Assembly (NCBI GenBank): GCA_030272155.1
Contig: CP126197.1
Location: 3,402,001 to 3,466,000 of the forward strand
Length of the DNA stretch: 64,000 nt
DNA from: Tetradesmus obliquus
Taxonomy: Eukaryota > Chlorophyta > Chlorophyceae > Sphaeropleales > Scenedesmaceae
Reading direction: 5' to 3'
Shown here: piece after piece, positions 1 through 64,000 of the stretch
How the letters are laid out: every line of letters begins with the position of its first letter
How positions within the stretch are numbered: the first letter of the stretch is position 1
Notes under the pieces: model-generated
Databases searched by the model: none
What the model saw: only the letters and a program-made list of their open reading frames with translations
Told to the model about the DNA's origin: nothing
Made by a program: the position numbers and the translations under genes

Positions 1-653
1 TGCTGCAGCTCATGCAGACTGCCCCTGCTGCTGCTGCCGGTCAAGCACAGCAGTCAAAAGCCCCAGCAGCAGCAGGGTTGGGCAGTGCAGAAGTCATCCT
101 GCGGCGGCTGCTGTCTGCTGAGCTGGTGTGCAGGGACAGGCATGCGCCAGACAGCCTCATGTTTACTGTTCCTGGCGCTGCTGCCTTTGTGAAGAGTGTG
201 GTGGCGGGCAGGCAGGAGCTGCTGCAGATGCTGAAGCGCAAAAAGTGAGTGCGGCTGCGTCACAGCACTCGGCAGATGCATGATTTTGCATTGTAGACAT
301 TGGATGCAAGCATACATGCACACCATCTGCTGAGGCGGTCACTGTAGAGGTGCCCTGCAGTGGTTCATAGCATTGCTGGCTGCCAAACATAGGCTGGTGG
401 CTATCTGGGGTTGCAGAACATGGCAGCTGCAATGGTTTCCTGCAAGCTTCCATCGCCATTGCTTGCTTGGTGGCGCTTATTCTATCACATTTGCAGGTAC
501 CAGGAGGTGCTTGAGAAGGAGCTGATGTGTGTGGCGCTGCGTGGCAGCTGCCTCACGCCAGCCTTCCACGTGAGGGACCTGCAGGGCAGGGGGCTGGTCG
601 CCTGCATGGACACCACTGCAGGCAGGCTGGTGCGCCTGGCGCAGCGCAAGTGA
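1..653 (+). CDS. STK19: STK19-like winged-helix protein, 3' part (two exons: 1-244 and 497-653)
   Basis: Two coding blocks join into one C-terminal region that resembles STK19 from animals and plants. STK19 was once called a kinase, but is now regarded as a winged-helix nucleic-acid-binding protein linked to transcription-coupled repair. Exon 1 encodes LLSAELVCRDRH, then FTVPGAA, then VVAGRQELLQMLKRK. Exon 2 encodes YQEVLEKEL, then FHVRDLQGRGLVACMDTT, then GRLVRLAQRK and a TGA stop at 651-653. The same order and spacing (LLSAGL-RDR, IPG-GRF, GRQ-LL, KYRELL, YHVHDLIG, TTSGTLLRL) is what I recall of STK19. The intron is 245-496, with donor GTGAGT at 245 and acceptor TTGCAG ending at 496. Splicing is in phase (AA|G gives Lys before Tyr). 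The gene starts before the window, so the N-terminus is missing. The frame is open from position 3, and the ATG at 12 is probably internal. Confidence 0.8.
245..496 (+). other. Spliceosomal intron of the STK19-like gene
   Basis: It starts GTGAGT and ends TTTGCAG. The in-frame TGA just after the donor (246-248) would truncate the unspliced protein, and joining 244 to 497 restores the conserved frame. A 252-bp intron is ordinary for a trebouxiophyte alga. Confidence 0.75.
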
Positions 654-1033
654 TGATGTCGCCACAGCTATGTATTGCAGTGTCACTGTGCAGTCGCACC
701 CGCTCTCCACTCAAGAGGAGTGCTGGCACTGTTGCAGTGAGGGAGGTGCGCACCATTTGAAGCATTGCTACGCGCCGTGTGGTGGCCTTGAACAGGTAGG
801 CTTGGGAGCTGCAGCCTGTTGCCAGCAGACAATGCACAGCAGGCACTGTGAGAGTAAGCAGCGCACATATCTTGGATGGCACCCTCGCTTAGTGTGTCTG
901 CCAGGTATATAGGACAAGCTCACTTCACCTGTTCTGGTTGGTGTAGCCTTTGGTTCTGGCCCAGTGCAGCTGCCAGACACAATCACTTCAATGAACTTGC
1001 CCATGTGCGGCTGCCACTGCTGACTCGTGTTCT

Positions 1034-1039
<6 letters not shown>

Positions 1040-1119
<80 letters not shown>

Positions 1120-1120
1120 A
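1040..1120. repeat. (CTG)n/(CAG)n microsatellite, about 26 units
   Basis: An uninterrupted run of CTG units is followed directly by CAGCAGCAG, so the right end is also a small inverted repeat. It would encode poly-Leu (+) or poly-Gln (-), but no supported gene covers it. Confidence 0.95.
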
Positions 1121-1508
1121 GCAGCAGGTACAACGTATGACGCCGCATTGTGCCATGCTTGTTGAGTGCTCGGTGGGTGGAGGCAGCTGGCTTACTCCAC
1201 CACGCAACGAGTAGACACCAGTTGTTGATGTCATCTGAGGTAGTGTGAACCCCTTCAGGAGCTTGACTTTGACTGCCGGCTGCCTAGAGCTCTGTCGCGC
1301 TCTTTCGGCTTGAAATGTGTTTGCATTGGCTGCTGGTTGGCTTGCAACCGCTGCAGTATTGCATCTTCGATTGTCTGGTGCGCTGGCTGGCTGTGCTAGG
1401 CTACGGTTCTGGTTGTGGCTGGAGCCGTGCTGCATTGGTGCTGCAAGGTACTTGTCTTTGGCGCTATGGCATCATGTCACAGCTGCCCAATGTACCGGGT
1501 ACAGGGGC

Positions 1509-1513
1509 TGTAA
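1509..1513 (+). terminator. Candidate UGUAA poly(A) signal for the STK19-like gene
   Basis: This is the first TGTAA on the + strand after the stop codon at 653; a second lies at 1543. UGUAA is the usual poly(A) signal in chlorophyte nuclear genes. The 3' UTR would be long (about 870 nt) but not unusual for these algae. Confidence 0.35.
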
Positions 1514-1729
1514 GAGACAGCGTTGTTGGCAGTGTATTTGATTGTAAGGTGTTCACATCTAACAGCTGTGCGGTTGTTGAATGCACATGTACAGCGCAAT
1601 GCTGCGTCTCGCCAACTGTGCATGCGCTGTTGAGCGGCTCCTTGCACTTCGTAGCCGATACGCTGAGAGCACAGTAGGCATGATGTTGAACATGTGTTAG
1701 TGCCTGGGGGCGGGTTCAGTCCCGAAAGT

Positions 1730-1751
1730 GTATTGTATTGTATTGTATTGT
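1730..1751. repeat. Pentanucleotide TATTG tandem repeat, 4 units
   Basis: TATTG is repeated four times without change. It is too short to mean more than slippage. Confidence 0.8.
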
Positions 1752-2230
1752 TGCAAGGCAGCGCAAAGCGTAACTTACACTTGACGTCATAGGTAACCTT
1801 TGGGCCTTCAGAAGCTCAAGACTGCAACAGCTCTGGCAGCCAGAGGCATGATAACAAGGCCTCTTCTCCATGCGCACCATGATGTGAACTAGCTCAGTGC
1901 TGATAGCAGAACCATTTCTGTACGTGCTCTTCAACATGTTGTAACACCACGGACTGCAGACTCACATACTGCCACTCAGCAACTTGCATTGAATGCAGTA
2001 CAGCAAGGCACATCAAGCCGCAATGTCGACAGGCAGCCAGCACTGCACCTAGCAGATGCTGGCTGCTGAGCAACAGCTGATGCCTGTGCAATAGCACGAA
2101 GTGGCTTTGAACTGTTGTTCGGCACAGCTTGCTGGTTGTGGAACGTGCCACGGGCGCACTGCACTGCTGATGCGCGTGCTGAGAAGTATGCATGCATGGC
2201 TGCAGCAATCACGTCACACTGCAAACGTCC

Positions 2231-3664
2231 TTATCTCCATCCTACAAACATACTGTCTGACAACTTCACCTGGCACGGCTGACCGCGCCCTGCCATCATG
2301 GTCTGCACATCGCAAATTCTGAGGCAGCCGCCCATCCCTTCAGACAGCTGCAGCCGCTGCAGCTTAGGAGCAGCCACCAGCTTCTGTGCTGCCGCTGGAG
2401 ACAGGAAGTCATACTCACCAGGCAAGTTTGCTACGGACAAGCTGATCAATCCCGGCAACTGCGCAACAGCATGCATGAGCTGCTGCACACGCAGATCTGC
2501 ATCTGCAGCTGCCTTTACTCGACAGTTCTCAGCATGCGACAAGCCGTGCAGTGACACCACATGCACACCCAAGTTCAGCTCCTGCAAGCCCTGCAGCTGC
2601 AGCAGCGCCGCCGAGAAATCTGCCGGCGCCCTGCCGCCACAGCTCAAGTGCGTAAGGCTGGACAGCTGCTGCAGGTGCGGCAGCACCTCTGCCAGCAGCA
2701 TATGGTTGCCACGCCACGCGTGTGTATCAATCGACAGGTGGAGCAGAGGCAGGATAGCCCAGGCCTCACATGTCAGCTGGCTCAGGCCAGACAGGCCGCG
2801 CCACAGCGGGTTGTTGTCGTATGGGGTGCTGATGTTGGCCCAGTGCAGATTCAAGCAGCGCAGTTGATGCAGGCCTGACAGCGCGCCTGCCAGCTTTGAA
2901 GCAGGGTTGTTCGCTGCTCGGCTTGCAGCAGGCTGTTGTGCTGTTGTGTGTGGGCTGCTGTCAGGGCTCCCCAAGCTTGGCGTGCACCAGTGCTCCACTG
3001 CTTTGCAGTTGAGCTCCAGCTTGGTGAGGCTGCTGACCCTGGCCAGGGCACTGAGCACTGCAGGACTGGGCATGTTGTCAACTACTGTGTGGAGGTTGGG
3101 CAGCGTTTTCTGCGCTGCTGCTGCTCTGATGTAGTTTCCAATGAGAGTAGATGCGCTGGGGGCAAACACTGGCAGATCACGCCAATGTCCCATGCTGAGC
3201 TGCAGCTGCCCAAGCAGGCGGCCATGCCGCACCATCCAGGCTGCAAACTGTCCTGTCTGTTCATCACTTGTGGCAGCAAAGTGCAGAGATAGCCTGCCGC
3301 CAAACCGCGCCAAGACCTCGCTGCTGCTGGCCTGGCTGAGGCACAGCAGCTTGCAGATGACATTCTGCGCGAGGACAGATGCATCAGGGCTGCTGTTTTT
3401 GCGAATCTGACCGCTTGCGCTGCACGTTGTGCTGCTGTTGCAGCTGTCATGGTCTAGCAGCTCATCAAGCAGCACCTGCTGCCACTGGCTCTCTTGCTGC
3501 TGTGCATCTGCTGCCTGGTGCTTCCTGAGATGCTTCCCAGTAGGTGGACACTCAGATCTGCAGCAAGCACAGCAGCGGCCAGTGTGAGCAACTACCGCCA
3601 AGTCGTAGAGCCTGAGGTGCGCTGAGGTGGCGTGATGAACTGTGAGCTGGCCTCCGGAGGTCAA
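2231..3664 (-). CDS. Leucine-rich-repeat protein
   Basis: A 477-codon open frame that resembles the large LRR families of trebouxiophyte algae. Residues 60-135 form a helical, F-box-adaptor-like or capping region (LLDELLDHDSC, then LLCLSQASSSEVLARFGG). I cannot confirm a true F-box. About seven LxxLxxL units follow, near residues 212 (SLTKLELNC), 266 (HQLRCLNLHW), 292, 335 (SSLTHLSCGG), 358 (QGLQELNLGV), 403 (PGLISLSVANL) and 433 (PKLQRLQLSEG). Such proteins usually bind other proteins; the partner is unknown. The start is uncertain. An upstream ATG at 3743 (MQSVKAAVMEPSR) is followed by a donor-like GTCAGT and could be exon 1, spliced to an acceptor CTCAG just upstream of LYDLAVV. No signal peptide or membrane segment is visible. 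It is the last host gene before the retroelement array. Confidence 0.65.
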   Translation of the reverse strand: MTSGGQLTVHHATSAHLRLYDLAVVAHTGRCCACCRSECPPTGKHLRKHQAADAQQQESQWQQVLLDELLDHDSCNSSTTCSASGQIRKNSSPDASVLAQNVICKLLCLSQASSSEVLARFGGRLSLHFAATSDEQTGQFAAWMVRHGRLLGQLQLSMGHWRDLPVFAPSASTLIGNYIRAAAAQKTLPNLHTVVDNMPSPAVLSALARVSSLTKLELNCKAVEHWCTPSLGSPDSSPHTTAQQPAASRAANNPASKLAGALSGLHQLRCLNLHWANISTPYDNNPLWRGLSGLSQLTCEAWAILPLLHLSIDTHAWRGNHMLLAEVLPHLQQLSSLTHLSCGGRAPADFSAALLQLQGLQELNLGVHVVSLHGLSHAENCRVKAAADADLRVQQLMHAVAQLPGLISLSVANLPGEYDFLSPAAAQKLVAAPKLQRLQLSEGMGGCLRICDVQTMMAGRGQPCQVKLSDSMFVGWR

Positions 3665-3704
3665 CGGTCAATAGCTGCTGCAGCTTCAGCTCATCGTAAA
3701 CTGA

Positions 3705-3743
3705 CCTGCTGGGCTCCATTACAGCCGCCTTCACAGACTGCAT
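3705..3743 (-). CDS. Possible first exon of the LRR gene
   Basis: ATG at 3743 opens a short frame, MQSVKAAVMEPS. It meets a GTCAGT donor-like site at about 3705. Joining to the CTCAG acceptor near 3609 would give an in-frame SRLYDLAVV junction. This rests only on splice motifs and frame, so it is tentative. Confidence 0.3.
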
Positions 3744-3866
3744 TGATTACATAAAAACGAAGCCACCGCTTGTGCACCTAACTTCACTGTTCTTACGCAA
3801 ACGACGAGCAGTTGCAACGTTCCTATCCCAGCGGGAGAGACAGAAGACAGGAAACAAAATGTGCTG
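3744..3866. other. Short unique spacer between LRR gene and retroelement array
   Basis: No gene or repeat is recognised. It should include the promoter and 5' UTR of the LRR gene. The array proper begins with the tail of an old ZA copy at about 3867. Confidence 0.5.
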
Positions 3867-4168
3867 GAAGAGGTCTGTTACAGGGGTGGGCAAGCTATCG
3901 CCCTAGAGCGAGTCACTTGCCCCTCTTTCAGCTCACATATCATGAGAACCCGATAGCAGGCCACAAGATGCAACCAAAGTAAAACTCCAGTTTGTTTGTG
4001 TTTGTTACACATGGGGGCCAGGCAATTCCAGCCTCTTGAACTGGCGTATCATACCAGCCAGGTAGGGTTTCAATTCCAACTCCAGAGGCATCTTGCAGCC
4101 CCTACCTCCCCATAAACCAACAAGTACATGCAGTGCAGCACGTGCGATGTGCAGCACGAAAAGCAGCA
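3867..4168 (-). mobile_element. ZA-old LINE copy 1, 3'-UTR fragment (split by a ZB fragment)
   Basis: The left edge of the array. Its 3' end reads (- strand) CCTGTAACAGACCTCTT, a diverged form of the ZA end CCTGTAACAAGCCTCTCTC. Only 3'-UTR sequence is present, and it differs from the ZA consensus at many positions, so it is an older subfamily. A ZB fragment is inserted at 3991. The copy ends at the gggtgctc motif at 4169. Confidence 0.75.
3991..4077 (-). mobile_element. ZB fragment, 87 bp, inserted in ZA-old
   Basis: This holds only the ZB 3'-terminal structured domain and TGTAAC tail. It is flanked by a perfect 8-bp target-site duplication aactccag (3983-3990 and 4078-4085) that matches the intact ZA sequence. 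That shows a genuine, severely 5'-truncated insertion. Confidence 0.85.
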
Positions 4169-4176
4169 GGGTGCTC

Positions 4177-5329
4177 TTTGTTTGTGTTTGTTACACATGG
4201 GGGCCAGGCAATTCCAGCCTCTTGAACTGGCGTATCATACCAGCCAGGTAGGGTTTCAATTCCAACTCCGTCCCCCACCACCATCACGACGGAACAGCAA
4301 GTCTGCAGCCTTACTGCCCGCCTAGCAAATTGACCACAATGCTGCAGCAGAACGGAGTGGCCGCCTCCAAGGAACAGCATGGCATGGCAAGCAAGCATGC
4401 AAGCGCACGGCATGATAGGGCATGCAAGCATACACACTTACAGAGACCTGGCTGCAACACCACACTGCTGTTGCTGCACGACAAGCACTAGGCTGTACTA
4501 CATCCAAGCAAGAAGAGAACCACTCCTACCGCTGCGGCTAGCTAAGCTGACCTACAAAAACAAAAACCACTCCTACCGCTACCTACATGCAGCAACTCCA
4601 CCAGATGGCTACACTGTCGCCACAAGTAAGGGCACCACCACAGCCCCAGGTAGCTGCCCAGACACGTAATGCATTTGACAACGGCTGATGTGAGAACAGC
4701 AATGCGAATGCAAGCACATTGCTGCTCCCTACGCGCAGCAGACACAAACCAAATAAAGTACACTGCCCAGACAGCACTACTGGCAGGCAATCCACTGATC
4801 CATAGCAGCAGTGGCAGGGGTCATCATCTGCAACACGTTGCTGCCGCTGCAGGCCACCAACTGCAGCAGCCTGCAGAAGGAATTTAAGGACACTCCAGAC
4901 ACTGAACCAGCAGTCCAGCACGCTCAACAGTCACAAGGGGTTGCCTAGCCAATCACATCATGTGGTGAAAGGCGATTGCAAGGGCACCGCAGCACCTCGA
5001 GCATTACCAGCACCTTGCCTGCTTCTGCTGTAGCCCTACTGCTGTGACCATGACACAACTCCAGGCGCCAGCTTGGGTACCAGCGAGCGCTCACAACTAA
5101 ACTATTGCTGAGCACATCTTCCTGAAGTTGTAGCCGACTGCCTGGGCTTCCACTGCGCGCTGCACGGCTGTCAACTGTGCTGTCTCTTCGGCGACCCGGC
5201 GTAGCTGCGTAGGCAGGCAGTATCGGCCTGCAGGACGCCACTCCTCTTATCTAATATAGCTTCCAGCATTAAAAGAAGCTGCACTAGACGGTCTTCCGAC
5301 TCGCGGGCCGCAACTGGCGCAGCCGGGCT
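4177..5329 (-). mobile_element. ZB copy, near full length
   Basis: This ZB copy lacks only about 40 bp at its 5' end. It lies between two copies of gggtgctc (4169-4176 and 5330-5337). It has private substitutions (for example cagtggcagg at 4810), consistent with greater age than copies to the right. Confidence 0.85.
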
Positions 5330-5803
5330 GGGTGCTCGAGAGAGGTCTGTTACAGGGGTGGGCAAGCGATCACCCTAAAGTGAGTCACTTGCCCCTCTTT
5401 CAGTTCACGTATCATGAGAACCCGATAGCAAGCCACAAGACGCAACCAAAGTAAAACTCCAGAGGCATCTTGCAGCCCCTATCTCCCCATAAACCAACAA
5501 GTACATGCAGTGCAGCATGTGCGAAGTGCAGCACGAAAATTTGTTTGTGTTTGTTACACATGGGGGCCAGGCAATTCCAGCCTCTTGAACTGGCGTATCA
5601 TACCAGCCAGGTAGGGTTTCAATTCCAACTCCGTCCCCCACCACCATCACGACGGAACAGCAAGTCTGCAGCCTTACTGCCCGCCTAGCAAATTGACCAC
5701 AATGCTGCAGCAGAACGGAGTGGCCGCCTCCAAGGAACAGCATGGCATGGCAAGCAAGCATGCAAGCGCACGGCATGATAGGGCATGCAAGCATACACAC
5801 TTA

Positions 5804-5850
5804 CACTATGGTCACCGAGATGTCCAGCTGCATGTCCAGGCATGTCCAGT
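5804..5850 (+). repeat. Left terminal inverted repeat of the CACTA element (47 bp)
   Basis: Starts CACTATGGTCACCGAGATGT and matches the reverse complement of 8474-8520 without a mismatch. The two ends diverge at position 48. Confidence 0.95.
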
Positions 5851-5965
5851 TGCATGGTGTGCAACTGGACATGCCATGTGGCATGTCCAGTGTGAGACTG
5901 GACATGGCCATGTCCAGCATGCTGCTGGACATCGAGTAGGTGACTGGACACGATACTGGACACGG
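5815..5965. repeat. Left subterminal repeats of the CACTA element
   Basis: About ten copies of ATGTCCAG or CTGGACAT in both orientations, some arranged as palindromes (for example gacatgccatgtggcatgtc). Such arrays are where CACTA transposases usually bind. Confidence 0.8.
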
Positions 5966-8387
5966 CAATTGGACTTTCATAAACTGCCTACTACCGTTAT
6001 ATCAAACGTATTTGATGCAGTAAACAAGTGTTCGCGGCAGGACAGCAATGTCGAGGTGCTTGGGTTGGCGCCCTCGACCCCCTGGTACCAAGTCACTGCA
6101 ACTGCAACTGCCAAGTGGGCAAGTGACCCATGGGCTGTAACACAATCAGCATGTAGCTGCTGCAATACAAACAGAATCTGGCAGCTGCTGCAATCACAAC
6201 AACATCAACAGCACGCAGCTGCTGCATGACAGCAAAGGCACCCAGCTGCTGCAATCACAACATAAGCAGTGAGGACACCACGCGGAACAGCTGCCAAGAA
6301 CTGCATTGACAAGATTGCGTCTCTACCACTTGTACAGATGATGCCTATGCCAACTGCATTCACTGTGCATCCTGTTGCAGGCAGCGCCAGCACAACAATG
6401 CACCAGCTGCCACTACCGCTGCATGCCACCATCTGCCAACGAAAACATACAAGTTCCAGCAGCTGCTGATCGCGCACTGGTGTCTCCATAGCCGGCATCA
6501 ACTGCGAGTTGGCAGGCTGCCACTGCCTGCATTGATCACAAGTGTAGCGGTTGTTTCAAAGAACACCCCTGCAGCAGTGCAGCAGAAACAGAGCAGATGC
6601 ACTTAGATTTGCATGCTGCAGCGTAGGATGTGGCACTTGTTGAGGTTGGCGTTATCTCAAGCAAGGTCTGGGCCAACCGGCGTTTGCGCGTTGATTGGCG
6701 CCCGCCACGCACCACTACATGCAACACTACAGAGCAGCAGCATCTGCGCCAACATAATCGCTGCCACTGAATCGCACATATGAGGCAGACTGCTTGCAAT
6801 GCCACACCGCTCAAGCTCACCAGGAAGTGCATCAGCCATGCCACGCTGCCGGAAAGTCGGCCCCTGTGTCTCTATAGGGAAGGTCTGCGCACCAACAGAG
6901 GTCTCATGTCAATATATCATCAAGGTGGTCTCCAAGCAGGCTGTCTGCTGCTGCATTAGATACAGTGGCGCCATGCTGACTGCAATCAAGTAGGACCCAT
7001 GCACGCAGGAAGTAAAAGCTGGATGGGTGGCGCGCACACCACATGGAGGGCATTGCGAGCAAGTATGGTGTGTGTGAAGTGCGTCGCAAGCACGTTCCAC
7101 ATTATGCAACTGCTGGCCTGCTGGGCATGCTGTCTGCTGCGTGCGTATGTTCATGCACGCGTTGCCAAGAATGATCACGACAAGCCCTGCAGCAAGCGGC
7201 ATGCTCTTGATTGGGAGAGCTGTCACTTCACAGCAGCAGCAGCAGTAGCAGCAGCTGTAACCTGCTACCTGTTAGGTTTCGTTATTCCGACCTACCTGTG
7301 ATGCTGGGAGACGGGCAGCTGACAGGAGCCTGCACACAGCAGCAGCAGCAACGCAGGTGACACACAACTGCACCTGTGGACAACCTGCATGCACCCAGCC
7401 TCTACAGCTGACATAGCCACGGCTGATGCTGCTATACCTGAAACTGATCTTGATCTGGTGATGGTGTGATCATTCCTGCGACAGTACTGCTGCACTGCTG
7501 CAACTGTAGCTGCCGCTGCTGCTGCTGTGAGCTGGGCGCCCTAGCAGCTGCAGGGCTGGGTGCTGTCGTTTCAGCCGCTGCTGATCTGGGTGAGAGTCGC
7601 TCACCATGTCATCAAAGTATCAAGATAAGCAGTAGCAGCTCCATGCGCTTTCTACAGCATTGAATTCCTGCAGGATCAACATTGCAGCTGCATAGTGCTT
7701 CAAGGACTGCTGCTGCTCAATGAGCAGGCGTCTGCAGCCTCACAAACGCCCAACAACCGCATTAATCTGTTGTCATTCATTAACGCTTTCAGCAATGGTC
7801 TCTGCCAGTGGACACGAGCTTGCAGTCTGTTTCAGCCCCGTGCACCATATGCAACGCAGCAGCAGTGCGCGACACAGGTGCGATCGCTGTAATGCTTCAG
7901 CAGTAATCATAATGATCCTTGTTTGCAGCTGTTTGCTTACCAGTAGACGTACAGTTCACGAGCGTATGCCATCTGGCCATTTTGTATTTTAACAAGTGAC
8001 ACACCTTGCAGCAGCGCGCAATGGGGCTATACGGGCCACTAAACTTACTGTACCAGAAATAGACGATGTGTTTGGAAAGGCTGCTGCTTCGGCAGCGGGG
8101 AAAAGTGGTGCAATGCTGTAGTGACATGCTGATCTTCGCCTTGAGGCGCTGTCGTGCCATAAGACACCATAAATGCTGCTTTATATGATGCTTCTTTACT
8201 CTATCGCACGCTTTTGCGTGAATATCAAGCCGGTGTTGACGTGATATCGACAAACCCTACAGCAAGCCCATGGGCTGGCCAGCTGACGTGCTGGCTGTTC
8301 AGCGACACAGTATAAGCGGCATACATGCAACAACACCTACTTGCGGCGTTTCAGCCGGGTATCGTGCCGTACAACGCATCAGCAGCA
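5966..8387. other. Interior of the CACTA element, no recognisable gene
   Basis: Unique sequence, not found elsewhere in the window and rich in CAGCTGCTG motifs. No conserved transposase motif is seen in any frame. The 118-codon frame at 7897-8253 (-) is Lys/His/Cys-rich, but I cannot assign it. Confidence 0.6.
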
Positions 8388-8391
8388 GCAC

Positions 8392-8512
8392 ATGTCCAGT
8401 TGCAGGCAGACTGCCAGTCCAGTGGACCTGCAACTGGACATGCAAACCCACCAACTGGACACGATTTGGTGCCACTGGACATGCCTGGACATGCAGCTGG
8501 ACATCTCGGTGA
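8392..8512. repeat. Right subterminal repeats of the CACTA element
   Basis: About eight CTGGACATG-type motifs, mostly inverted relative to the left array. One imperfect palindrome lies at 8396-8440. Confidence 0.8.
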
Positions 8513-8520
8513 CCATAGTG
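8474..8520 (-). repeat. Right terminal inverted repeat of the CACTA element (47 bp)
   Basis: Ends CACCGAG-type complement ...GGTGACCATAGTG and is the exact inverse of 5804-5850. Confidence 0.95.
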
Positions 8521-8578
8521 TTACAGAGACCTGGCTGCAACACCACACTGCTGTTGCTCAAAAAGCAGCAGGGTGCTC

Positions 8579-8650
8579 AGGAAGAAGAGGGGTTACACGG
8601 TGTGCACAGGCAACTACGTTGCAACGAACACCCGAAAATCTGGAACGTCA
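8579..8650 (-). mobile_element. ZC element fragment 1 (third family), about 72 bp
   Basis: Read on the - strand it ends GTGTAACCCCTCTTCTTC, the same TGTAAC-plus-short-tail design as ZA and ZB but with a different body. It lies between gggtgctc motifs at 8571 and 8651. The first ~57 bp recur at 8691. Confidence 0.6.
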
Positions 8651-8658
8651 GGGTGCTC

Positions 8659-8682
8659 GAGAGAGAGGTCTGTTACAGGGGT
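8659..8682 (-). mobile_element. 24-bp ZA-old micro-insertion
   Basis: The last 24 nt of a ZA-old element, between perfect gggtgctc duplications (8651-8658 and 8683-8690). This is reverse transcription that stopped just past the TGTAAC signal. Confidence 0.75.
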
Positions 8683-8690
8683 GGGTGCTC

Positions 8691-8832
8691 AGAAGAAGAA
8701 GAGGGGTTACACGGTGTGCACAGGCAACTACGTTGCAACGAACACCCGAAAACACAGGAAAACTGCAGGAAGCTCAGCACAGGCCGTCACTCATGTGAGG
8801 CCCAACCCCAGAGAAATGGCCCCCGTGTGTAA
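8691..8832 (-). mobile_element. ZC element fragment 2, about 140 bp
   Basis: Repeats the ZC terminal segment (gaagaagaggggttacacgg) and extends further 5' than fragment 1. Its far end (8814-8832) resembles the ZB 3' end in the opposite orientation. The full length of ZC is unknown from this window. Confidence 0.55.
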
Positions 8833-8862
8833 GTTTGTTTGTGTTTGTGTTTGTGTTTGTTT

Positions 8863-8882
8863 GAGAGAGGCTTGTTACAGGA
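8863..8882 (-). mobile_element. 20-bp ZA micro-insertion in a GTTT-rich tail
   Basis: gagagaggcttgttacagga, the very end of ZA, sits between ttgttt motifs (8857-8862 and 8884-8889). The host is an expanded ZB-like tail (gtttgtgtttgtg). Confidence 0.6.
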
Positions 8883-8889
8883 TTGTTTC

Positions 8890-9572
8890 TTTGTTTGTGT
8901 TTGTTACACATGGGGGCCAGGCAATTCCAGCCTCTTGAACTGGCGTATCATACCAGCCAGGTAGGGTTTCAGTTCCAACTCCGTCCCCCACCACCATCAC
9001 GACGGAACAGCAAGTCTGCAGCCTTACTGCCCGCCTAGCAAATTGACCACAATGCTGCAGCAGAACGGAGTGGCCGCCTCCAAGGAACAGCATGGCATGG
9101 CAAGCAAGCATGCAAGCGCACGGCATGATAGGGCATGCAAGCATACACACTTACAGAGACCTGGCTGCAACACCACACTGCTGTTGCTGCATGACAAGCA
9201 CTAGGCTATACTACATCCAAGCAAGAAGAAAACCACTCCTACCGCTGCGGCTAGCTAAGCTGACCTACAAAAACAAAAACCACTCCTACCGCTACCTACA
9301 TGCAGCAACTCCACCAGATGGCTACACTGTCGCCACAAGTAAGGGCACCACCACAGCCCCAGGTAGCTGCCCAGACACGTAATGCATTTGACAACGGCTG
9401 ATGTGAGAACAGCAATGCGAATGCAAGCACATTGCTGCTCCCTACGCGCAGCAGACACAAACCAAATAAAGTACACTGCCCAGACAGCACTACTGGCAGG
9501 CAATCCACTGATCCATAGCAGCAGTTGCAGGGGTCATCATCTGCAACACGTTGCTGCCGCTGCAGGCCACCA
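8890..9572 (-). mobile_element. ZB copy, 5'-truncated (0.68 kb)
   Basis: Starts with the ZB tail at tttgtttgtg and belongs to the CATGAC/short-A-run subgroup. It stops at gccacca, where the next ZB tail begins. Confidence 0.85.
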
Positions 9573-9574
9573 GT

Positions 9575-10590
9575 GTTTGTTTGTGTTTGTTACACATGGG
9601 GGCCAGGCAATTCCAGCCTCTTGAACTGGCGTATCATACCAGCCAGGTAGGGTTTCAATTCCAACTCCGTCCCCCACCACCATCACGACGGAACAGCAAG
9701 TCTGCAGCCTTACTGCCCGCCTAGCAAATTGACCACAATGCTGCAGCAGAACGGAGTGGCCGCCTCCAAGGAACAGCATGGCATGGCAAGCAAGCATGCA
9801 AGCGCACGGCATGATAGGGCATGCAAGCATACACACTTACAGAGACCTGGCTGCAACACCACACTGCTGTTGCTGCACGACAAGCACTAGGCTGTACTAC
9901 ATCCAAGCAAGAAGAAAACCACTCCTACCGCTGCGGCTAGCTAAGCTGACCTACAAAAACAAAAAAAAAAAAAAACCACTCCTACCGCTACCTACATGCA
10001 GCAACTCCACCAGATGGCTACACTGTCGCCACAAGTAAGGGCACCACCACAGCCCCAGGTAGCTGCCCAGACACGTAATGCATTTGACAACGGCTGATGT
10101 GAGAACAGCAATGCGAATGCAAGCACATTGCTGCTCCCTACGCGCAGCAGACACAAACCAAATAAAGTACACTGCCCAGACAGCACTACTGGCAGGCAAT
10201 CCACTGATCCATAGCAGCAGTTGCAGGGGTCATCATCTGCAACACGTTGCTGCCGCTGCAGGCCACCAACTGCAGCAGCCTGCAGAAGGAATTTAAGGAC
10301 ACTCCAGACACTGAACCAGCAGTCCAGCACGCTCAACAGTCACAAGGGGTTGCCTAGCCAATCACATCATGTGGTGAAAGGCGATTGCAAGGGCACCGCA
10401 GCACCTCGAGCATTACCAGCACCTTGCCTGCTTCTGCTGTAGCCCTACTGCTGTGACCATGACACAACTCCAGGCGCCAGCTTGGGTACCAGCGAGCGCT
10501 CACAACTAAACTATTGCTGAGTACATCTTCCTGAAGTTGTAGCCGACTGCCTGGGCTTCCACTGCGCGCTGCACGGCTGTCAACTGTGCT
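9575..10590 (-). mobile_element. ZB copy; host of the gtgct insertion series
   Basis: Sequence runs to caactgtgct, which in intact ZB continues gtctcttcgg. That intact context contains the gtgct motif found at the next nine junctions, so this copy looks like the original target. The internal A-run is unusually long here (about 15 A at 9962). Confidence 0.8.
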
Positions 10591-11785
10591 TTTTTGTTTG
10601 TGTTTGTTACACATGGGGGCCAGGCAATTCCAGCCTCTTGAACTGGCGTATCATACCAGCCAGGTAGGGTTTCAATTCCAACTCCGTCCCCCACCACCAT
10701 CACGACGGAACAGCAAGTCTGCAGCCTTACTGCCCGCCTAGCAAATTGACCACAATGCTGCAGCAGAACGGAGTGGCCGCCTCCAAGGAACAGCATGGCA
10801 TGGCAAGCAAGCATGCAAGCGCACGGCATGATAGGGCATGCAAGCATACACACTTACAGAGACCTGGCTGCAACACCACACTGCTGTTGCTGCACGACAA
10901 GCACTAGGCTGTACTACATCCAAGCAAGAAGAAAACCACTCCTACCGCTGCGGCTAGCTAAGCTGACCTACAAAAACAAAAAAAACCACTCCTACCGCTA
11001 CCTACATGCAGCAACTCCACCAGATGGCTACACTGTCGCCACAAGTAAGGGCACCACCACAGCCCCAGGTAGCTGCCCAGACACGTAATGCATTTGACAA
11101 CGGCTGATGTGAGAACAGCAATGCGAATGCAAGCACATTGCTGCTCCCTACGCGCAGCAGACACAAACCAAATAAAGTACACTGCCCAGACAGCACTACT
11201 GGCAGGCAATCCACTGATCCATAGCAGCAGTTGCAGGGGTCATCATCTGCAACACGTTGCTGCCGCTGCAGGCCACCAACTGCAGCAGCCTGCAGAAGGA
11301 ATTTAAGGACACTCCAGACACTGAACCAGCAGTCCAGCACGCTCAACAGTCACAAGGGGTTGCCTAGCCAATCACATCATGTGGTGAAAGGCGATTGCAA
11401 GGGCACCGCAGCACCTCGAGCATTACCAGCACCTTGCCTGCTTCTGCTGTAGCCCTACTGCTGTGACCATGACACAACTCCAGGCGCCAGCTTGGGTACC
11501 AGCGAGCGCTCACAACTAAACTATTGCTGAGCACATCTTCCTGAAGTTGTAGCCGACTGCCTGGGCTTCCACTGCGCGCTGCACGGCTGTCAACTGTGCT
11601 GTCTCTTCGGCGACCCGGCGTAGCTGCGTAGGCAGGCAGTATCGGCCTGCAGGACGCCACTCCTCTTATCTAATATAGCTTCCAGCATTAAAAGAAGCTG
11701 CACTAGACGGTCTTCCGACTCGCGGGCCGCAACTGGGCTGGGCCAGAGGGCAAAGCAAGCCAAGCCTTTTTACGCCTTGCTCAGG
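10591..11785 (-). mobile_element. ZB copy, full length (1,195 bp)
   Basis: Runs from the tail to the common 5' end (cgccttgctcagg on the + strand). Flanked by gtgct on both sides (10586-10590 and 11786-11790). Confidence 0.9.
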
Positions 11786-11790
11786 GTGCT

Positions 11791-12631
11791 TTTTTGTTTG
11801 TGTTTGTTACACATGGGGGCCAGGCAATTCCAGCCTCTTGAACTGGCGTATCATACCAGCCAGGTAGGGTTTCAATTCCAACTCCGTCCCCCACCACCAT
11901 CACGACGGAACAGCAAGTCTGCAGCCTTACTGCCCGCCTAGCAAATTGACCACAATGCTGCAGCAGAACGGAGTGGCCGCCTCCAAGGAACAGCATGGCA
12001 TGGCAAGCAAGCATGCAAGCGCACGGCATGATAGGGCATGCAAGCATACACACTTACAGAGACCTGGCTGCAACACCACACTGCTGTTGCTGCACGACAA
12101 GCACTAGGCTGTACTACATCCAAGCAAGAAGAAAACCACTCCTACCGCTGCGGCTAGCTAAGCTGACCTACAAAAACCAAAAACCACTCCTACCGCTACC
12201 TACATGCAGCAACTCCACCAGATGGCTACACTGTCGCCACAAGTAAGGGCACCACCACAGCCCCAGGTAGCTGCCCAGACACGTAATGCAGTTGACAACG
12301 GCTGATGTGAGAACAGCAATGCGAATGCAAGCACATTGCTGCTCCCTACGCGCAGCAGACACAAACCAAATAAAGTACACTGCCCAGACAGCACTACTGG
12401 CAGGCAATCCACTGATCCATAGCAGCAGTTGCAGGGGTCATCATCTGCAACACGTTGCTGCCGCTGCAGGCCACCAACTGCAGCAGCCTGCAGAAGGAAT
12501 TTAAGGACACTCCAGACACTGAACCAGCAGTCCAGCACGCTCAACAGTCACAAGGGGTTGCCTAGCCGATCACATCATGTGGTGAAAGGCGATTGCAAGG
12601 GCACCGCAGCACCTCGAGCATTACCAGCACC
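11791..12631 (-). mobile_element. ZB copy, 5'-truncated (0.84 kb)
   Basis: Ends at ccagcacca, followed by gggtgc. It has private changes such as aaccaaaaacc at 12175 and gcagttgac at 12288. Confidence 0.85.
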
Positions 12632-12638
12632 AGGGTGC

Positions 12639-12667
12639 GAGAGAGAGAGAGGCTTGTTACAGGAGAA
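12639..12667 (-). mobile_element. 29-bp ZA micro-insertion
   Basis: A ZA end with an expanded GA tail (about six GA units), between gggtgc motifs at 12633 and 12668. Confidence 0.75.
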
Positions 12668-12674
12668 GGGTGCT

Positions 12675-13868
12675 TTTTGTTTGTGTTTGTTACACATGGG
12701 GGCCAGGCAATTCCAGCCTCTTGAACTGGCGTATCATACCAGCCAGGTAGGGTTTCAATTCCAACTCCGTCCCCCACCACCATCACGACGGAACAGCAAG
12801 TCTGCAGCCTTACTGCCCGCCTAGCAAATTGACCACAATGCTGCAGCAGAACGGAGTGGCCGCCTCCAAGGAACAGCATGGCATGGCAAGCAAGCATGCA
12901 AGCGCACGGCATGATAGGGCATGCAAGCATACACACTTACAGAGACCTGGCTGCAACACCACACTGCTGTTGCTGCACGACAAGCACTAGGCTGTACTAC
13001 ATCCAAGCAAGAAGAAAACCACTCCTACCGCTGCGGCTAGCTAAGCTGACCTACAAAAACAAAAAAAACCACTCCTACCGCTACCTACATGCAGCAACTC
13101 CACCAGATGGCTACACTGTCGCCACAAGTAAGGGCACCACCACAGCCCCAGGTAGCTGCCCAGACACGTAATGCATTTGACAACGGCTGATGTGAGAACA
13201 GCAATGCGAATGCAAGCACATTGCTGCTCCCTACGCGCAGCAGACACAAACCAAATAAAGTACACTGCCCAGACAGCACTACTGGCAGGCAATCCACTGA
13301 TCCATAGCAGCAGTTGCAGGGGTCATCATCTGCAACACGTTGCTGCCGCTGCAGGCCACCAACTGCAGCAGCCTGCAGAAGGAATTTAAGGACACTCCAG
13401 ACACTGAACCAGCAGTCCAGCACGCTCAACAGTCACAAGGGGTTGCCTAGCCAATCACATCATGTGGTGAAAGGCGATTGCAAGGGCACCGCAGCACCTC
13501 GAGCATTACCAGCACCTTGCCTGCTTCTGCTGTAGCCCTACTGCTGTGACCATGACACAACTCCAGGCGCCAGCTTGGGTACCAGCGAGCGCTCACAACT
13601 AAACTATTGCTGAGCACATCTTCCTGAAGTTGTAGCCGACTGCCTGGGCTTCCACTGCGCGCTGCACGGCTGTCAACTGTGCTGTCTCTTCGGCGACCCG
13701 GCGTAGCTGCGTAGGCAGGCAGTATCGGCCTGCAGGACGCCACTCCTCTTATCTAATATAGCTTCCAGCATTAAAAGAAGCTGCACTAGACGGTCTTCCG
13801 ACTCGCGGGCCGCAACTGGGCTGGGCCAGAGGGCAAAGCAAGCCAAGCCTTTTTACGCCTTGCTCAGG
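12675..13868 (-). mobile_element. ZB copy, full length
   Basis: Reaches the common 5' end at tgctcagg. Flanked by gtgct (12670-12674 and 13869-13873). Confidence 0.9.
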
Positions 13869-13873
13869 GTGCT

Positions 13874-13930
13874 GGGAGAGAGGCTTGTTACAGGAGAAGG
13901 CAAGCTATCACCCGAGAGTGAGTCACCCGA
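13874..13930 (-). mobile_element. ZA micro-insertion, about 55 bp
   Basis: Holds the ZA tail, TGTAAC and the terminal hairpin (gagtgagtcac), then stops. gtgct follows at 13933. Confidence 0.75.
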
Positions 13931-13937
13931 GGGTGCT

Positions 13938-14316
13938 TTGGTTTGTGTTTGTTACACATGGGGGCCAGGCAATTCCAGCCTCTTGAACTGGCGTATCATA
14001 CCAGCCAGGTAGGGTTTCAATTCCAACTCCGTCCCCCACCACCATCACGACGGAACAGCAAGTCTGCAGCCTTACTGCCCGCCTAGCAAATTGACCACAA
14101 TGCTGCAGCAGAACGGAGTGGCCGCCTCCAAGGAACAGCATGGCATGGCAAGCAAGCATGCAAGCGCACGGCATGATAGGGCATGCAAGCATACACACTT
14201 ACAGAGACCTGGCTGCAACACCACACTGCTGTTGCTGCACGACAAGCACTAGGCTGTACTACATCCAAGCAAGAAGAAAACCACTCCTACCGCTGCGGCT
14301 AGCTAAGCTGACCTAC
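13938..14316 (-). mobile_element. ZB fragment, 0.38 kb
   Basis: Truncated right at the internal A-run (ctgacctac), where reverse transcriptase may pause. gggtgc follows at 14317. Confidence 0.85.
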
Positions 14317-14322
14317 GGGTGC

Positions 14323-14922
14323 AGGAAGAGGCTTGTTACAGGAGAAGGCAAGCTATCACCCGAGAGTGAGTCACTCGCCCTACTTTCAGCTCACATATCG
14401 TATGAACTCGATAGCAAGCCACAAGACGCCACCAAAGAAAACTCCAGAGGCGTCTCGCAGCCCCTATCTCCCCATAAACGAACATGTACATGCAGGGCAG
14501 CAAGTGCGAAAAGCAGCACGAAAAGCAGCATGTGCTCCACGCACCAGGCAAAAAGCGCACAGGGAAGGACAAGCATGGTCCAAACAGTAAGCGGGGTGCA
14601 CAAAGGTGCTGCTCACCATGAATGTCTGGCATGATTGCATCAAGGCACTGCTGTACTCACCAGACTGCAGCAAGCAGGAGCATGCATAACTGACGCAGTG
14701 CACGACTGACAGGCAAATCAAAGCAAACTAAGGCAAACTAAGGCAAACTAGGGCTCTGCTGCTTCTGCAATCCTTACGGCTGACAAGGACAGAAACACGC
14801 AGCACGGAGGAAAGAGCTGAGAAACCAGCGCTGTGACACCCAACACATGCAACATGTCCTTGACAGAAACTGGAAAATCGACAACTGCTGACAGCACAAC
14901 ATGCAGAGGCAGGAAGGTCAAC
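14323..14922 (-). mobile_element. ZA copy, 3' UTR only (0.6 kb)
   Basis: Covers the whole ZA 3' UTR and ends at the ORF2 stop codon. Carries the cacgcagcac variant. Confidence 0.85.
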
Positions 14923-14928
14923 GGGTGC

Positions 14929-17479
14929 AGAGAGAGAGGCTTGTTACAGGAGAAGGCAAGCTATCACCCGAGAGTGAGTCACTCGCCCTACTTTCAGCTC
15001 ACATATCGTATGAACTCGATAGCAAGCCACAGGACGCCACCAAAGAAAACTCCAGAGGCGTCTCGCAGCCCCTACCTCCCCATAAACGAACATGTACATG
15101 CAGGGCAGCAAGTGCGAAATGCAGCACGAAAAGCAGCATGTGCTCCACGCACTAGGCACAAAGCGCACAGGGAAGGACAAGCATGGTCCAAACAGCAAGC
15201 GGGGTGCACAAAGGTGCTGCTCACCATAAATGTCTGGCATGATTGCATCAAGGCACTGCTGTACTCACCAGACTGCAGCAAGCAGGAGCATGCACGATTG
15301 ACAGGCAAATCAAAGCAAACTAAGGCAAACTAAGGCAAACTAGGGCTCTGCTGCTTCTGCAATCCTTACTGCTGACAAGGACAGAAACATGCAGCACGGA
15401 GGAAAGGGCTGAGAAACCAGCGCTGCGACACCCACCACATGCAACATGCCCTTGACAGAAACTGGAAAATCGACAACTGCTGAGAGCACAACATGCAGAG
15501 GCAGGAAGGTCAACCAGAGCGGGGCGCCAGTACAATGCGCAGCTGCGCTGGATCAGAGCACAGAAACGGGTGATTGCCAGGCACCGCAACCCGCCAAGTA
15601 GCGGGCGCTGCCTCTGTTGCCACAAAATCAGCAAGCAACTCCCAAAACCTTAACACCGCTTGCTGCTTAGCCTCCTGTAACATCTGCGCTACTAGCTGTT
15701 GTCGCTGTTGTTGTTGATGCAGCTGCTGCTGCTGCCGGCGCTGCTCTACCAGCTGATTATGCTGTTGCTGCGCAGCAGTGAGAGCTGCAGGTTGTAGTGT
15801 ATCAGTGATAAGCGCCTGGCCCGCCGGCAGCGGCGGTGGCTGCTGCACGGCCAGGGCGGGCGGCGGGATGCTCAACTTATTAGCATGTCGTCTGCCAACA
15901 TCCATGGCATTCAGAGCAGCTAGACAGACAACCTTCCAAATGCCCCTGTGGAGCTTGGTAGGGCCAGCCGGCGGCTGCATCAACCAGACATGCCGCATAG
16001 CAAGCGGCGGGCGGCCTGCAGCCCGCGTGCACCATGCAGCAGGCAATTCAGACAGCACACCGTCAATCACTGCTACCGCAACAGGGCACTCCCAAAAATG
16101 ATGAACCCAACCAGGACAGGCAGCGCCACACATGCAAGTGTCACCCGACTTGTGCATACGCCGCGATGTCGGCAGGCCATCCATAATAAGCCGCCAGTAC
16201 AACTCTTTAAAATTATTATCCCAGCGCATCTTCCAAAGCATGCTCTGGTTAGCTGCCACCCACTTTAAGCCATCGATCACTGCTGCTGGTGCAGCACCTG
16301 AGCCCAGCGCAGCCTGGACAAACCCAGTGCGCTTCTCACGGCGCTCAGCACGCAGCGGACCAAGCTGCAGTGAGGTGGCTTCACTAACAGACAATTGTGC
16401 AACAGGAACAGCCTTGCCTCGGACATTTTGCCAACCCAGCCGAGCCACCAACATGGCCTCAACTTGCTGTTCTGCTGCAGAAGGTATACATGGTGGGTCC
16501 GGCACAGCCGCAGGCGGCCAAGGCCGGTCTGCGGCAGGATGCTGCACAACAGGCAAAACAGCCATAGTCCATGCAACGGGCAGTTTATCAACCAGGCCTT
16601 GCAAATCTTCAGCCTCGTTGTCAGCATTGCTGTAGTTGGAGCCGTAAGGCAGCAACGGGTGCGGCAACTGCTGCTGAACAACACGCTGAATGAGATACCA
16701 CGCCCGAATAAGATCAGCCACAGTGCGAAGACGCGGCCTGCATTTGCCGCCACGACACTCATGCTCCCTGCGCTTAGCGGGCACCGGCAGGCACTGCAGC
16801 CCGCCCGGCACAAACCCAAGCCCAGCTTGCAGGAAGGGGTTGGCAAACACTGGCGCCAAGCTGCACCAAGCCCCAGGCTCCAGCACTGGCGCGTCCTGCA
16901 CAGCCTGCAACTGCTGTCGCAGCTGCTGCATGTCTGACAGCTGCTGCGGATGCGGCAGGGGCAGCACAGGGGAGGGCGCGGCTGGTGCCAGCGCCTTCAC
17001 ATCACGGACTGGGCCCAGTGCTTGAAGACCAGCAATCATGCGGCGCAGTGGTGGGGGAGGGAGGGACTGCTGGGGAAACGCCTGTGGCAGGTCCATAGGC
17101 GTTTGCGTGTCTGAGCTGCTGTCAAACAGGGACAGGGGGCCCCACCACTTATGCTTGGAGTGCAACAGCGCCCGCCCAATGCGGATCCAGGGCAGCTCGG
17201 TGTCAGGCGGCGCAGTAGCAAACTGCGCGCCCCACCAAGCATGCCGTGCACGTATGTGTTCAAGCCATGGCAAAGCACCAAAACCCCCTTCAGCTGGCCT
17301 GCCCGCCAGCAGGCGAGCAGCTACACCTGTAAAACGCCGTTCGGTTGACGCAGGCGCCAACCCTCTATCCACTAACTTCCCAACTGACGCAACAAGGTGC
17401 TGCCGATCAACATCTGCCGGTATATCTGAAAATTCAGCTGCATACAACAGGGTGCTGACACCATACGCTGCGCTACCCA
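14929..17479 (-). mobile_element. ZA copy, 5'-truncated (2.55 kb)
   Basis: 3' UTR plus the C-terminal ~655 codons of ORF2. It differs from the ZA copies to the right at many silent and some coding sites, so it represents an older sublineage. gtgct follows at 17482. Confidence 0.9.
15510..17479 (-). pseudogene. ZA ORF2 C-terminal fragment (about 655 codons)
   Basis: An open frame that matches residues ~825-1478 of the long ORF2 at 50032-54433. It holds the zinc-knuckle (CMCGAACPGWVHHFWEC) and the Gln-rich tail, but lies wholly downstream of the reverse-transcriptase motifs, so it cannot encode an active enzyme. It is open because the insertion is young, not because it is translated. Substitutions against the right-hand copies include RRMHKS for QRMHKS and EKRTGF for AKRTGF. 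Confidence 0.85.
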
Positions 17480-17486
17480 GGGTGCT

Positions 17487-18685
17487 TGTTTGTGTTTGTT
17501 ACACATGGGGGCCAGGCAATTCCAGCCTCTTGAACTGGCGTATCATACCAGCCAGGTAGGGTTTCAATTCCAACTCCGTCCCCCACCACCATCACGACGG
17601 AACAGCAAGTCTGCAGCCTTACTGCCCGCCTAGCAAATTGACCACAATGCTGCAGCAGAACGGAGTGGCCGCCTCCAAGGAACAGCATGGCATGGCAAGC
17701 AAGCATGCAAGCGCACGGCATGATAGGGCATGCAAGCATACACACTTACAGAGACCTGGCTGCAACACCACACTGCTGTTGCTGCATGACAAGCACTAGG
17801 CTGTACTACATCCAAGCAAGAAGAAAACCACTCCTACCGCTGCGGCTAGCTAAGCTGACCTACAAAAACAAAAACCACTCCTACCGCTACCTACATGCAG
17901 CAACTCCACCAGATGGCTACACTGTCGCCACAAGTAAGGGCACCACCACAGCCCCAAGTAGCTGCCCAGACACGTAATGCATTTGACAACGGCTGATGTG
18001 AGAACAGCAATGCGAATGCAAGCACATTGCTGCTCCCTACGCGCAGCAGACACAAACCAAATAAAGTACACTGCCCAGACAGCACTACTGGCAGGCAATC
18101 CACTGATCCATAGCAGCAGTTGCAGGGGTCATCATCTGCAACACGTTGCTGCCGCTGCAGGCCACCAACTGCAGCAGCCTGCAGAAGGAATTTAAGGACA
18201 CTCCAGACACTGAACCAGCAGTCCAGCACGCTCAACAGTCACAAGGGGTTGCCTAGCCGATCACATCATGTGGTGAAAGGCGATTGCAAGGGCACCGCAG
18301 CACCTCGAGCATTACCAGCACCTTGCCTGCTTCTGCTGTAGCCCTACTGCTGTGACCATGACACAACTCCAGGCGCCAGCTTGGGTACCAGCGAGCGCTC
18401 AAAACTAATTTATTGCTGAGCACATCTTCCTGAAGTTGTAGCCGACTGCCTGGGCTTCCACTGCGCGCTGCACGGCTGTCAACTGTGCTGTCTCTTCGGC
18501 GACCCGGCGTAGCTGCGTAGGCAGGCAGTATCGGCCTGCAGGACGCCACTCCTCTTATCTAATACAGCTTCCAGCATTAAAAGAAGCTGCACTAGACGGT
18601 CTTCCGACTCGCGGGCCGCAACTGGCGCAGCCGGGCTGGTCCAGAGGGCAAAGCAAGCCAAGCCTTTTTACGTCCTGCTCAGGAC
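17487..18685 (-). mobile_element. ZB copy, full length
   Basis: Subgroup with tgcatgac, short A-run and aaaactaattta. Reaches the common 5' end with the cgtcctgctcagg variant, then a few untemplated bases before gtgct (18690-18694). Confidence 0.9.
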
Positions 18686-18694
18686 CGGGGTGCT

Positions 18695-19883
18695 TGTTTG
18701 TGTTTGTTACACATGGGGGCCAGGCAATTCCAGCCTCTTGAACTGGCGTATCATACCAGCCAGGTAGGGTTTCAATTCCAACTCCGTCCCCCACCACCAT
18801 CACGACGGAACAGCAAGTCTGCAGCCTTACTGCCCGCCTAGCAAATTGACCACAATGCTGCAGCAGAACGGAGTGGCCGCCTCCAAGGAACAGCATGGCA
18901 TGGCAAGCAAGCATGCAAGCGCACGGCATGATAGGGCATGCAAGCATACACACTTACAGAGACCTGGCTGCAACACCACACTGCTGTTGCTGCACGACAA
19001 GCACTAGGCTGTACTACATCCAAGCAAGAAGAAAACCACTCCTACCGCTGCGGCTAGCTAAGCTGACCTACAAAAACAAAAAAAAACCACTCCTACCGCT
19101 ACCTACATGCAGCAACTCCACCAGATGGCTACACTGTCGCCACAAGTAAGGGCACCACCACAGCCCCAGGTAGCTGCCCAGACACGTAATGCATTTGACA
19201 ACGGCTGATGTGAGAACAGCAATGCGAATGCAAGCACATTGCTGCTCCCTACGCGCAGCAGACACAAACCAAATAAAGTACACTGCCCAGACAGCACTAC
19301 TGGCAGGCAATCCACTGATCCATAGCAGCAGTTGCAGGGGTCATCATCTGCAACACGTTGCTGCCGCTGCAGGCCACCAACTGCAGCAGCCTGCAGAAGG
19401 AATTTAAGGACACTCCAGACACTGAACCAGCAGTCCAGCACGCTCAACAGTCACAAGGGGTTGCCTAGCCAATCACATCATGTGGTGAAAGGCGATTGCA
19501 AGGGCACCGCAGCACCTCGAGCATTACCAGCACCTTGCCTGCTTCTGCTGTAGCCCTACTGCTGTGACCATGACACAACTCCAGGCGCCAGCTTGGGTAC
19601 CAGCGAGCGCTCACAACTAAACTATTGCTGAGCACATCTTCCTGAAGTTGTAGCCGACTGCCTGGGCTTCCACTGCGCGCTGCACGGCTGTCAACTGTGC
19701 TGTCTCTTCGGCGACCCGGCGTAGCTGCGTAGGCAGGCAGTATCGGCCTGCAGGACGCCACTCCTCTTATCTAATATAGCTTCCAGCATTAAAAGAAGCT
19801 GCACTAGACGGTCTTCCGACTCGCGGGCCGCAACTGGGCTGGGCCAGAGGGCAAAGCAAGCCAAGCCTTTTTACGCCTTGCTC
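18695..19883 (-). mobile_element. ZB copy, full length
   Basis: Ends cgccttgctc directly against the next tail. The tgct(c) junction is compatible with the gtgct series but is not a clean duplication. Confidence 0.88.
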
Positions 19884-20665
19884 TTTTGTTTGTGTTTGTT
19901 ACACATGGGGGCCAGGCAATTCCAGCCTCTTGAACTGGCGTATCATACCAGCCAGGTAGGGTTTCAATTCCAACTCCGTCCCCCACCACCATCACGACGG
20001 AACAGCAAGTCTGCAGCCTTACTGCCCGCCTAGCAAATTGACCACAATGCTGCAGCAGAACGGAGTGGCCGCCTCCAAGGAACAGCATGGCATGGCAAGC
20101 AAGCATGCAAGCGCACGGCATGATAGGGCATGCAAGCATACACACTTACAGAGACCTGGCTGCAACACCACACTGCTGTTGCTGCACGACAAGCACTAGG
20201 CTGTACTACATCCAAGCAAGAAGAAAACCACTCCTACCGCTGCGGCTAGCTAAGCTGACCTACAAAAACAAAAAAAACCACTCCTACCGCTACCTACATG
20301 CAGCAACTCCACCAGATGGCTACACTGTCGCCACAAGTAAGGGCACCACCACAGCCCCAGGTAGCTGCCCAGACACGTAATGCATTTGACAACGGCTGAT
20401 GTGAGAACAGCAATGCGAATGCAAGCACATTGCTGCTCCCTACGCGCAGCAGACACAAACCAAATAAAGTACACTGCCCAGACAGCACTACTGGCAGGCA
20501 ATCCACTGATCCATAGCAGCAGTTGCAGGGGTCATCATCTGCAACACGTTGCTGCCGCTGCAGGCCACCAACTGCAGCAGCCTGCAGAAGGAATTTAAGG
20601 ACACTCCAGACACTGAACCAGCAGTCCAGCACGCTCAACAGTCACAAGGGGTTGCCTAGCCAATC
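19884..20665 (-). mobile_element. ZB copy; host of the caatc insertion series
   Basis: Stops at gcctagccaatc, which intact ZB continues as acatcatgtgg. The ccaatc motif appears at every following junction but one up to 36151, so this copy is the likely original target. Its right part is not in the window. Confidence 0.82.
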
Positions 20666-21265
20666 TTGTTTGTGTTTGTCACACATGGGGGCCAGGCAAT
20701 TCCAGCCTCTTGAACTGGCGTATCATACCAGCCAGGTAGGGTTTCAATTCCAACTCCGTCCCCCACCACCATCACGACGGAACAGCAAGTCTGCAGCCTT
20801 ACTGCCCGCCTAGCAAATTGACCACAATGCTGCAGCAGAACGGAGTGGCCGCCTCCAAGGAACAGCATGGCATGGCAAGCAAGCATGCAAGCGCACGGCA
20901 TGATAGGGCATGCAAGCATACACACTTACAGAGACCTGGCTGCAACACCACACTGCTGTTGCTGCACGACAAGCACTAGGCTGTACTACATCCAAGCAAG
21001 AAGAAAACCACTCCTACCGCTGCGGCTAGCTAAGCTGACCTACAAAAACAAAAAAAACCACTCCTACCGCTACCTACATGCAGCAACTCCACCAGATGGC
21101 TACACTGTCGCCACAAGTAAGGGCACCACCACAGCCCCAGGTAGCTGCCCAGACACGTAATGCATTTGACAACGGCTGATGTGAGAACAGCAATGCGAAT
21201 GCAAGCACATTGCTGCTCCCTACGCGCAGCAGACACAAACCAAATAAAGTACACTGCCCAGACTG
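20666..21265 (-). mobile_element. ZB copy, 5'-truncated (0.6 kb)
   Basis: The tail carries a rare change, gtttgtcacac, which destroys TGTAA (TGTGA instead). Ends at gcccagac, then ccaatc at 21266. Confidence 0.85.
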
Positions 21266-21271
21266 CCAATC

Positions 21272-22323
21272 TTTTTTGTTTGTGTTTGTTACACATGGGG
21301 GCCAGGCAATTCCAGCCTCTTGAACTGGCGTATCATACCAGCCAGGTAGGGTTTCAATTCCAACTCCGTCCCCCACCACCATCACGACGGAACAGCAAGT
21401 CTGCAGCCTTACTGCCCGCCTAGCAAATTGACCACAATGCTGCAGCAGAACGGAGTGGCCGCCTCCAAGGAACAGCATGGCATGGCAAGCAAGCATGCAA
21501 GCGCACGGCATGATAGGGCATGCAAGCATACACACTTACAGAGACCTGGCTGCAACACCACACTGCTGTTGCTGCACGACAAGCACTAGGCTGTACTACA
21601 TCCAAGCAAGAAGAAAACCACTCCTACCGCTGCGGCTAGCTAAGCTGACCTACAAAAACAAAAAAACCACTCCTACCGCTACCTACATGCAGCAACTCCA
21701 CCAGATGGCTACACTGTCGCCACAAGTAAGGGCACCACCACAGCCCCAGGTAGCTGCCCAGACACGTAATGCATTTGACAACGGCTGATGTGAGAACAGC
21801 AATGCGAATGCAAGCACATTGCTGCTCCCTACGCGCAGCAGACACAAACCAAATAAAGTACACTGCCCAGACAGCACTACTGGCAGGCAATCCACTGATC
21901 CATAGCAGCAGTTGCAGGGGTCATCATCTGCAACACGTTGCTGCCGCTGCAGGCCACCAACTGCAGCAGCCTGCAGAAGGAATTTAGGGACACTCCAGAC
22001 ACTGAACCAGCAGTCCAGCACGCTCAACAGTCACAAGGGGTTGCCTAGCCAATCACATCATGTGGTGAAAGGCGATTGCAAGGGCACCGCAGCACCTCGA
22101 GCATTACCAGCACCTTGCCTGCTTCTGCTGTAGCCCTACTGCTGTGACCATGACACAACTCCAGGCGCCAGCTTGGGTACCAGCGAGCGCTCACAACTAA
22201 ACTATTGCTGAGCACATCTTCCTGAAGTTGTAGCCGACTGCCTGGGCTTCCACTGCGCGCTGCACGGCTGTCAACTGTGCTGTCTCTTCGGCGACCCGGC
22301 GTAGCTGCGTAGGCAGGCAGTAT
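21272..22323 (-). mobile_element. ZB copy, 5'-truncated (1.05 kb)
   Basis: Shares the aatttaggga variant and a 7-A run with the copies at 55239 and 56704. ccaatc follows at 22324. Confidence 0.88.
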
Positions 22324-22329
22324 CCAATC

Positions 22330-22424
22330 GAGAGAGGCTTGTTACAGGAGAAGGCAAGCTATCACCCGAGAGTGAGTCACTCGCCCTACTTTCAGCTCAC
22401 ATATCGTATGAACTCGATAGCAAT
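22330..22424 (-). mobile_element. ZA micro-insertion, 95 bp
   Basis: Covers the complete structured ZA 3' domain (both halves of the GCTATC/GATAGC helix) and nothing more. Flanked by ccaatc (22324-22329 and 22425-22430). Confidence 0.8.
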
Positions 22425-22430
22425 CCAATC

Positions 22431-23020
22431 TTTGTTTGTGTTTGTTACACATGGGGGCCAGGCAATTCCAGCCTCTTGAACTGGCGTATCATACCAGCCA
22501 GGTAGGGTTTCAATTCCAACTCCGTCCCCCACCACCATCACGACGGAACAGCAAGTCTGCAGCCTTACTGCCCGCCTAGCAAATTGACCACAATGCTGCA
22601 GCAGAACGGAGTGGCCGCCTCCAAGGAACAGCATGGCATGGCAAGCAAGCATGCAAGCGCACGGCATGATAGGGCATGCAAGCATACACACTTACAGAGA
22701 CCTGGCTGCAACACCACACTGCTGTTGCTGCATGACAAGCACTAGGCTGTACTACATCCAAGCAAGAAGAAAACCACTCCTACCGCTGCGGCTAGCTAAG
22801 CTGACCTACAAAAACAAAAACCACTCCTACCGCTACCTACATGCAGCAACTCCACCAGATGGCTACACTGTCGCCACAAGTAAGGGCACCACCACAGCCC
22901 CAGGTAGCTGCCCAGACACGTAATGCATTTGACAACGGCTGATGTGAGAACAGCAATGCGAATGCAAGCACATTGCTGCTCCCTACGCGCAGCAGACACA
23001 AACCAAATAAAGTACACTGC
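22431..23020 (-). mobile_element. ZB copy, 5'-truncated (0.59 kb)
   Basis: tgcatgac/short-A subgroup. Ends at actgc before ccaatc (23021-23026). Confidence 0.87.
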
Positions 23021-23026
23021 CCAATC

Positions 23027-24144
23027 GAGAGAGAGGCTTGTTACAGGAGAAGGCAAGCTATCACCCGAGAGTGAGTCACTCGCCCTACTTTCAGCTCACA
23101 TATCGTATGAACTCGATAGCAAGCCACAAGACGCCACCAAAGAAAACTCCAGAGGCGTCTCGCAGCCCCTATCTCCCCATAAACGAACATGTACATGCAG
23201 GGCAGCAAGTGCGAAAAGCAGCACGAAAAGCAGCATGTGCTCCACGCACCAGGCAAAAAGCGCACAGGGAAGGACAAGCATGGTCCAAACAGTAAGCGGG
23301 GTGCACAAAGGTGCTGCTCACCATGAATGTCTGGCATGATTGCATCAAGGCACTGCTGTACTCACCAGACTGCAGCAAGCAGGAGCATGCATAACTGACG
23401 CAGTGCACGACTGACAGGCAAATCAAAGCAAACTAAGGCAAACTAAGGCAAACTAGGGCTCTGCTGCTTCTGCAATCCTTACGGCTGACAAGGACAGAAA
23501 CATGCAGCACGGAGGAAAGAGCTGAGAAACCAGCGCTGTGACACCCAACACATGCAACATGTCCTTGACAGAAACTGGAAAATCGACAACTGCTGACAGC
23601 ACAACATGCAGAGGCAGGAAGGTCAACCAGAGCGGGGCGCCAGTACAATGCGCAGCTGCGCTGGATCAGAGCACAGAAACGGGTGATTGCCAGGCACCGC
23701 AACCCGCCAAGTAGCGGGCGCTGCCTCTGTTGCCACAAAATCAGCAAGCAACTCCCAAAACCTTAACACCGCTTGCTGCTTAGCCTCCTGTAACATCTGC
23801 GCTACCAGCTGTTGTCGCTGTTGTTGTTGATGCAGCTGCTGCTGCTGTCGGCGCTGCTCTACCAGCTGATTATGCTGTTGCTGCGCAGCAGTGAGAGCTG
23901 CATGCTGTAGTGTATCAGTGATAAGCGCCTGGCCCGCCGGCAGCGGCGGTGGCTGCTGCACGGCCAGGGCGGGCGGCGGGATGCTCAGCTTATTAGCATG
24001 TCGTCTGCCAACATCCATGGCATTTAGAGCAGCTAGGCAGACAACCTTCCAAACGCCCCTGCGGAGCTTAGTAGGGCCAGCTGGCGGCTGCATCAACCAA
24101 ACATGCCGCATAGCAAGCGGCGGGCGGCCTGCAGCCCGCGTGCA
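23027..24144 (-). mobile_element. ZA copy, 5'-truncated (1.1 kb)
   Basis: 3' UTR plus about 174 codons of the ORF2 C-terminus (23623-24144), downstream of the zinc knuckle. caatc follows at 24145. Confidence 0.88.
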
Positions 24145-24149
24145 CAATC

Positions 24150-24229
24150 TTTTGTTTGTGTTTGTTACACATGGGGGCCAGGCAATTCCAGCCTCTTGAA
24201 CTGGCGTATCATACCAGCCAGCACCAGCA
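24150..24229 (-). mobile_element. ZB fragment, about 72 bp plus filler
   Basis: ZB tail and most of the terminal domain, truncated at accagcca. Then gcaccagca of unclear origin and caatc at 24230. Confidence 0.75.
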
Positions 24230-24234
24230 CAATC

Positions 24235-24978
24235 GAGAGAGGCTTGTTACAGGAGAAGGCAAGCTATCACCCGAGAGTGAGTCACTCGCCCTACTTTCAG
24301 CTCACATATCGTATGAACTCGATAGCAAGCCACAAGACGCCACCAAAGAAAACTCCAGAGGCGTCTCGCAGCCCCTATCTCCCCATAAACGAACATGTAC
24401 ATGCAGGGCAGCAAGTGCGAAAAGCAGCACGAAAAGCAGCATGTGCTCCACGCACCAGGCAAAAAGCGCACAGGGAAGGACAAGCATGGTCCAAACAGTA
24501 AGCGGGGTGCACAAAGGTGCTGCTCACCATGAATGTCTGGCATGATTGCATCAAGGCACTGCTGTACTCACCAGACTGCAGCAAGCAGGAGCATGCATAA
24601 CTGACGCAGTGCACGACTGACAGGCAAATCAAAGCAAACTAAGGCAAACTAAGGCAAACTAGGGCTCTGCTGCTTCTGCAATCCTTACGGCTGACAAGGA
24701 CAGAAACATGCAGCACGGAGGAAAGAGCTGAGAAACCAGCGCTGTGACACCCAACACATGCAACATGTCCTTGACAGAAACTGGAAAATCGACAACTGCT
24801 GACAGCACAACATGCAGAGGCAGGAAGGTCAACCAGAGCGGGGCGCCAGTACAATGCGCAGCTGCGCTGGATCAGAGCACAGAAACGGGTGATTGCCAGG
24901 CACCGCAACCCGCCAAGTAGCGGGCGCTGCCTCTGTTGCCACAAAATCAGCAAGCAACTCCCAAAACCTTAACACCGC
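24235..24978 (-). mobile_element. ZA copy, 5'-truncated (0.74 kb)
   Basis: 3' UTR plus about 47 ORF2 codons. Truncated at the same base (aacaccg) as the copies at 30000 and 43192, a possible reverse-transcriptase pause site. Confidence 0.87.
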
Positions 24979-24984
24979 ACAATC

Positions 24985-25956
24985 ATTTGTTTGTGTTTGT
25001 TACACATGGGGGCCAGGCAATTCCAGCCTCTTGAACTGGCGTATCATACCAGCCAGGTAGGGTTTCAATTCCAACTCCGTCCCCCACCACCATCACGACG
25101 GAACAGCAAGTCTGCAGCCTTACTGCCCGCCTAGCAAATTGACCACGATGCTGCAGCAGAACGGAGTGGCCGCCTCCAAGGAACAGCATGGCATGGCAAG
25201 CAAGCATGCAAGCGCACGGCATGACAGGGCATGCAAGCATACACACTTACAGAGACCTGGATGCAACACCACACTGCTGTTGCTGCATGACAAGCACTAG
25301 GCTGTACTACATCCAAGCAAGAAGAAAACCACTCCTACCGCTGCGGCTAGCTAAGCTGACCTACAAAAACAAAAACCACTCCTACCGCTACCTACATGCA
25401 GCAACTCCACCAGATGGCTACACTGTCGCCACAAGTAAGGGCACCACCACAGCCCCAAGTAGCTGCCCAGACACGTAATGCATTTGACAACGGCTGATGT
25501 GAGAACAGCAATGCGAATGCAAGCACATTGCTGCTCCCTACGCGCAGCAGACACAAACCAAATAAAGTACACTGCCCAGACAGCACTACTGGCAGGCAAT
25601 CCACTGATCCATAGCAGCAGTTGCAGGGGTCATCATCTGCAACACGTTGCTGCCGCTGCAGGCCACCAACTGCAGCAGCCTGCAGAAGGAATTTAAGGAC
25701 ACTCCAGACACTGAACCAGCAGTCCAGCACGCTCAACAGTCACAAGGGGTTGCCTAGCCGATCACATCATGTGGTGAAAGGCGATTGCAAGGGCACCGCA
25801 GCACCTCGAGCATTACCAGCACCTTGCCTGCTTCTGCTGTAGCCCTACTGCTGTGACCATGACACAACTCCAGGCGCCAGCTTGGGTACCAGCGAGCGCT
25901 CAAAACTAATTTATTGCTGAGCACATCTTCCTGAAGTTGTAGCCGACTGCCTGGGC
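24985..25956 (-). mobile_element. ZB copy, 5'-truncated (0.97 kb)
   Basis: First of a distinctive subgroup (ccacgatg, atgacagggc, ctggatgcaac) also present at 34085, 41395, 43942 and 48508. caatc follows at 25958. Confidence 0.88.
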
Positions 25957-25962
25957 ACAATC

Positions 25963-27357
25963 GAGAGAGGCTTGTTACAGGAGAAGGCAAGCTATCACCC
26001 GAGAGTGAGTCACTCGCCCTACTTTCAGCTCACATATCGTATGAACTCGATAGCAAGCCACAAGACGCCACCAAAGAAAACTCCAGAGGCGTCTCGCAGC
26101 CCCTATCTCCCCATAAACGAACATGTACATGCAGGGCAGCAAGTGCGAAAAGCAGCACGAAAAGCAGCATGTGCTCCACGCACCAGGCAAAAAGCGCACA
26201 GGGAAGGACAAGCATGGTCCAAACAGTAAGCGGGGTGCACAAAGGTGCTGCTCACCATGAATGTCTGGCATGATTGCATCAAGGCACTGCTGTACTCACC
26301 AGACTGCAGCAAGCAGGAGCATGCATAACTGACGCAGTGCACGACTGACAGGCAAATCAAAGCAAACTAAGGCAAACTAAGGCAAACTAGGGCTCTGCTG
26401 CTTCTGCAATCCTTACGGCTGACAAGGACAGAAACATGCAGCACGGAGGAAAGAGCTGAGAAACCAGCGCTGTGACACCCAACACATGCAACATGTCCTT
26501 GACAGAAACTGGAAAATCGACAACTGCTGACAGCACAACATGCAGAGGCAGGAAGGTCAACCAGAGCGGGGCGCCAGTACAATGCGCAGCTGCGCTGGAT
26601 CAGAGCACAGAAACGGGTGATTGCCAGGCACCGCAACCCGCCAAGTAGCGGGCGCTGCCTCTGTTGCCACAAAATCAGCAAGCAACTCCCAAAACCTTAA
26701 CACCGCTTGCTGCTTAGCCTCCTGTAACATCTGCGCTACCAGCTGTTGTCGCTGTTGTTGTTGATGCAGCTGCTGCTGCTGTCGGCGCTGCTCTACCAGC
26801 TGATTATGCTGTTGCTGCGCAGCAGTGAGAGCTGCATGCTGTAGTGTATCAGTGATAAGCGCCTGGCCCGCCGGCAGCGGCGGTGGCTGCTGCACGGCCA
26901 GGGCGGGCGGCGGGATGCTCAGCTTATTAGCATGTCGTCTGCCAACATCCATGGCATTTAGAGCAGCTAGGCAGACAACCTTCCAAACGCCCCTGCGGAG
27001 CTTAGTAGGGCCAGCTGGCGGCTGCATCAACCAAACATGCCGCATAGCAAGCGGCGGGCGGCCTGCAGCCCGCGTGCACCAAGCAGCAGGCAACTCAGAC
27101 AGCACACTGTCAATCACTGCTACCGCAACAGGGCACTCCCAAAAATGATGAACCCAACCAGGACAGGCAGCGCCACACATGCAAGTGTCACCCGACTTGT
27201 GCATACGCTGCGATGTCGGCAGGCCATCCATAATAAGCCGCCAGTACAACTCTTTGAAATTATTATCCCAGCGCATCTTCCAAAGCATGCTCTGGTTAGC
27301 TGCCACCCACTTCAAGCCATCAATCACTGCTGCTGGTGCAGCACCTGAGCCCAGCGC
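25963..27357 (-). mobile_element. ZA copy, 5'-truncated (1.4 kb)
   Basis: 3' UTR plus about 266 ORF2 codons. The right junction (cccagcgc|gagagagg) lacks the caatc motif, unlike its neighbours. Confidence 0.87.
26557..27357 (-). pseudogene. ZA ORF2 C-terminal fragment (about 266 codons)
   Basis: Matches ORF2 residues ~1213-1478, including the zinc knuckle and Gln-rich tail. No reverse transcriptase. A 5'-truncated dead copy with an intact reading frame. Confidence 0.85.
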
Positions 27358-29990
27358 GAGAGAGGCTTGTTACAGGAGAAGGCAAGCTATCACCCGAGAG
27401 TGAGTCACTCGCCCTACTTTCAGCTCACATATCGTATGAACTCGATAGCAAGCCACAAGACGCCACCAAAGAAAACTCCAGAGGCGTCTCGCAGCCCCTA
27501 TCTCCCCATAAACGAACATGTACATGCAGGGCAGCAAGTGCGAAAAGCAGCACGAAAAGCAGCATGTGCTCCACGCACCAGGCAAAAAGCGCACAGGGAA
27601 GGACAAGCATGGTCCAAACAGTAAGCGGGGTGCACAAAGGTGCTGCTCACCATGAATGTCTGGCATGATTGCATCAAGGCACTGCTGTACTCACCAGACT
27701 GCAGCAAGCAGGAGCATGCATAACTGACGCAGTGCACGACTGACAGGCAAATCAAAGCAAACTAAGGCAAACTAAGGCAAACTAGGGCTCTGCTGCTTCT
27801 GCAATCCTTACGGCTGACAAGGACAGAAACATGCAGCACGGAGGAAAGAGCTGAGAAACCAGCGCTGTGACACCCAACACATGCAACATGTCCTTGACAG
27901 AAACTGGAAAATCGACAACTGCTGACAGCACAACATGCAGAGGCAGGAAGGTCAACCAGAGCGGGGCGCCAGTACAATGCGCAGCTGCGCTGGATCAGAG
28001 CACAGAAACGGGTGATTGCCAGGCACCGCAACCCGCCAAGTAGCGGGCGCTGCCTCTGTTGCCACAAAATCAGCAAGCAACTCCCAAAACCTTAACACCG
28101 CTTGCTGCTTAGCCTCCTGTAACATCTGCGCTACCAGCTGTTGTCGCTGTTGTTGTTGATGCAGCTGCTGCTGCTGTCGGCGCTGCTCTACCAGCTGATT
28201 ATGCTGTTGCTGCGCAGCAGTGAGAGCTGCATGCTGTAGTGTATCAGTGATAAGCGCCTGGCCCGCCGGCAGCGGCGGTGGCTGCTGCACGGCCAGGGCG
28301 GGCGGCGGGATGCTCAGCTTATTAGCATGTCGTCTGCCAACATCCATGGCATTTAGAGCAGCTAGGCAGACAACCTTCCAAACGCCCCTGCGGAGCTTAG
28401 TAGGGCCAGCTGGCGGCTGCATCAACCAAACATGCCGCATAGCAAGCGGCGGGCGGCCTGCAGCCCGCGTGCACCAAGCAGCAGGCAACTCAGACAGCAC
28501 ACTGTCAATCACTGCTACCGCAACAGGGCACTCCCAAAAATGATGAACCCAACCAGGACAGGCAGCGCCACACATGCAAGTGTCACCCGACTTGTGCATA
28601 CGCTGCGATGTCGGCAGGCCATCCATAATAAGCCGCCAGTACAACTCTTTGAAATTATTATCCCAGCGCATCTTCCAAAGCATGCTCTGGTTAGCTGCCA
28701 CCCACTTCAAGCCATCAATCACTGCTGCTGGTGCAGCACCTGAGCCCAGCGCAGCCTGGACAAACCCAGTGCGCTTCGCACGGCGCTCAGCACGCAGCGG
28801 ACCAAGCTGCAGTGAGGTGGCTTCACTAACAGACAATTGTGCAACAGGAACAGCCTTGCCTCGGACATTTTGCCAACCCAGCCGAGCCACCAACATGGCC
28901 TCAACTTGCTGTTCTGCTGCAGAAGGTATACATGGTGGGTCCGGCACAGCCGCAGGCGGCCAAGGCCGGTCTGCGGCAGGATGCTGCACAACAGGCAAAA
29001 CAGCCATAGTCCATGCAACGGGCAGTTTATCAACCAGGCCTTGCAAATCCTCAGCCTCGTTGTCAGCATTGCTGTAGTTGGAGCCGTAAGGCAGCAACGG
29101 GTGCGGCAACTGCTGCTGAACAACACGCTGAATGAGATACCACGCCCGAATAAGATCAGCCACAGTGCGAAGACGCGGCCTGCATTTGCCGCCACGACAC
29201 TCATGCTCCCTGCGCTTAGCGGGCACCGGCAGGCACTGCAGCCCGCCCGGCACAAACCCAAGCCCAGCTTGCAGGAAGGGGTTGGCAAACACTGGCGCCA
29301 AGCTGCACCAAGCCCCAGGCGCCAGCACTGGCGCGTCCTGCACTGCCTGCAACTGCTGTCGCAGCTGCTGCATGTCGGACAGCTGCTGCGGATGCGGCAG
29401 GGGCAGCACAGGGGAGGGCGCGGCTGGTGCCAGCGCCTTCACATCACGGACTGGGCCCAGTGCTTGAAGACCAGCAATCATGCGGCGCAGTGGTGGGGGA
29501 GGGAGCGACTGCTGGGGAAACGCATGTGGCAGGTCCATAGGCGTTTGCGTGTCTGAGCTGCTGTCAAACAGGGACAGGGGGCCCCACCACTTATGCTTGG
29601 AGTGCAACAGCGCCCGCCCAATGCGGATCCAGGGCAGCTCGGTGTCAGGCGGCGCAGTAGCAAACTGCGCGCCCCACCAAGCATGCCGTGCACGTATGTG
29701 TTCAAGCCATGGCAAAGCACCAAAACCCCCTTCAGCTGGCCTGCCCGCCAGCAGGCGAGCAGCTACACCAGTAAAACGCCGTTCGGTTGACGCAGGCGCC
29801 AACCCTCTATCCACTAACTTCCCAACTGACGCAACAAGGTGCTGCCGATCAACATCTGCCGGTATATCTGAAAATTCAGCTGCATACAACAGGGTGCTGA
29901 CACCATACGCTGCGCTACCCATGCCTCTGCCAAACACAGACAATTGTGGTATGTGTGACAGCCGCGCAAGCGCGGCATCCACTGCAGCCA
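27358..29990 (-). mobile_element. ZA copy, 5'-truncated (2.6 kb)
   Basis: 3' UTR plus about 680 ORF2 codons. Left junction without caatc; right junction cagacaatc (29991-29999). Confidence 0.88.
27952..29990 (-). pseudogene. ZA ORF2 C-terminal fragment (about 680 codons)
   Basis: Nearly identical to the end of the long ORF2, beginning just after the reverse-transcriptase motifs (AAVDAALARLSHIPQLSVFG). The frame is fused upstream to MPSPVTSLSR, which is encoded by the 3' end of the neighbouring ZA copy, so the apparent start codon is borrowed. Not expected to be functional. Confidence 0.85.
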
Positions 29991-29999
29991 CAGACAATC

Positions 30000-30742
30000 G
30001 GGAGAGGCTTGTTACAGGAGAAGGCAAGCTATCACCCGAGAGTGAGTCACTCGCCCTACTTTCAGCTCACATATCGTATGAACTCGATAGCAAGCCACAA
30101 GACGCCACCAAAGAAAACTCCAGAGGCGTCTCGCAGCCCCTATCTCCCCATAAACGAACATGTACATGCAGGGCAGCAAGTGCGAAAAGCAGCACGAAAA
30201 GCAGCATGTGCTCCACGCACCAGGCAAAAAGCGCACAGGGAAGGACAAGCATGGTCCAAACAGTAAGCGGGGTGCACAAAGGTGCTGCTCACCATGAATG
30301 TCTGGCATGATTGCATCAAGGCACTGCTGTACTCACCAGACTGCAGCAAGCAGGAGCATGCATAACTGACGCAGTGCACGACTGACAGGCAAATCAAAGC
30401 AAACTAAGGCAAACTAAGGCAAACTAGGGCTCTGCTGCTTCTGCAATCCTTACGGCTGACAAGGACAGAAACATGCAGCACGGAGGAAAGAGCTGAGAAA
30501 CCAGCGCTGTGACACCCAACACATGCAACATGTCCTTGACAGAAACTGGAAAATCGACAACTGCTGACAGCACAACATGCAGAGGCAGGAAGGTCAACCA
30601 GAGCGGGGCGCCAGTACAATGCGCAGCTGCGCTGGATCAGAGCACAGAAACGGGTGATTGCCAGGCACCGCAACCCGCCAAGTAGCGGGCGCTGCCTCTG
30701 TTGCCACAAAATCAGCAAGCAACTCCCAAAACCTTAACACCG
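30000..30742 (-). mobile_element. ZA copy, 5'-truncated (0.74 kb)
   Basis: Tail variant gggagagg. Truncated at aacaccg. Flanked by acaatc (29994-29999 and 30743-30748). Confidence 0.87.
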
Positions 30743-30748
30743 ACAATC

Positions 30749-30798
30749 TAAGAGAGAGGCTTGTTACAGGAGAAGGCAAGCTATCACCCGAGAGTGAG
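30749..30798 (-). mobile_element. ZA micro-insertion, 50 bp
   Basis: Tail variant taagagagagg, then TGTAAC and half of the terminal hairpin. Flanked by gacaatc. Confidence 0.78.
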
Positions 30799-30804
30799 AC
30801 AATC

Positions 30805-32000
30805 TTTTGTGTTTGTTACACATGGGGGCCAGGCAATTCCAGCCTCTTGAACTGGCGTATCATACCAGCCAGGTAGGGTTTCAATTCCAACTCCGTCCCC
30901 CACCACCATCACGACGGAACAGCAAGTCTGCAGCCTTACTGCCCGCCTAGCAAATTGACCACAATGCTGCAGCAGAACGGAGTGGCCGCCTCCAAGGAAC
31001 AGCATGGCATGGCAAGCAAGCATGCAAGCGCACGGCATGATAGGGCATGCAAGCATACACACTTACAGAGACCTGGCTGCAACACCACACTGCTGTTGCT
31101 GCATGACAAGCACTAGGATGTACTACATCCAAGCAAGAAGAAAACCACTCCTACCGCTGCGGCTAGCTAAGCTGACCTACAAAAACAAAAACCACTCCTA
31201 CCGCTACCTACATGCAGCAACTCCACCAGATGGCTACACTGTCGCCACAAGTAAGGGCACCACCACAGCCCCAGGTAGCTGCCCAGACACGTAATGCATT
31301 TGACAACGGCTGATGTGAGAACAGCAATGCGAATGCAAGCACATTGCTGCTCCCTACGCGCAGCAGACACAAACCAAATAAAGTACACTGCCCAGACAGC
31401 ACTACTGGCAGGCAATCCACTGATCCATAGCAGCAGTTGCAGGGGTCATCATCTGCAACACGTTGCTGCCGCTGCAGGCCACCAACTGCAGCAGCCTGCA
31501 GAAGGAATTTAAGGACACTCCAGACACTGAACCAGCAGTCCAGCACGCTCAACAGTCACAAGGGGTTGCCTAGCCAATCACATCATGTGGTGAAAGGCGA
31601 TTGCAAGGGCACCGCAGCACCTCAAGCATTACCAGCACCTTGCCTGCTTCTGCTGTAGTCCTACTGCTGTGACCATGACACAACTCCAGGCGCCAGCTTG
31701 GGTACCAGCGAGCGCTCACAACTAAACTATTGCTGAGCACATCTTCCTGAAGTTGTAGCCGACTGCCTGGGCTTCCACTGCGCGCTGCACGGCTGTCAAC
31801 TGTGCTGTCTCTTCGGCGACCCGGCGTAGCTGCGTAGGCAGGCAGTATCGGCCTGCAGGACGCCACTCCTCTTATCTAATATAGCTTCCAGCATTAAAAG
31901 AAGCTGCACTAGACGGTCTTCCGACTCGCGGGCCACAACTGGCGCAGCCGGGCTGGGCCAGAGGGCAAAGCAAGCCAAGCCTTTTTACGCCTTGCTCAGG
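30805..32000 (-). mobile_element. ZB copy, full length (1,196 bp)
   Basis: Tail shortened to ttttgtgtttg (one GTTT unit lost). Reaches the common 5' end at cttgctcagg. Flanked by gacaatc. Confidence 0.9.
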
Positions 32001-32007
32001 GACAATC

Positions 32008-34079
32008 GAGAGAGGCTTGTTACAGGAGAAGGCAAGCTATCACCCGAGAGTGAGTCACTCGCCCTACTTTCAGCTCACATATCGTATGAACTCGATAGCA
32101 AGCCACAAGACGCCACCAAAGAAAACTCCAGAGGCGTCTCGCAGCCCCTATCTCCCCATAAACGAACATGTACATGCAGGGCAGCAAGTGCGAAAAGCAG
32201 CACGAAAAGCAGCATGTGCTCCACGCACCAGGCAAAAAGCGCACAGGGAAGGACAAGCATGGTCCAAACAGTAAGCGGGGTGCACAAAGGTGCTGCTCAC
32301 CATGAATGTCTGGCATGATTGCATCAAGGCACTGCTGTACTCACCAGACTGCAGCAAGCAGGAGCATGCATAACTGACGCAGTGCACGACTGACAGGCAA
32401 ATCAAAGCAAACTAAGGCAAACTAAGGCAAACTAGGGCTCTGCTGCTTCTGCAATCCTTACGGCTGACAAGGACAGAAACATGCAGCACGGAGGAAAGAG
32501 CTGAGAAACCAGCGCTGTGACACCCAACACATGCAACATGTCCTTGACAGAAACTGGAAAATCGACAACTGCTGACAGCACAACATGCAGAGGCAGGAAG
32601 GTCAACCAGAGCGGGGCGCCAGTACAATGCGCAGCTGCGCTGGATCAGAGCACAGAAACGGGTGATTGCCAGGCACCGCAACCCGCCAAGTAGCGGGCGC
32701 TGCCTCTGTTGCCACAAAATCAGCAAGCAACTCCCAAAACCTTAACACCGCTTGCTGCTTAGCCTCCTGTAACATCTGCGCTACCAGCTGTTGTCGCTGT
32801 TGTTGTTGATGCAGCTGCTGCTGCTGTCGGCGCTGCTCTACCAGCTGATTATGCTGTTGCTGCGCAGCAGTGAGAGCTGCATGCTGTAGTGTATCAGTGA
32901 TAAGCGCCTGGCCCGCCGGCAGCGGCGGTGGCTGCTGCACGGCCAGGGCGGGCGGCGGGATGCTCAGCTTATTAGCATGTCGTCTGCCAACATCCATGGC
33001 ATTTAGAGCAGCTAGGCAGACAACCTTCCAAACGCCCCTGCGGAGCTTAGTAGGGCCAGCTGGCGGCTGCATCAACCAAACATGCCGCATAGCAAGCGGC
33101 GGGCGGCCTGCAGCCCGCGTGCACCAAGCAGCAGGCAACTCAGACAGCACACTGTCAATCACTGCTACCGCAACAGGGCACTCCCAAAAATGATGAACCC
33201 AACCAGGACAGGCAGCGCCACACATGCAAGTGTCACCCGACTTGTGCATACGCTGCGATGTCGGCAGGCCATCCATAATAAGCCGCCAGTACAACTCTTT
33301 GAAATTATTATCCCAGCGCATCTTCCAAAGCATGCTCTGGTTAGCTGCCACCCACTTCAAGCCATCAATCACTGCTGCTGGTGCAGCACCTGAGCCCAGC
33401 GCAGCCTGGACAAACCCAGTGCGCTTCGCACGGCGCTCAGCACGCAGCGGACCAAGCTGCAGTGAGGTGGCTTCACTAACAGACAATTGTGCAACAGGAA
33501 CAGCCTTGCCTCGGACATTTTGCCAACCCAGCCGAGCCACCAACATGGCCTCAACTTGCTGTTCTGCTGCAGAAGGTATACATGGTGGGTCCGGCACAGC
33601 CGCAGGCGGCCAAGGCCGGTCTGCGGCAGGATGCTGCACAACAGGCAAAACAGCCATAGTCCATGCAACGGGCAGTTTATCAACCAGGCCTTGCAAATCC
33701 TCAGCCTCGTTGTCAGCATTGCTGTAGTTGGAGCCGTAAGGCAGCAACGGGTGCGGCAACTGCTGCTGAACAACACGCTGAATGAGATACCACGCCCGAA
33801 TAAGATCAGCCACAGTGCGAAGACGCGGCCTGCATTTGCCGCCACGACACTCATGCTCCCTGCGCTTAGCGGGCACCGGCAGGCACTGCAGCCCGCCCGG
33901 CACAAACCCAAGCCCAGCTTGCAGGAAGGGGTTGGCAAACACTGGCGCCAAGCTGCACCAAGCCCCAGGCGCCAGCACTGGCGCGTCCTGCACTGCCTGC
34001 AACTGCTGTCGCAGCTGCTGCATGTCGGACAGCTGCTGCGGATGCGGCAGGGGCAGCACAGGGGAGGGCGCGGCTGGTG
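32008..34079 (-). mobile_element. ZA copy, 5'-truncated (2.07 kb)
   Basis: 3' UTR plus about 492 ORF2 codons; truncated at gctggtg. caatc on both sides (32003-32007 and 34080-34084). Confidence 0.9.
32602..34079 (-). pseudogene. ZA ORF2 C-terminal fragment (about 492 codons)
   Basis: Matches ORF2 residues ~987-1478 with the zinc knuckle but no catalytic domain. The open frame extends into the neighbouring ZB tail (MCNKHKQK), again a borrowed start. Confidence 0.85.
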
Positions 34080-34084
34080 CAATC

Positions 34085-35284
34085 TTTTGTTTGTGTTTGT
34101 TACACATGGGGGCCAGGCAATTCCAGCCTCTTGAACTGGCGTATCATACCAGCCAGGTAGGGTTTCAATTCCAACTCCGTCCCCCACCACCATCACGACG
34201 GAACAGCAAGTCTGCAGCCTTACTGCCCGCCTAGCAAATTGACCACGATGCTGCAGCAGAACGGAGTGGCCGCCTCCAAGGAACAGCATGGCATGGCAAG
34301 CAAGCATGCAAGCGCACGGCATGACAGGGCATGCAAGCATACACACTTACAGAGACCTGGATGCAACACCACACTGCTGTTGCTGCATGACAAGCACTAG
34401 GCTGTACTACATCCAAGCAAGAAGAAAACCACTCCTACCGCTGCGGCTAGCTAAGCTGACCTACAAAAACAAAAACCACTCCTACCGCTACCTACATGCA
34501 GCAACTCCACCAGATGGCTACACTGTCGCCACAAGTAAGGGCACCACCACAGCCCCAAGTAGCTGCCCAGACACGTAATGCATTTGACAACGGCTGATGT
34601 GAGAACAGCAATGCGAATGCAAGCACATTGCTGCTCCCTACGCGCAGCAGACACAAACCAAATAAAGTACACTGCCCAGACAGCACTACTGGCAGGCAAT
34701 CCACTGATCCATAGCAGCAGTTGCAGGGGTCATCATCTGCAACACGTTGCTGCCGCTGCAGGCCACCAACTGCAGCAGCCTGCAGAAGGAATTTAAGGAC
34801 ACTCCAGACACTGAACCAGCAGTCCAGCACGCTCAACAGTCACAAGGGGTTGCCTAGCCGATCACATCATGTGGTGAAAGGCGATTGCAAGGGCACCGCA
34901 GCACCTCGAGCATTACCAGCACCTTGCCTGCTTCTGCTGTAGCCCTACTGCTGTGACCATGACACAACTCCAGGCGCCAGCTTGGGTACCAGCGAGCGCT
35001 CACAACTAAACTATTGCTGAGCACATCTTCCTGAAGTTGTAGCCGACTGCCTGGGCTTCCACTGCGCGCTGCACGGCTGTCAACTGTGCTGTCTCTTCGG
35101 CGACCCGGCGTAGCTGCGTAGGCAGGCAGTATCGGCCTGCAGGACGCCACTCCTCTTATCTAATACAGCTTCCAGCATTAAAAGAAGCTGCACTAGACGG
35201 TCTTCCGACTCGCGGGCCGCAACTGGCGCAGCCGGGCTGGTCCAGAGGGCAAAGCAAGCCAAGCCTTTTTACGTCCTGCTCAGG
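34085..35284 (-). mobile_element. ZB copy, full length (1,200 bp)
   Basis: Carries the ccacgatg/ctggatgcaac subgroup markers and the cgtcctgctcagg 5' end, but cacaactaaacta in between, where relatives have aaaactaattta. This mosaic suggests template switching or gene conversion. Confidence 0.9.
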
Positions 35285-35289
35285 CAATC

Positions 35290-36147
35290 GAGAGAGGCTT
35301 GTTACAGGAGAAGGCAAGCTATCACCCGAGAGTGAGTCACTCGCCCTACTTTCAGCTCACATATCGTATGAACTCGATAGCAAGCCACAAGACGCCACCA
35401 AAGAAAACTCCAGAGGCGTCTCGCAGCCCCTATCTCCCCATAAACGAACATGTACATGCAGGGCAGCAAGTGCGAAAAGCAGCACGAAAAGCAGCATGTG
35501 CTCCACGCACCAGGCAAAAAGCGCACAGGGAAGGACAAGCATGGTCCAAACAGTAAGCGGGGTGCACAAAGGTGCTGCTCACCATGAATGTCTGGCATGA
35601 TTGCATCAAGGCACTGCTGTACTCACCAGACTGCAGCAAGCAGGAGCATGCATAACTGACGCAGTGCACGACTGACAGGCAAATCAAAGCAAACTAAGGC
35701 AAACTAAGGCAAACTAGGGCTCTGCTGCTTCTGCAATCCTTACGGCTGACAAGGACAGAAACATGCAGCACGGAGGAAAGAGCTGAGAAACCAGCGCTGT
35801 GACACCCAACACATGCAACATGTCCTTGACAGAAACTGGAAAATCGACAACTGCTGACAGCACAACATGCAGAGGCAGGAAGGTCAACCAGAGCGGGGCG
35901 CCAGTACAATGCGCAGCTGCGCTGGATCAGAGCACAGAAACGGGTGATTGCCAGGCACCGCAACCCGCCAAGTAGCGGGCGCTGCCTCTGTTGCCACAAA
36001 ATCAGCAAGCAACTCCCAAAACCTTAACACCGCTTGCTGCTTAGCCTCCTGTAACATCTGCGCTACCAGCTGTTGTCGCTGTTGTTGTTGATGCAGCTCT
36101 CACTGCTGCGCAGCAACAGCATAATCAGCTGGTAGAGCAGCGCCGAC
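35290..36147 (-). mobile_element. ZA copy with a 5' inversion (twin-priming type)
   Basis: Normal ZA sequence (3' UTR plus ~68 codons) to about 36096. Then 51 bp (36097-36147) in reverse-complement order, corresponding to the ORF2 segment just upstream, with about 11 bp lost at the switch. The acaatc junction follows. Inverted 5' ends with a small deletion are the mark of twin priming, known from human L1. Confidence 0.88.
36097..36147 (+). repeat. Inverted 5' segment of the ZA copy
   Basis: Begins ctctcactgctgcg and ends gagcagcgccgac, the exact reverse complement of the ORF2 segment seen at, for example, 28176-28226. Confidence 0.9.
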
Positions 36148-36151
36148 AATC

Positions 36152-37071
36152 TTTTGTTTGTGTTTGTTACACATGGGGGCCAGGCAATTCCAGCCTCTTG
36201 AACTGGCGTATCATACCAGCCAGGTAGGGTTTCAATTCCAACTCCGTCCCCCACCACCATCACGACGGAACAGCAAGTCTGCAGCCTTACTGCCCGCCTA
36301 GCAAATTGACCACAATGCTGCAGCAGAACGGAGTGGCCGCCTCCAAGGAACAGCATGGCATGGCAAGCAAGCATGCAAGCGCACGGCATGATAGGGCATG
36401 CAAGCATACACACTTACAGAGACCTGGCTACAACACCACACTGCTGTTGCTGCACGACAAGCACTAGGCTGTACTACATCCAAGCAAGAAGAAAACCACT
36501 CCTACCGCTGCGGCTAGCTAAGCTGACCTACAAAAACAAAAAAAACCACTCCTACCGCTACCTACATGCAGCAACTCCACCAGATGGCTACACTGTCGCC
36601 ACAAGTAAGGGCACCACCACAGCCCCAGGTAGCTGCCCAGACACGTAATGCATTTGACAACGGCTGATGTGAGAACAGCAATGCGAATGCAAGCACATTG
36701 CTGCTCCCTACGCGCAGCAGACACAAACCAAATAAAGTACACTGCCCAGACAGCACTACTGGCAGGCAATCCACTGATCCATAGCAGCAGTTGCAGGGGT
36801 CATCATCTGCAACACGTTGCTGCCGCTGCAGGCCACCAACTGCAGCAGCCTGCAGAAGGAATTTAAGGACACTCCAGACACTGAACCAGCAGTCCAGCAC
36901 GCTCAACAGTCACAAGGGGTTGCCTAGCCAATCACATCATGTGGTGAAAGGCGATTGCAAGGGCACCGCAGCACCTCGAGCATTACCAGCACCTTGCCTG
37001 CTTCTGCTGTAGCCCTACTGCTGTGACCATGACACAACTCCAGGCGCCAGCTTGGGTACCAGCGAGCGCTC
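36152..37071 (-). mobile_element. ZB copy; host of the cgctc insertion series
   Basis: Stops at cagcgagcgctc, which intact ZB continues as acaactaaac. The cgctc motif marks all later junctions to 42595. Has the ctggctacaac variant shared with the copies at 56138 and 58031. Confidence 0.82.
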
Positions 37072-37096
37072 GAGAGAGAGGCTTGTTACAGGAGAA
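37072..37096 (-). mobile_element. 25-bp ZA micro-insertion
   Basis: gagagagaggcttgtt to ggagaa, between gcgctc motifs at 37066 and 37097. It is followed by a further 8-bp gagagagg before the next copy, possibly an even shorter aborted insertion. Confidence 0.75.
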
Positions 37097-37111
37097 GCGC
37101 TCGAGAGAGGC

Positions 37112-38784
37112 GAGAGAGGCTTGTTACAGGAGAAGGCAAGCTATCACCCGAGAGTGAGTCACTCGCCCTACTTTCAGCTCACATATCGTATGAACTCGAT
37201 AGCAAGCCACAAGACGCCACCAAAGAAAACTCCAGAGGCGTCTCGCAGCCCCTATCTCCCCATAAACGAACATGTACATGCAGGGCAGCAAGTGCGAAAA
37301 GCAGCACGAAAAGCAGCATGTGCTCCACGCACCAGGCAAAAAGCGCACAGGGAAGGACAAGCATGGTCCAAACAGTAAGCGGGGTGCACAAAGGTGCTGC
37401 TCACCATGAATGTCTGGCATGATTGCATCAAGGCACTGCTGTACTCACCAGACTGCAGCAAGCAGGAGCATGCATAACTGACGCAGTGCACGACTGACAG
37501 GCAAATCAAAGCAAACTAAGGCAAACTAAGGCAAACTAGGGCTCTGCTGCTTCTGCAATCCTTACGGCTGACAAGGACAGAAACATGCAGCACGGAGGAA
37601 AGAGCTGAGAAACCAGCGCTGTGACACCCAACACATGCAACATGTCCTTGACAGAAACTGGAAAATCGACAACTGCTGACAGCACAACATGCAGAGGCAG
37701 GAAGGTCAACCAGAGCGGGGCGCCAGTACAATGCGCAGCTGCGCTGGATCAGAGCACAGAAACGGGTGATTGCCAGGCACCGCAACCCGCCAAGTAGCGG
37801 GCGCTGCCTCTGTTGCCACAAAATCAGCAAGCAACTCCCAAAACCTTAACACCGCTTGCTGCTTAGCCTCCTGTAACATCTGCGCTACCAGCTGTTGTCG
37901 CTGTTGTTGTTGATGCAGCTGCTGCTGCTGTCGGCGCTGCTCTACCAGCTGATTATGCTGTTGCTGCGCAGCAGTGAGAGCTGCATGCTGTAGTGTATCA
38001 GTGATAAGCGCCTGGCCCGCCGGCAGCGGCGGTGGCTGCTGCACGGCCAGGGCGGGCGGCGGGATGCTCAGCTTATTAGCATGTCGTCTGCCAACATCCA
38101 TGGCATTTAGAGCAGCTAGGCAGACAACCTTCCAAACGCCCCTGCGGAGCTTAGTAGGGCCAGCTGGCGGCTGCATCAACCAAACATGCCGCATAGCAAG
38201 CGGCGGGCGGCCTGCAGCCCGCGTGCACCAAGCAGCAGGCAACTCAGACAGCACACTGTCAATCACTGCTACCGCAACAGGGCACTCCCAAAAATGATGA
38301 ACCCAACCAGGACAGGCAGCGCCACACATGCAAGTGTCACCCGACTTGTGCATACGCTGCGATGTCGGCAGGCCATCCATAATAAGCCGCCAGTACAACT
38401 CTTTGAAATTATTATCCCAGCGCATCTTCCAAAGCATGCTCTGGTTAGCTGCCACCCACTTCAAGCCATCAATCACTGCTGCTGGTGCAGCACCTGAGCC
38501 CAGCGCAGCCTGGACAAACCCAGTGCGCTTCGCACGGCGCTCAGCACGCAGCGGACCAAGCTGCAGTGAGGTGGCTTCACTAACAGACAATTGTGCAACA
38601 GGAACAGCCTTGCCTCGGACATTTTGCCAACCCAGCCGAGCCACCAACATGGCCTCAACTTGCTGTTCTGCTGCAGAAGGTATACATGGTGGGTCCGGCA
38701 CAGCCGCAGGCGGCCAAGGCCGGTCTGCGGCAGGATGCTGCACAACAGGCAAAACAGCCATAGTCCATGCAACGGGCAGTTTAT
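37112..38784 (-). mobile_element. ZA copy, 5'-truncated (1.67 kb)
   Basis: 3' UTR plus about 358 ORF2 codons; truncated at cagtttat before cgctc. Confidence 0.88.
37706..38784 (-). pseudogene. ZA ORF2 C-terminal fragment (about 358 codons)
   Basis: Equivalent to ORF2 residues ~1120-1478, including the zinc knuckle. No reverse-transcriptase motif remains. Confidence 0.85.
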
Positions 38785-38789
38785 CGCTC

Positions 38790-39976
38790 GAGAGAGGCTT
38801 GTTACAGGAGAAGGCAAGCTATCACCCGAGAGTGAGTCACTCGCCCTACTTTCAGCTCACATATCGTATGAACTCGATAGCAAGCCACAAGACGCCACCA
38901 AAGAAAACTCCAGAGGCGTCTCGCAGCCCCTATCTCCCCATAAACGAACATGTACATGCAGGGCAGCAAGTGCGAAAAGCAGCACGAAAAGCAGCATGTG
39001 CTCCACGCACCAGGCAAAAAGCGCACAGGGAAGGACAAGCATGGTCCAAACAGTAAGCGGGGTGCACAAAGGTGCTGCTCACCATGAATGTCTGGCATGA
39101 TTGCATCAAGGCACTGCTGTACTCACCAGACTGCAGCAAGCAGGAGCATGCATAACTGACGCAGTGCACGACTGACAGGCAAATCAAAGCAAACTAAGGC
39201 AAACTAAGGCAAACTAGGGCTCTGCTGCTTCTGCAATCCTTACGGCTGACAAGGACAGAAACATGCAGCACGGAGGAAAGAGCTGAGAAACCAGCGCTGT
39301 GACACCCAACACATGCAACATGTCCTTGACAGAAACTGGAAAATCGACAACTGCTGACAGCACAACATGCAGAGGCAGGAAGGTCAACCAGAGCGGGGCG
39401 CCAGTACAATGCGCAGCTGCGCTGGATCAGAGCACAGAAACGGGTGATTGCCAGGCACCGCAACCCGCCAAGTAGCGGGCGCTGCCTCTGTTGCCACAAA
39501 ATCAGCAAGCAACTCCCAAAACCTTAACACCGCTTGCTGCTTAGCCTCCTGTAACATCTGCGCTACCAGCTGTTGTCGCTGTTGTTGTTGATGCAGCTGC
39601 TGCTGCTGTCGGCGCTGCTCTACCAGCTGATTATGCTGTTGCTGCGCAGCAGTGAGAGCTGCATGCTGTAGTGTATCAGTGATAAGCGCCTGGCCCGCCG
39701 GCAGCGGCGGTGGCTGCTGCACGGCCAGGGCGGGCGGCGGGATGCTCAGCTTATTAGCATGTCGTCTGCCAACATCCATGGCATTTAGAGCAGCTAGGCA
39801 GACAACCTTCCAAACGCCCCTGCGGAGCTTAGTAGGGCCAGCTGGCGGCTGCATCAACCAAACATGCCGCATAGCAAGCGGCGGGCGGCCTGCAGCCCGC
39901 GTGCACCAAGCAGCAGGCAACTCAGACAGCACACTGTCAATCACTGCTACCGCAACAGGGCACTCCCAAAAATGAT
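38790..39976 (-). mobile_element. ZA copy, 5'-truncated (1.19 kb)
   Basis: 3' UTR plus about 197 ORF2 codons (39384-39976). atcgctc junction at 39975. Confidence 0.88.
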
Positions 39977-39981
39977 CGCTC

Positions 39982-41387
39982 GGGAGAGAGGCTTGTTACA
40001 GGAGAAGGCAAGCTATCACCCGAGAGTGAGTCACTCGCCCTACTTTCAGCTCACATATCGTATGAACTCGATAGCAAGCCACAAGACGCCACCAAAGAAA
40101 ACTCCAGAGGCGTCTCGCAGCCCCTATCTCCCCATAAACGAACATGTACATGCAGGGCAGCAAGTGCGAAAAGCAGCACGAAAAGCAGCATGTGCTCCAC
40201 GCACCAGGCAAAAAGCGCACAGGGAAGGACAAGCATGGTCCAAACAGTAAGCGGGGTGCACAAAGGTGCTGCTCACCATGAATGTCTGGCATGATTGCAT
40301 CAAGGCACTGCTGTACTCACCAGACTGCAGCAAGCAGGAGCATGCATAACTGACGCAGTGCACGACTGACAGGCAAATCAAAGCAAACTAAGGCAAACTA
40401 AGGCAAACTAGGGCTCTGCTGCTTCTGCAATCCTTACGGCTGACAAGGACAGAAACATGCAGCACGGAGGAAAGAGCTGAGAAACCAGCGCTGTGACACC
40501 CAACACATGCAACATGTCCTTGACAGAAACTGGAAAATCGACAACTGCTGACAGCACAACATGCAGAGGCAGGAAGGTCAACCAGAGCGGGGCGCCAGTA
40601 CAATGCGCAGCTGCGCTGGATCAGAGCACAGAAACGGGTGATTGCCAGGCACCGCAACCCGCCAAGTAGCGGGCGCTGCCTCTGTTGCCACAAAATCAGC
40701 AAGCAACTCCCAAAACCTTAACACCGCTTGCTGCTTAGCCTCCTGTAACATCTGCGCTACCAGCTGTTGTCGCTGTTGTTGTTGATGCAGCTGCTGCTGC
40801 TGTCGGCGCTGCTCTACCAGCTGATTATGCTGTTGCTGCGCAGCAGTGAGAGCTGCATGCTGTAGTGTATCAGTGATAAGCGCCTGGCCCGCCGGCAGCG
40901 GCGGTGGCTGCTGCACGGCCAGGGCGGGCGGCGGGATGCTCAGCTTATTAGCATGTCGTCTGCCAACATCCATGGCATTTAGAGCAGCTAGGCAGACAAC
41001 CTTCCAAACGCCCCTGCGGAGCTTAGTAGGGCCAGCTGGCGGCTGCATCAACCAAACATGCCGCATAGCAAGCGGCGGGCGGCCTGCAGCCCGCGTGCAC
41101 CAAGCAGCAGGCAACTCAGACAGCACACTGTCAATCACTGCTACCGCAACAGGGCACTCCCAAAAATGATGAACCCAACCAGGACAGGCAGCGCCACACA
41201 TGCAAGTGTCACCCGACTTGTGCATACGCTGCGATGTCGGCAGGCCATCCATAATAAGCCGCCAGTACAACTCTTTGAAATTATTATCCCAGCGCATCTT
41301 CCAAAGCATGCTCTGGTTAGCTGCCACCCACTTCAAGCCATCAATCACTGCTGCTGGTGCAGCACCTGAGCCCAGCGCAGCCTGGAC
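39982..41387 (-). mobile_element. ZA copy, 5'-truncated (1.4 kb)
   Basis: Tail gggagagagg. 3' UTR plus about 270 codons, ending at ctggaca before tcgctc. Confidence 0.88.
40578..41387 (-). pseudogene. ZA ORF2 C-terminal fragment (about 270 codons)
   Basis: Contains the zinc knuckle and Gln-rich tail. Fused in frame to MCNKHKQK from the neighbouring ZB end. Confidence 0.84.
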
Positions 41388-41394
41388 ATCGCTC

Positions 41395-42590
41395 TTTTGT
41401 TTGTGTTTGTTACACATGGGGGCCAGGCAATTCCAGCCTCTTGAACTGGCGTATCATACCAGCCAGGTAGGGTTTCAATTCCAACTCCGTCCCCCACCAC
41501 CATCACGACGGAACAGCAAGTCTGCAGCCTTACTGCCCGCCTAGCAAATTGACCACGATGCTGCAGCAGAACGGAGTGGCCGCCTCCAAGGAACAGCATG
41601 GCATGGCAAGCAAGCATGCAAGCGCACGGCATGACAGGGCATGCAAGCATACACACTTACAGAGACCTGGATGCAACACCACACTGCTGTTGCTGCATGA
41701 CAAGCACTAGGCTGTACTACATCCAAGCAAGAAGAAAACCACTCCTACCGCTGCGGCTAGCTAAGCTGACCTACAAAAACAAAAACCACTCCTACCGCTA
41801 CCTACATGCAGCAACTCCACCAGATGGCTACACTGTCGCCACAAGTAAGGGCACCACCACAGCCCCAAGTAGCTGCCCAGACACGTAATGCATTTGACAA
41901 CGGCTGATGTGAGAACAGCAATGCGAATGCAAGCACATTGCTGCTCCCTACGCGCAGCAGACACAAACCAAATAAAGTACACTGCCCAGACAGCACTACT
42001 GGCAGGCAATCCACTGATCCATAGCAGCAGTTGCAGGGGTCATCATCTGCAACACGTTGCTGCCGCTGCAGGCCACCAACTGCAGCAGCCTGCAGAAGGA
42101 ATTTAAGGACACTCCAGACACTGAACCAGCAGTCCAGCACGCTCAACAGTCACAAGGGGTTGCCTAGCCGATCACATCATGTGGTGAAAGGCGATTGCAA
42201 GGGCACCGCAGCACCTCGAGCATTACCAGCACCTTGCCTGCTTCTGCTGTAGCCCTACTGCTGTGACCATGACACAACTCCAGGCGCCAGCTTGGGTACC
42301 AGCGAGCGCTCAAAACTAATTTATTGCTGAGCACATCTTCCTGAAGTTGTAGCCGACTGCCTGGGCTTCCACTGCGCGCTGCACGGCTGTCAACTGTGCT
42401 GTCTCTTCGGCGACCCGGCGTAGCTGCGTAGGCAGGCAGTATCGGCCTGCAGGACGCCACTCCTCTTATCTAATACAGCTTCCAGCATTAAAAGAAGCTG
42501 CACTAGACGGTCTTCCGACTCGCGGGCCGCAACTGGCGCAGCCGGGCTGGTCCAGAGGGCAAAGCAAGCCAAGCCTTTTTACGTCCTGCT
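41395..42590 (-). mobile_element. ZB copy, full length (1,196 bp)
   Basis: ccacgatg/ctggatgcaac subgroup with aaaactaattta. Reaches the common 5' end (cgtcctgct). cgctc on both sides. Confidence 0.9.
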
Positions 42591-42595
42591 CGCTC

Positions 42596-43191
42596 GAGAG
42601 AGGCTTGTTACAGGAGAAGGCAAGCTATCACCCGAGAGTGAGTCACTCGCCCTACTTTCAGCTCACATATCGTATGAACTCGATAGCAAGCCACAAGACG
42701 CCACCAAAGAAAACTCCAGAGGCGTCTCGCAGCCCCTATCTCCCCATAAACGAACATGTACATGCAGGGCAGCAAGTGCGAAAAGCAGCACGAAAAGCAG
42801 CATGTGCTCCACGCACCAGGCAAAAAGCGCACAGGGAAGGACAAGCATGGTCCAAACAGTAAGCGGGGTGCACAAAGGTGCTGCTCACCATGAATGTCTG
42901 GCATGATTGCATCAAGGCACTGCTGTACTCACCAGACTGCAGCAAGCAGGAGCATGCATAACTGACGCAGTGCACGACTGACAGGCAAATCAAAGCAAAC
43001 TAAGGCAAACTAAGGCAAACTAGGGCTCTGCTGCTTCTGCAATCCTTACGGCTGACAAGGACAGAAACATGCAGCACGGAGGAAAGAGCTGAGAAACCAG
43101 CGCTGTGACACCCAACACATGCAACATGTCCTTGACAGAAACTGGAAAATCGACAACTGCTGACAGCACAACATGCAGAGGCAGGAAGGTC
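42596..43191 (-). mobile_element. ZA copy; host of the aggtc insertion series
   Basis: 3' UTR up to gcaggaaggtc, which intact ZA continues as aaccagagcgg. The aggtc motif marks the following nineteen junctions to 63239. The rest of this copy should lie to the right of the window. Confidence 0.85.
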
Positions 43192-43934
43192 GGAAGAGGC
43201 TTGTTACAGGAGAAGGCAAGCTATCACCCGAGAGTGAGTCACTCGCCCTACTTTCAGCTCACATATCGTATGAACTCGATAGCAAGCCACAAGACGCCAC
43301 CAAAGAAAACTCCAGATGCGTCTCGCAGCCCCTATCTCCCCATAAACGAACATGTACATGCAGGGCAGCAAGTGCGAAAAGCAGCACGAAAAGCAGCATG
43401 TGCTCCACGCACCAGGCAAAAAGCGCACAGGGAAGGACAAGCATGGTCCAAACAGTAAGCGGGGTGCACAAAGGTGCTGCTCACCATGAATGTCTGGCAT
43501 GATTGCATCAAGGCACTGCTGTACTCACCAGACTGCAGCAAGCAGGAGCATGCATAACTGACGCAGTGCACGACTGACAGGCAAATCAAAGCAAACTAAG
43601 GCAAACTAAGGCAAACTAGGGCTCTGCTGCTTCTGCAATCCTTACGGCTGACAAGGACAGAAACACGCAGCACGGAGGAAAGAGCTGAGAAACCAGCGCT
43701 GTGACACCCAACACATGCAACATGTCCTTGACAGAAACTGGAAAATCGACAACTGCTGACAGCACAACATGCAGAGGCAGGAAGGTCAACCAGAGCGGGG
43801 CGCCAGTACAATGCGCAGCTGCGCTGGATCAGAGCACAGAAACGGGTGATTGCCAGGCACCGCAACCCGCCAAGTAGCGGGCGCTGCCTCTGTTGCCACA
43901 AAATCAGCAAGCAACTCCCAAAACCTTAACACCG
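43192..43934 (-). mobile_element. ZA copy, 5'-truncated (0.74 kb)
   Basis: Tail ggaagagg; cacgcagcac variant; truncated at aacaccg. ggaaggtc on both sides (43184-43191 and 43934-43941). Confidence 0.88.
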
Positions 43935-43941
43935 GAAGGTC

Positions 43942-45140
43942 TTTGTTTGTGTTTGTTACACATGGGGGCCAGGCAATTCCAGCCTCTTGAACTGGCGTAT
44001 CATACCAGCCAGGTAGGGTTTCAATTCCAACTCCGTCCCCCACCACCATCACGACGGAACAGCAAGTCTGCAGCCTTACTGCCCGCCTAGCAAATTGACC
44101 ACGATGCTGCAGCAGAACGGAGTGGCCGCCTCCAAGGAACAGCATGGCATGGCAAGCAAGCATGCAAGCGCACGGCATGACAGGGCATGCAAGCATACAC
44201 ACTTACAGAGACCTGGATGCAACACCACACTGCTGTTGCTGCATGACAAGCACTAGGCTGTACTACATCCAAGCAAGAAGAAAACCACTCCTACCGCTGC
44301 GGCTAGCTAAGCTGACCTACAAAAACAAAAACCACTCCTACCGCTACCTACATGCAGCAACTCCACCAGATGGCTACACTGTCGCCACAAGTAAGGGCAC
44401 CACCACAGCCCCAAGTAGCTGCCCAGACACGTAATGCATTTGACAACGGCTGATGTGAGAACAGCAATGCGAATGCAAGCACATTGCTGCTCCCTACGCG
44501 CAGCAGACACAAACCAAATAAAGTACACTGCCCAGACAGCACTACTGGCAGGCAATCCACTGATCCATAGCAGCAGTTGCAGGGGTCATCATCTGCAACA
44601 CGTTGCTGCCGCTGCAGGCCACCAACTGCAGCAGCCTGCAGAAGGAATTTAAGGACACTCCAGACACTGAACCAGCAGTCCAGCACGCTCAACAGTCACA
44701 AGGGGTTGCCTAGCCGATCACATCATGTGGTGAAAGGCGATTGCAAGGGCACCGCAGCACCTCGAGCATTACCAGCACCTTGCCTGCTTCTGCTGTAGCC
44801 CTACTGCTGTGACCATGACACAACTCCAGGCGCCAGCTTGGGTACCAGCGAGCGCTCAAAACTAATTTATTGCTGAGCACATCTTCCTGAAGTTGTAGCC
44901 GACTGCCTGGGCTTCCACTGCGCGCTGCACGGCTGTCAACTGTGCTGTCTCTTCGGCGACCCGGCGTAGCTGCGTAGGCAGGCAGTATCGGCCTGCAGGA
45001 CGCCACTCCTCTTATCTAATACAGCTTCCAGCATTAAAAGAAGCTGCACTAGACGGTCTTCCGACTCGCGGGCCGCAACTGGCGCAGCCGGGCTGGTCCA
45101 GAGGGCAAAGCAAGCCAAGCCTTTTTACGTCCTGCTCAGG
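43942..45140 (-). mobile_element. ZB copy, full length (1,199 bp)
   Basis: ccacgatg subgroup. Its 5' end, cctgctcagg, merges with the junction to give caggtc. Confidence 0.9.
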
Positions 45141-45142
45141 TC

Positions 45143-45263
45143 TTTTGTTTGTGTTTGTTACACATGGGGGCCAGCAATTCCAGCCTCTTGAACTGGCGTA
45201 TCATACCAGCCAGGTAGGGTTTCAATTCCAACTCCGTCCCCCACCACCATCACGACGGAACAG
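45143..45263 (-). mobile_element. ZB fragment, 121 bp
   Basis: Terminal domain only, with a 1-bp deletion (ccagcaattcc). Truncated at ggaacagca. Confidence 0.82.
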
Positions 45264-45269
45264 CAGGTC

Positions 45270-45355
45270 GGAAGAGGCTTGTTACAGGAGAAGGCAAGCT
45301 ATCACCCGAGAGTGAGTCACTCGCCCTACTTTCAGCTCACATATCGTATGAACTG
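45270..45355 (-). mobile_element. ZA micro-insertion, 86 bp
   Basis: Tail variant gaagagg. Covers the terminal hairpin and stops at tatgaact. caggtc on both sides. Confidence 0.8.
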
Positions 45356-45362
45356 GCAGGTC

Positions 45363-46344
45363 TTGTTTGTGTTTGTTACACATGGGGGCCAGGCAATTCC
45401 AGCCTCTTGAACTGGCGTATCATACCAGCCAGGTAGGGTTTCAATTCCAACTCCGTCCCCCACCACCATCACGACGGAACAGCAAGTCTGCAGCCTTACT
45501 GCCCGCCTAGCAAATTGACCACAATGCTGCAGCAGAACGGAGTGGCCGCCTCCAAGGAACAGCATGGCATGGCAAGCAAGCATGCAAGCGCACGGCATGA
45601 TAGGGCATGCAAGCATACACACTTACAGAGACCTGGCTGCAACACCACACTGCTGTTGCTGCATGACAAGCACTAGGCTGTACTACATCCAAGCAAGAAG
45701 AAAACCACTCCTACCGCTGCGGCTAGCTAAGCTGACCTACAAAAACAAAAACCACTCCTACCGCTACCTACATGCAGCAACTCCACCAGATGGCTACACT
45801 GTCGCCACAAGTAAGGGCACCACCACAGCCCCAGGTAGCTGCCCAGACACGTAATGCATTTGACAACGGCTGATGTGAGAACAGCAATGCGAATGCAAGC
45901 ACATTGCTGCTCCCTACGCGCAGCAGACACAAACCAAATAAAGTACACTGCCCAGACAGCACTACTGGCAGGCAATCCACTGATCCATAGCAGCAGTTGC
46001 AGGGGTCATCATCTGCAACACGTTGCTGCCGCTGCAGGCCACCAACTGCAGCAGCCTGCAGAAGGAATTTAAGGACACTCCAGACACTGAACCAGCAGTC
46101 CAGCACGCTCAACAGTCACAAGGGGTTGCCTAGCCAATCACATCATGTGGTGAAAGGCGATTGCAAGGGCACCGCAGCACCTCAAGCATTACCAGCACCT
46201 TGCCTGCTTCTGCTGTAGCCCTACTGCTGTGACCATGACACAACTCCAGGCGCCAGCTTGGGTACCAGCGAGCGCTCACAACTAAACTATTGCTGAGCAC
46301 ATCTTCCTGAAGTTGTAGCCGACTGCCTGGGCTTCCACTGCGCG
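45363..46344 (-). mobile_element. ZB copy, 5'-truncated (0.98 kb)
   Basis: tgcatgac subgroup with cacctcaagc, a variant shared with the copy at 30805. Ends at actgcgcg before gcaggtc. Confidence 0.88.
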
Positions 46345-46351
46345 GCAGGTC

Positions 46352-47548
46352 TTTTTTTGTTTGTGTTTGTTACACATGGGGGCCAGGCAATTCCAGCCTC
46401 TTGAACTGGCGTATCATACCAGCCAGGTAGGGTTTCAATTCCAACTCCGTCCCCCACCACCATCACGACGGAACAGCAAGTCTGCAGCCTTACTGCCCGC
46501 CTAGCAAATTGACCACAATGCTGCAGCAGAACGGAGTGGCCGCCTCCAAGGAACAGCATGGCATGGCAAGCAAGCATGCAAGCGCACGGCATGATAGGGC
46601 ATGCAAGCATACACACTTACAGAGACCTGGCTGCAACACCACACTGCTGTTGCTGCACGACAAGCACTAGGCTGTACTACATCCAAGCAAGAAGAAAACC
46701 ACTCCTACCGCTGCGGCTAGCTAAGCTGACCTACAAAAACAAAAAAAACCACTCCTACCGCTACCTACATGCAGCAACTCTACCAGATGGCTACACTGTC
46801 GCCACAAGTAAGGGCACCACCACAGCCCCAGGTAGCTGCTCAGACACGTAATGCATTTGACAACGGCTGATGTGAGAACAGCAATGCGAATGCAAGCACA
46901 TTGCTGCTCCCTACGCGCAGCAGACACAAACCAAATAAAGTACACTGCCCAGACAGCACTACTGGCAGGCAATCCACTGATCCATAGCAGCAGTTGCAGG
47001 GGTCATCATCTGCAACACGTTGCTGCCGCTGCAGGCCACCAACTGCAGCAGCCTGCAGAAGGAATTTAAGGACACTCCAGACACTGAACCAGCAGTCCAG
47101 CACGCTCAACAGTCACAAGGGGTTGCCTAGCCAATCACATCATGTGGTGAAAGGCGATTGCAAGGGCACCGCAGCACCTCGAGCATTACCAGCACCTTGC
47201 CTGCTTCTGCTGTAGCCCTACTGCTGTGACCATGACACAACTCCAGGCGCCAGCTTGGGTACCAGCGAGCGCTCACAACTAAACTATTGCTGAGCACATC
47301 TTCCTGAAGTTGTAGCCGACTGCCTGGGCTTCCACTGCGCGCTGCACGGCTGTCAACTGTGCTGTCTCTTCGGCGACCCGGCGTAGCTGCGTAGGCAGGC
47401 AGTATCGGCCTGCAGGACGCCACTCCTCTTATCTAATATAGCTTCCAGCATTAAAAGAAGCTGCACTAGACGGTCTTCCGACTCGCGGGCCGCAACTGGG
47501 CTGGGCCAGAGGGCAAAGCAAGCCAAGCCTTTTTACGCCTTGCTCAGG
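46352..47548 (-). mobile_element. ZB copy, full length (1,197 bp)
   Basis: Private changes ctctaccag (46777) and gctgctcag (46836). Reaches the common 5' end. Confidence 0.9.
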
Positions 47549-47555
47549 GCAGGTC

Positions 47556-48502
47556 AGGAAGAGGCTTGTTACAGGAGAAGGCAAGCTATCACCCGAGAGT
47601 GAGTCACTCGCCCTACTTTCAGCTCACATATCGTATGAACTCGATAGCAAGCCACAAGACGCCACCAAAGAAAACTCCAGAGGCGTCTCGCAGCCCCTAT
47701 CTCCCCATAAACGAACATGTACATGCAGGGCAGCAAGTGCGAAAAGCAGCACGAAAAGCAGCATGTGCTCCACGCACCAGGCAAAAAGCGCACAGGGAAG
47801 GACAAGCATGGTCCAAACAGTAAGCGGGGTGCACAAAGGTGCTGCTCACCATGAATGTCTGGCATGATTGCATCAAGGCACTGCTGTACTCACCAGACTG
47901 CAGCAAGCAGGAGCATGCATAACTGACGCAGTGCACGACTGACAGGCAAATCAAAGCAAACTAAGGCAAACTAAGGCAAACTAGGGCTCTGCTGCTTCTG
48001 CAATCCTTACGGCTGACAAGGACAGAAACACGCAGCACGGAGGAAAGAGCTGAGAAACCAGCGCTGTGACACCCAACACATGCAACATGTCCTTGACAGA
48101 AACTGGAAAATCGACAACTGCTGACAGCACAACATGCAGAGGCAGGAAGGTCAACCAGAGCGGGGCGCCAGTACAATGCGCAGCTGCGCTGGATCAGAGC
48201 ACAGAAACGGGTGATTGCCAGGCACCGCAACCCGCCAAGTAGCGGGCGCTGCCTCTGTTGCCACAAAATCAGCAAGCAACTCCCAAAACCTTAACACCGC
48301 TTGCTGCTTAGCCTCCTGTAACATCTGCGCTACCAGCTGTTGTCGCTGTTGTTGTTGATGCAGCTGCTGCTGCTGTCGGCGCTGCTCTACCAGCTGATTA
48401 TGCTGTTGCTGCGCAGCAGTGAGAGCTGCATGCTGTAGTGTATCAGTAATAAGCGCCTGGCCCGCCGGCAGCGGCGGTGGCTGCTGCACGGCCAGGGCGG
48501 GC
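47556..48502 (-). mobile_element. ZA copy, 5'-truncated (0.95 kb)
   Basis: Tail aggaagagg, cacgcagcac variant. 3' UTR plus about 117 ORF2 codons. Confidence 0.88.
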
Positions 48503-48507
48503 AGGTC

Positions 48508-49400
48508 TTTGTTTGTGTTTGTTACACATGGGGGCCAGGCAATTCCAGCCTCTTGAACTGGCGTATCATACCAGCCAGGTAGGGTTTCAATTCCAACTCC
48601 GTCCCCCACCACCATCACGACGGAACAGCAAGTCTGCAGCCTTACTGCCCGCCTAGCAAATTGACCACGATGCTGCAGCAGAACGGAGTGGCCGCCTCCA
48701 AGGAACAGCATGGCATGGCAAGCAAGCATGCAAGCGCACGGCATGACAGGGCATGCAAGCATACACACTTACAGAGACCTGGATGCAACACCACACTGCT
48801 GTTGCTGCATGACAAGCACTAGGCTGTACTACATCCAAGCAAGAAGAAAACCACTCCTACCGCTGCGGCTAGCTAAGCTGACCTACAAAAACAAAAACCA
48901 CTCCTACCGCTACCTACATGCAGCAACTCCACCAGATGGCTACACTGTCGCCACAAGTAAGGGCACCACCACAGCCCCAAGTAGCTGCCCAGACACGTAA
49001 TGCATTTGACAACGGCTGATGTGAGAACAGCAATGCGAATGCAAGCACATTGCTGCTCCCTACGCGCAGCAGACACAAACCAAATAAAGTACACTGCCCA
49101 GACAGCACTACTGGCAGGCAATCCACTGATCCATAGCAGCAGTTGCAGGGGTCATCATCTGCAACACGTTGCTGCCGCTGCAGGCCACCAACTGCAGCAG
49201 CCTGCAGAAGGAATTTAAGGACACTCCAGACACTGAACCAGCAGTCCAGCACGCTCAACAGTCACAAGGGGTTGCCTAGCCGATCACATCATGTGGTGAA
49301 AGGCGATTGCAAGGGCACCGCAGCACCTCGAGCATTACCAGCACCTTGCCTGCTTCTGCTGTAGCCCTACTGCTGTGACCATGACACAACTCCAGGCGCC
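48508..49400 (-). mobile_element. ZB copy, 5'-truncated (0.89 kb)
   Basis: ccacgatg subgroup; truncated at caggcgcc. Confidence 0.88.
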
Positions 49401-49405
49401 AGGTC

Positions 49406-49430
49406 GAGAGAGGCTTGTTACAGGAGAAGG
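49406..49430 (-). mobile_element. 25-bp ZA micro-insertion
   Basis: Only gagagaggcttgttacagga plus gaagg, flanked by a perfect 7-bp ccaggtc duplication (49399-49405 and 49431-49437). Confidence 0.82.
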
Positions 49431-49437
49431 CCAGGTC

Positions 49438-49535
49438 GAGAGAGGCTTGTTACAGGAGAAGGCAAGCTATCACCCGAGAGTGAGTCACTCGCCCTACTTT
49501 CAGCTCACATATCGTATGAACTCGATAGCAAGCCA
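49438..49535 (-). other. Structured ZA 3' terminus (representative)
   Basis: The + strand halves ggcaagctatc and gatagcaagcc can form a 9-of-11-bp helix around a domain that contains the near-palindrome gagtgagtcactc. A helix at the 3' end of LINE RNA is often what its reverse transcriptase recognises. Confidence 0.5.
49450..49454 (-). terminator. UGUAA poly(A) signal at the ZA 3' end (representative)
   Basis: TGTAA on the - strand, 12 nt from the element's last base. The same signal is present in every ZA copy and micro-insertion seen. UGUAA is the chlorophyte nuclear poly(A) signal. Confidence 0.75.
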
Positions 49536-50031
49536 CAAGACGCCACCAAAGAAAACTCCAGAGGCGTCTCGCAGCCCCTATCTCCCCATAAACGAACATG
49601 TACATGCAGGGCAGCAAGTGCGAAAAGCAGCACGAAAAGCAGCATGTGCTCCACGCACCAGGCAAAAAGCGCACAGGGAAGGACAAGCATGGTCCAAACA
49701 GTAAGCGGGGTGCACAAAGGTGCTGCTCACCATGAATGTCTGGCATGATTGCATCAAGGCACTGCTGTACTCACCAGACTGCAGCAAGCAGGAGCATGCA
49801 TAACTGACGCAGTGCACGACTGACAGGCAAATCAAAGCAAACTAAGGCAAACTAAGGCAAACTAGGGCTCTGCTGCTTCTGCAATCCTTACGGCTGACAA
49901 GGACAGAAACATGCAGCACGGAGGAAAGAGCTGAGAAACCAGCGCTGTGACACCCAACACATGCAACATGTCCTTGACAGAAACTGGAAAATCGACAACT
50001 GCTGACAGCACAACATGCAGAGGCAGGAAGG

Positions 50032-53000
50032 TCAACCAGAGCGGGGCGCCAGTACAATGCGCAGCTGCGCTGGATCAGAGCACAGAAACGGGTGATTGCC
50101 AGGCACCGCAACCCGCCAAGTAGCGGGCGCTGCCTCTGTTGCCACAAAATCAGCAAGCAACTCCCAAAACCTTAACACCGCTTGCTGCTTAGCCTCCTGT
50201 AACATCTGCGCTACCAGCTGTTGTCGCTGTTGTTGTTGATGCAGCTGCTGCTGCTGTCGGCGCTGCTCTACCAGCTGATTATGCTGTTGCTGCGCAGCAG
50301 TGAGAGCTGCATGCTGTAGTGTATCAGTGATAAGCGCCTGGCCCGCCGGCAGCGGCGGTGGCTGCTGCACGGCCAGGGCGGGCGGCGGGATGCTCAGCTT
50401 ATTAGCATGTCGTCTGCCAACATCCATGGCATTTAGAGCAGCTAGGCAGACAACCTTCCAAACGCCCCTGCGGAGCTTAGTAGGGCCAGCTGGCGGCTGC
50501 ATCAACCAAACATGCCGCATAGCAAGCGGCGGGCGGCCTGCAGCCCGCGTGCACCAAGCAGCAGGCAACTCAGACAGCACACTGTCAATCACTGCTACCG
50601 CAACAGGGCACTCCCAAAAATGATGAACCCAACCAGGACAGGCAGCGCCACACATGCAAGTGTCACCCGACTTGTGCATACGCTGCGATGTCGGCAGGCC
50701 ATCCATAATAAGCCGCCAGTACAACTCTTTGAAATTATTATCCCAGCGCATCTTCCAAAGCATGCTCTGGTTAGCTGCCACCCACTTCAAGCCATCAATC
50801 ACTGCTGCTGGTGCAGCACCTGAGCCCAGCGCAGCCTGGACAAACCCAGTGCGCTTCGCACGGCGCTCAGCACGCAGCGGACCAAGCTGCAGTGAGGTGG
50901 CTTCACTAACAGACAATTGTGCAACAGGAACAGCCTTGCCTCGGACATTTTGCCAACCCAGCCGAGCCACCAACATGGCCTCAACTTGCTGTTCTGCTGC
51001 AGAAGGTATACATGGTGGGTCCGGCACAGCCGCAGGCGGCCAAGGCCGGTCTGCGGCAGGATGCTGCACAACAGGCAAAACAGCCATAGTCCATGCAACG
51101 GGCAGTTTATCAACCAGGCCTTGCAAATCCTCAGCCTCGTTGTCAGCATTGCTGTAGTTGGAGCCGTAAGGCAGCAACGGGTGCGGCAACTGCTGCTGAA
51201 CAACACGCTGAATGAGATACCACGCCCGAATAAGATCAGCCACAGTGCGAAGACGCGGCCTGCATTTGCCGCCACGACACTCATGCTCCCTGCGCTTAGC
51301 GGGCACCGGCAGGCACTGCAGCCCGCCCGGCACAAACCCAAGCCCAGCTTGCAGGAAGGGGTTGGCAAACACTGGCGCCAAGCTGCACCAAGCCCCAGGC
51401 GCCAGCACTGGCGCGTCCTGCACTGCCTGCAACTGCTGTCGCAGCTGCTGCATGTCGGACAGCTGCTGCGGATGCGGCAGGGGCAGCACAGGGGAGGGCG
51501 CGGCTGGTGCCAGCGCCTTCACATCACGGACTGGGCCCAGTGCTTGAAGACCAGCAATCATGCGGCGCAGTGGTGGGGGAGGGAGCGACTGCTGGGGAAA
51601 CGCATGTGGCAGGTCCATAGGCGTTTGCGTGTCTGAGCTGCTGTCAAACAGGGACAGGGGGCCCCACCACTTATGCTTGGAGTGCAACAGCGCCCGCCCA
51701 ATGCGGATCCAGGGCAGCTCGGTGTCAGGCGGCGCAGTAGCAAACTGCGCGCCCCACCAAGCATGCCGTGCACGTATGTGTTCAAGCCATGGCAAAGCAC
51801 CAAAACCCCCTTCAGCTGGCCTGCCCGCCAGCAGGCGAGCAGCTACACCAGTAAAACGCCGTTCGGTTGACGCAGGCGCCAACCCTCTATCCACTAACTT
51901 CCCAACTGACGCAACAAGGTGCTGCCGATCAACATCTGCCGGTATATCTGAAAATTCAGCTGCATACAACAGGGTGCTGACACCATACGCTGCGCTACCC
52001 ATGCCTCTGCCAAACACAGACAATTGTGGTATGTGTGACAGCCGCGCAAGCGCGGCATCCACTGCAGCCAGCTTCTGACTCCAGTCTACAGGAGAGTCAG
52101 AGCCCACACACACACCCAGCACATTGGCCTGCAGCACAGGACAGAAGGGCAGCACACCCGCTGCATGCTGCTGTGAGAGCGCTGTGTGCTGCTGCCGCGC
52201 AGCAGCACCTAGCAATAGTAACTTTGATTTATGCAGATTGAGCTGCTGCCCAGACGCGGCTGCCATAACCTGCATATGTAGCAAGAACTGTGGGACCTGT
52301 GCAGGTGACTGCAGGTAGACCTGCGTGTCATCCGCAAACTGTGTCGCTGATAATGTGATGCCTTGCACGCTGATGTCAATGCCTTTCGACTGCAAGAACC
52401 TCAGCAGGGCTTCACCAACAAACAGGTACAGCAGGGGAGACAAGGGGCACCCCTGCCGCACACCAGCATCAAACCTGCGCATGCCGGAAACAAAGCCATT
52501 CATGCAAGCACACGCATGCGTGTTAGTAAGCAACAGTTCCACCCACTTGCAGAACTCTGGCCCCACACCCATAGCACTCATGACAGACAGCAGGAAAGGC
52601 CTGTCCAAGGTGTCGTATGCCTTGGCAAAATCCAGCAGCGCCGTCACCACGGTGCTGTCTGCTGGCAGCGCATGCAGCAGCAGCTGCACGGTGATGATGT
52701 TGTGCCCAATCCTGCGCTGTTTAATGAACGCTGTTTGGGTAGGGGAGATCGCCTGGTCCAGCACTTGCTGCAGGCGGGACGCCAGGATTCTCGCCAAGAG
52801 CCTGTAGTCTGTGTTGAGCAGTGTGATAGGGCGGTAGTTGGCAGCCAGGGTAGCATCGCCAGCTTTGAAGACGCCAATCACCACACCATCCAAGAAGCCA
52901 GCTGGCGTCTGCCCCAGGGTGCCCACTGCTGTAAACACGCGCGCCAAGACCGGCGCAAACAGGTCCTTGCAATGCTTGTAAACTGCAACAGGCAAGCCAT

Positions 53001-54433
53001 CCAACCCAGGCGACGTGTTGGGCTTGGAGTCGGACAGCGCCTTCAGAACTGCTTCTTCTGTAACTGTTGTGCTGCCATCTGCTGCTGCTGGCTGCCGAGG
53101 CAAGCTGGCGACGGCTGCGAGGATGGCAGCCTGGGCGGCTGGGTCCACTGTCGGCTGCGCACTCACACCAGCCCACTGCGTGATGGCCACCTTGGCGGGC
53201 CCTGCACCCTCCCACACATATGCGCCGGCCGCGCTGCGCAGAGCAACCACCTTCCGTGAGGTAGGAGACCGCTCCAGGGCACGCAACTGCTCTGTGATGC
53301 AGGGGTTGGGCTGTTCGCCGCGGTGCAGCCACTGCTGCCGCTGCAGGCGCTCGCTGGCTGTCCAAGCTGCCTGCTGCGCGGCGCGGAGCGCCGCTCGAGC
53401 AGCAGTCAGCGCTGCCATGGCTGTGCCGATCTGCGGCTGGCCTGCTGCTGCGCCAAGCTGGGTGAGGGCATCCTGCACTTGCTGCTGGGCAGCAGCATAG
53501 GACGGCAGCGCCGTGTCAGCGCGCCATGCCTTGCGAATCTCCCGGCACTTGGCCAGCAGCCTCTGCTTGAAGCTAGGCCACCAGACAAGGCGGGCAGGGT
53601 CGGATGCTGGCTCTCCCTGCAGCGCGACAAGCACCCATGCCTTCAGCTGGGCGCGGTGGGGCAGGCTGCTCCAGAAGTCCACACGGGCACGGGCAAGGCC
53701 AGGGCCAGTGGGTTTGGGGGGCTGCAGGGGAGCCAGCTCAAGCACCAGGGGGAAGTGGTCCGAAACACCGGAGGGAGCTGTGGTGCAGGACACCACGCTG
53801 GCGCGCAGTGCGCTGCCAACATAAGCTCGATCCAGCCGCGCTACATGTCCAATCTGCGGGTTGCGATGGATGAACGTGTAGCTGCGGCGCGTAGGGTGCA
53901 AGCACCGGTACGCATCAGCAGCACCAGGTGCCGCTGCTTGCCAAGCCCGCCGGGACGGGGCGTCAGACGTGGTGGGCTGGCCGGCCAGGCAGCGTCTGTC
54001 AACAGCAGGATCATCCACAAAGTTCCAGTCGCCAATGAAGATGCTGTTGGCAGGATTGGCTGCCCAGAGCGGCGCCAGCGTATCTGCAATGTAGGTCTGA
54101 CGGTCCACGGAGGCGTTGGGACAATAGACGTTAGCAAGATTGATAGTATGGCCACCCCACTTGAAGTGGAGCACCATCAAACGGCCGCGGGCGTCCCTGT
54201 CGGCATCAGCCTCAGGCAGCACTTGCAGGGAGCCCTCGGATACTAGCTGCCGCTGCCACAAGACGAGATTGCCAGCTGAGTAGGGGTGCAGGGGGTCAGT
54301 GTTGATGCAGTACTTGTAGTCAAACCCTGCATGATGGGGCTGCTGCGTGGCAGCAGCCCGCTGAGCTGCTGCTGCATTCAGAGCCGTCATCACCTGCGCA
54401 ACCTCATCATACTGCAATCTGCACTCTTGCACG
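50032..54433 (-). CDS. ZA ORF2: endonuclease-reverse transcriptase, N-terminally truncated
   Basis: About 1,466 codons without a stop; an apparent 1,478-residue frame begins at an ATG (54468) in the neighbouring ZA end (numbering below uses it). Residues ~13-250: APE-type endonuclease that would nick the target, with NVYCPN (113), GDWN (146) and SDHFPL (236); the first strands with the catalytic N and E are lost. Residues ~480-780: reverse transcriptase, with SPGLDGLP (486), YRPITLLNTDYR (545), DFAKAYD (613), GVRQGCPLSP (669) and catalytic FADD (711). C-terminus: zf-RVT-like knuckle C1271-C1273-C1277-H1283-C1287, then a Gln-rich stretch (~1390-1425). No RNase H is seen. Reverse transcriptase looks intact but the endonuclease is incomplete, so this copy should not move by itself. 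It shows that an active source existed very recently. Confidence 0.9.
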
Positions 54434-54440
54434 GCAGGTC

Positions 54441-55232
54441 GAGAGAGGCTTGTTACAGGAGAAGGCAAGCTATCACCCGAGAGTGAGTCACTCGCCCTAC
54501 TTTCAGCTCACATATCGTATGAACTCGATAGCAAGCCACAAGACGCCACCAAAGAAAACTCCAGAGGCGTCTCGCAGCCCCTATCTCCCCATAAACGAAC
54601 ATGTACATGCAGGGCAGCAAGTGCGAAAAGCAGCACGAAAAGCAGCATGTGCTCCACGCACCAGGCAAAAAGCGCACAGGGAAGGACAAGCATGGTCCAA
54701 ACAGTAAGCGGGGTGCACAAAGGTGCTGCTCACCATGAATGTCTGGCATGATTGCATCAAGGCACTGCTGTACTCACCAGACTGCAGCAAGCAGGAGCAT
54801 GCATAACTGACGCAGTGCACGACTGACAGGCAAATCAAAGCAAACTAAGGCAAACTAAGGCAAACTAGGGCTCTGCTGCTTCTGCAATCCTTACGGCTGA
54901 CAAGGACAGAAACACGCAGCACGGAGGAAAGAGCTGAGAAACCAGCGCTGTGACACCCAACACATGCAACATGTCCTTGACAGAAACTGGAAAATCGACA
55001 ACTGCTGACAGCACAACATGCAGAGGCAGGAAGGTCAACCAGAGCGGGGCGCCAGTATAATGCGCAGCTGCGCTGGATCAGAGCACAGAAACGGGTGATT
55101 GCCAGGCACCGCAACCCGCCAAGTAGCGGGCGCTGCCTCTGTTGCCACAAAATCAGCAAGCAACTCCCAAAACCTTAACACCGCTTGCTGCTTAGCCTCC
55201 TGTAACATCTGCGCTACCAGCTGTTGTCGCTG
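54441..55232 (-). mobile_element. ZA copy, 5'-truncated (0.79 kb)
   Basis: 3' UTR plus about 66 ORF2 codons. cacgcagcac variant and a private agtataatg. Confidence 0.88.
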
Positions 55233-55238
55233 CAGGTC

Positions 55239-56132
55239 TTTGTTTGTGTTTGTTACACATGGGGGCCAGGCAATTCCAGCCTCTTGAACTGGCGTATCAT
55301 ACCAGCCAGGTAGGGTTTCAATTCCAACTCCGTCCCCCACCACCATCACGACGGAACAGCAAGTCTGCAGCCTTACTGCCCGCCTAGCAAATTGACCACA
55401 ATGCTGCAGCAGAACGGAGTGGCCGCCTCCAAGGAACAGCATGGCATGGCAAGCAAGCATGCAAGCGCACGGCATGATAGGGCATGCAAGCATACACACT
55501 TACAGAGACCTGGCTGCAACACCACACTGCTGTTGCTGCACGACAAGCACTAGGCTGTACTACATCCAAGCAAGAAGAAAACCACTCCTACCGCTGCGGC
55601 TAGCTAAGCTGACCTACAAAAACAAAAAAACCACTCCTACCGCTACCTACATGCAGCAACTCCACCAGATGGCTACACTGTCGCCACAAGTAAGGGCACC
55701 ACCACAGCCCCAGGTAGCTGCCCAGACACGTAATGCATTTGACAACGGCTGATGTGAGAACAGCAATGCGAATGCAAGCACATTGCTGCTCCCTACGCGC
55801 AGCAGACACAAACCAAATAAAGTACACTGCCCAGACAGCACTACTGGCAGGCAATCCACTGATCCATAGCAGCAGTTGCAGGGGTCATCATCTGCAACAC
55901 GTTGCTGCCGCTGCAGGCCACCAACTGCAGCAGCCTGCAGAAGGAATTTAGGGACACTCCAGACACTGAACCAGCAGTCCAGCACGCTCAACAGTCACAA
56001 GGGGTTGCCTAGCCAATCACATCATGTGGTGAAAGGCGATTGCAAGGGCACCGCAGCACCTCGAGCATTACCAGCACCTTGCCTGCTTCTGCTGTAGCCC
56101 TACTGCTGTGACCATGACACAACTCCAGGCGC
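55239..56132 (-). mobile_element. ZB copy, 5'-truncated (0.89 kb)
   Basis: aatttaggga subgroup (with 21272 and 56704). Ends at ccaggc. Confidence 0.88.
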
Positions 56133-56137
56133 AGGTC

Positions 56138-56700
56138 TGTTTGTGTTTGTTACACATGGGGGCCAGGCAATTCCAGCCTCTTGAACTGGCGTATCATACC
56201 AGCCAGGTAGGGTTTCAATTCCAACTCCGTCCCCCACCACCATCACGACGGAACAGCAAGTCTGCAGCCTTACTGCCCGCCTAGCAAATTGACCACAATG
56301 CTGCAGCAGAACGGAGTGGCCGCCTCCAAGGAACAGCATGGCATGGCAAGCAAGCATGCAAGCGCACGGCATGATAGGGCATGCAAGCATACACACTTAC
56401 AGAGACCTGGCTACAACACCACACTGCTGTTGCTGCACGACAAGCACTAGGCTGTACTACATCCAAGCAAGAAGAAAACCACTCCTACCGCTGCGGCTAG
56501 CTAAGCTGACCTACAAAAACAAAAAAAACCACTCCTACCGCTACCTACATGCAGCAACTCCACCAGATGGCTACACTGTCGCCACAAGTAAGGGCACCAC
56601 CACAGCCCCAGGTAGCTGCCCAGACACGTAATGCATTTGACAACGGCTGATGTGAGAACAGCAATGCGAATGCAAGCACATTGCTGCTCCCTACGCGCAG
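56138..56700 (-). mobile_element. ZB copy, 5'-truncated (0.56 kb)
   Basis: ctggctacaac subgroup. Ends at ctacgcgcag, so element sequence and junction overlap. Confidence 0.87.
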
Positions 56701-56703
56701 GTC

Positions 56704-57896
56704 TTTTGTTTGTGTTTGTTACACATGGGGGCCAGGCAATTCCAGCCTCTTGAACTGGCGTATCATACCAGCCAGGTAGGGTTTCAATTCCAACTCCGTC
56801 CCCCACCACCATCACGACGGAACAGCAAGTCTGCAGCCTTACTGCCCGCCTAGCAAATTGACCACAATGCTGCAGCAGAACGGAGTGGCCGCCTCCAAGG
56901 AACAGCATGGCATGGCAAGCAAGCATGCAAGCGCACGGCATGATAGGGCATGCAAGCATACACACTTACAGAGACCTGGCTGCAACACCACACTGCTGTT
57001 GCTGCACGACAAGCACTAGGCTGTACTACATCCAAGCAAGAAGAAAACCACTCCTACCGCTGCGGCTAGCTAAGCTGACCTACAAAAACAAAAAAACCAC
57101 TCCTACCGCTACCTACATGCAGCAACTCCACCAGATGGCTACACTGTCGCCACAAGTAAGGGCACCACCACAGCCCCAGGTAGCTGCCCAGACACGTAAT
57201 GCATTTGACAACGGCTGATGTGAGAACAGCAATGCGAATGCAAGCACATTGCTGCTCCCTACGCGCAGCAGACACAAACCAAATAAAGTACACTGCCCAG
57301 ACAGCACTACTGGCAGGCAATCCACTGATCCATAGCAGCAGTTGCAGGGGTCATCATCTGCAACACGTTGCTGCCGCTGCAGGCCACCAACTGCAGCAGC
57401 CTGCAGAAGGAATTTAGGGACACTCCAGACACTGAACCAGCAGTCCAGCACGCTCAACAGTCACAAGGGGTTGCCTAGCCAATCACATCATGTGGTGAAA
57501 GGCGATTGCAAGGGCACCGCAGCACCTCGAGCATTACCAGCACCTTGCCTGCTTCTGCTGTAGCCCTACTGCTGTGACCATGACACAACTCCAGGCGCCA
57601 GCTTGGGTACCAGCGAGCGCTCACAACTAAACTATTGCTGAGCACATCTTCCTGAAGTTGTAGCCGACTGCCTGGGCTTCCACTGCGCGCTGCACGGCTG
57701 TCAACTGTGCTGTCTCTTCGGCGACCCGGCGTAGCTGCGTAGGCAGGCAGTATCGGCCTGCAGGACGCCACTCCTCTTATCTAATATAGCTTCCAGCATT
57801 AAAAGAAGCTGCACTAGACGGTCTTCCGACTCGCGGGCCGCAACTGGGCTGGGCCAGAGGGCAAAGCAAGCCAAGCCTTTTTACGCCTTGCTCAGG
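56704..57896 (-). mobile_element. ZB copy, full length (1,193 bp)
   Basis: aatttaggga subgroup. Reaches the common 5' end. gcaggtc on both sides. Confidence 0.9.
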
Positions 57897-57903
57897 GCAG
57901 GTC

Positions 57904-58025
57904 TTGTTTGTGTTTGTTACACATGGGGGCCAGGCAATTCCAGCCTCTTGAACTGGCGTATCATACCAGCCAGGTAGGGTTTCAATTCCAACTCCGTCCC
58001 CCACCACCATCACGACGGAACAGCA
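57904..58025 (-). mobile_element. ZB fragment, 122 bp
   Basis: Terminal domain only, truncated at ggaacagcaag. From here rightwards the junction reads gcaaggtc instead of gcaggtc. Confidence 0.85.
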
Positions 58026-58030
58026 AGGTC

Positions 58031-58797
58031 TTTTGTTTGTGTTTGTTACACATGGGGGCCAGGCAATTCCAGCCTCTTGAACTGGCGTATCATACCAGCC
58101 AGGTAGGGTTTCAATTCCAACTCCGTCCCCCACCACCATCACGACGGAACAGCAAGTCTGCAGCCTTACTGCCCGCCTAGCAAATTGACCACAATGCTGC
58201 AGCAGAACGGAGTGGCCGCCTCCAAGGAACAGCATGGCATGGCAAGCAAGCATGCAAGCGCACGGCATGATAGGGCATGCAAGCATACACACTTACAGAG
58301 ACCTGGCTACAACACCACACTGCTGTTGCTGCACGACAAGCACTAGGCTGTACTACATCCAAGCAAGAAGAAAACCACTCCTACCGCTGCGGCTAGCTAA
58401 GCTGACCTACAAAAACAAAAAAAACCACTCCTACCGCTACCTACATGCAGCAACTCCACCAGATGGCTACACTGTCGCCACAAGTAAGGGCACCACCACA
58501 GCCCCAGGTAGCTGCCCAGACACGTAATGCATTTGACAACGGCTGATGTGAGAACAGCAATGCGAATGCAAGCACATTGCTGCTCCCTACGCGCAGCAGA
58601 CACAAACCAAATAAAGTACACTGCCCAGACAGCACTACTGGCAGGCAATCCACTGATCCATAGCAGCAGTTGCAGGGGTCATCATCTGCAACACGTTGCT
58701 GCCGCTGCAGGCCACCAACTGCAGCAGCCTGCAGAAGGAATTTAAGGACACTCCAGACACTGAACCAGCAGTCCAGCACGCTCAACAGTCACAAGGG
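58031..58797 (-). mobile_element. ZB copy, 5'-truncated (0.77 kb)
   Basis: ctggctacaac subgroup. Ends at tcacaaggg before gcaaggtc. Confidence 0.88.
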
Positions 58798-58806
58798 GGC
58801 AAGGTC

Positions 58807-59898
58807 GAGAGAGGAGAGAGAGAGGCTTGTTACAGGAGAAGGCAAGCTATCACCCGAGAGTGAGTCACTCGCCCTACTTTCAGCTCACATATCGTATGAA
58901 CTCGATAGCAAGCCACAAGACGCCACCAAAGAAAACTCCAGAGGCGTCTCGCAGCCCCTATCTCCCCATAAACGAACATGTACATGCAGGGCAGCAAGTG
59001 CGAAAAGCAGCACGAAAAGCAGCATGTGCTCCACGCACCAGGCAAAAAGCGCACAGGGAAGGACAAGCATGGTCCAAACAGTAAGCGGGGTGCACAAAGG
59101 TGCTGCTCACCATGAATGTCTGGCATGATTGCATCAAGGCACTGCTGTACTCACCAGACTGCAGCAAGCAGGAGCATGCATAACTGACGCAGTGCACGAC
59201 TGACAGGCAAATCAAAGCAAACTAAGGCAAACTAAGGCAAACTAGGGCTCTGCTGCTTCTGCAATCCTTACGGCTGACAAGGACAGAAACATGCAGCACG
59301 GAGGAAAGAGCTGAGAAACCAGCGCTGTGACACCCAACACATGCAACATGTCCTTGACAGAAACTGGAAAATCGACAACTGCTGACAGCACAACATGCAG
59401 AGGCAGGAAGGTCAACCAGAGCGGGGCGCCAGTACAATGCGCAGCTGCGCTGGATCAGAGCACAGAAACGGGTGATTGCCAGGCACCGCAACCCGCCAAG
59501 TAGCGGGCGCTGCCTCTGTTGCCACAAAATCAGCAAGCAACTCCCAAAACCTTAACACCGCTTGCTGCTTAGCCTCCTGTAACATCTGCGCTACCAGCTG
59601 TTGTCGCTGTTGTTGTTGATGCAGCTGCTGCTGCTGTCGGCGCTGCTCTACCAGCTGATTATGCTGTTGCTGCGCAGCAGTGAGAGCTGCATGCTGTAGT
59701 GTATCAGTGATAAGCGCCTGGCCCGCCGGCAGCGGCGGTGGCTGCTGCACGGCCAGGGCGGGCGGCGGGATGCTCAGCTTATTAGCATGTCGTCTGCCAA
59801 CATCCATGGCATTTAGAGCAGCTAGGCAGACAACCTTCCAAACGCCCCTGCGGAGCTTAGTAGGGCCAGCTGGCGGCTGCATCAACCAAACATGCCGC
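58807..59898 (-). mobile_element. ZA copy, 5'-truncated (1.09 kb)
   Basis: Expanded tail gagagaggagagagagagg. 3' UTR plus about 162 ORF2 codons (59412-59898). Confidence 0.88.
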
Positions 59899-59918
59899 AA
59901 GGTCTTTGTTTGTGTTTG

Positions 59919-59923
59919 TTACA
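59919..59923 (-). terminator. UGUAA poly(A) signal at the ZB 3' end (representative)
   Basis: TGTAAC on the - strand, followed by an A-rich tail AAACACAAACAAA. Same position relative to the end as in ZA. Confidence 0.75.
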
Positions 59924-60010
59924 CATGGGGGCCAGGCAATTCCAGCCTCTTGAACTGGCGTATCATACCAGCCAGGTAGGGTTTCAATTCCAACTCCGTC
60001 CCCCACCACC
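59924..60010 (-). other. Cloverleaf-like 3' domain of ZB (representative)
   Basis: On the + strand tggggg pairs with ccccca 80 nt apart. It encloses three short arms: aggc/gcct (7-nt loop), ctgg/ccag, and gtagg/ccaac (one mismatch, loop with tttcaat). The + strand version even ends CCACCA. It is present in all ZB copies, including those cut to under 130 bp. It may be the reverse-transcriptase recognition structure, or an antisense tRNA relic. Confidence 0.4.
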
Positions 60011-61100
60011 ATCACGACGGAACAGCAAGTCTGCAGCCTTACTGCCCGCCTAGCAAATTGACCACAATGCTGCAGCAGAACGGAGTGGCCGCCTCCAAGG
60101 AACAGCATGGCATGGCAAGCAAGCATGCAAGCGCACGGCATGATAGGGCATGCAAGCATACACACTTACAGAGACCTGGCTGCAACACCACACTGCTGTT
60201 GCTGCACGACAAGCACTAGGCTGTACTACATCCAAGCAAGAAGAAAACCACTCCTACCGCTGCGGCTAGCTAAGCTGACCTACAAAAACAAAAAAAACCA
60301 CTCCTACCGCTACCTACATGCAGCAACTCCACCAGATGGCTACACTGTCGCCACAAGTAAGGGCACCACCACAGCCCCAGGTAGCTGCCCAGACACGTAA
60401 TGCATTTGACAACGGCTGATGTGAGAACAGCAATGCGAATGCAAGCACATTGCTGCTCCCTACGCGCAGCAGACACAAACCAAATAAAGTACACTGCCCA
60501 GACAGCACTACTGGCAGGCAATCCACTGATCCATAGCAGCAGTTGCAGGGGTCATCATCTGCAACACGTTGCTGCCGCTGCAGGCCACCAACTGCAGCAG
60601 CCTGCAGAAGGAATTTAAGGACACTCCAGACACTGAACCAGCAGTCCAGCACGCTCAACAGTCACAAGGGGTTGCCTAGCCAATCACATCATGTGGTGAA
60701 AGGCGATTGCAAGGGCACCGCAGCACCTCGAGCATTACCAGCACCTTGCCTGCTTCTGCTGTAGCCCTACTGCTGTGACCATGACACAACTCCAGGCGCC
60801 AGCTTGGGTACCAGCGAGCGCTCACAACTAAACTATTGCTGAGCACATCTTCCTGAAGTTGTAGCCGACTGCCTGGGCTTCCACTGCGCGCTGCACGGCT
60901 GTCAACTGTGCTGTCTCTTCGGCGACCCGGCGTAGCTGCGTAGGCAGGCAGTATCGGCCTGCAGGACGCCACTCCTCTTATCTAATATAGCTTCCAGCAT
61001 TAAAAGAAGCTGCACTAGACGGTCTTCCGACTCGCGGGCCGCAACTGGGCTGGGCCAGAGGGCAAAGCAAGCCAAGCCTTTTTACGCCTTGCTCAAGGTC

Positions 61101-63233
61101 GAGAGAGAGGCTTGTTACAGGAGAAGGCAAGCTATCACCCGAGAGTGAGTCACTCGCCCTACTTTCAGCTCACATATCGTATGAACTCGATAGCAAGCCA
61201 CAAGACGCCACCAAAGAAAACTCCAGAGGCGTCTCGCAGCCCCTATCTCCCCATAAACGAACATGTACATGCAGGGCAGCAAGTGCGAAAAGCAGCACGA
61301 AAAGCAGCATGTGCTCCACGCACCAGGCAAAAAGCGCACAGGGAAGGACAAGCATGGTCCAAACAGTAAGCGGGGTGCACAAAGGTGCTGCTCACCATGA
61401 ATGTCTGGCATGATTGCATCAAGGCACTGCTGTACTCACCAGACTGCAGCAAGCAGGAGCATGCATAACTGACGCAGTGCACGACTGACAGGCAAATCAA
61501 AGCAAACTAAGGCAAACTAAGGCAAACTAGGGCTCTGCTGCTTCTGCAATCCTTACGGCTGACAAGGACAGAAACATGCAGCACGGAGGAAAGAGCTGAG
61601 AAACCAGCGCTGTGACACCCAACACATGCAACATGTCCTTGACAGAAACTGGAAAATCGACAACTGCTGACAGCACAACATGCAGAGGCAGGAAGGTCAA
61701 CCAGAGCGGGGCGCCAGTACAATGCGCAGCTGCGCTGGATCAGAGCACAGAAACGGGTGATTGCCAGGCACCGCAACCCGCCAAGTAGCGGGCGCTGCCT
61801 CTGTTGCCACAAAATCAGCAAGCAACTCCCAAAACCTTAACACCGCTTGCTGCTTAGCCTCCTGTAACATCTGCGCTACCAGCTGTTGTCGCTGTTGTTG
61901 TTGATGCAGCTGCTGCTGCTGTCGGCGCTGCTCTACCAGCTGATTATGCTGTTGCTGCGCAGCAGTGAGAGCTGCATGCTGTAGTGTATCAGTGATAAGC
62001 GCCTGGCCCGCCGGCAGCGGCGGTGGCTGCTGCACGGCCAGGGCGGGCGGCGGGATGCTCAGCTTATTAGCATGTCGTCTGCCAACATCCATGGCATTTA
62101 GAGCAGCTAGGCAGACAACCTTCCAAACGCCCCTGCGGAGCTTAGTAGGGCCAGCTGGCGGCTGCATCAACCAAACATGCCGCATAGCAAGCGGCGGGCG
62201 GCCTGCAGCCCGCGTGCACCAAGCAGCAGGCAACTCAGACAGCACACTGTCAATCACTGCTACCGCAACAGGGCACTCCCAAAAATGATGAACCCAACCA
62301 GGACAGGCAGCGCCACACATGCAAGTGTCACCCGACTTGTGCATACGCTGCGATGTCGGCAGGCCATCCATAATAAGCCGCCAGTACAACTCTTTGAAAT
62401 TATTATCCCAGCGCATCTTCCAAAGCATGCTCTGGTTAGCTGCCACCCACTTCAAGCCATCAATCACTGCTGCTGGTGCAGCACCTGAGCCCAGCGCAGC
62501 CTGGACAAACCCAGTGCGCTTCGCACGGCGCTCAGCACGCAGCGGACCAAGCTGCAGTGAGGTGGCTTCACTAACAGACAATTGTGCAACAGGAACAGCC
62601 TTGCCTCGGACATTTTGCCAACCCAGCCGAGCCACCAACATGGCCTCAACTTGCTGTTCTGCTGCAGAAGGTATACATGGTGGGTCCGGCACAGCCGCAG
62701 GCGGCCAAGGCCGGTCTGCGGCAGGATGCTGCACAACAGGCAAAACAGCCATAGTCCATGCAACGGGCAGTTTATCAACCAGGCCTTGCAAATCCTCAGC
62801 CTCGTTGTCAGCATTGCTGTAGTTGGAGCCGTAAGGCAGCAACGGGTGCGGCAACTGCTGCTGAACAACACGCTGAATGAGATACCACGCCCGAATAAGA
62901 TCAGCCACAGTGCGAAGACGCGGCCTGCATTTGCCGCCACGACACTCATGCTCCCTGCGCTTAGCGGGCACCGGCAGGCACTGCAGCCCGCCCGGCACAA
63001 ACCCAAGCCCAGCTTGCAGGAAGGGGTTGGCAAACACTGGCGCCAAGCTGCACCAAGCCCCAGGCGCCAGCACTGGCGCGTCCTGCACTGCCTGCAACTG
63101 CTGTCGCAGCTGCTGCATGTCGGACAGCTGCTGCGGATGCGGCAGGGGCAGCACAGGGGAGGGCGCGGCTGGTGCCAGCGCCTTCACATCACGGACTGGG
63201 CCCAGTGCTTGAAGACCAGCAATCATGCGGCGC
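61101..63233 (-). mobile_element. ZA copy, 5'-truncated (2.1 kb)
   Basis: 3' UTR plus about 512 ORF2 codons, truncated at catgcggcg. caaggtc on both sides. Confidence 0.9.
61697..63233 (-). pseudogene. ZA ORF2 C-terminal fragment (about 512 codons)
   Basis: Near-identical to residues ~967-1478 of the long ORF2, with zinc knuckle and Gln-rich tail but no catalytic domain. Confidence 0.85.
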
Positions 63234-63239
63234 AAGGTC

Positions 63240-63992
63240 GAGAGAGGCTTGTTACAGGAGAAGGCAAGCTATCACCCGAGAGTGAGTCACTCGCCCTACT
63301 TTCAGCTCACATATCGTATGAACTCGATAGCAAGCCACAAGACGCCACCAAAGAAAACTCCAGAGGCGTCTCGCAGCCCCTATCTCCCCATAAACGAACA
63401 TGTACATGCAGGGCAGCAAGTGCGAAAAGCAGCACGAAAAGCAGCATGTGCTCCACGCACCAGGCAAAAAGCGCACAGGGAAGGACAAGCATGGTCCAAA
63501 CAGTAAGCGGGGTGCACAAAGGTGCTGCTCACCATGAATGTCTGGCATGATTGCATCAAGGCACTGCTGTACTCACCAGACTGCAGCAAGCAGGAGCATG
63601 CATAACTGACGCAGTGCACGACTGACAGGCAAATCAAAGCAAACTAAGGCAAACTAAGGCAAACTAGGGCTCTGCTGCTTCTGCAATCCTTACGGCTGAC
63701 AAGGACAGAAACATGCAGCACGGAGGAAAGAGCTGAGAAACCAGCGCTGTGACACCCAACACATGCAACATGTCCTTGACAGAAACTGGAAAATCGACAA
63801 CTGCTGACAGCACAACATGCAGAGGCAGGAAGGTCAACCAGAGCGGGGCGCCAGTACAATGCGCAGCTGCGCTGGATCAGAGCACAGAAACGGGTGATTG
63901 CCAGGCACCGCAACCCGCCAAGTAGCGGGCGCTGCCTCTGTTGCCACAAAATCAGCAAGCAACTCCCAAAACCTTAACACCGCTTGCTGCTT
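63240..63992 (-). mobile_element. ZA copy, runs to cttgctgct
   Basis: 3' UTR plus about 50 codons. The right junction is not aggtc but the element's own sequence cgcttgctgct, which intact ZA continues as tagcctcc. It may be the host of a further, fifth insertion series. Confidence 0.82.
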
Positions 63993-64000
63993 TTTGTTTG
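63991..64000 (-). mobile_element. Start of another ZB copy (cut by window end)
   Basis: tttttgtttg matches the ZB tail. Only 10 bases are visible. Confidence 0.6.

Follow-up and report, generated by a model that had tools for sequence, protein, structure and literature searches.

The window, the whole 64,000-nucleotide stretch analysed, contains most of an inner array of ZA and ZB element copies that extends from 8837 to 66712, thus running 2.7 kb beyond the window edge, and that occupies 3.41-3.47 Mb on a contig of 6.12 Mb (the C7 array). The inner array measures 58 kb, with most copies truncated, and includes 61 element heads (32 ZB and 29 ZA) spanning 8863 to 66678, a count that includes heads 37112 and 49438, split by hand where the program had fused adjoining copies. 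The copies are oriented with their 3' end at left, the sole exception being an inverted 58-base piece. An earlier note had placed the start of the array at 3867; the array is real, but that position is part of an older outer array, and the large inner one does not begin until 8837. The features are as follows.

3872..8690, minus strand: left arm of the older outer array, comprising ZC, ZB, ZC, a ZD stub and a ZC stub, with the common motif gggtgctc
3990, 5539 and 5805: nested insertions near the array, namely ZB in ZC, ZB plus a DNA transposon in ZC, and a DNA transposon in ZB, respectively
8691..8836, minus strand: host ZD element, left half (3' end at left), which closes with gtgtgtaagttt
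8837..64000, on to 66712 (L010:2712), minus strand: probable single-site array of ZA and ZB copies
8837-8862: 26-base ZB-like 3' stub before the first counted head
10584..10590, plus strand: motif change, tail ending in ctgtgct, leading to the gtgct run
Before heads 10597-18697: gtgct or gtgc run
17489..18683, minus strand: full-length ZB, about 1195 bases
20659..20665, plus strand: motif change, tail gccaatc, leading to the caatc run
Before heads 20669-36157: caatc run
25963..29990, minus strand: ZA-ZA dimer, taken as a single insertion, with the internal tag absent and acaatc back afterwards
35290..36148, minus strand: ZA copy with an inverted 5' piece at 36091-36148
37064..37071, plus strand: motif change, tail gagcgctc, leading to the cgctc run
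Before heads 37074-42596: cgctc run
43184..43191, plus strand: motif change, tail ggaaggtc, leading to the aggtc run
Before heads 43192-63240: aggtc run
49438..54436, minus strand: longest ZA copy of the array, a 5'-truncated LINE with an endonuclease and reverse transcriptase frame
63984..63992, plus strand: motif change, tail ttgctgctt (gctgct)
64604, past the window: motif change actggc, directly after the change at 63992

ZA displays the features of an APE-type (L1-like) LINE, namely a reverse transcriptase, an APE-type endonuclease, two ORFs, and variable 5' truncation with target duplications in the array copies. The reverse transcriptase domain (RVT_1) is detected with E-values of 2.3e-29 in the window copy, whose ORF at 50032-54468 extends 32 bases beyond the copy at 49438..54436, and 2.4e-29 in a second hit. 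Exo_endo_phos scores 21.1 bits in the window copy, under the cut-off of 24.5, and 26.1 bits, over it, in a full-length ZA copy on C1 (within L019:800-8600). This full-length copy carries two ORFs of 748 and 1518 aa, the 748-aa ORF giving no Pfam match. ZA has no poly(A) 3' tail, ending instead in tgtaacaagcctctctc, and strictly speaking is therefore not called an L1. The end of ZB reads tgtaacaaacacaaacaa and has a short run of A that varies in length; 12 of the 32 ZB copies in the array reach base 1184 or beyond. ZB is presumably non-autonomous, and the enzymes of ZA probably move ZB too. Named protein matches, among the best 120 of 655, come from Chlamydomonas, Haematococcus and Nannochloris. 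Of 4 hits bearing on the host, the closest with a name is a Tetradesmus obliquus protein (60% over 29% of the query). The inverted 5' piece at 36091-36148 is as twin priming would produce.

Tag sharing between neighbouring junctions depends on copy order, beyond chance. At least 5 bases are common to the junctions of 49 of the 60 neighbouring pairs (47 before two junctions with repeated heads, 37112 and 58818, were trimmed by hand), with full-length ZB ends capped at 1195 and at most two end letters skippable in suffix matching. The remaining 11 pairs comprise eight without an inherited tag, two explained by the dimer, and one 4-base match. The summed common suffix over the 60 pairs is 346 versus 154 ± 13 when shuffled, with a maximum of 214 in 5000 order shuffles, and the summed longest common substrings reach 417 versus 286 ± 13, a value attained by none of 20000 order shuffles and by none of 20000 shuffles preserving element-family order. 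The earlier note's observation of a short motif common to successive junctions over long runs is confirmed, with the quoted motifs present and the sharing non-random; gggtgctc, for example, starts at 4169, 5330, 8571, 8651 and 8683, and beyond the window at 67286. The interruptions it quoted are likewise found, caactgtgct|gtctc at 10590, gccaatc|acatc at 20665, gcgctc|acaac at 37071 and ggaaggtc|aacca at 43191.

The tags are inherited from left to right. Of the 67 letters that the next junction newly shares, 55 lie within the copy immediately left, versus 24 of 64 in the mirror test of letters shared and then lost (Fisher 1.7e-7, the letters not being independent), and since new letters come from the left-hand copy, the array grew from left to right. 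The tail gcaag at 58027, for instance, becomes gcaaggtc in the following junctions, ggcgccag at 49402 becomes gccaggtc, and gtgcac at 24145 becomes gcacaatc. Eleven of the 12 misses fall in two junctions, gccaatc at 20669 (reference copy gccgatc) and gacaatc at 30000 (after the dimer), and are read as alignment effects. An earlier direction test asked whether letters were encoded by the copy to the left or by the own copy; it was only weakly asymmetric (96 versus 77; by pairs, n = 47, 20 and 17 with 10 ties) and was replaced by the sharper one because the 5' joints themselves use microhomology, with a mean of 1.5 bases and at least 1 base in 35 of 49 junctions. Copy age lends weak backing to left-to-right growth. 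In C7 the only clearly divergent ZA near the left end is 14932 (16 differences per kb), second of 22 scored, and three later copies score 4-24 differences per kb, partly owing to head letters. Of the 16 copies scored in C1, the first three are divergent (15-19 per kb), while two ZA copies further left (c1r 1-2166, outside the 16 scored) are 99.9-100% alike.

A single host, the ZD element, is split by the whole inner array. After the split at 8836, its right half, ggcatatggcc, resumes at 66713. The site stretch is found in five of ten ZD-related loci, unbroken at L031, L041, L043 and L046 as gtgtgtaagtttcggcatatggcc and one letter off (gtttggg) at L036, and another unbroken site lies at 67429; the reference stretch, taken from L046, contains a second ZD-like head near base 886. 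The sequence ggtgggtgctc flanks the host ZD copy at 8680-8690 and 67283-67293 and occurs nowhere else in 114 kb. The right arm of the outer array begins at 67294, behind the ZD right half, and resumption of the ZC host of this outer array is not seen in the sequence up to 104000.

Eight tagless junctions are read as the points where one motif gives way to another. In the five late switches, the next letters of the element match the right flank aggcatatgg over 1, 1, 1, 2 and 5 bases (sum 10, P 3e-4), versus any match in 8 of 45 other truncated copies, with a mean of 0.24. Such microhomology is what direct joining to the right flank predicts. The test was designed post hoc, took the flank base a from the final junction, and left out three of the eight switches, the earlier tagless junctions before heads 9580, 10597 (the gtgct change) and 19889; with the letters of a single ZB reference copy used instead, the first of the five switches scores 0, giving a sum of 9 and P 1e-3. 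The left motif is not decisive, the six switch contexts occurring uninterrupted within the array 13, 14, 11, 18, 14 and 24 times. The microhomology is consistent with the motif switches being near-zero-duplication insertions at the same nick, an added assumption required by eight of the 60 junctions.

Taken together, the inner array very probably arose through about 60 target-primed reverse transcription events, one after another, at a single position (within about a base) of one ZD element. The nick would fall on the plus strand, between a variable left side and the constant right flank (a)ggcatatggcc. Each event would be primed from the left side, add a usually 5'-truncated ZA or ZB copy, and duplicate typically 5-9 bases left of the nick (an upper bound, microhomology included), and this duplication would rebuild the nick where the new copy ends on the right, so that the rightmost copy would be the newest. 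A run would then be a stretch in which every insertion copied the preceding tag, and where the duplication was short or absent, the truncated tail of the new copy would become the left side and be copied onward, producing motif drift or a switch. The mark for re-use would presumably be carried by the right flank or by the junction, not by the left-hand motif. What stands of the earlier interpretation is repeated target-primed reverse transcription at a single site that is renewed on the 5' side of each copy, beside an unchanged flank, together with its account of uniform orientation without unequal crossing-over, of which the array bears no sign; its serial nesting does not. A further idea, conceivable though we rather doubt it, is that the 5' junction of each copy signals the next insertion regardless of sequence, constituting a self-renewing insertion focus, in which the element may return to, or never fully leave, its own junction. 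If true, such a focus would turn arrays into ordered retrotransposition records and would build centromere-like repeat domains from one starting nick. The array can be read as an insertion log, oldest to newest, that gives the order of the insertions, the length of their duplications, the truncation and the 5' joining over about 60 consecutive events at a single site; as most junctions reveal the preceding copy, the growth mechanism of such arrays becomes testable. The array also shows that head-to-tail repeats can form without recombination.

The serial nesting proposed earlier would open each run in a new site within the last copy, leaving the displaced right halves of the hosts to resume in reverse order to the right of the array. 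The first copy of each run does stop where its intact sequence carries the motif, but this is automatic if the new motif derives from the copy's own truncated end, and the switches are better explained by near-zero target duplication. Across 40 kb to the right the predicted order fails, and only the ZD host resumes: none of the five predicted halves occurs as a displaced half in 66713-104000, by exact strings and by alignment, and the array abuts the ZD right half directly. The strings aaccagagcgg (68352 and 73330) and tagcctcctg (73486) sit inside ZC and ZA copies with heads of their own (67782 and 72734), outside the predicted order, and right of the array the sole ZA match lacking a head, at 77207 (55 bases, 76%), is a CTG run. 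Nested insertions of the ordinary kind, in which the host resumes, do exist nearby, and the host resumed in five of the five looked at, near the array and in C1 (there, ZB in ZA and ZD in ZB). Rescue would need a single deletion of all right halves stopping within 1-2 bases of the ZD split. Since only the ZD host resumes and the predicted halves are absent, the array is not serially nested; the right flank refutes the strict form, and we regard nesting in general as improbable.

Other routes to such an array fare no better. Tandem duplication or unequal crossing-over of blocks would suit the uniform orientation and near identity of the copies, and a tandem duplication with a 19.3-kb period is present in the C8 cluster, a contrast case; however, no family and truncation-point pair recurs among the 60 consecutive pairs of C7, only one exact truncation point repeats (743, twice, with differing tags) besides full-length ZB (1195) and 24-base ZA stubs, and the tags drift by gaining letters of the neighbouring copy, which crossing-over does not produce, making this origin extremely unlikely. 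Concatenation in a few events, through template jumping by the reverse transcriptase or read-through transcripts, draws on the dimer at 25963-29990, which lacks an internal tag and matches a dimer in the C1 array over 4028 bases with 0 mismatches, junction included, and on a like tagless junction at c1r 66776/66777. Template jumps leave no target duplication, yet 49 of 60 pairs share at least 5 bases, and concatenation accounts only for tagless junctions where the old tag returns, so that we give it very little credence. Endonucleases of APE type often prefer pyrimidine|purine, most tags have a pyrimidine as their last base, and the ZD site itself reads pyrimidine|purine, all of which would agree with the left motif being the preferred cleavage site of a sequence-specific endonuclease, cut wherever present. 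The left side was nevertheless replaced several times during continued growth, and each of the six motif contexts is present without interruption 11-24 times within the array, which leaves this explanation hardly credible.

The inner array is taken as a variant of the Zepp-type LINE array on the grounds of its form. Algal centromere-like LINE clusters have so far been ascribed to nested insertion in general terms. Zepp of Coccomyxa/Chlorella C-169 and ZeppL of Chlamydomonas form centromeric LINE clusters, tandem arrays of mostly 5'-truncated 3' ends ascribed to insertion into existing copies (PMC8226300; PMC3446292). The present array likewise belongs to a green-algal LINE with endonuclease and reverse transcriptase and consists of tandem, mostly 5'-truncated 3' ends; it differs in that growth is resolved to about one nucleotide, the target duplication is inherited and drifts, a single host resumes, two families alternate at the site, and the places, among the best-scored ones, seem not to be one per chromosome. 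No comparable junction analysis was found in the accessible parts of the literature (PMC3446292, PMC8226300, PMC11005252, PMC10030371, PMC10088271), nor was a description of inherited target duplications in such arrays found among the titles and opening lines of abstracts surveyed.

R1 and R2 are site-specific LINEs that use one exact position repeatedly; re-use of one exact position is shared by the array described here, whereas a common target sequence is absent, the right flanks of the C7 and C1 arrays being unrelated. Telomeric LINE arrays grow at one end, and Giardia GilM/GilT also form head-to-tail arrays. Their head-to-tail LINE copies resemble those found here, but the present array is internal, flanked left and right by chromosomal sequence, and most of its steps left a target duplication; it does not grow at the end of a chromosome, the ZD sequence resuming rightward. 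Drosophila HeT-A/TART/TAHRE are a telomeric example of head-to-tail LINE arrays (PMC10088271).

Among the best-scored places, large clusters are located on C7 and C1 along with several smaller ones, with more than one on C1. The C7 and C1 arrays are both clusters of truncated copies in one orientation, C1 having been scanned on one strand only. Order-dependent sharing is weaker in the C1 array, where 401 of 20000 shuffles attain it, perhaps owing to the resemblance of the tag gagaag to the ZA head. A template jump at 27357/27358, within the dimer, was considered and dropped; an existing C1 dimer is instead taken to have been transferred, since the gcgc tag of C1 runs on across the junction and the 4028 bases are identical. 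In C1, the nick used for one insertion (c1r 2221) apparently lay 47 bases off.

The inner array of ZA and ZB copies (8837-66712) lies within a split ZD element on contig C7. The minus strand carries four families, ZA, ZB, ZC and ZD, with the 3' end leftmost. ZA is a LINE whose full-length copies on contig C1 reach ~7.67 kb, with ORFs of 748 and 1518 aa; ZB, of ~1195 bases, is presumably non-autonomous, ZC is LINE-like and ZD is a further repeat. The motif tgtaac occurs within the last ~20 bases of the 3' ends in all four families, and the ZA 3' end carries no poly(A). For a flanking protein, the closest named match, among 4 hits, comes from Tetradesmus obliquus, which makes a related green alga the probable host. 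The stretch and its features other than copies of the four families are as follows.

C7:3402001-3466000, the window, in a genome of 104.7 Mb and 17 contigs
Window 1035-1119, left flank, CTG triplet repeat of 28 units
Window 5805-8520, DNA transposon-like insert of ~2.7 kb, its ends mutual inverted copies (actatggtcaccgagatgtccagctgcatg...)

The ZB host of this insert resumes at 8521.

Listing every head, the 3' end at a copy's left, with its preceding bases bore out the runs of shared junction motifs (tags) described in the earlier note. Among 61 heads, 49 of the 60 neighbouring pairs share at least 5 bases, and shuffled orders come nowhere near this sharing. One tag chain is common to ZA and ZB, which alternate at one site, suggesting but not proving that the same enzymes insert both.

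The array's last base is 66712, after which ggcatatggccatg continues the ZD element whose left half has gtgtgtaagttt as its last bases, up to 8836; the uninterrupted site in intact ZD copies reads gtgtgtaagtttcggcatatggccatg. The 11 bases ggtgggtgctc stand at both outer ends of the ZD copy and are absent elsewhere in 114 kb, supporting the two halves as one copy. ZD's right half itself holds an insertion (stretch L010, ~2728-3000), in which two copies of tgtaacgtgatggggtctataggccgg...ggtatcgttaca enclose a tRNA-like stretch. The interrupted ZA and ZB hosts had been expected to continue rightwards in reverse order, but none resumes as a displaced half in the 40 kb beyond the window's right end; right of the array, aaccagagcgg and tagcctcctg occur only inside copies starting at their own heads. 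In contrast, the host resumes in all five ordinary nested insertions inspected on C7 and C1.

A single nick explains an array ending on a ZD half without displaced ZA or ZB halves. At each insertion, bases left of the nick would be copied to the new copy's right edge; where few were copied, the new copy's truncated end would become the nick's left side. New tag letters should then come from the copy directly at left and be inherited rightwards; newly shared letters lie inside that copy in 55 of 67 cases, and the mirror test gives 24 of 64. Near-zero duplication at switches, where the tag changes, further predicts that the element's continuation matches the right flank by microhomology. In a post hoc test covering 5 of 8 switches, the five late ones show 1, 1, 1, 2 and 5 bases, with any match in 8 of 45 truncated copies elsewhere; using a single reference copy, the sum falls to 9 (P 1e-3). 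In the outer, older array, no resumption of the ZC host was seen, its next letters gaaagcacaggg being found once, within a ZC copy at 67782; a near-zero-duplication event at this site might explain the missing resumption. The model also places older copies at left, for which support is mixed: on C7 a single ZA copy, second of 22, is clearly divergent, and on C1 the first three of 16 scored copies are divergent, with two ZA copies left of them nearly identical to the reference.

Inside the array, each of the six switch contexts is found intact 11 to 24 times, so the letters left of the nick are not enough to draw the enzyme. Because growth continued while the nick's left side was replaced several times, and the right flanks of the C7 and C1 arrays are unrelated, neither a left motif nor a shared right sequence explains the return. 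What brings insertion back to the same base may be a local mark in the right flank, chromatin, or the junction itself while still unfinished.

Over 4028 bases, the ZA dimer at 25963-29990 matches one on C1 (c1r 12323-16350) without a difference, and the junction of the C1 dimer fits the tag gcgc local to C1. On the simplest reading, C7 received the C1 dimer's read-through transcript in a single insertion, suggesting retrotransposition of such a transcript between chromosomes. An inverted 5' piece lies at 36091-36148, an arrangement typical of twin priming; it and the dimer fit reverse transcription of RNA at the nick. Four ZA copies (24978, 30742, 43934, 63992) are truncated within 10 bases of one another, 743-753 from the 3' end, possibly a reverse transcriptase pause.

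A second large array lies on C1, where the tags are gcgcc, gagaag and gcgag and the order signal is weaker, reached by 401 of 20000 shuffles; small shared-tag runs occur on C3 (gcgaacc) and C12 (tgcccc). A 46-base pattern, allowing at most 3 mismatches, has three genome sites (C1:4948484, C1:5017783, C1:5025669): two copies flank the C1 array in direct orientation, tentatively taken to mark a single insertion that made a long duplication, and the third lies further out, inverted, with one mismatch. Within 1486001-1526000 of contig C8 lies a tandem duplication that repeats every 19,333 bases and contains ZA, ZB and ZD pieces.
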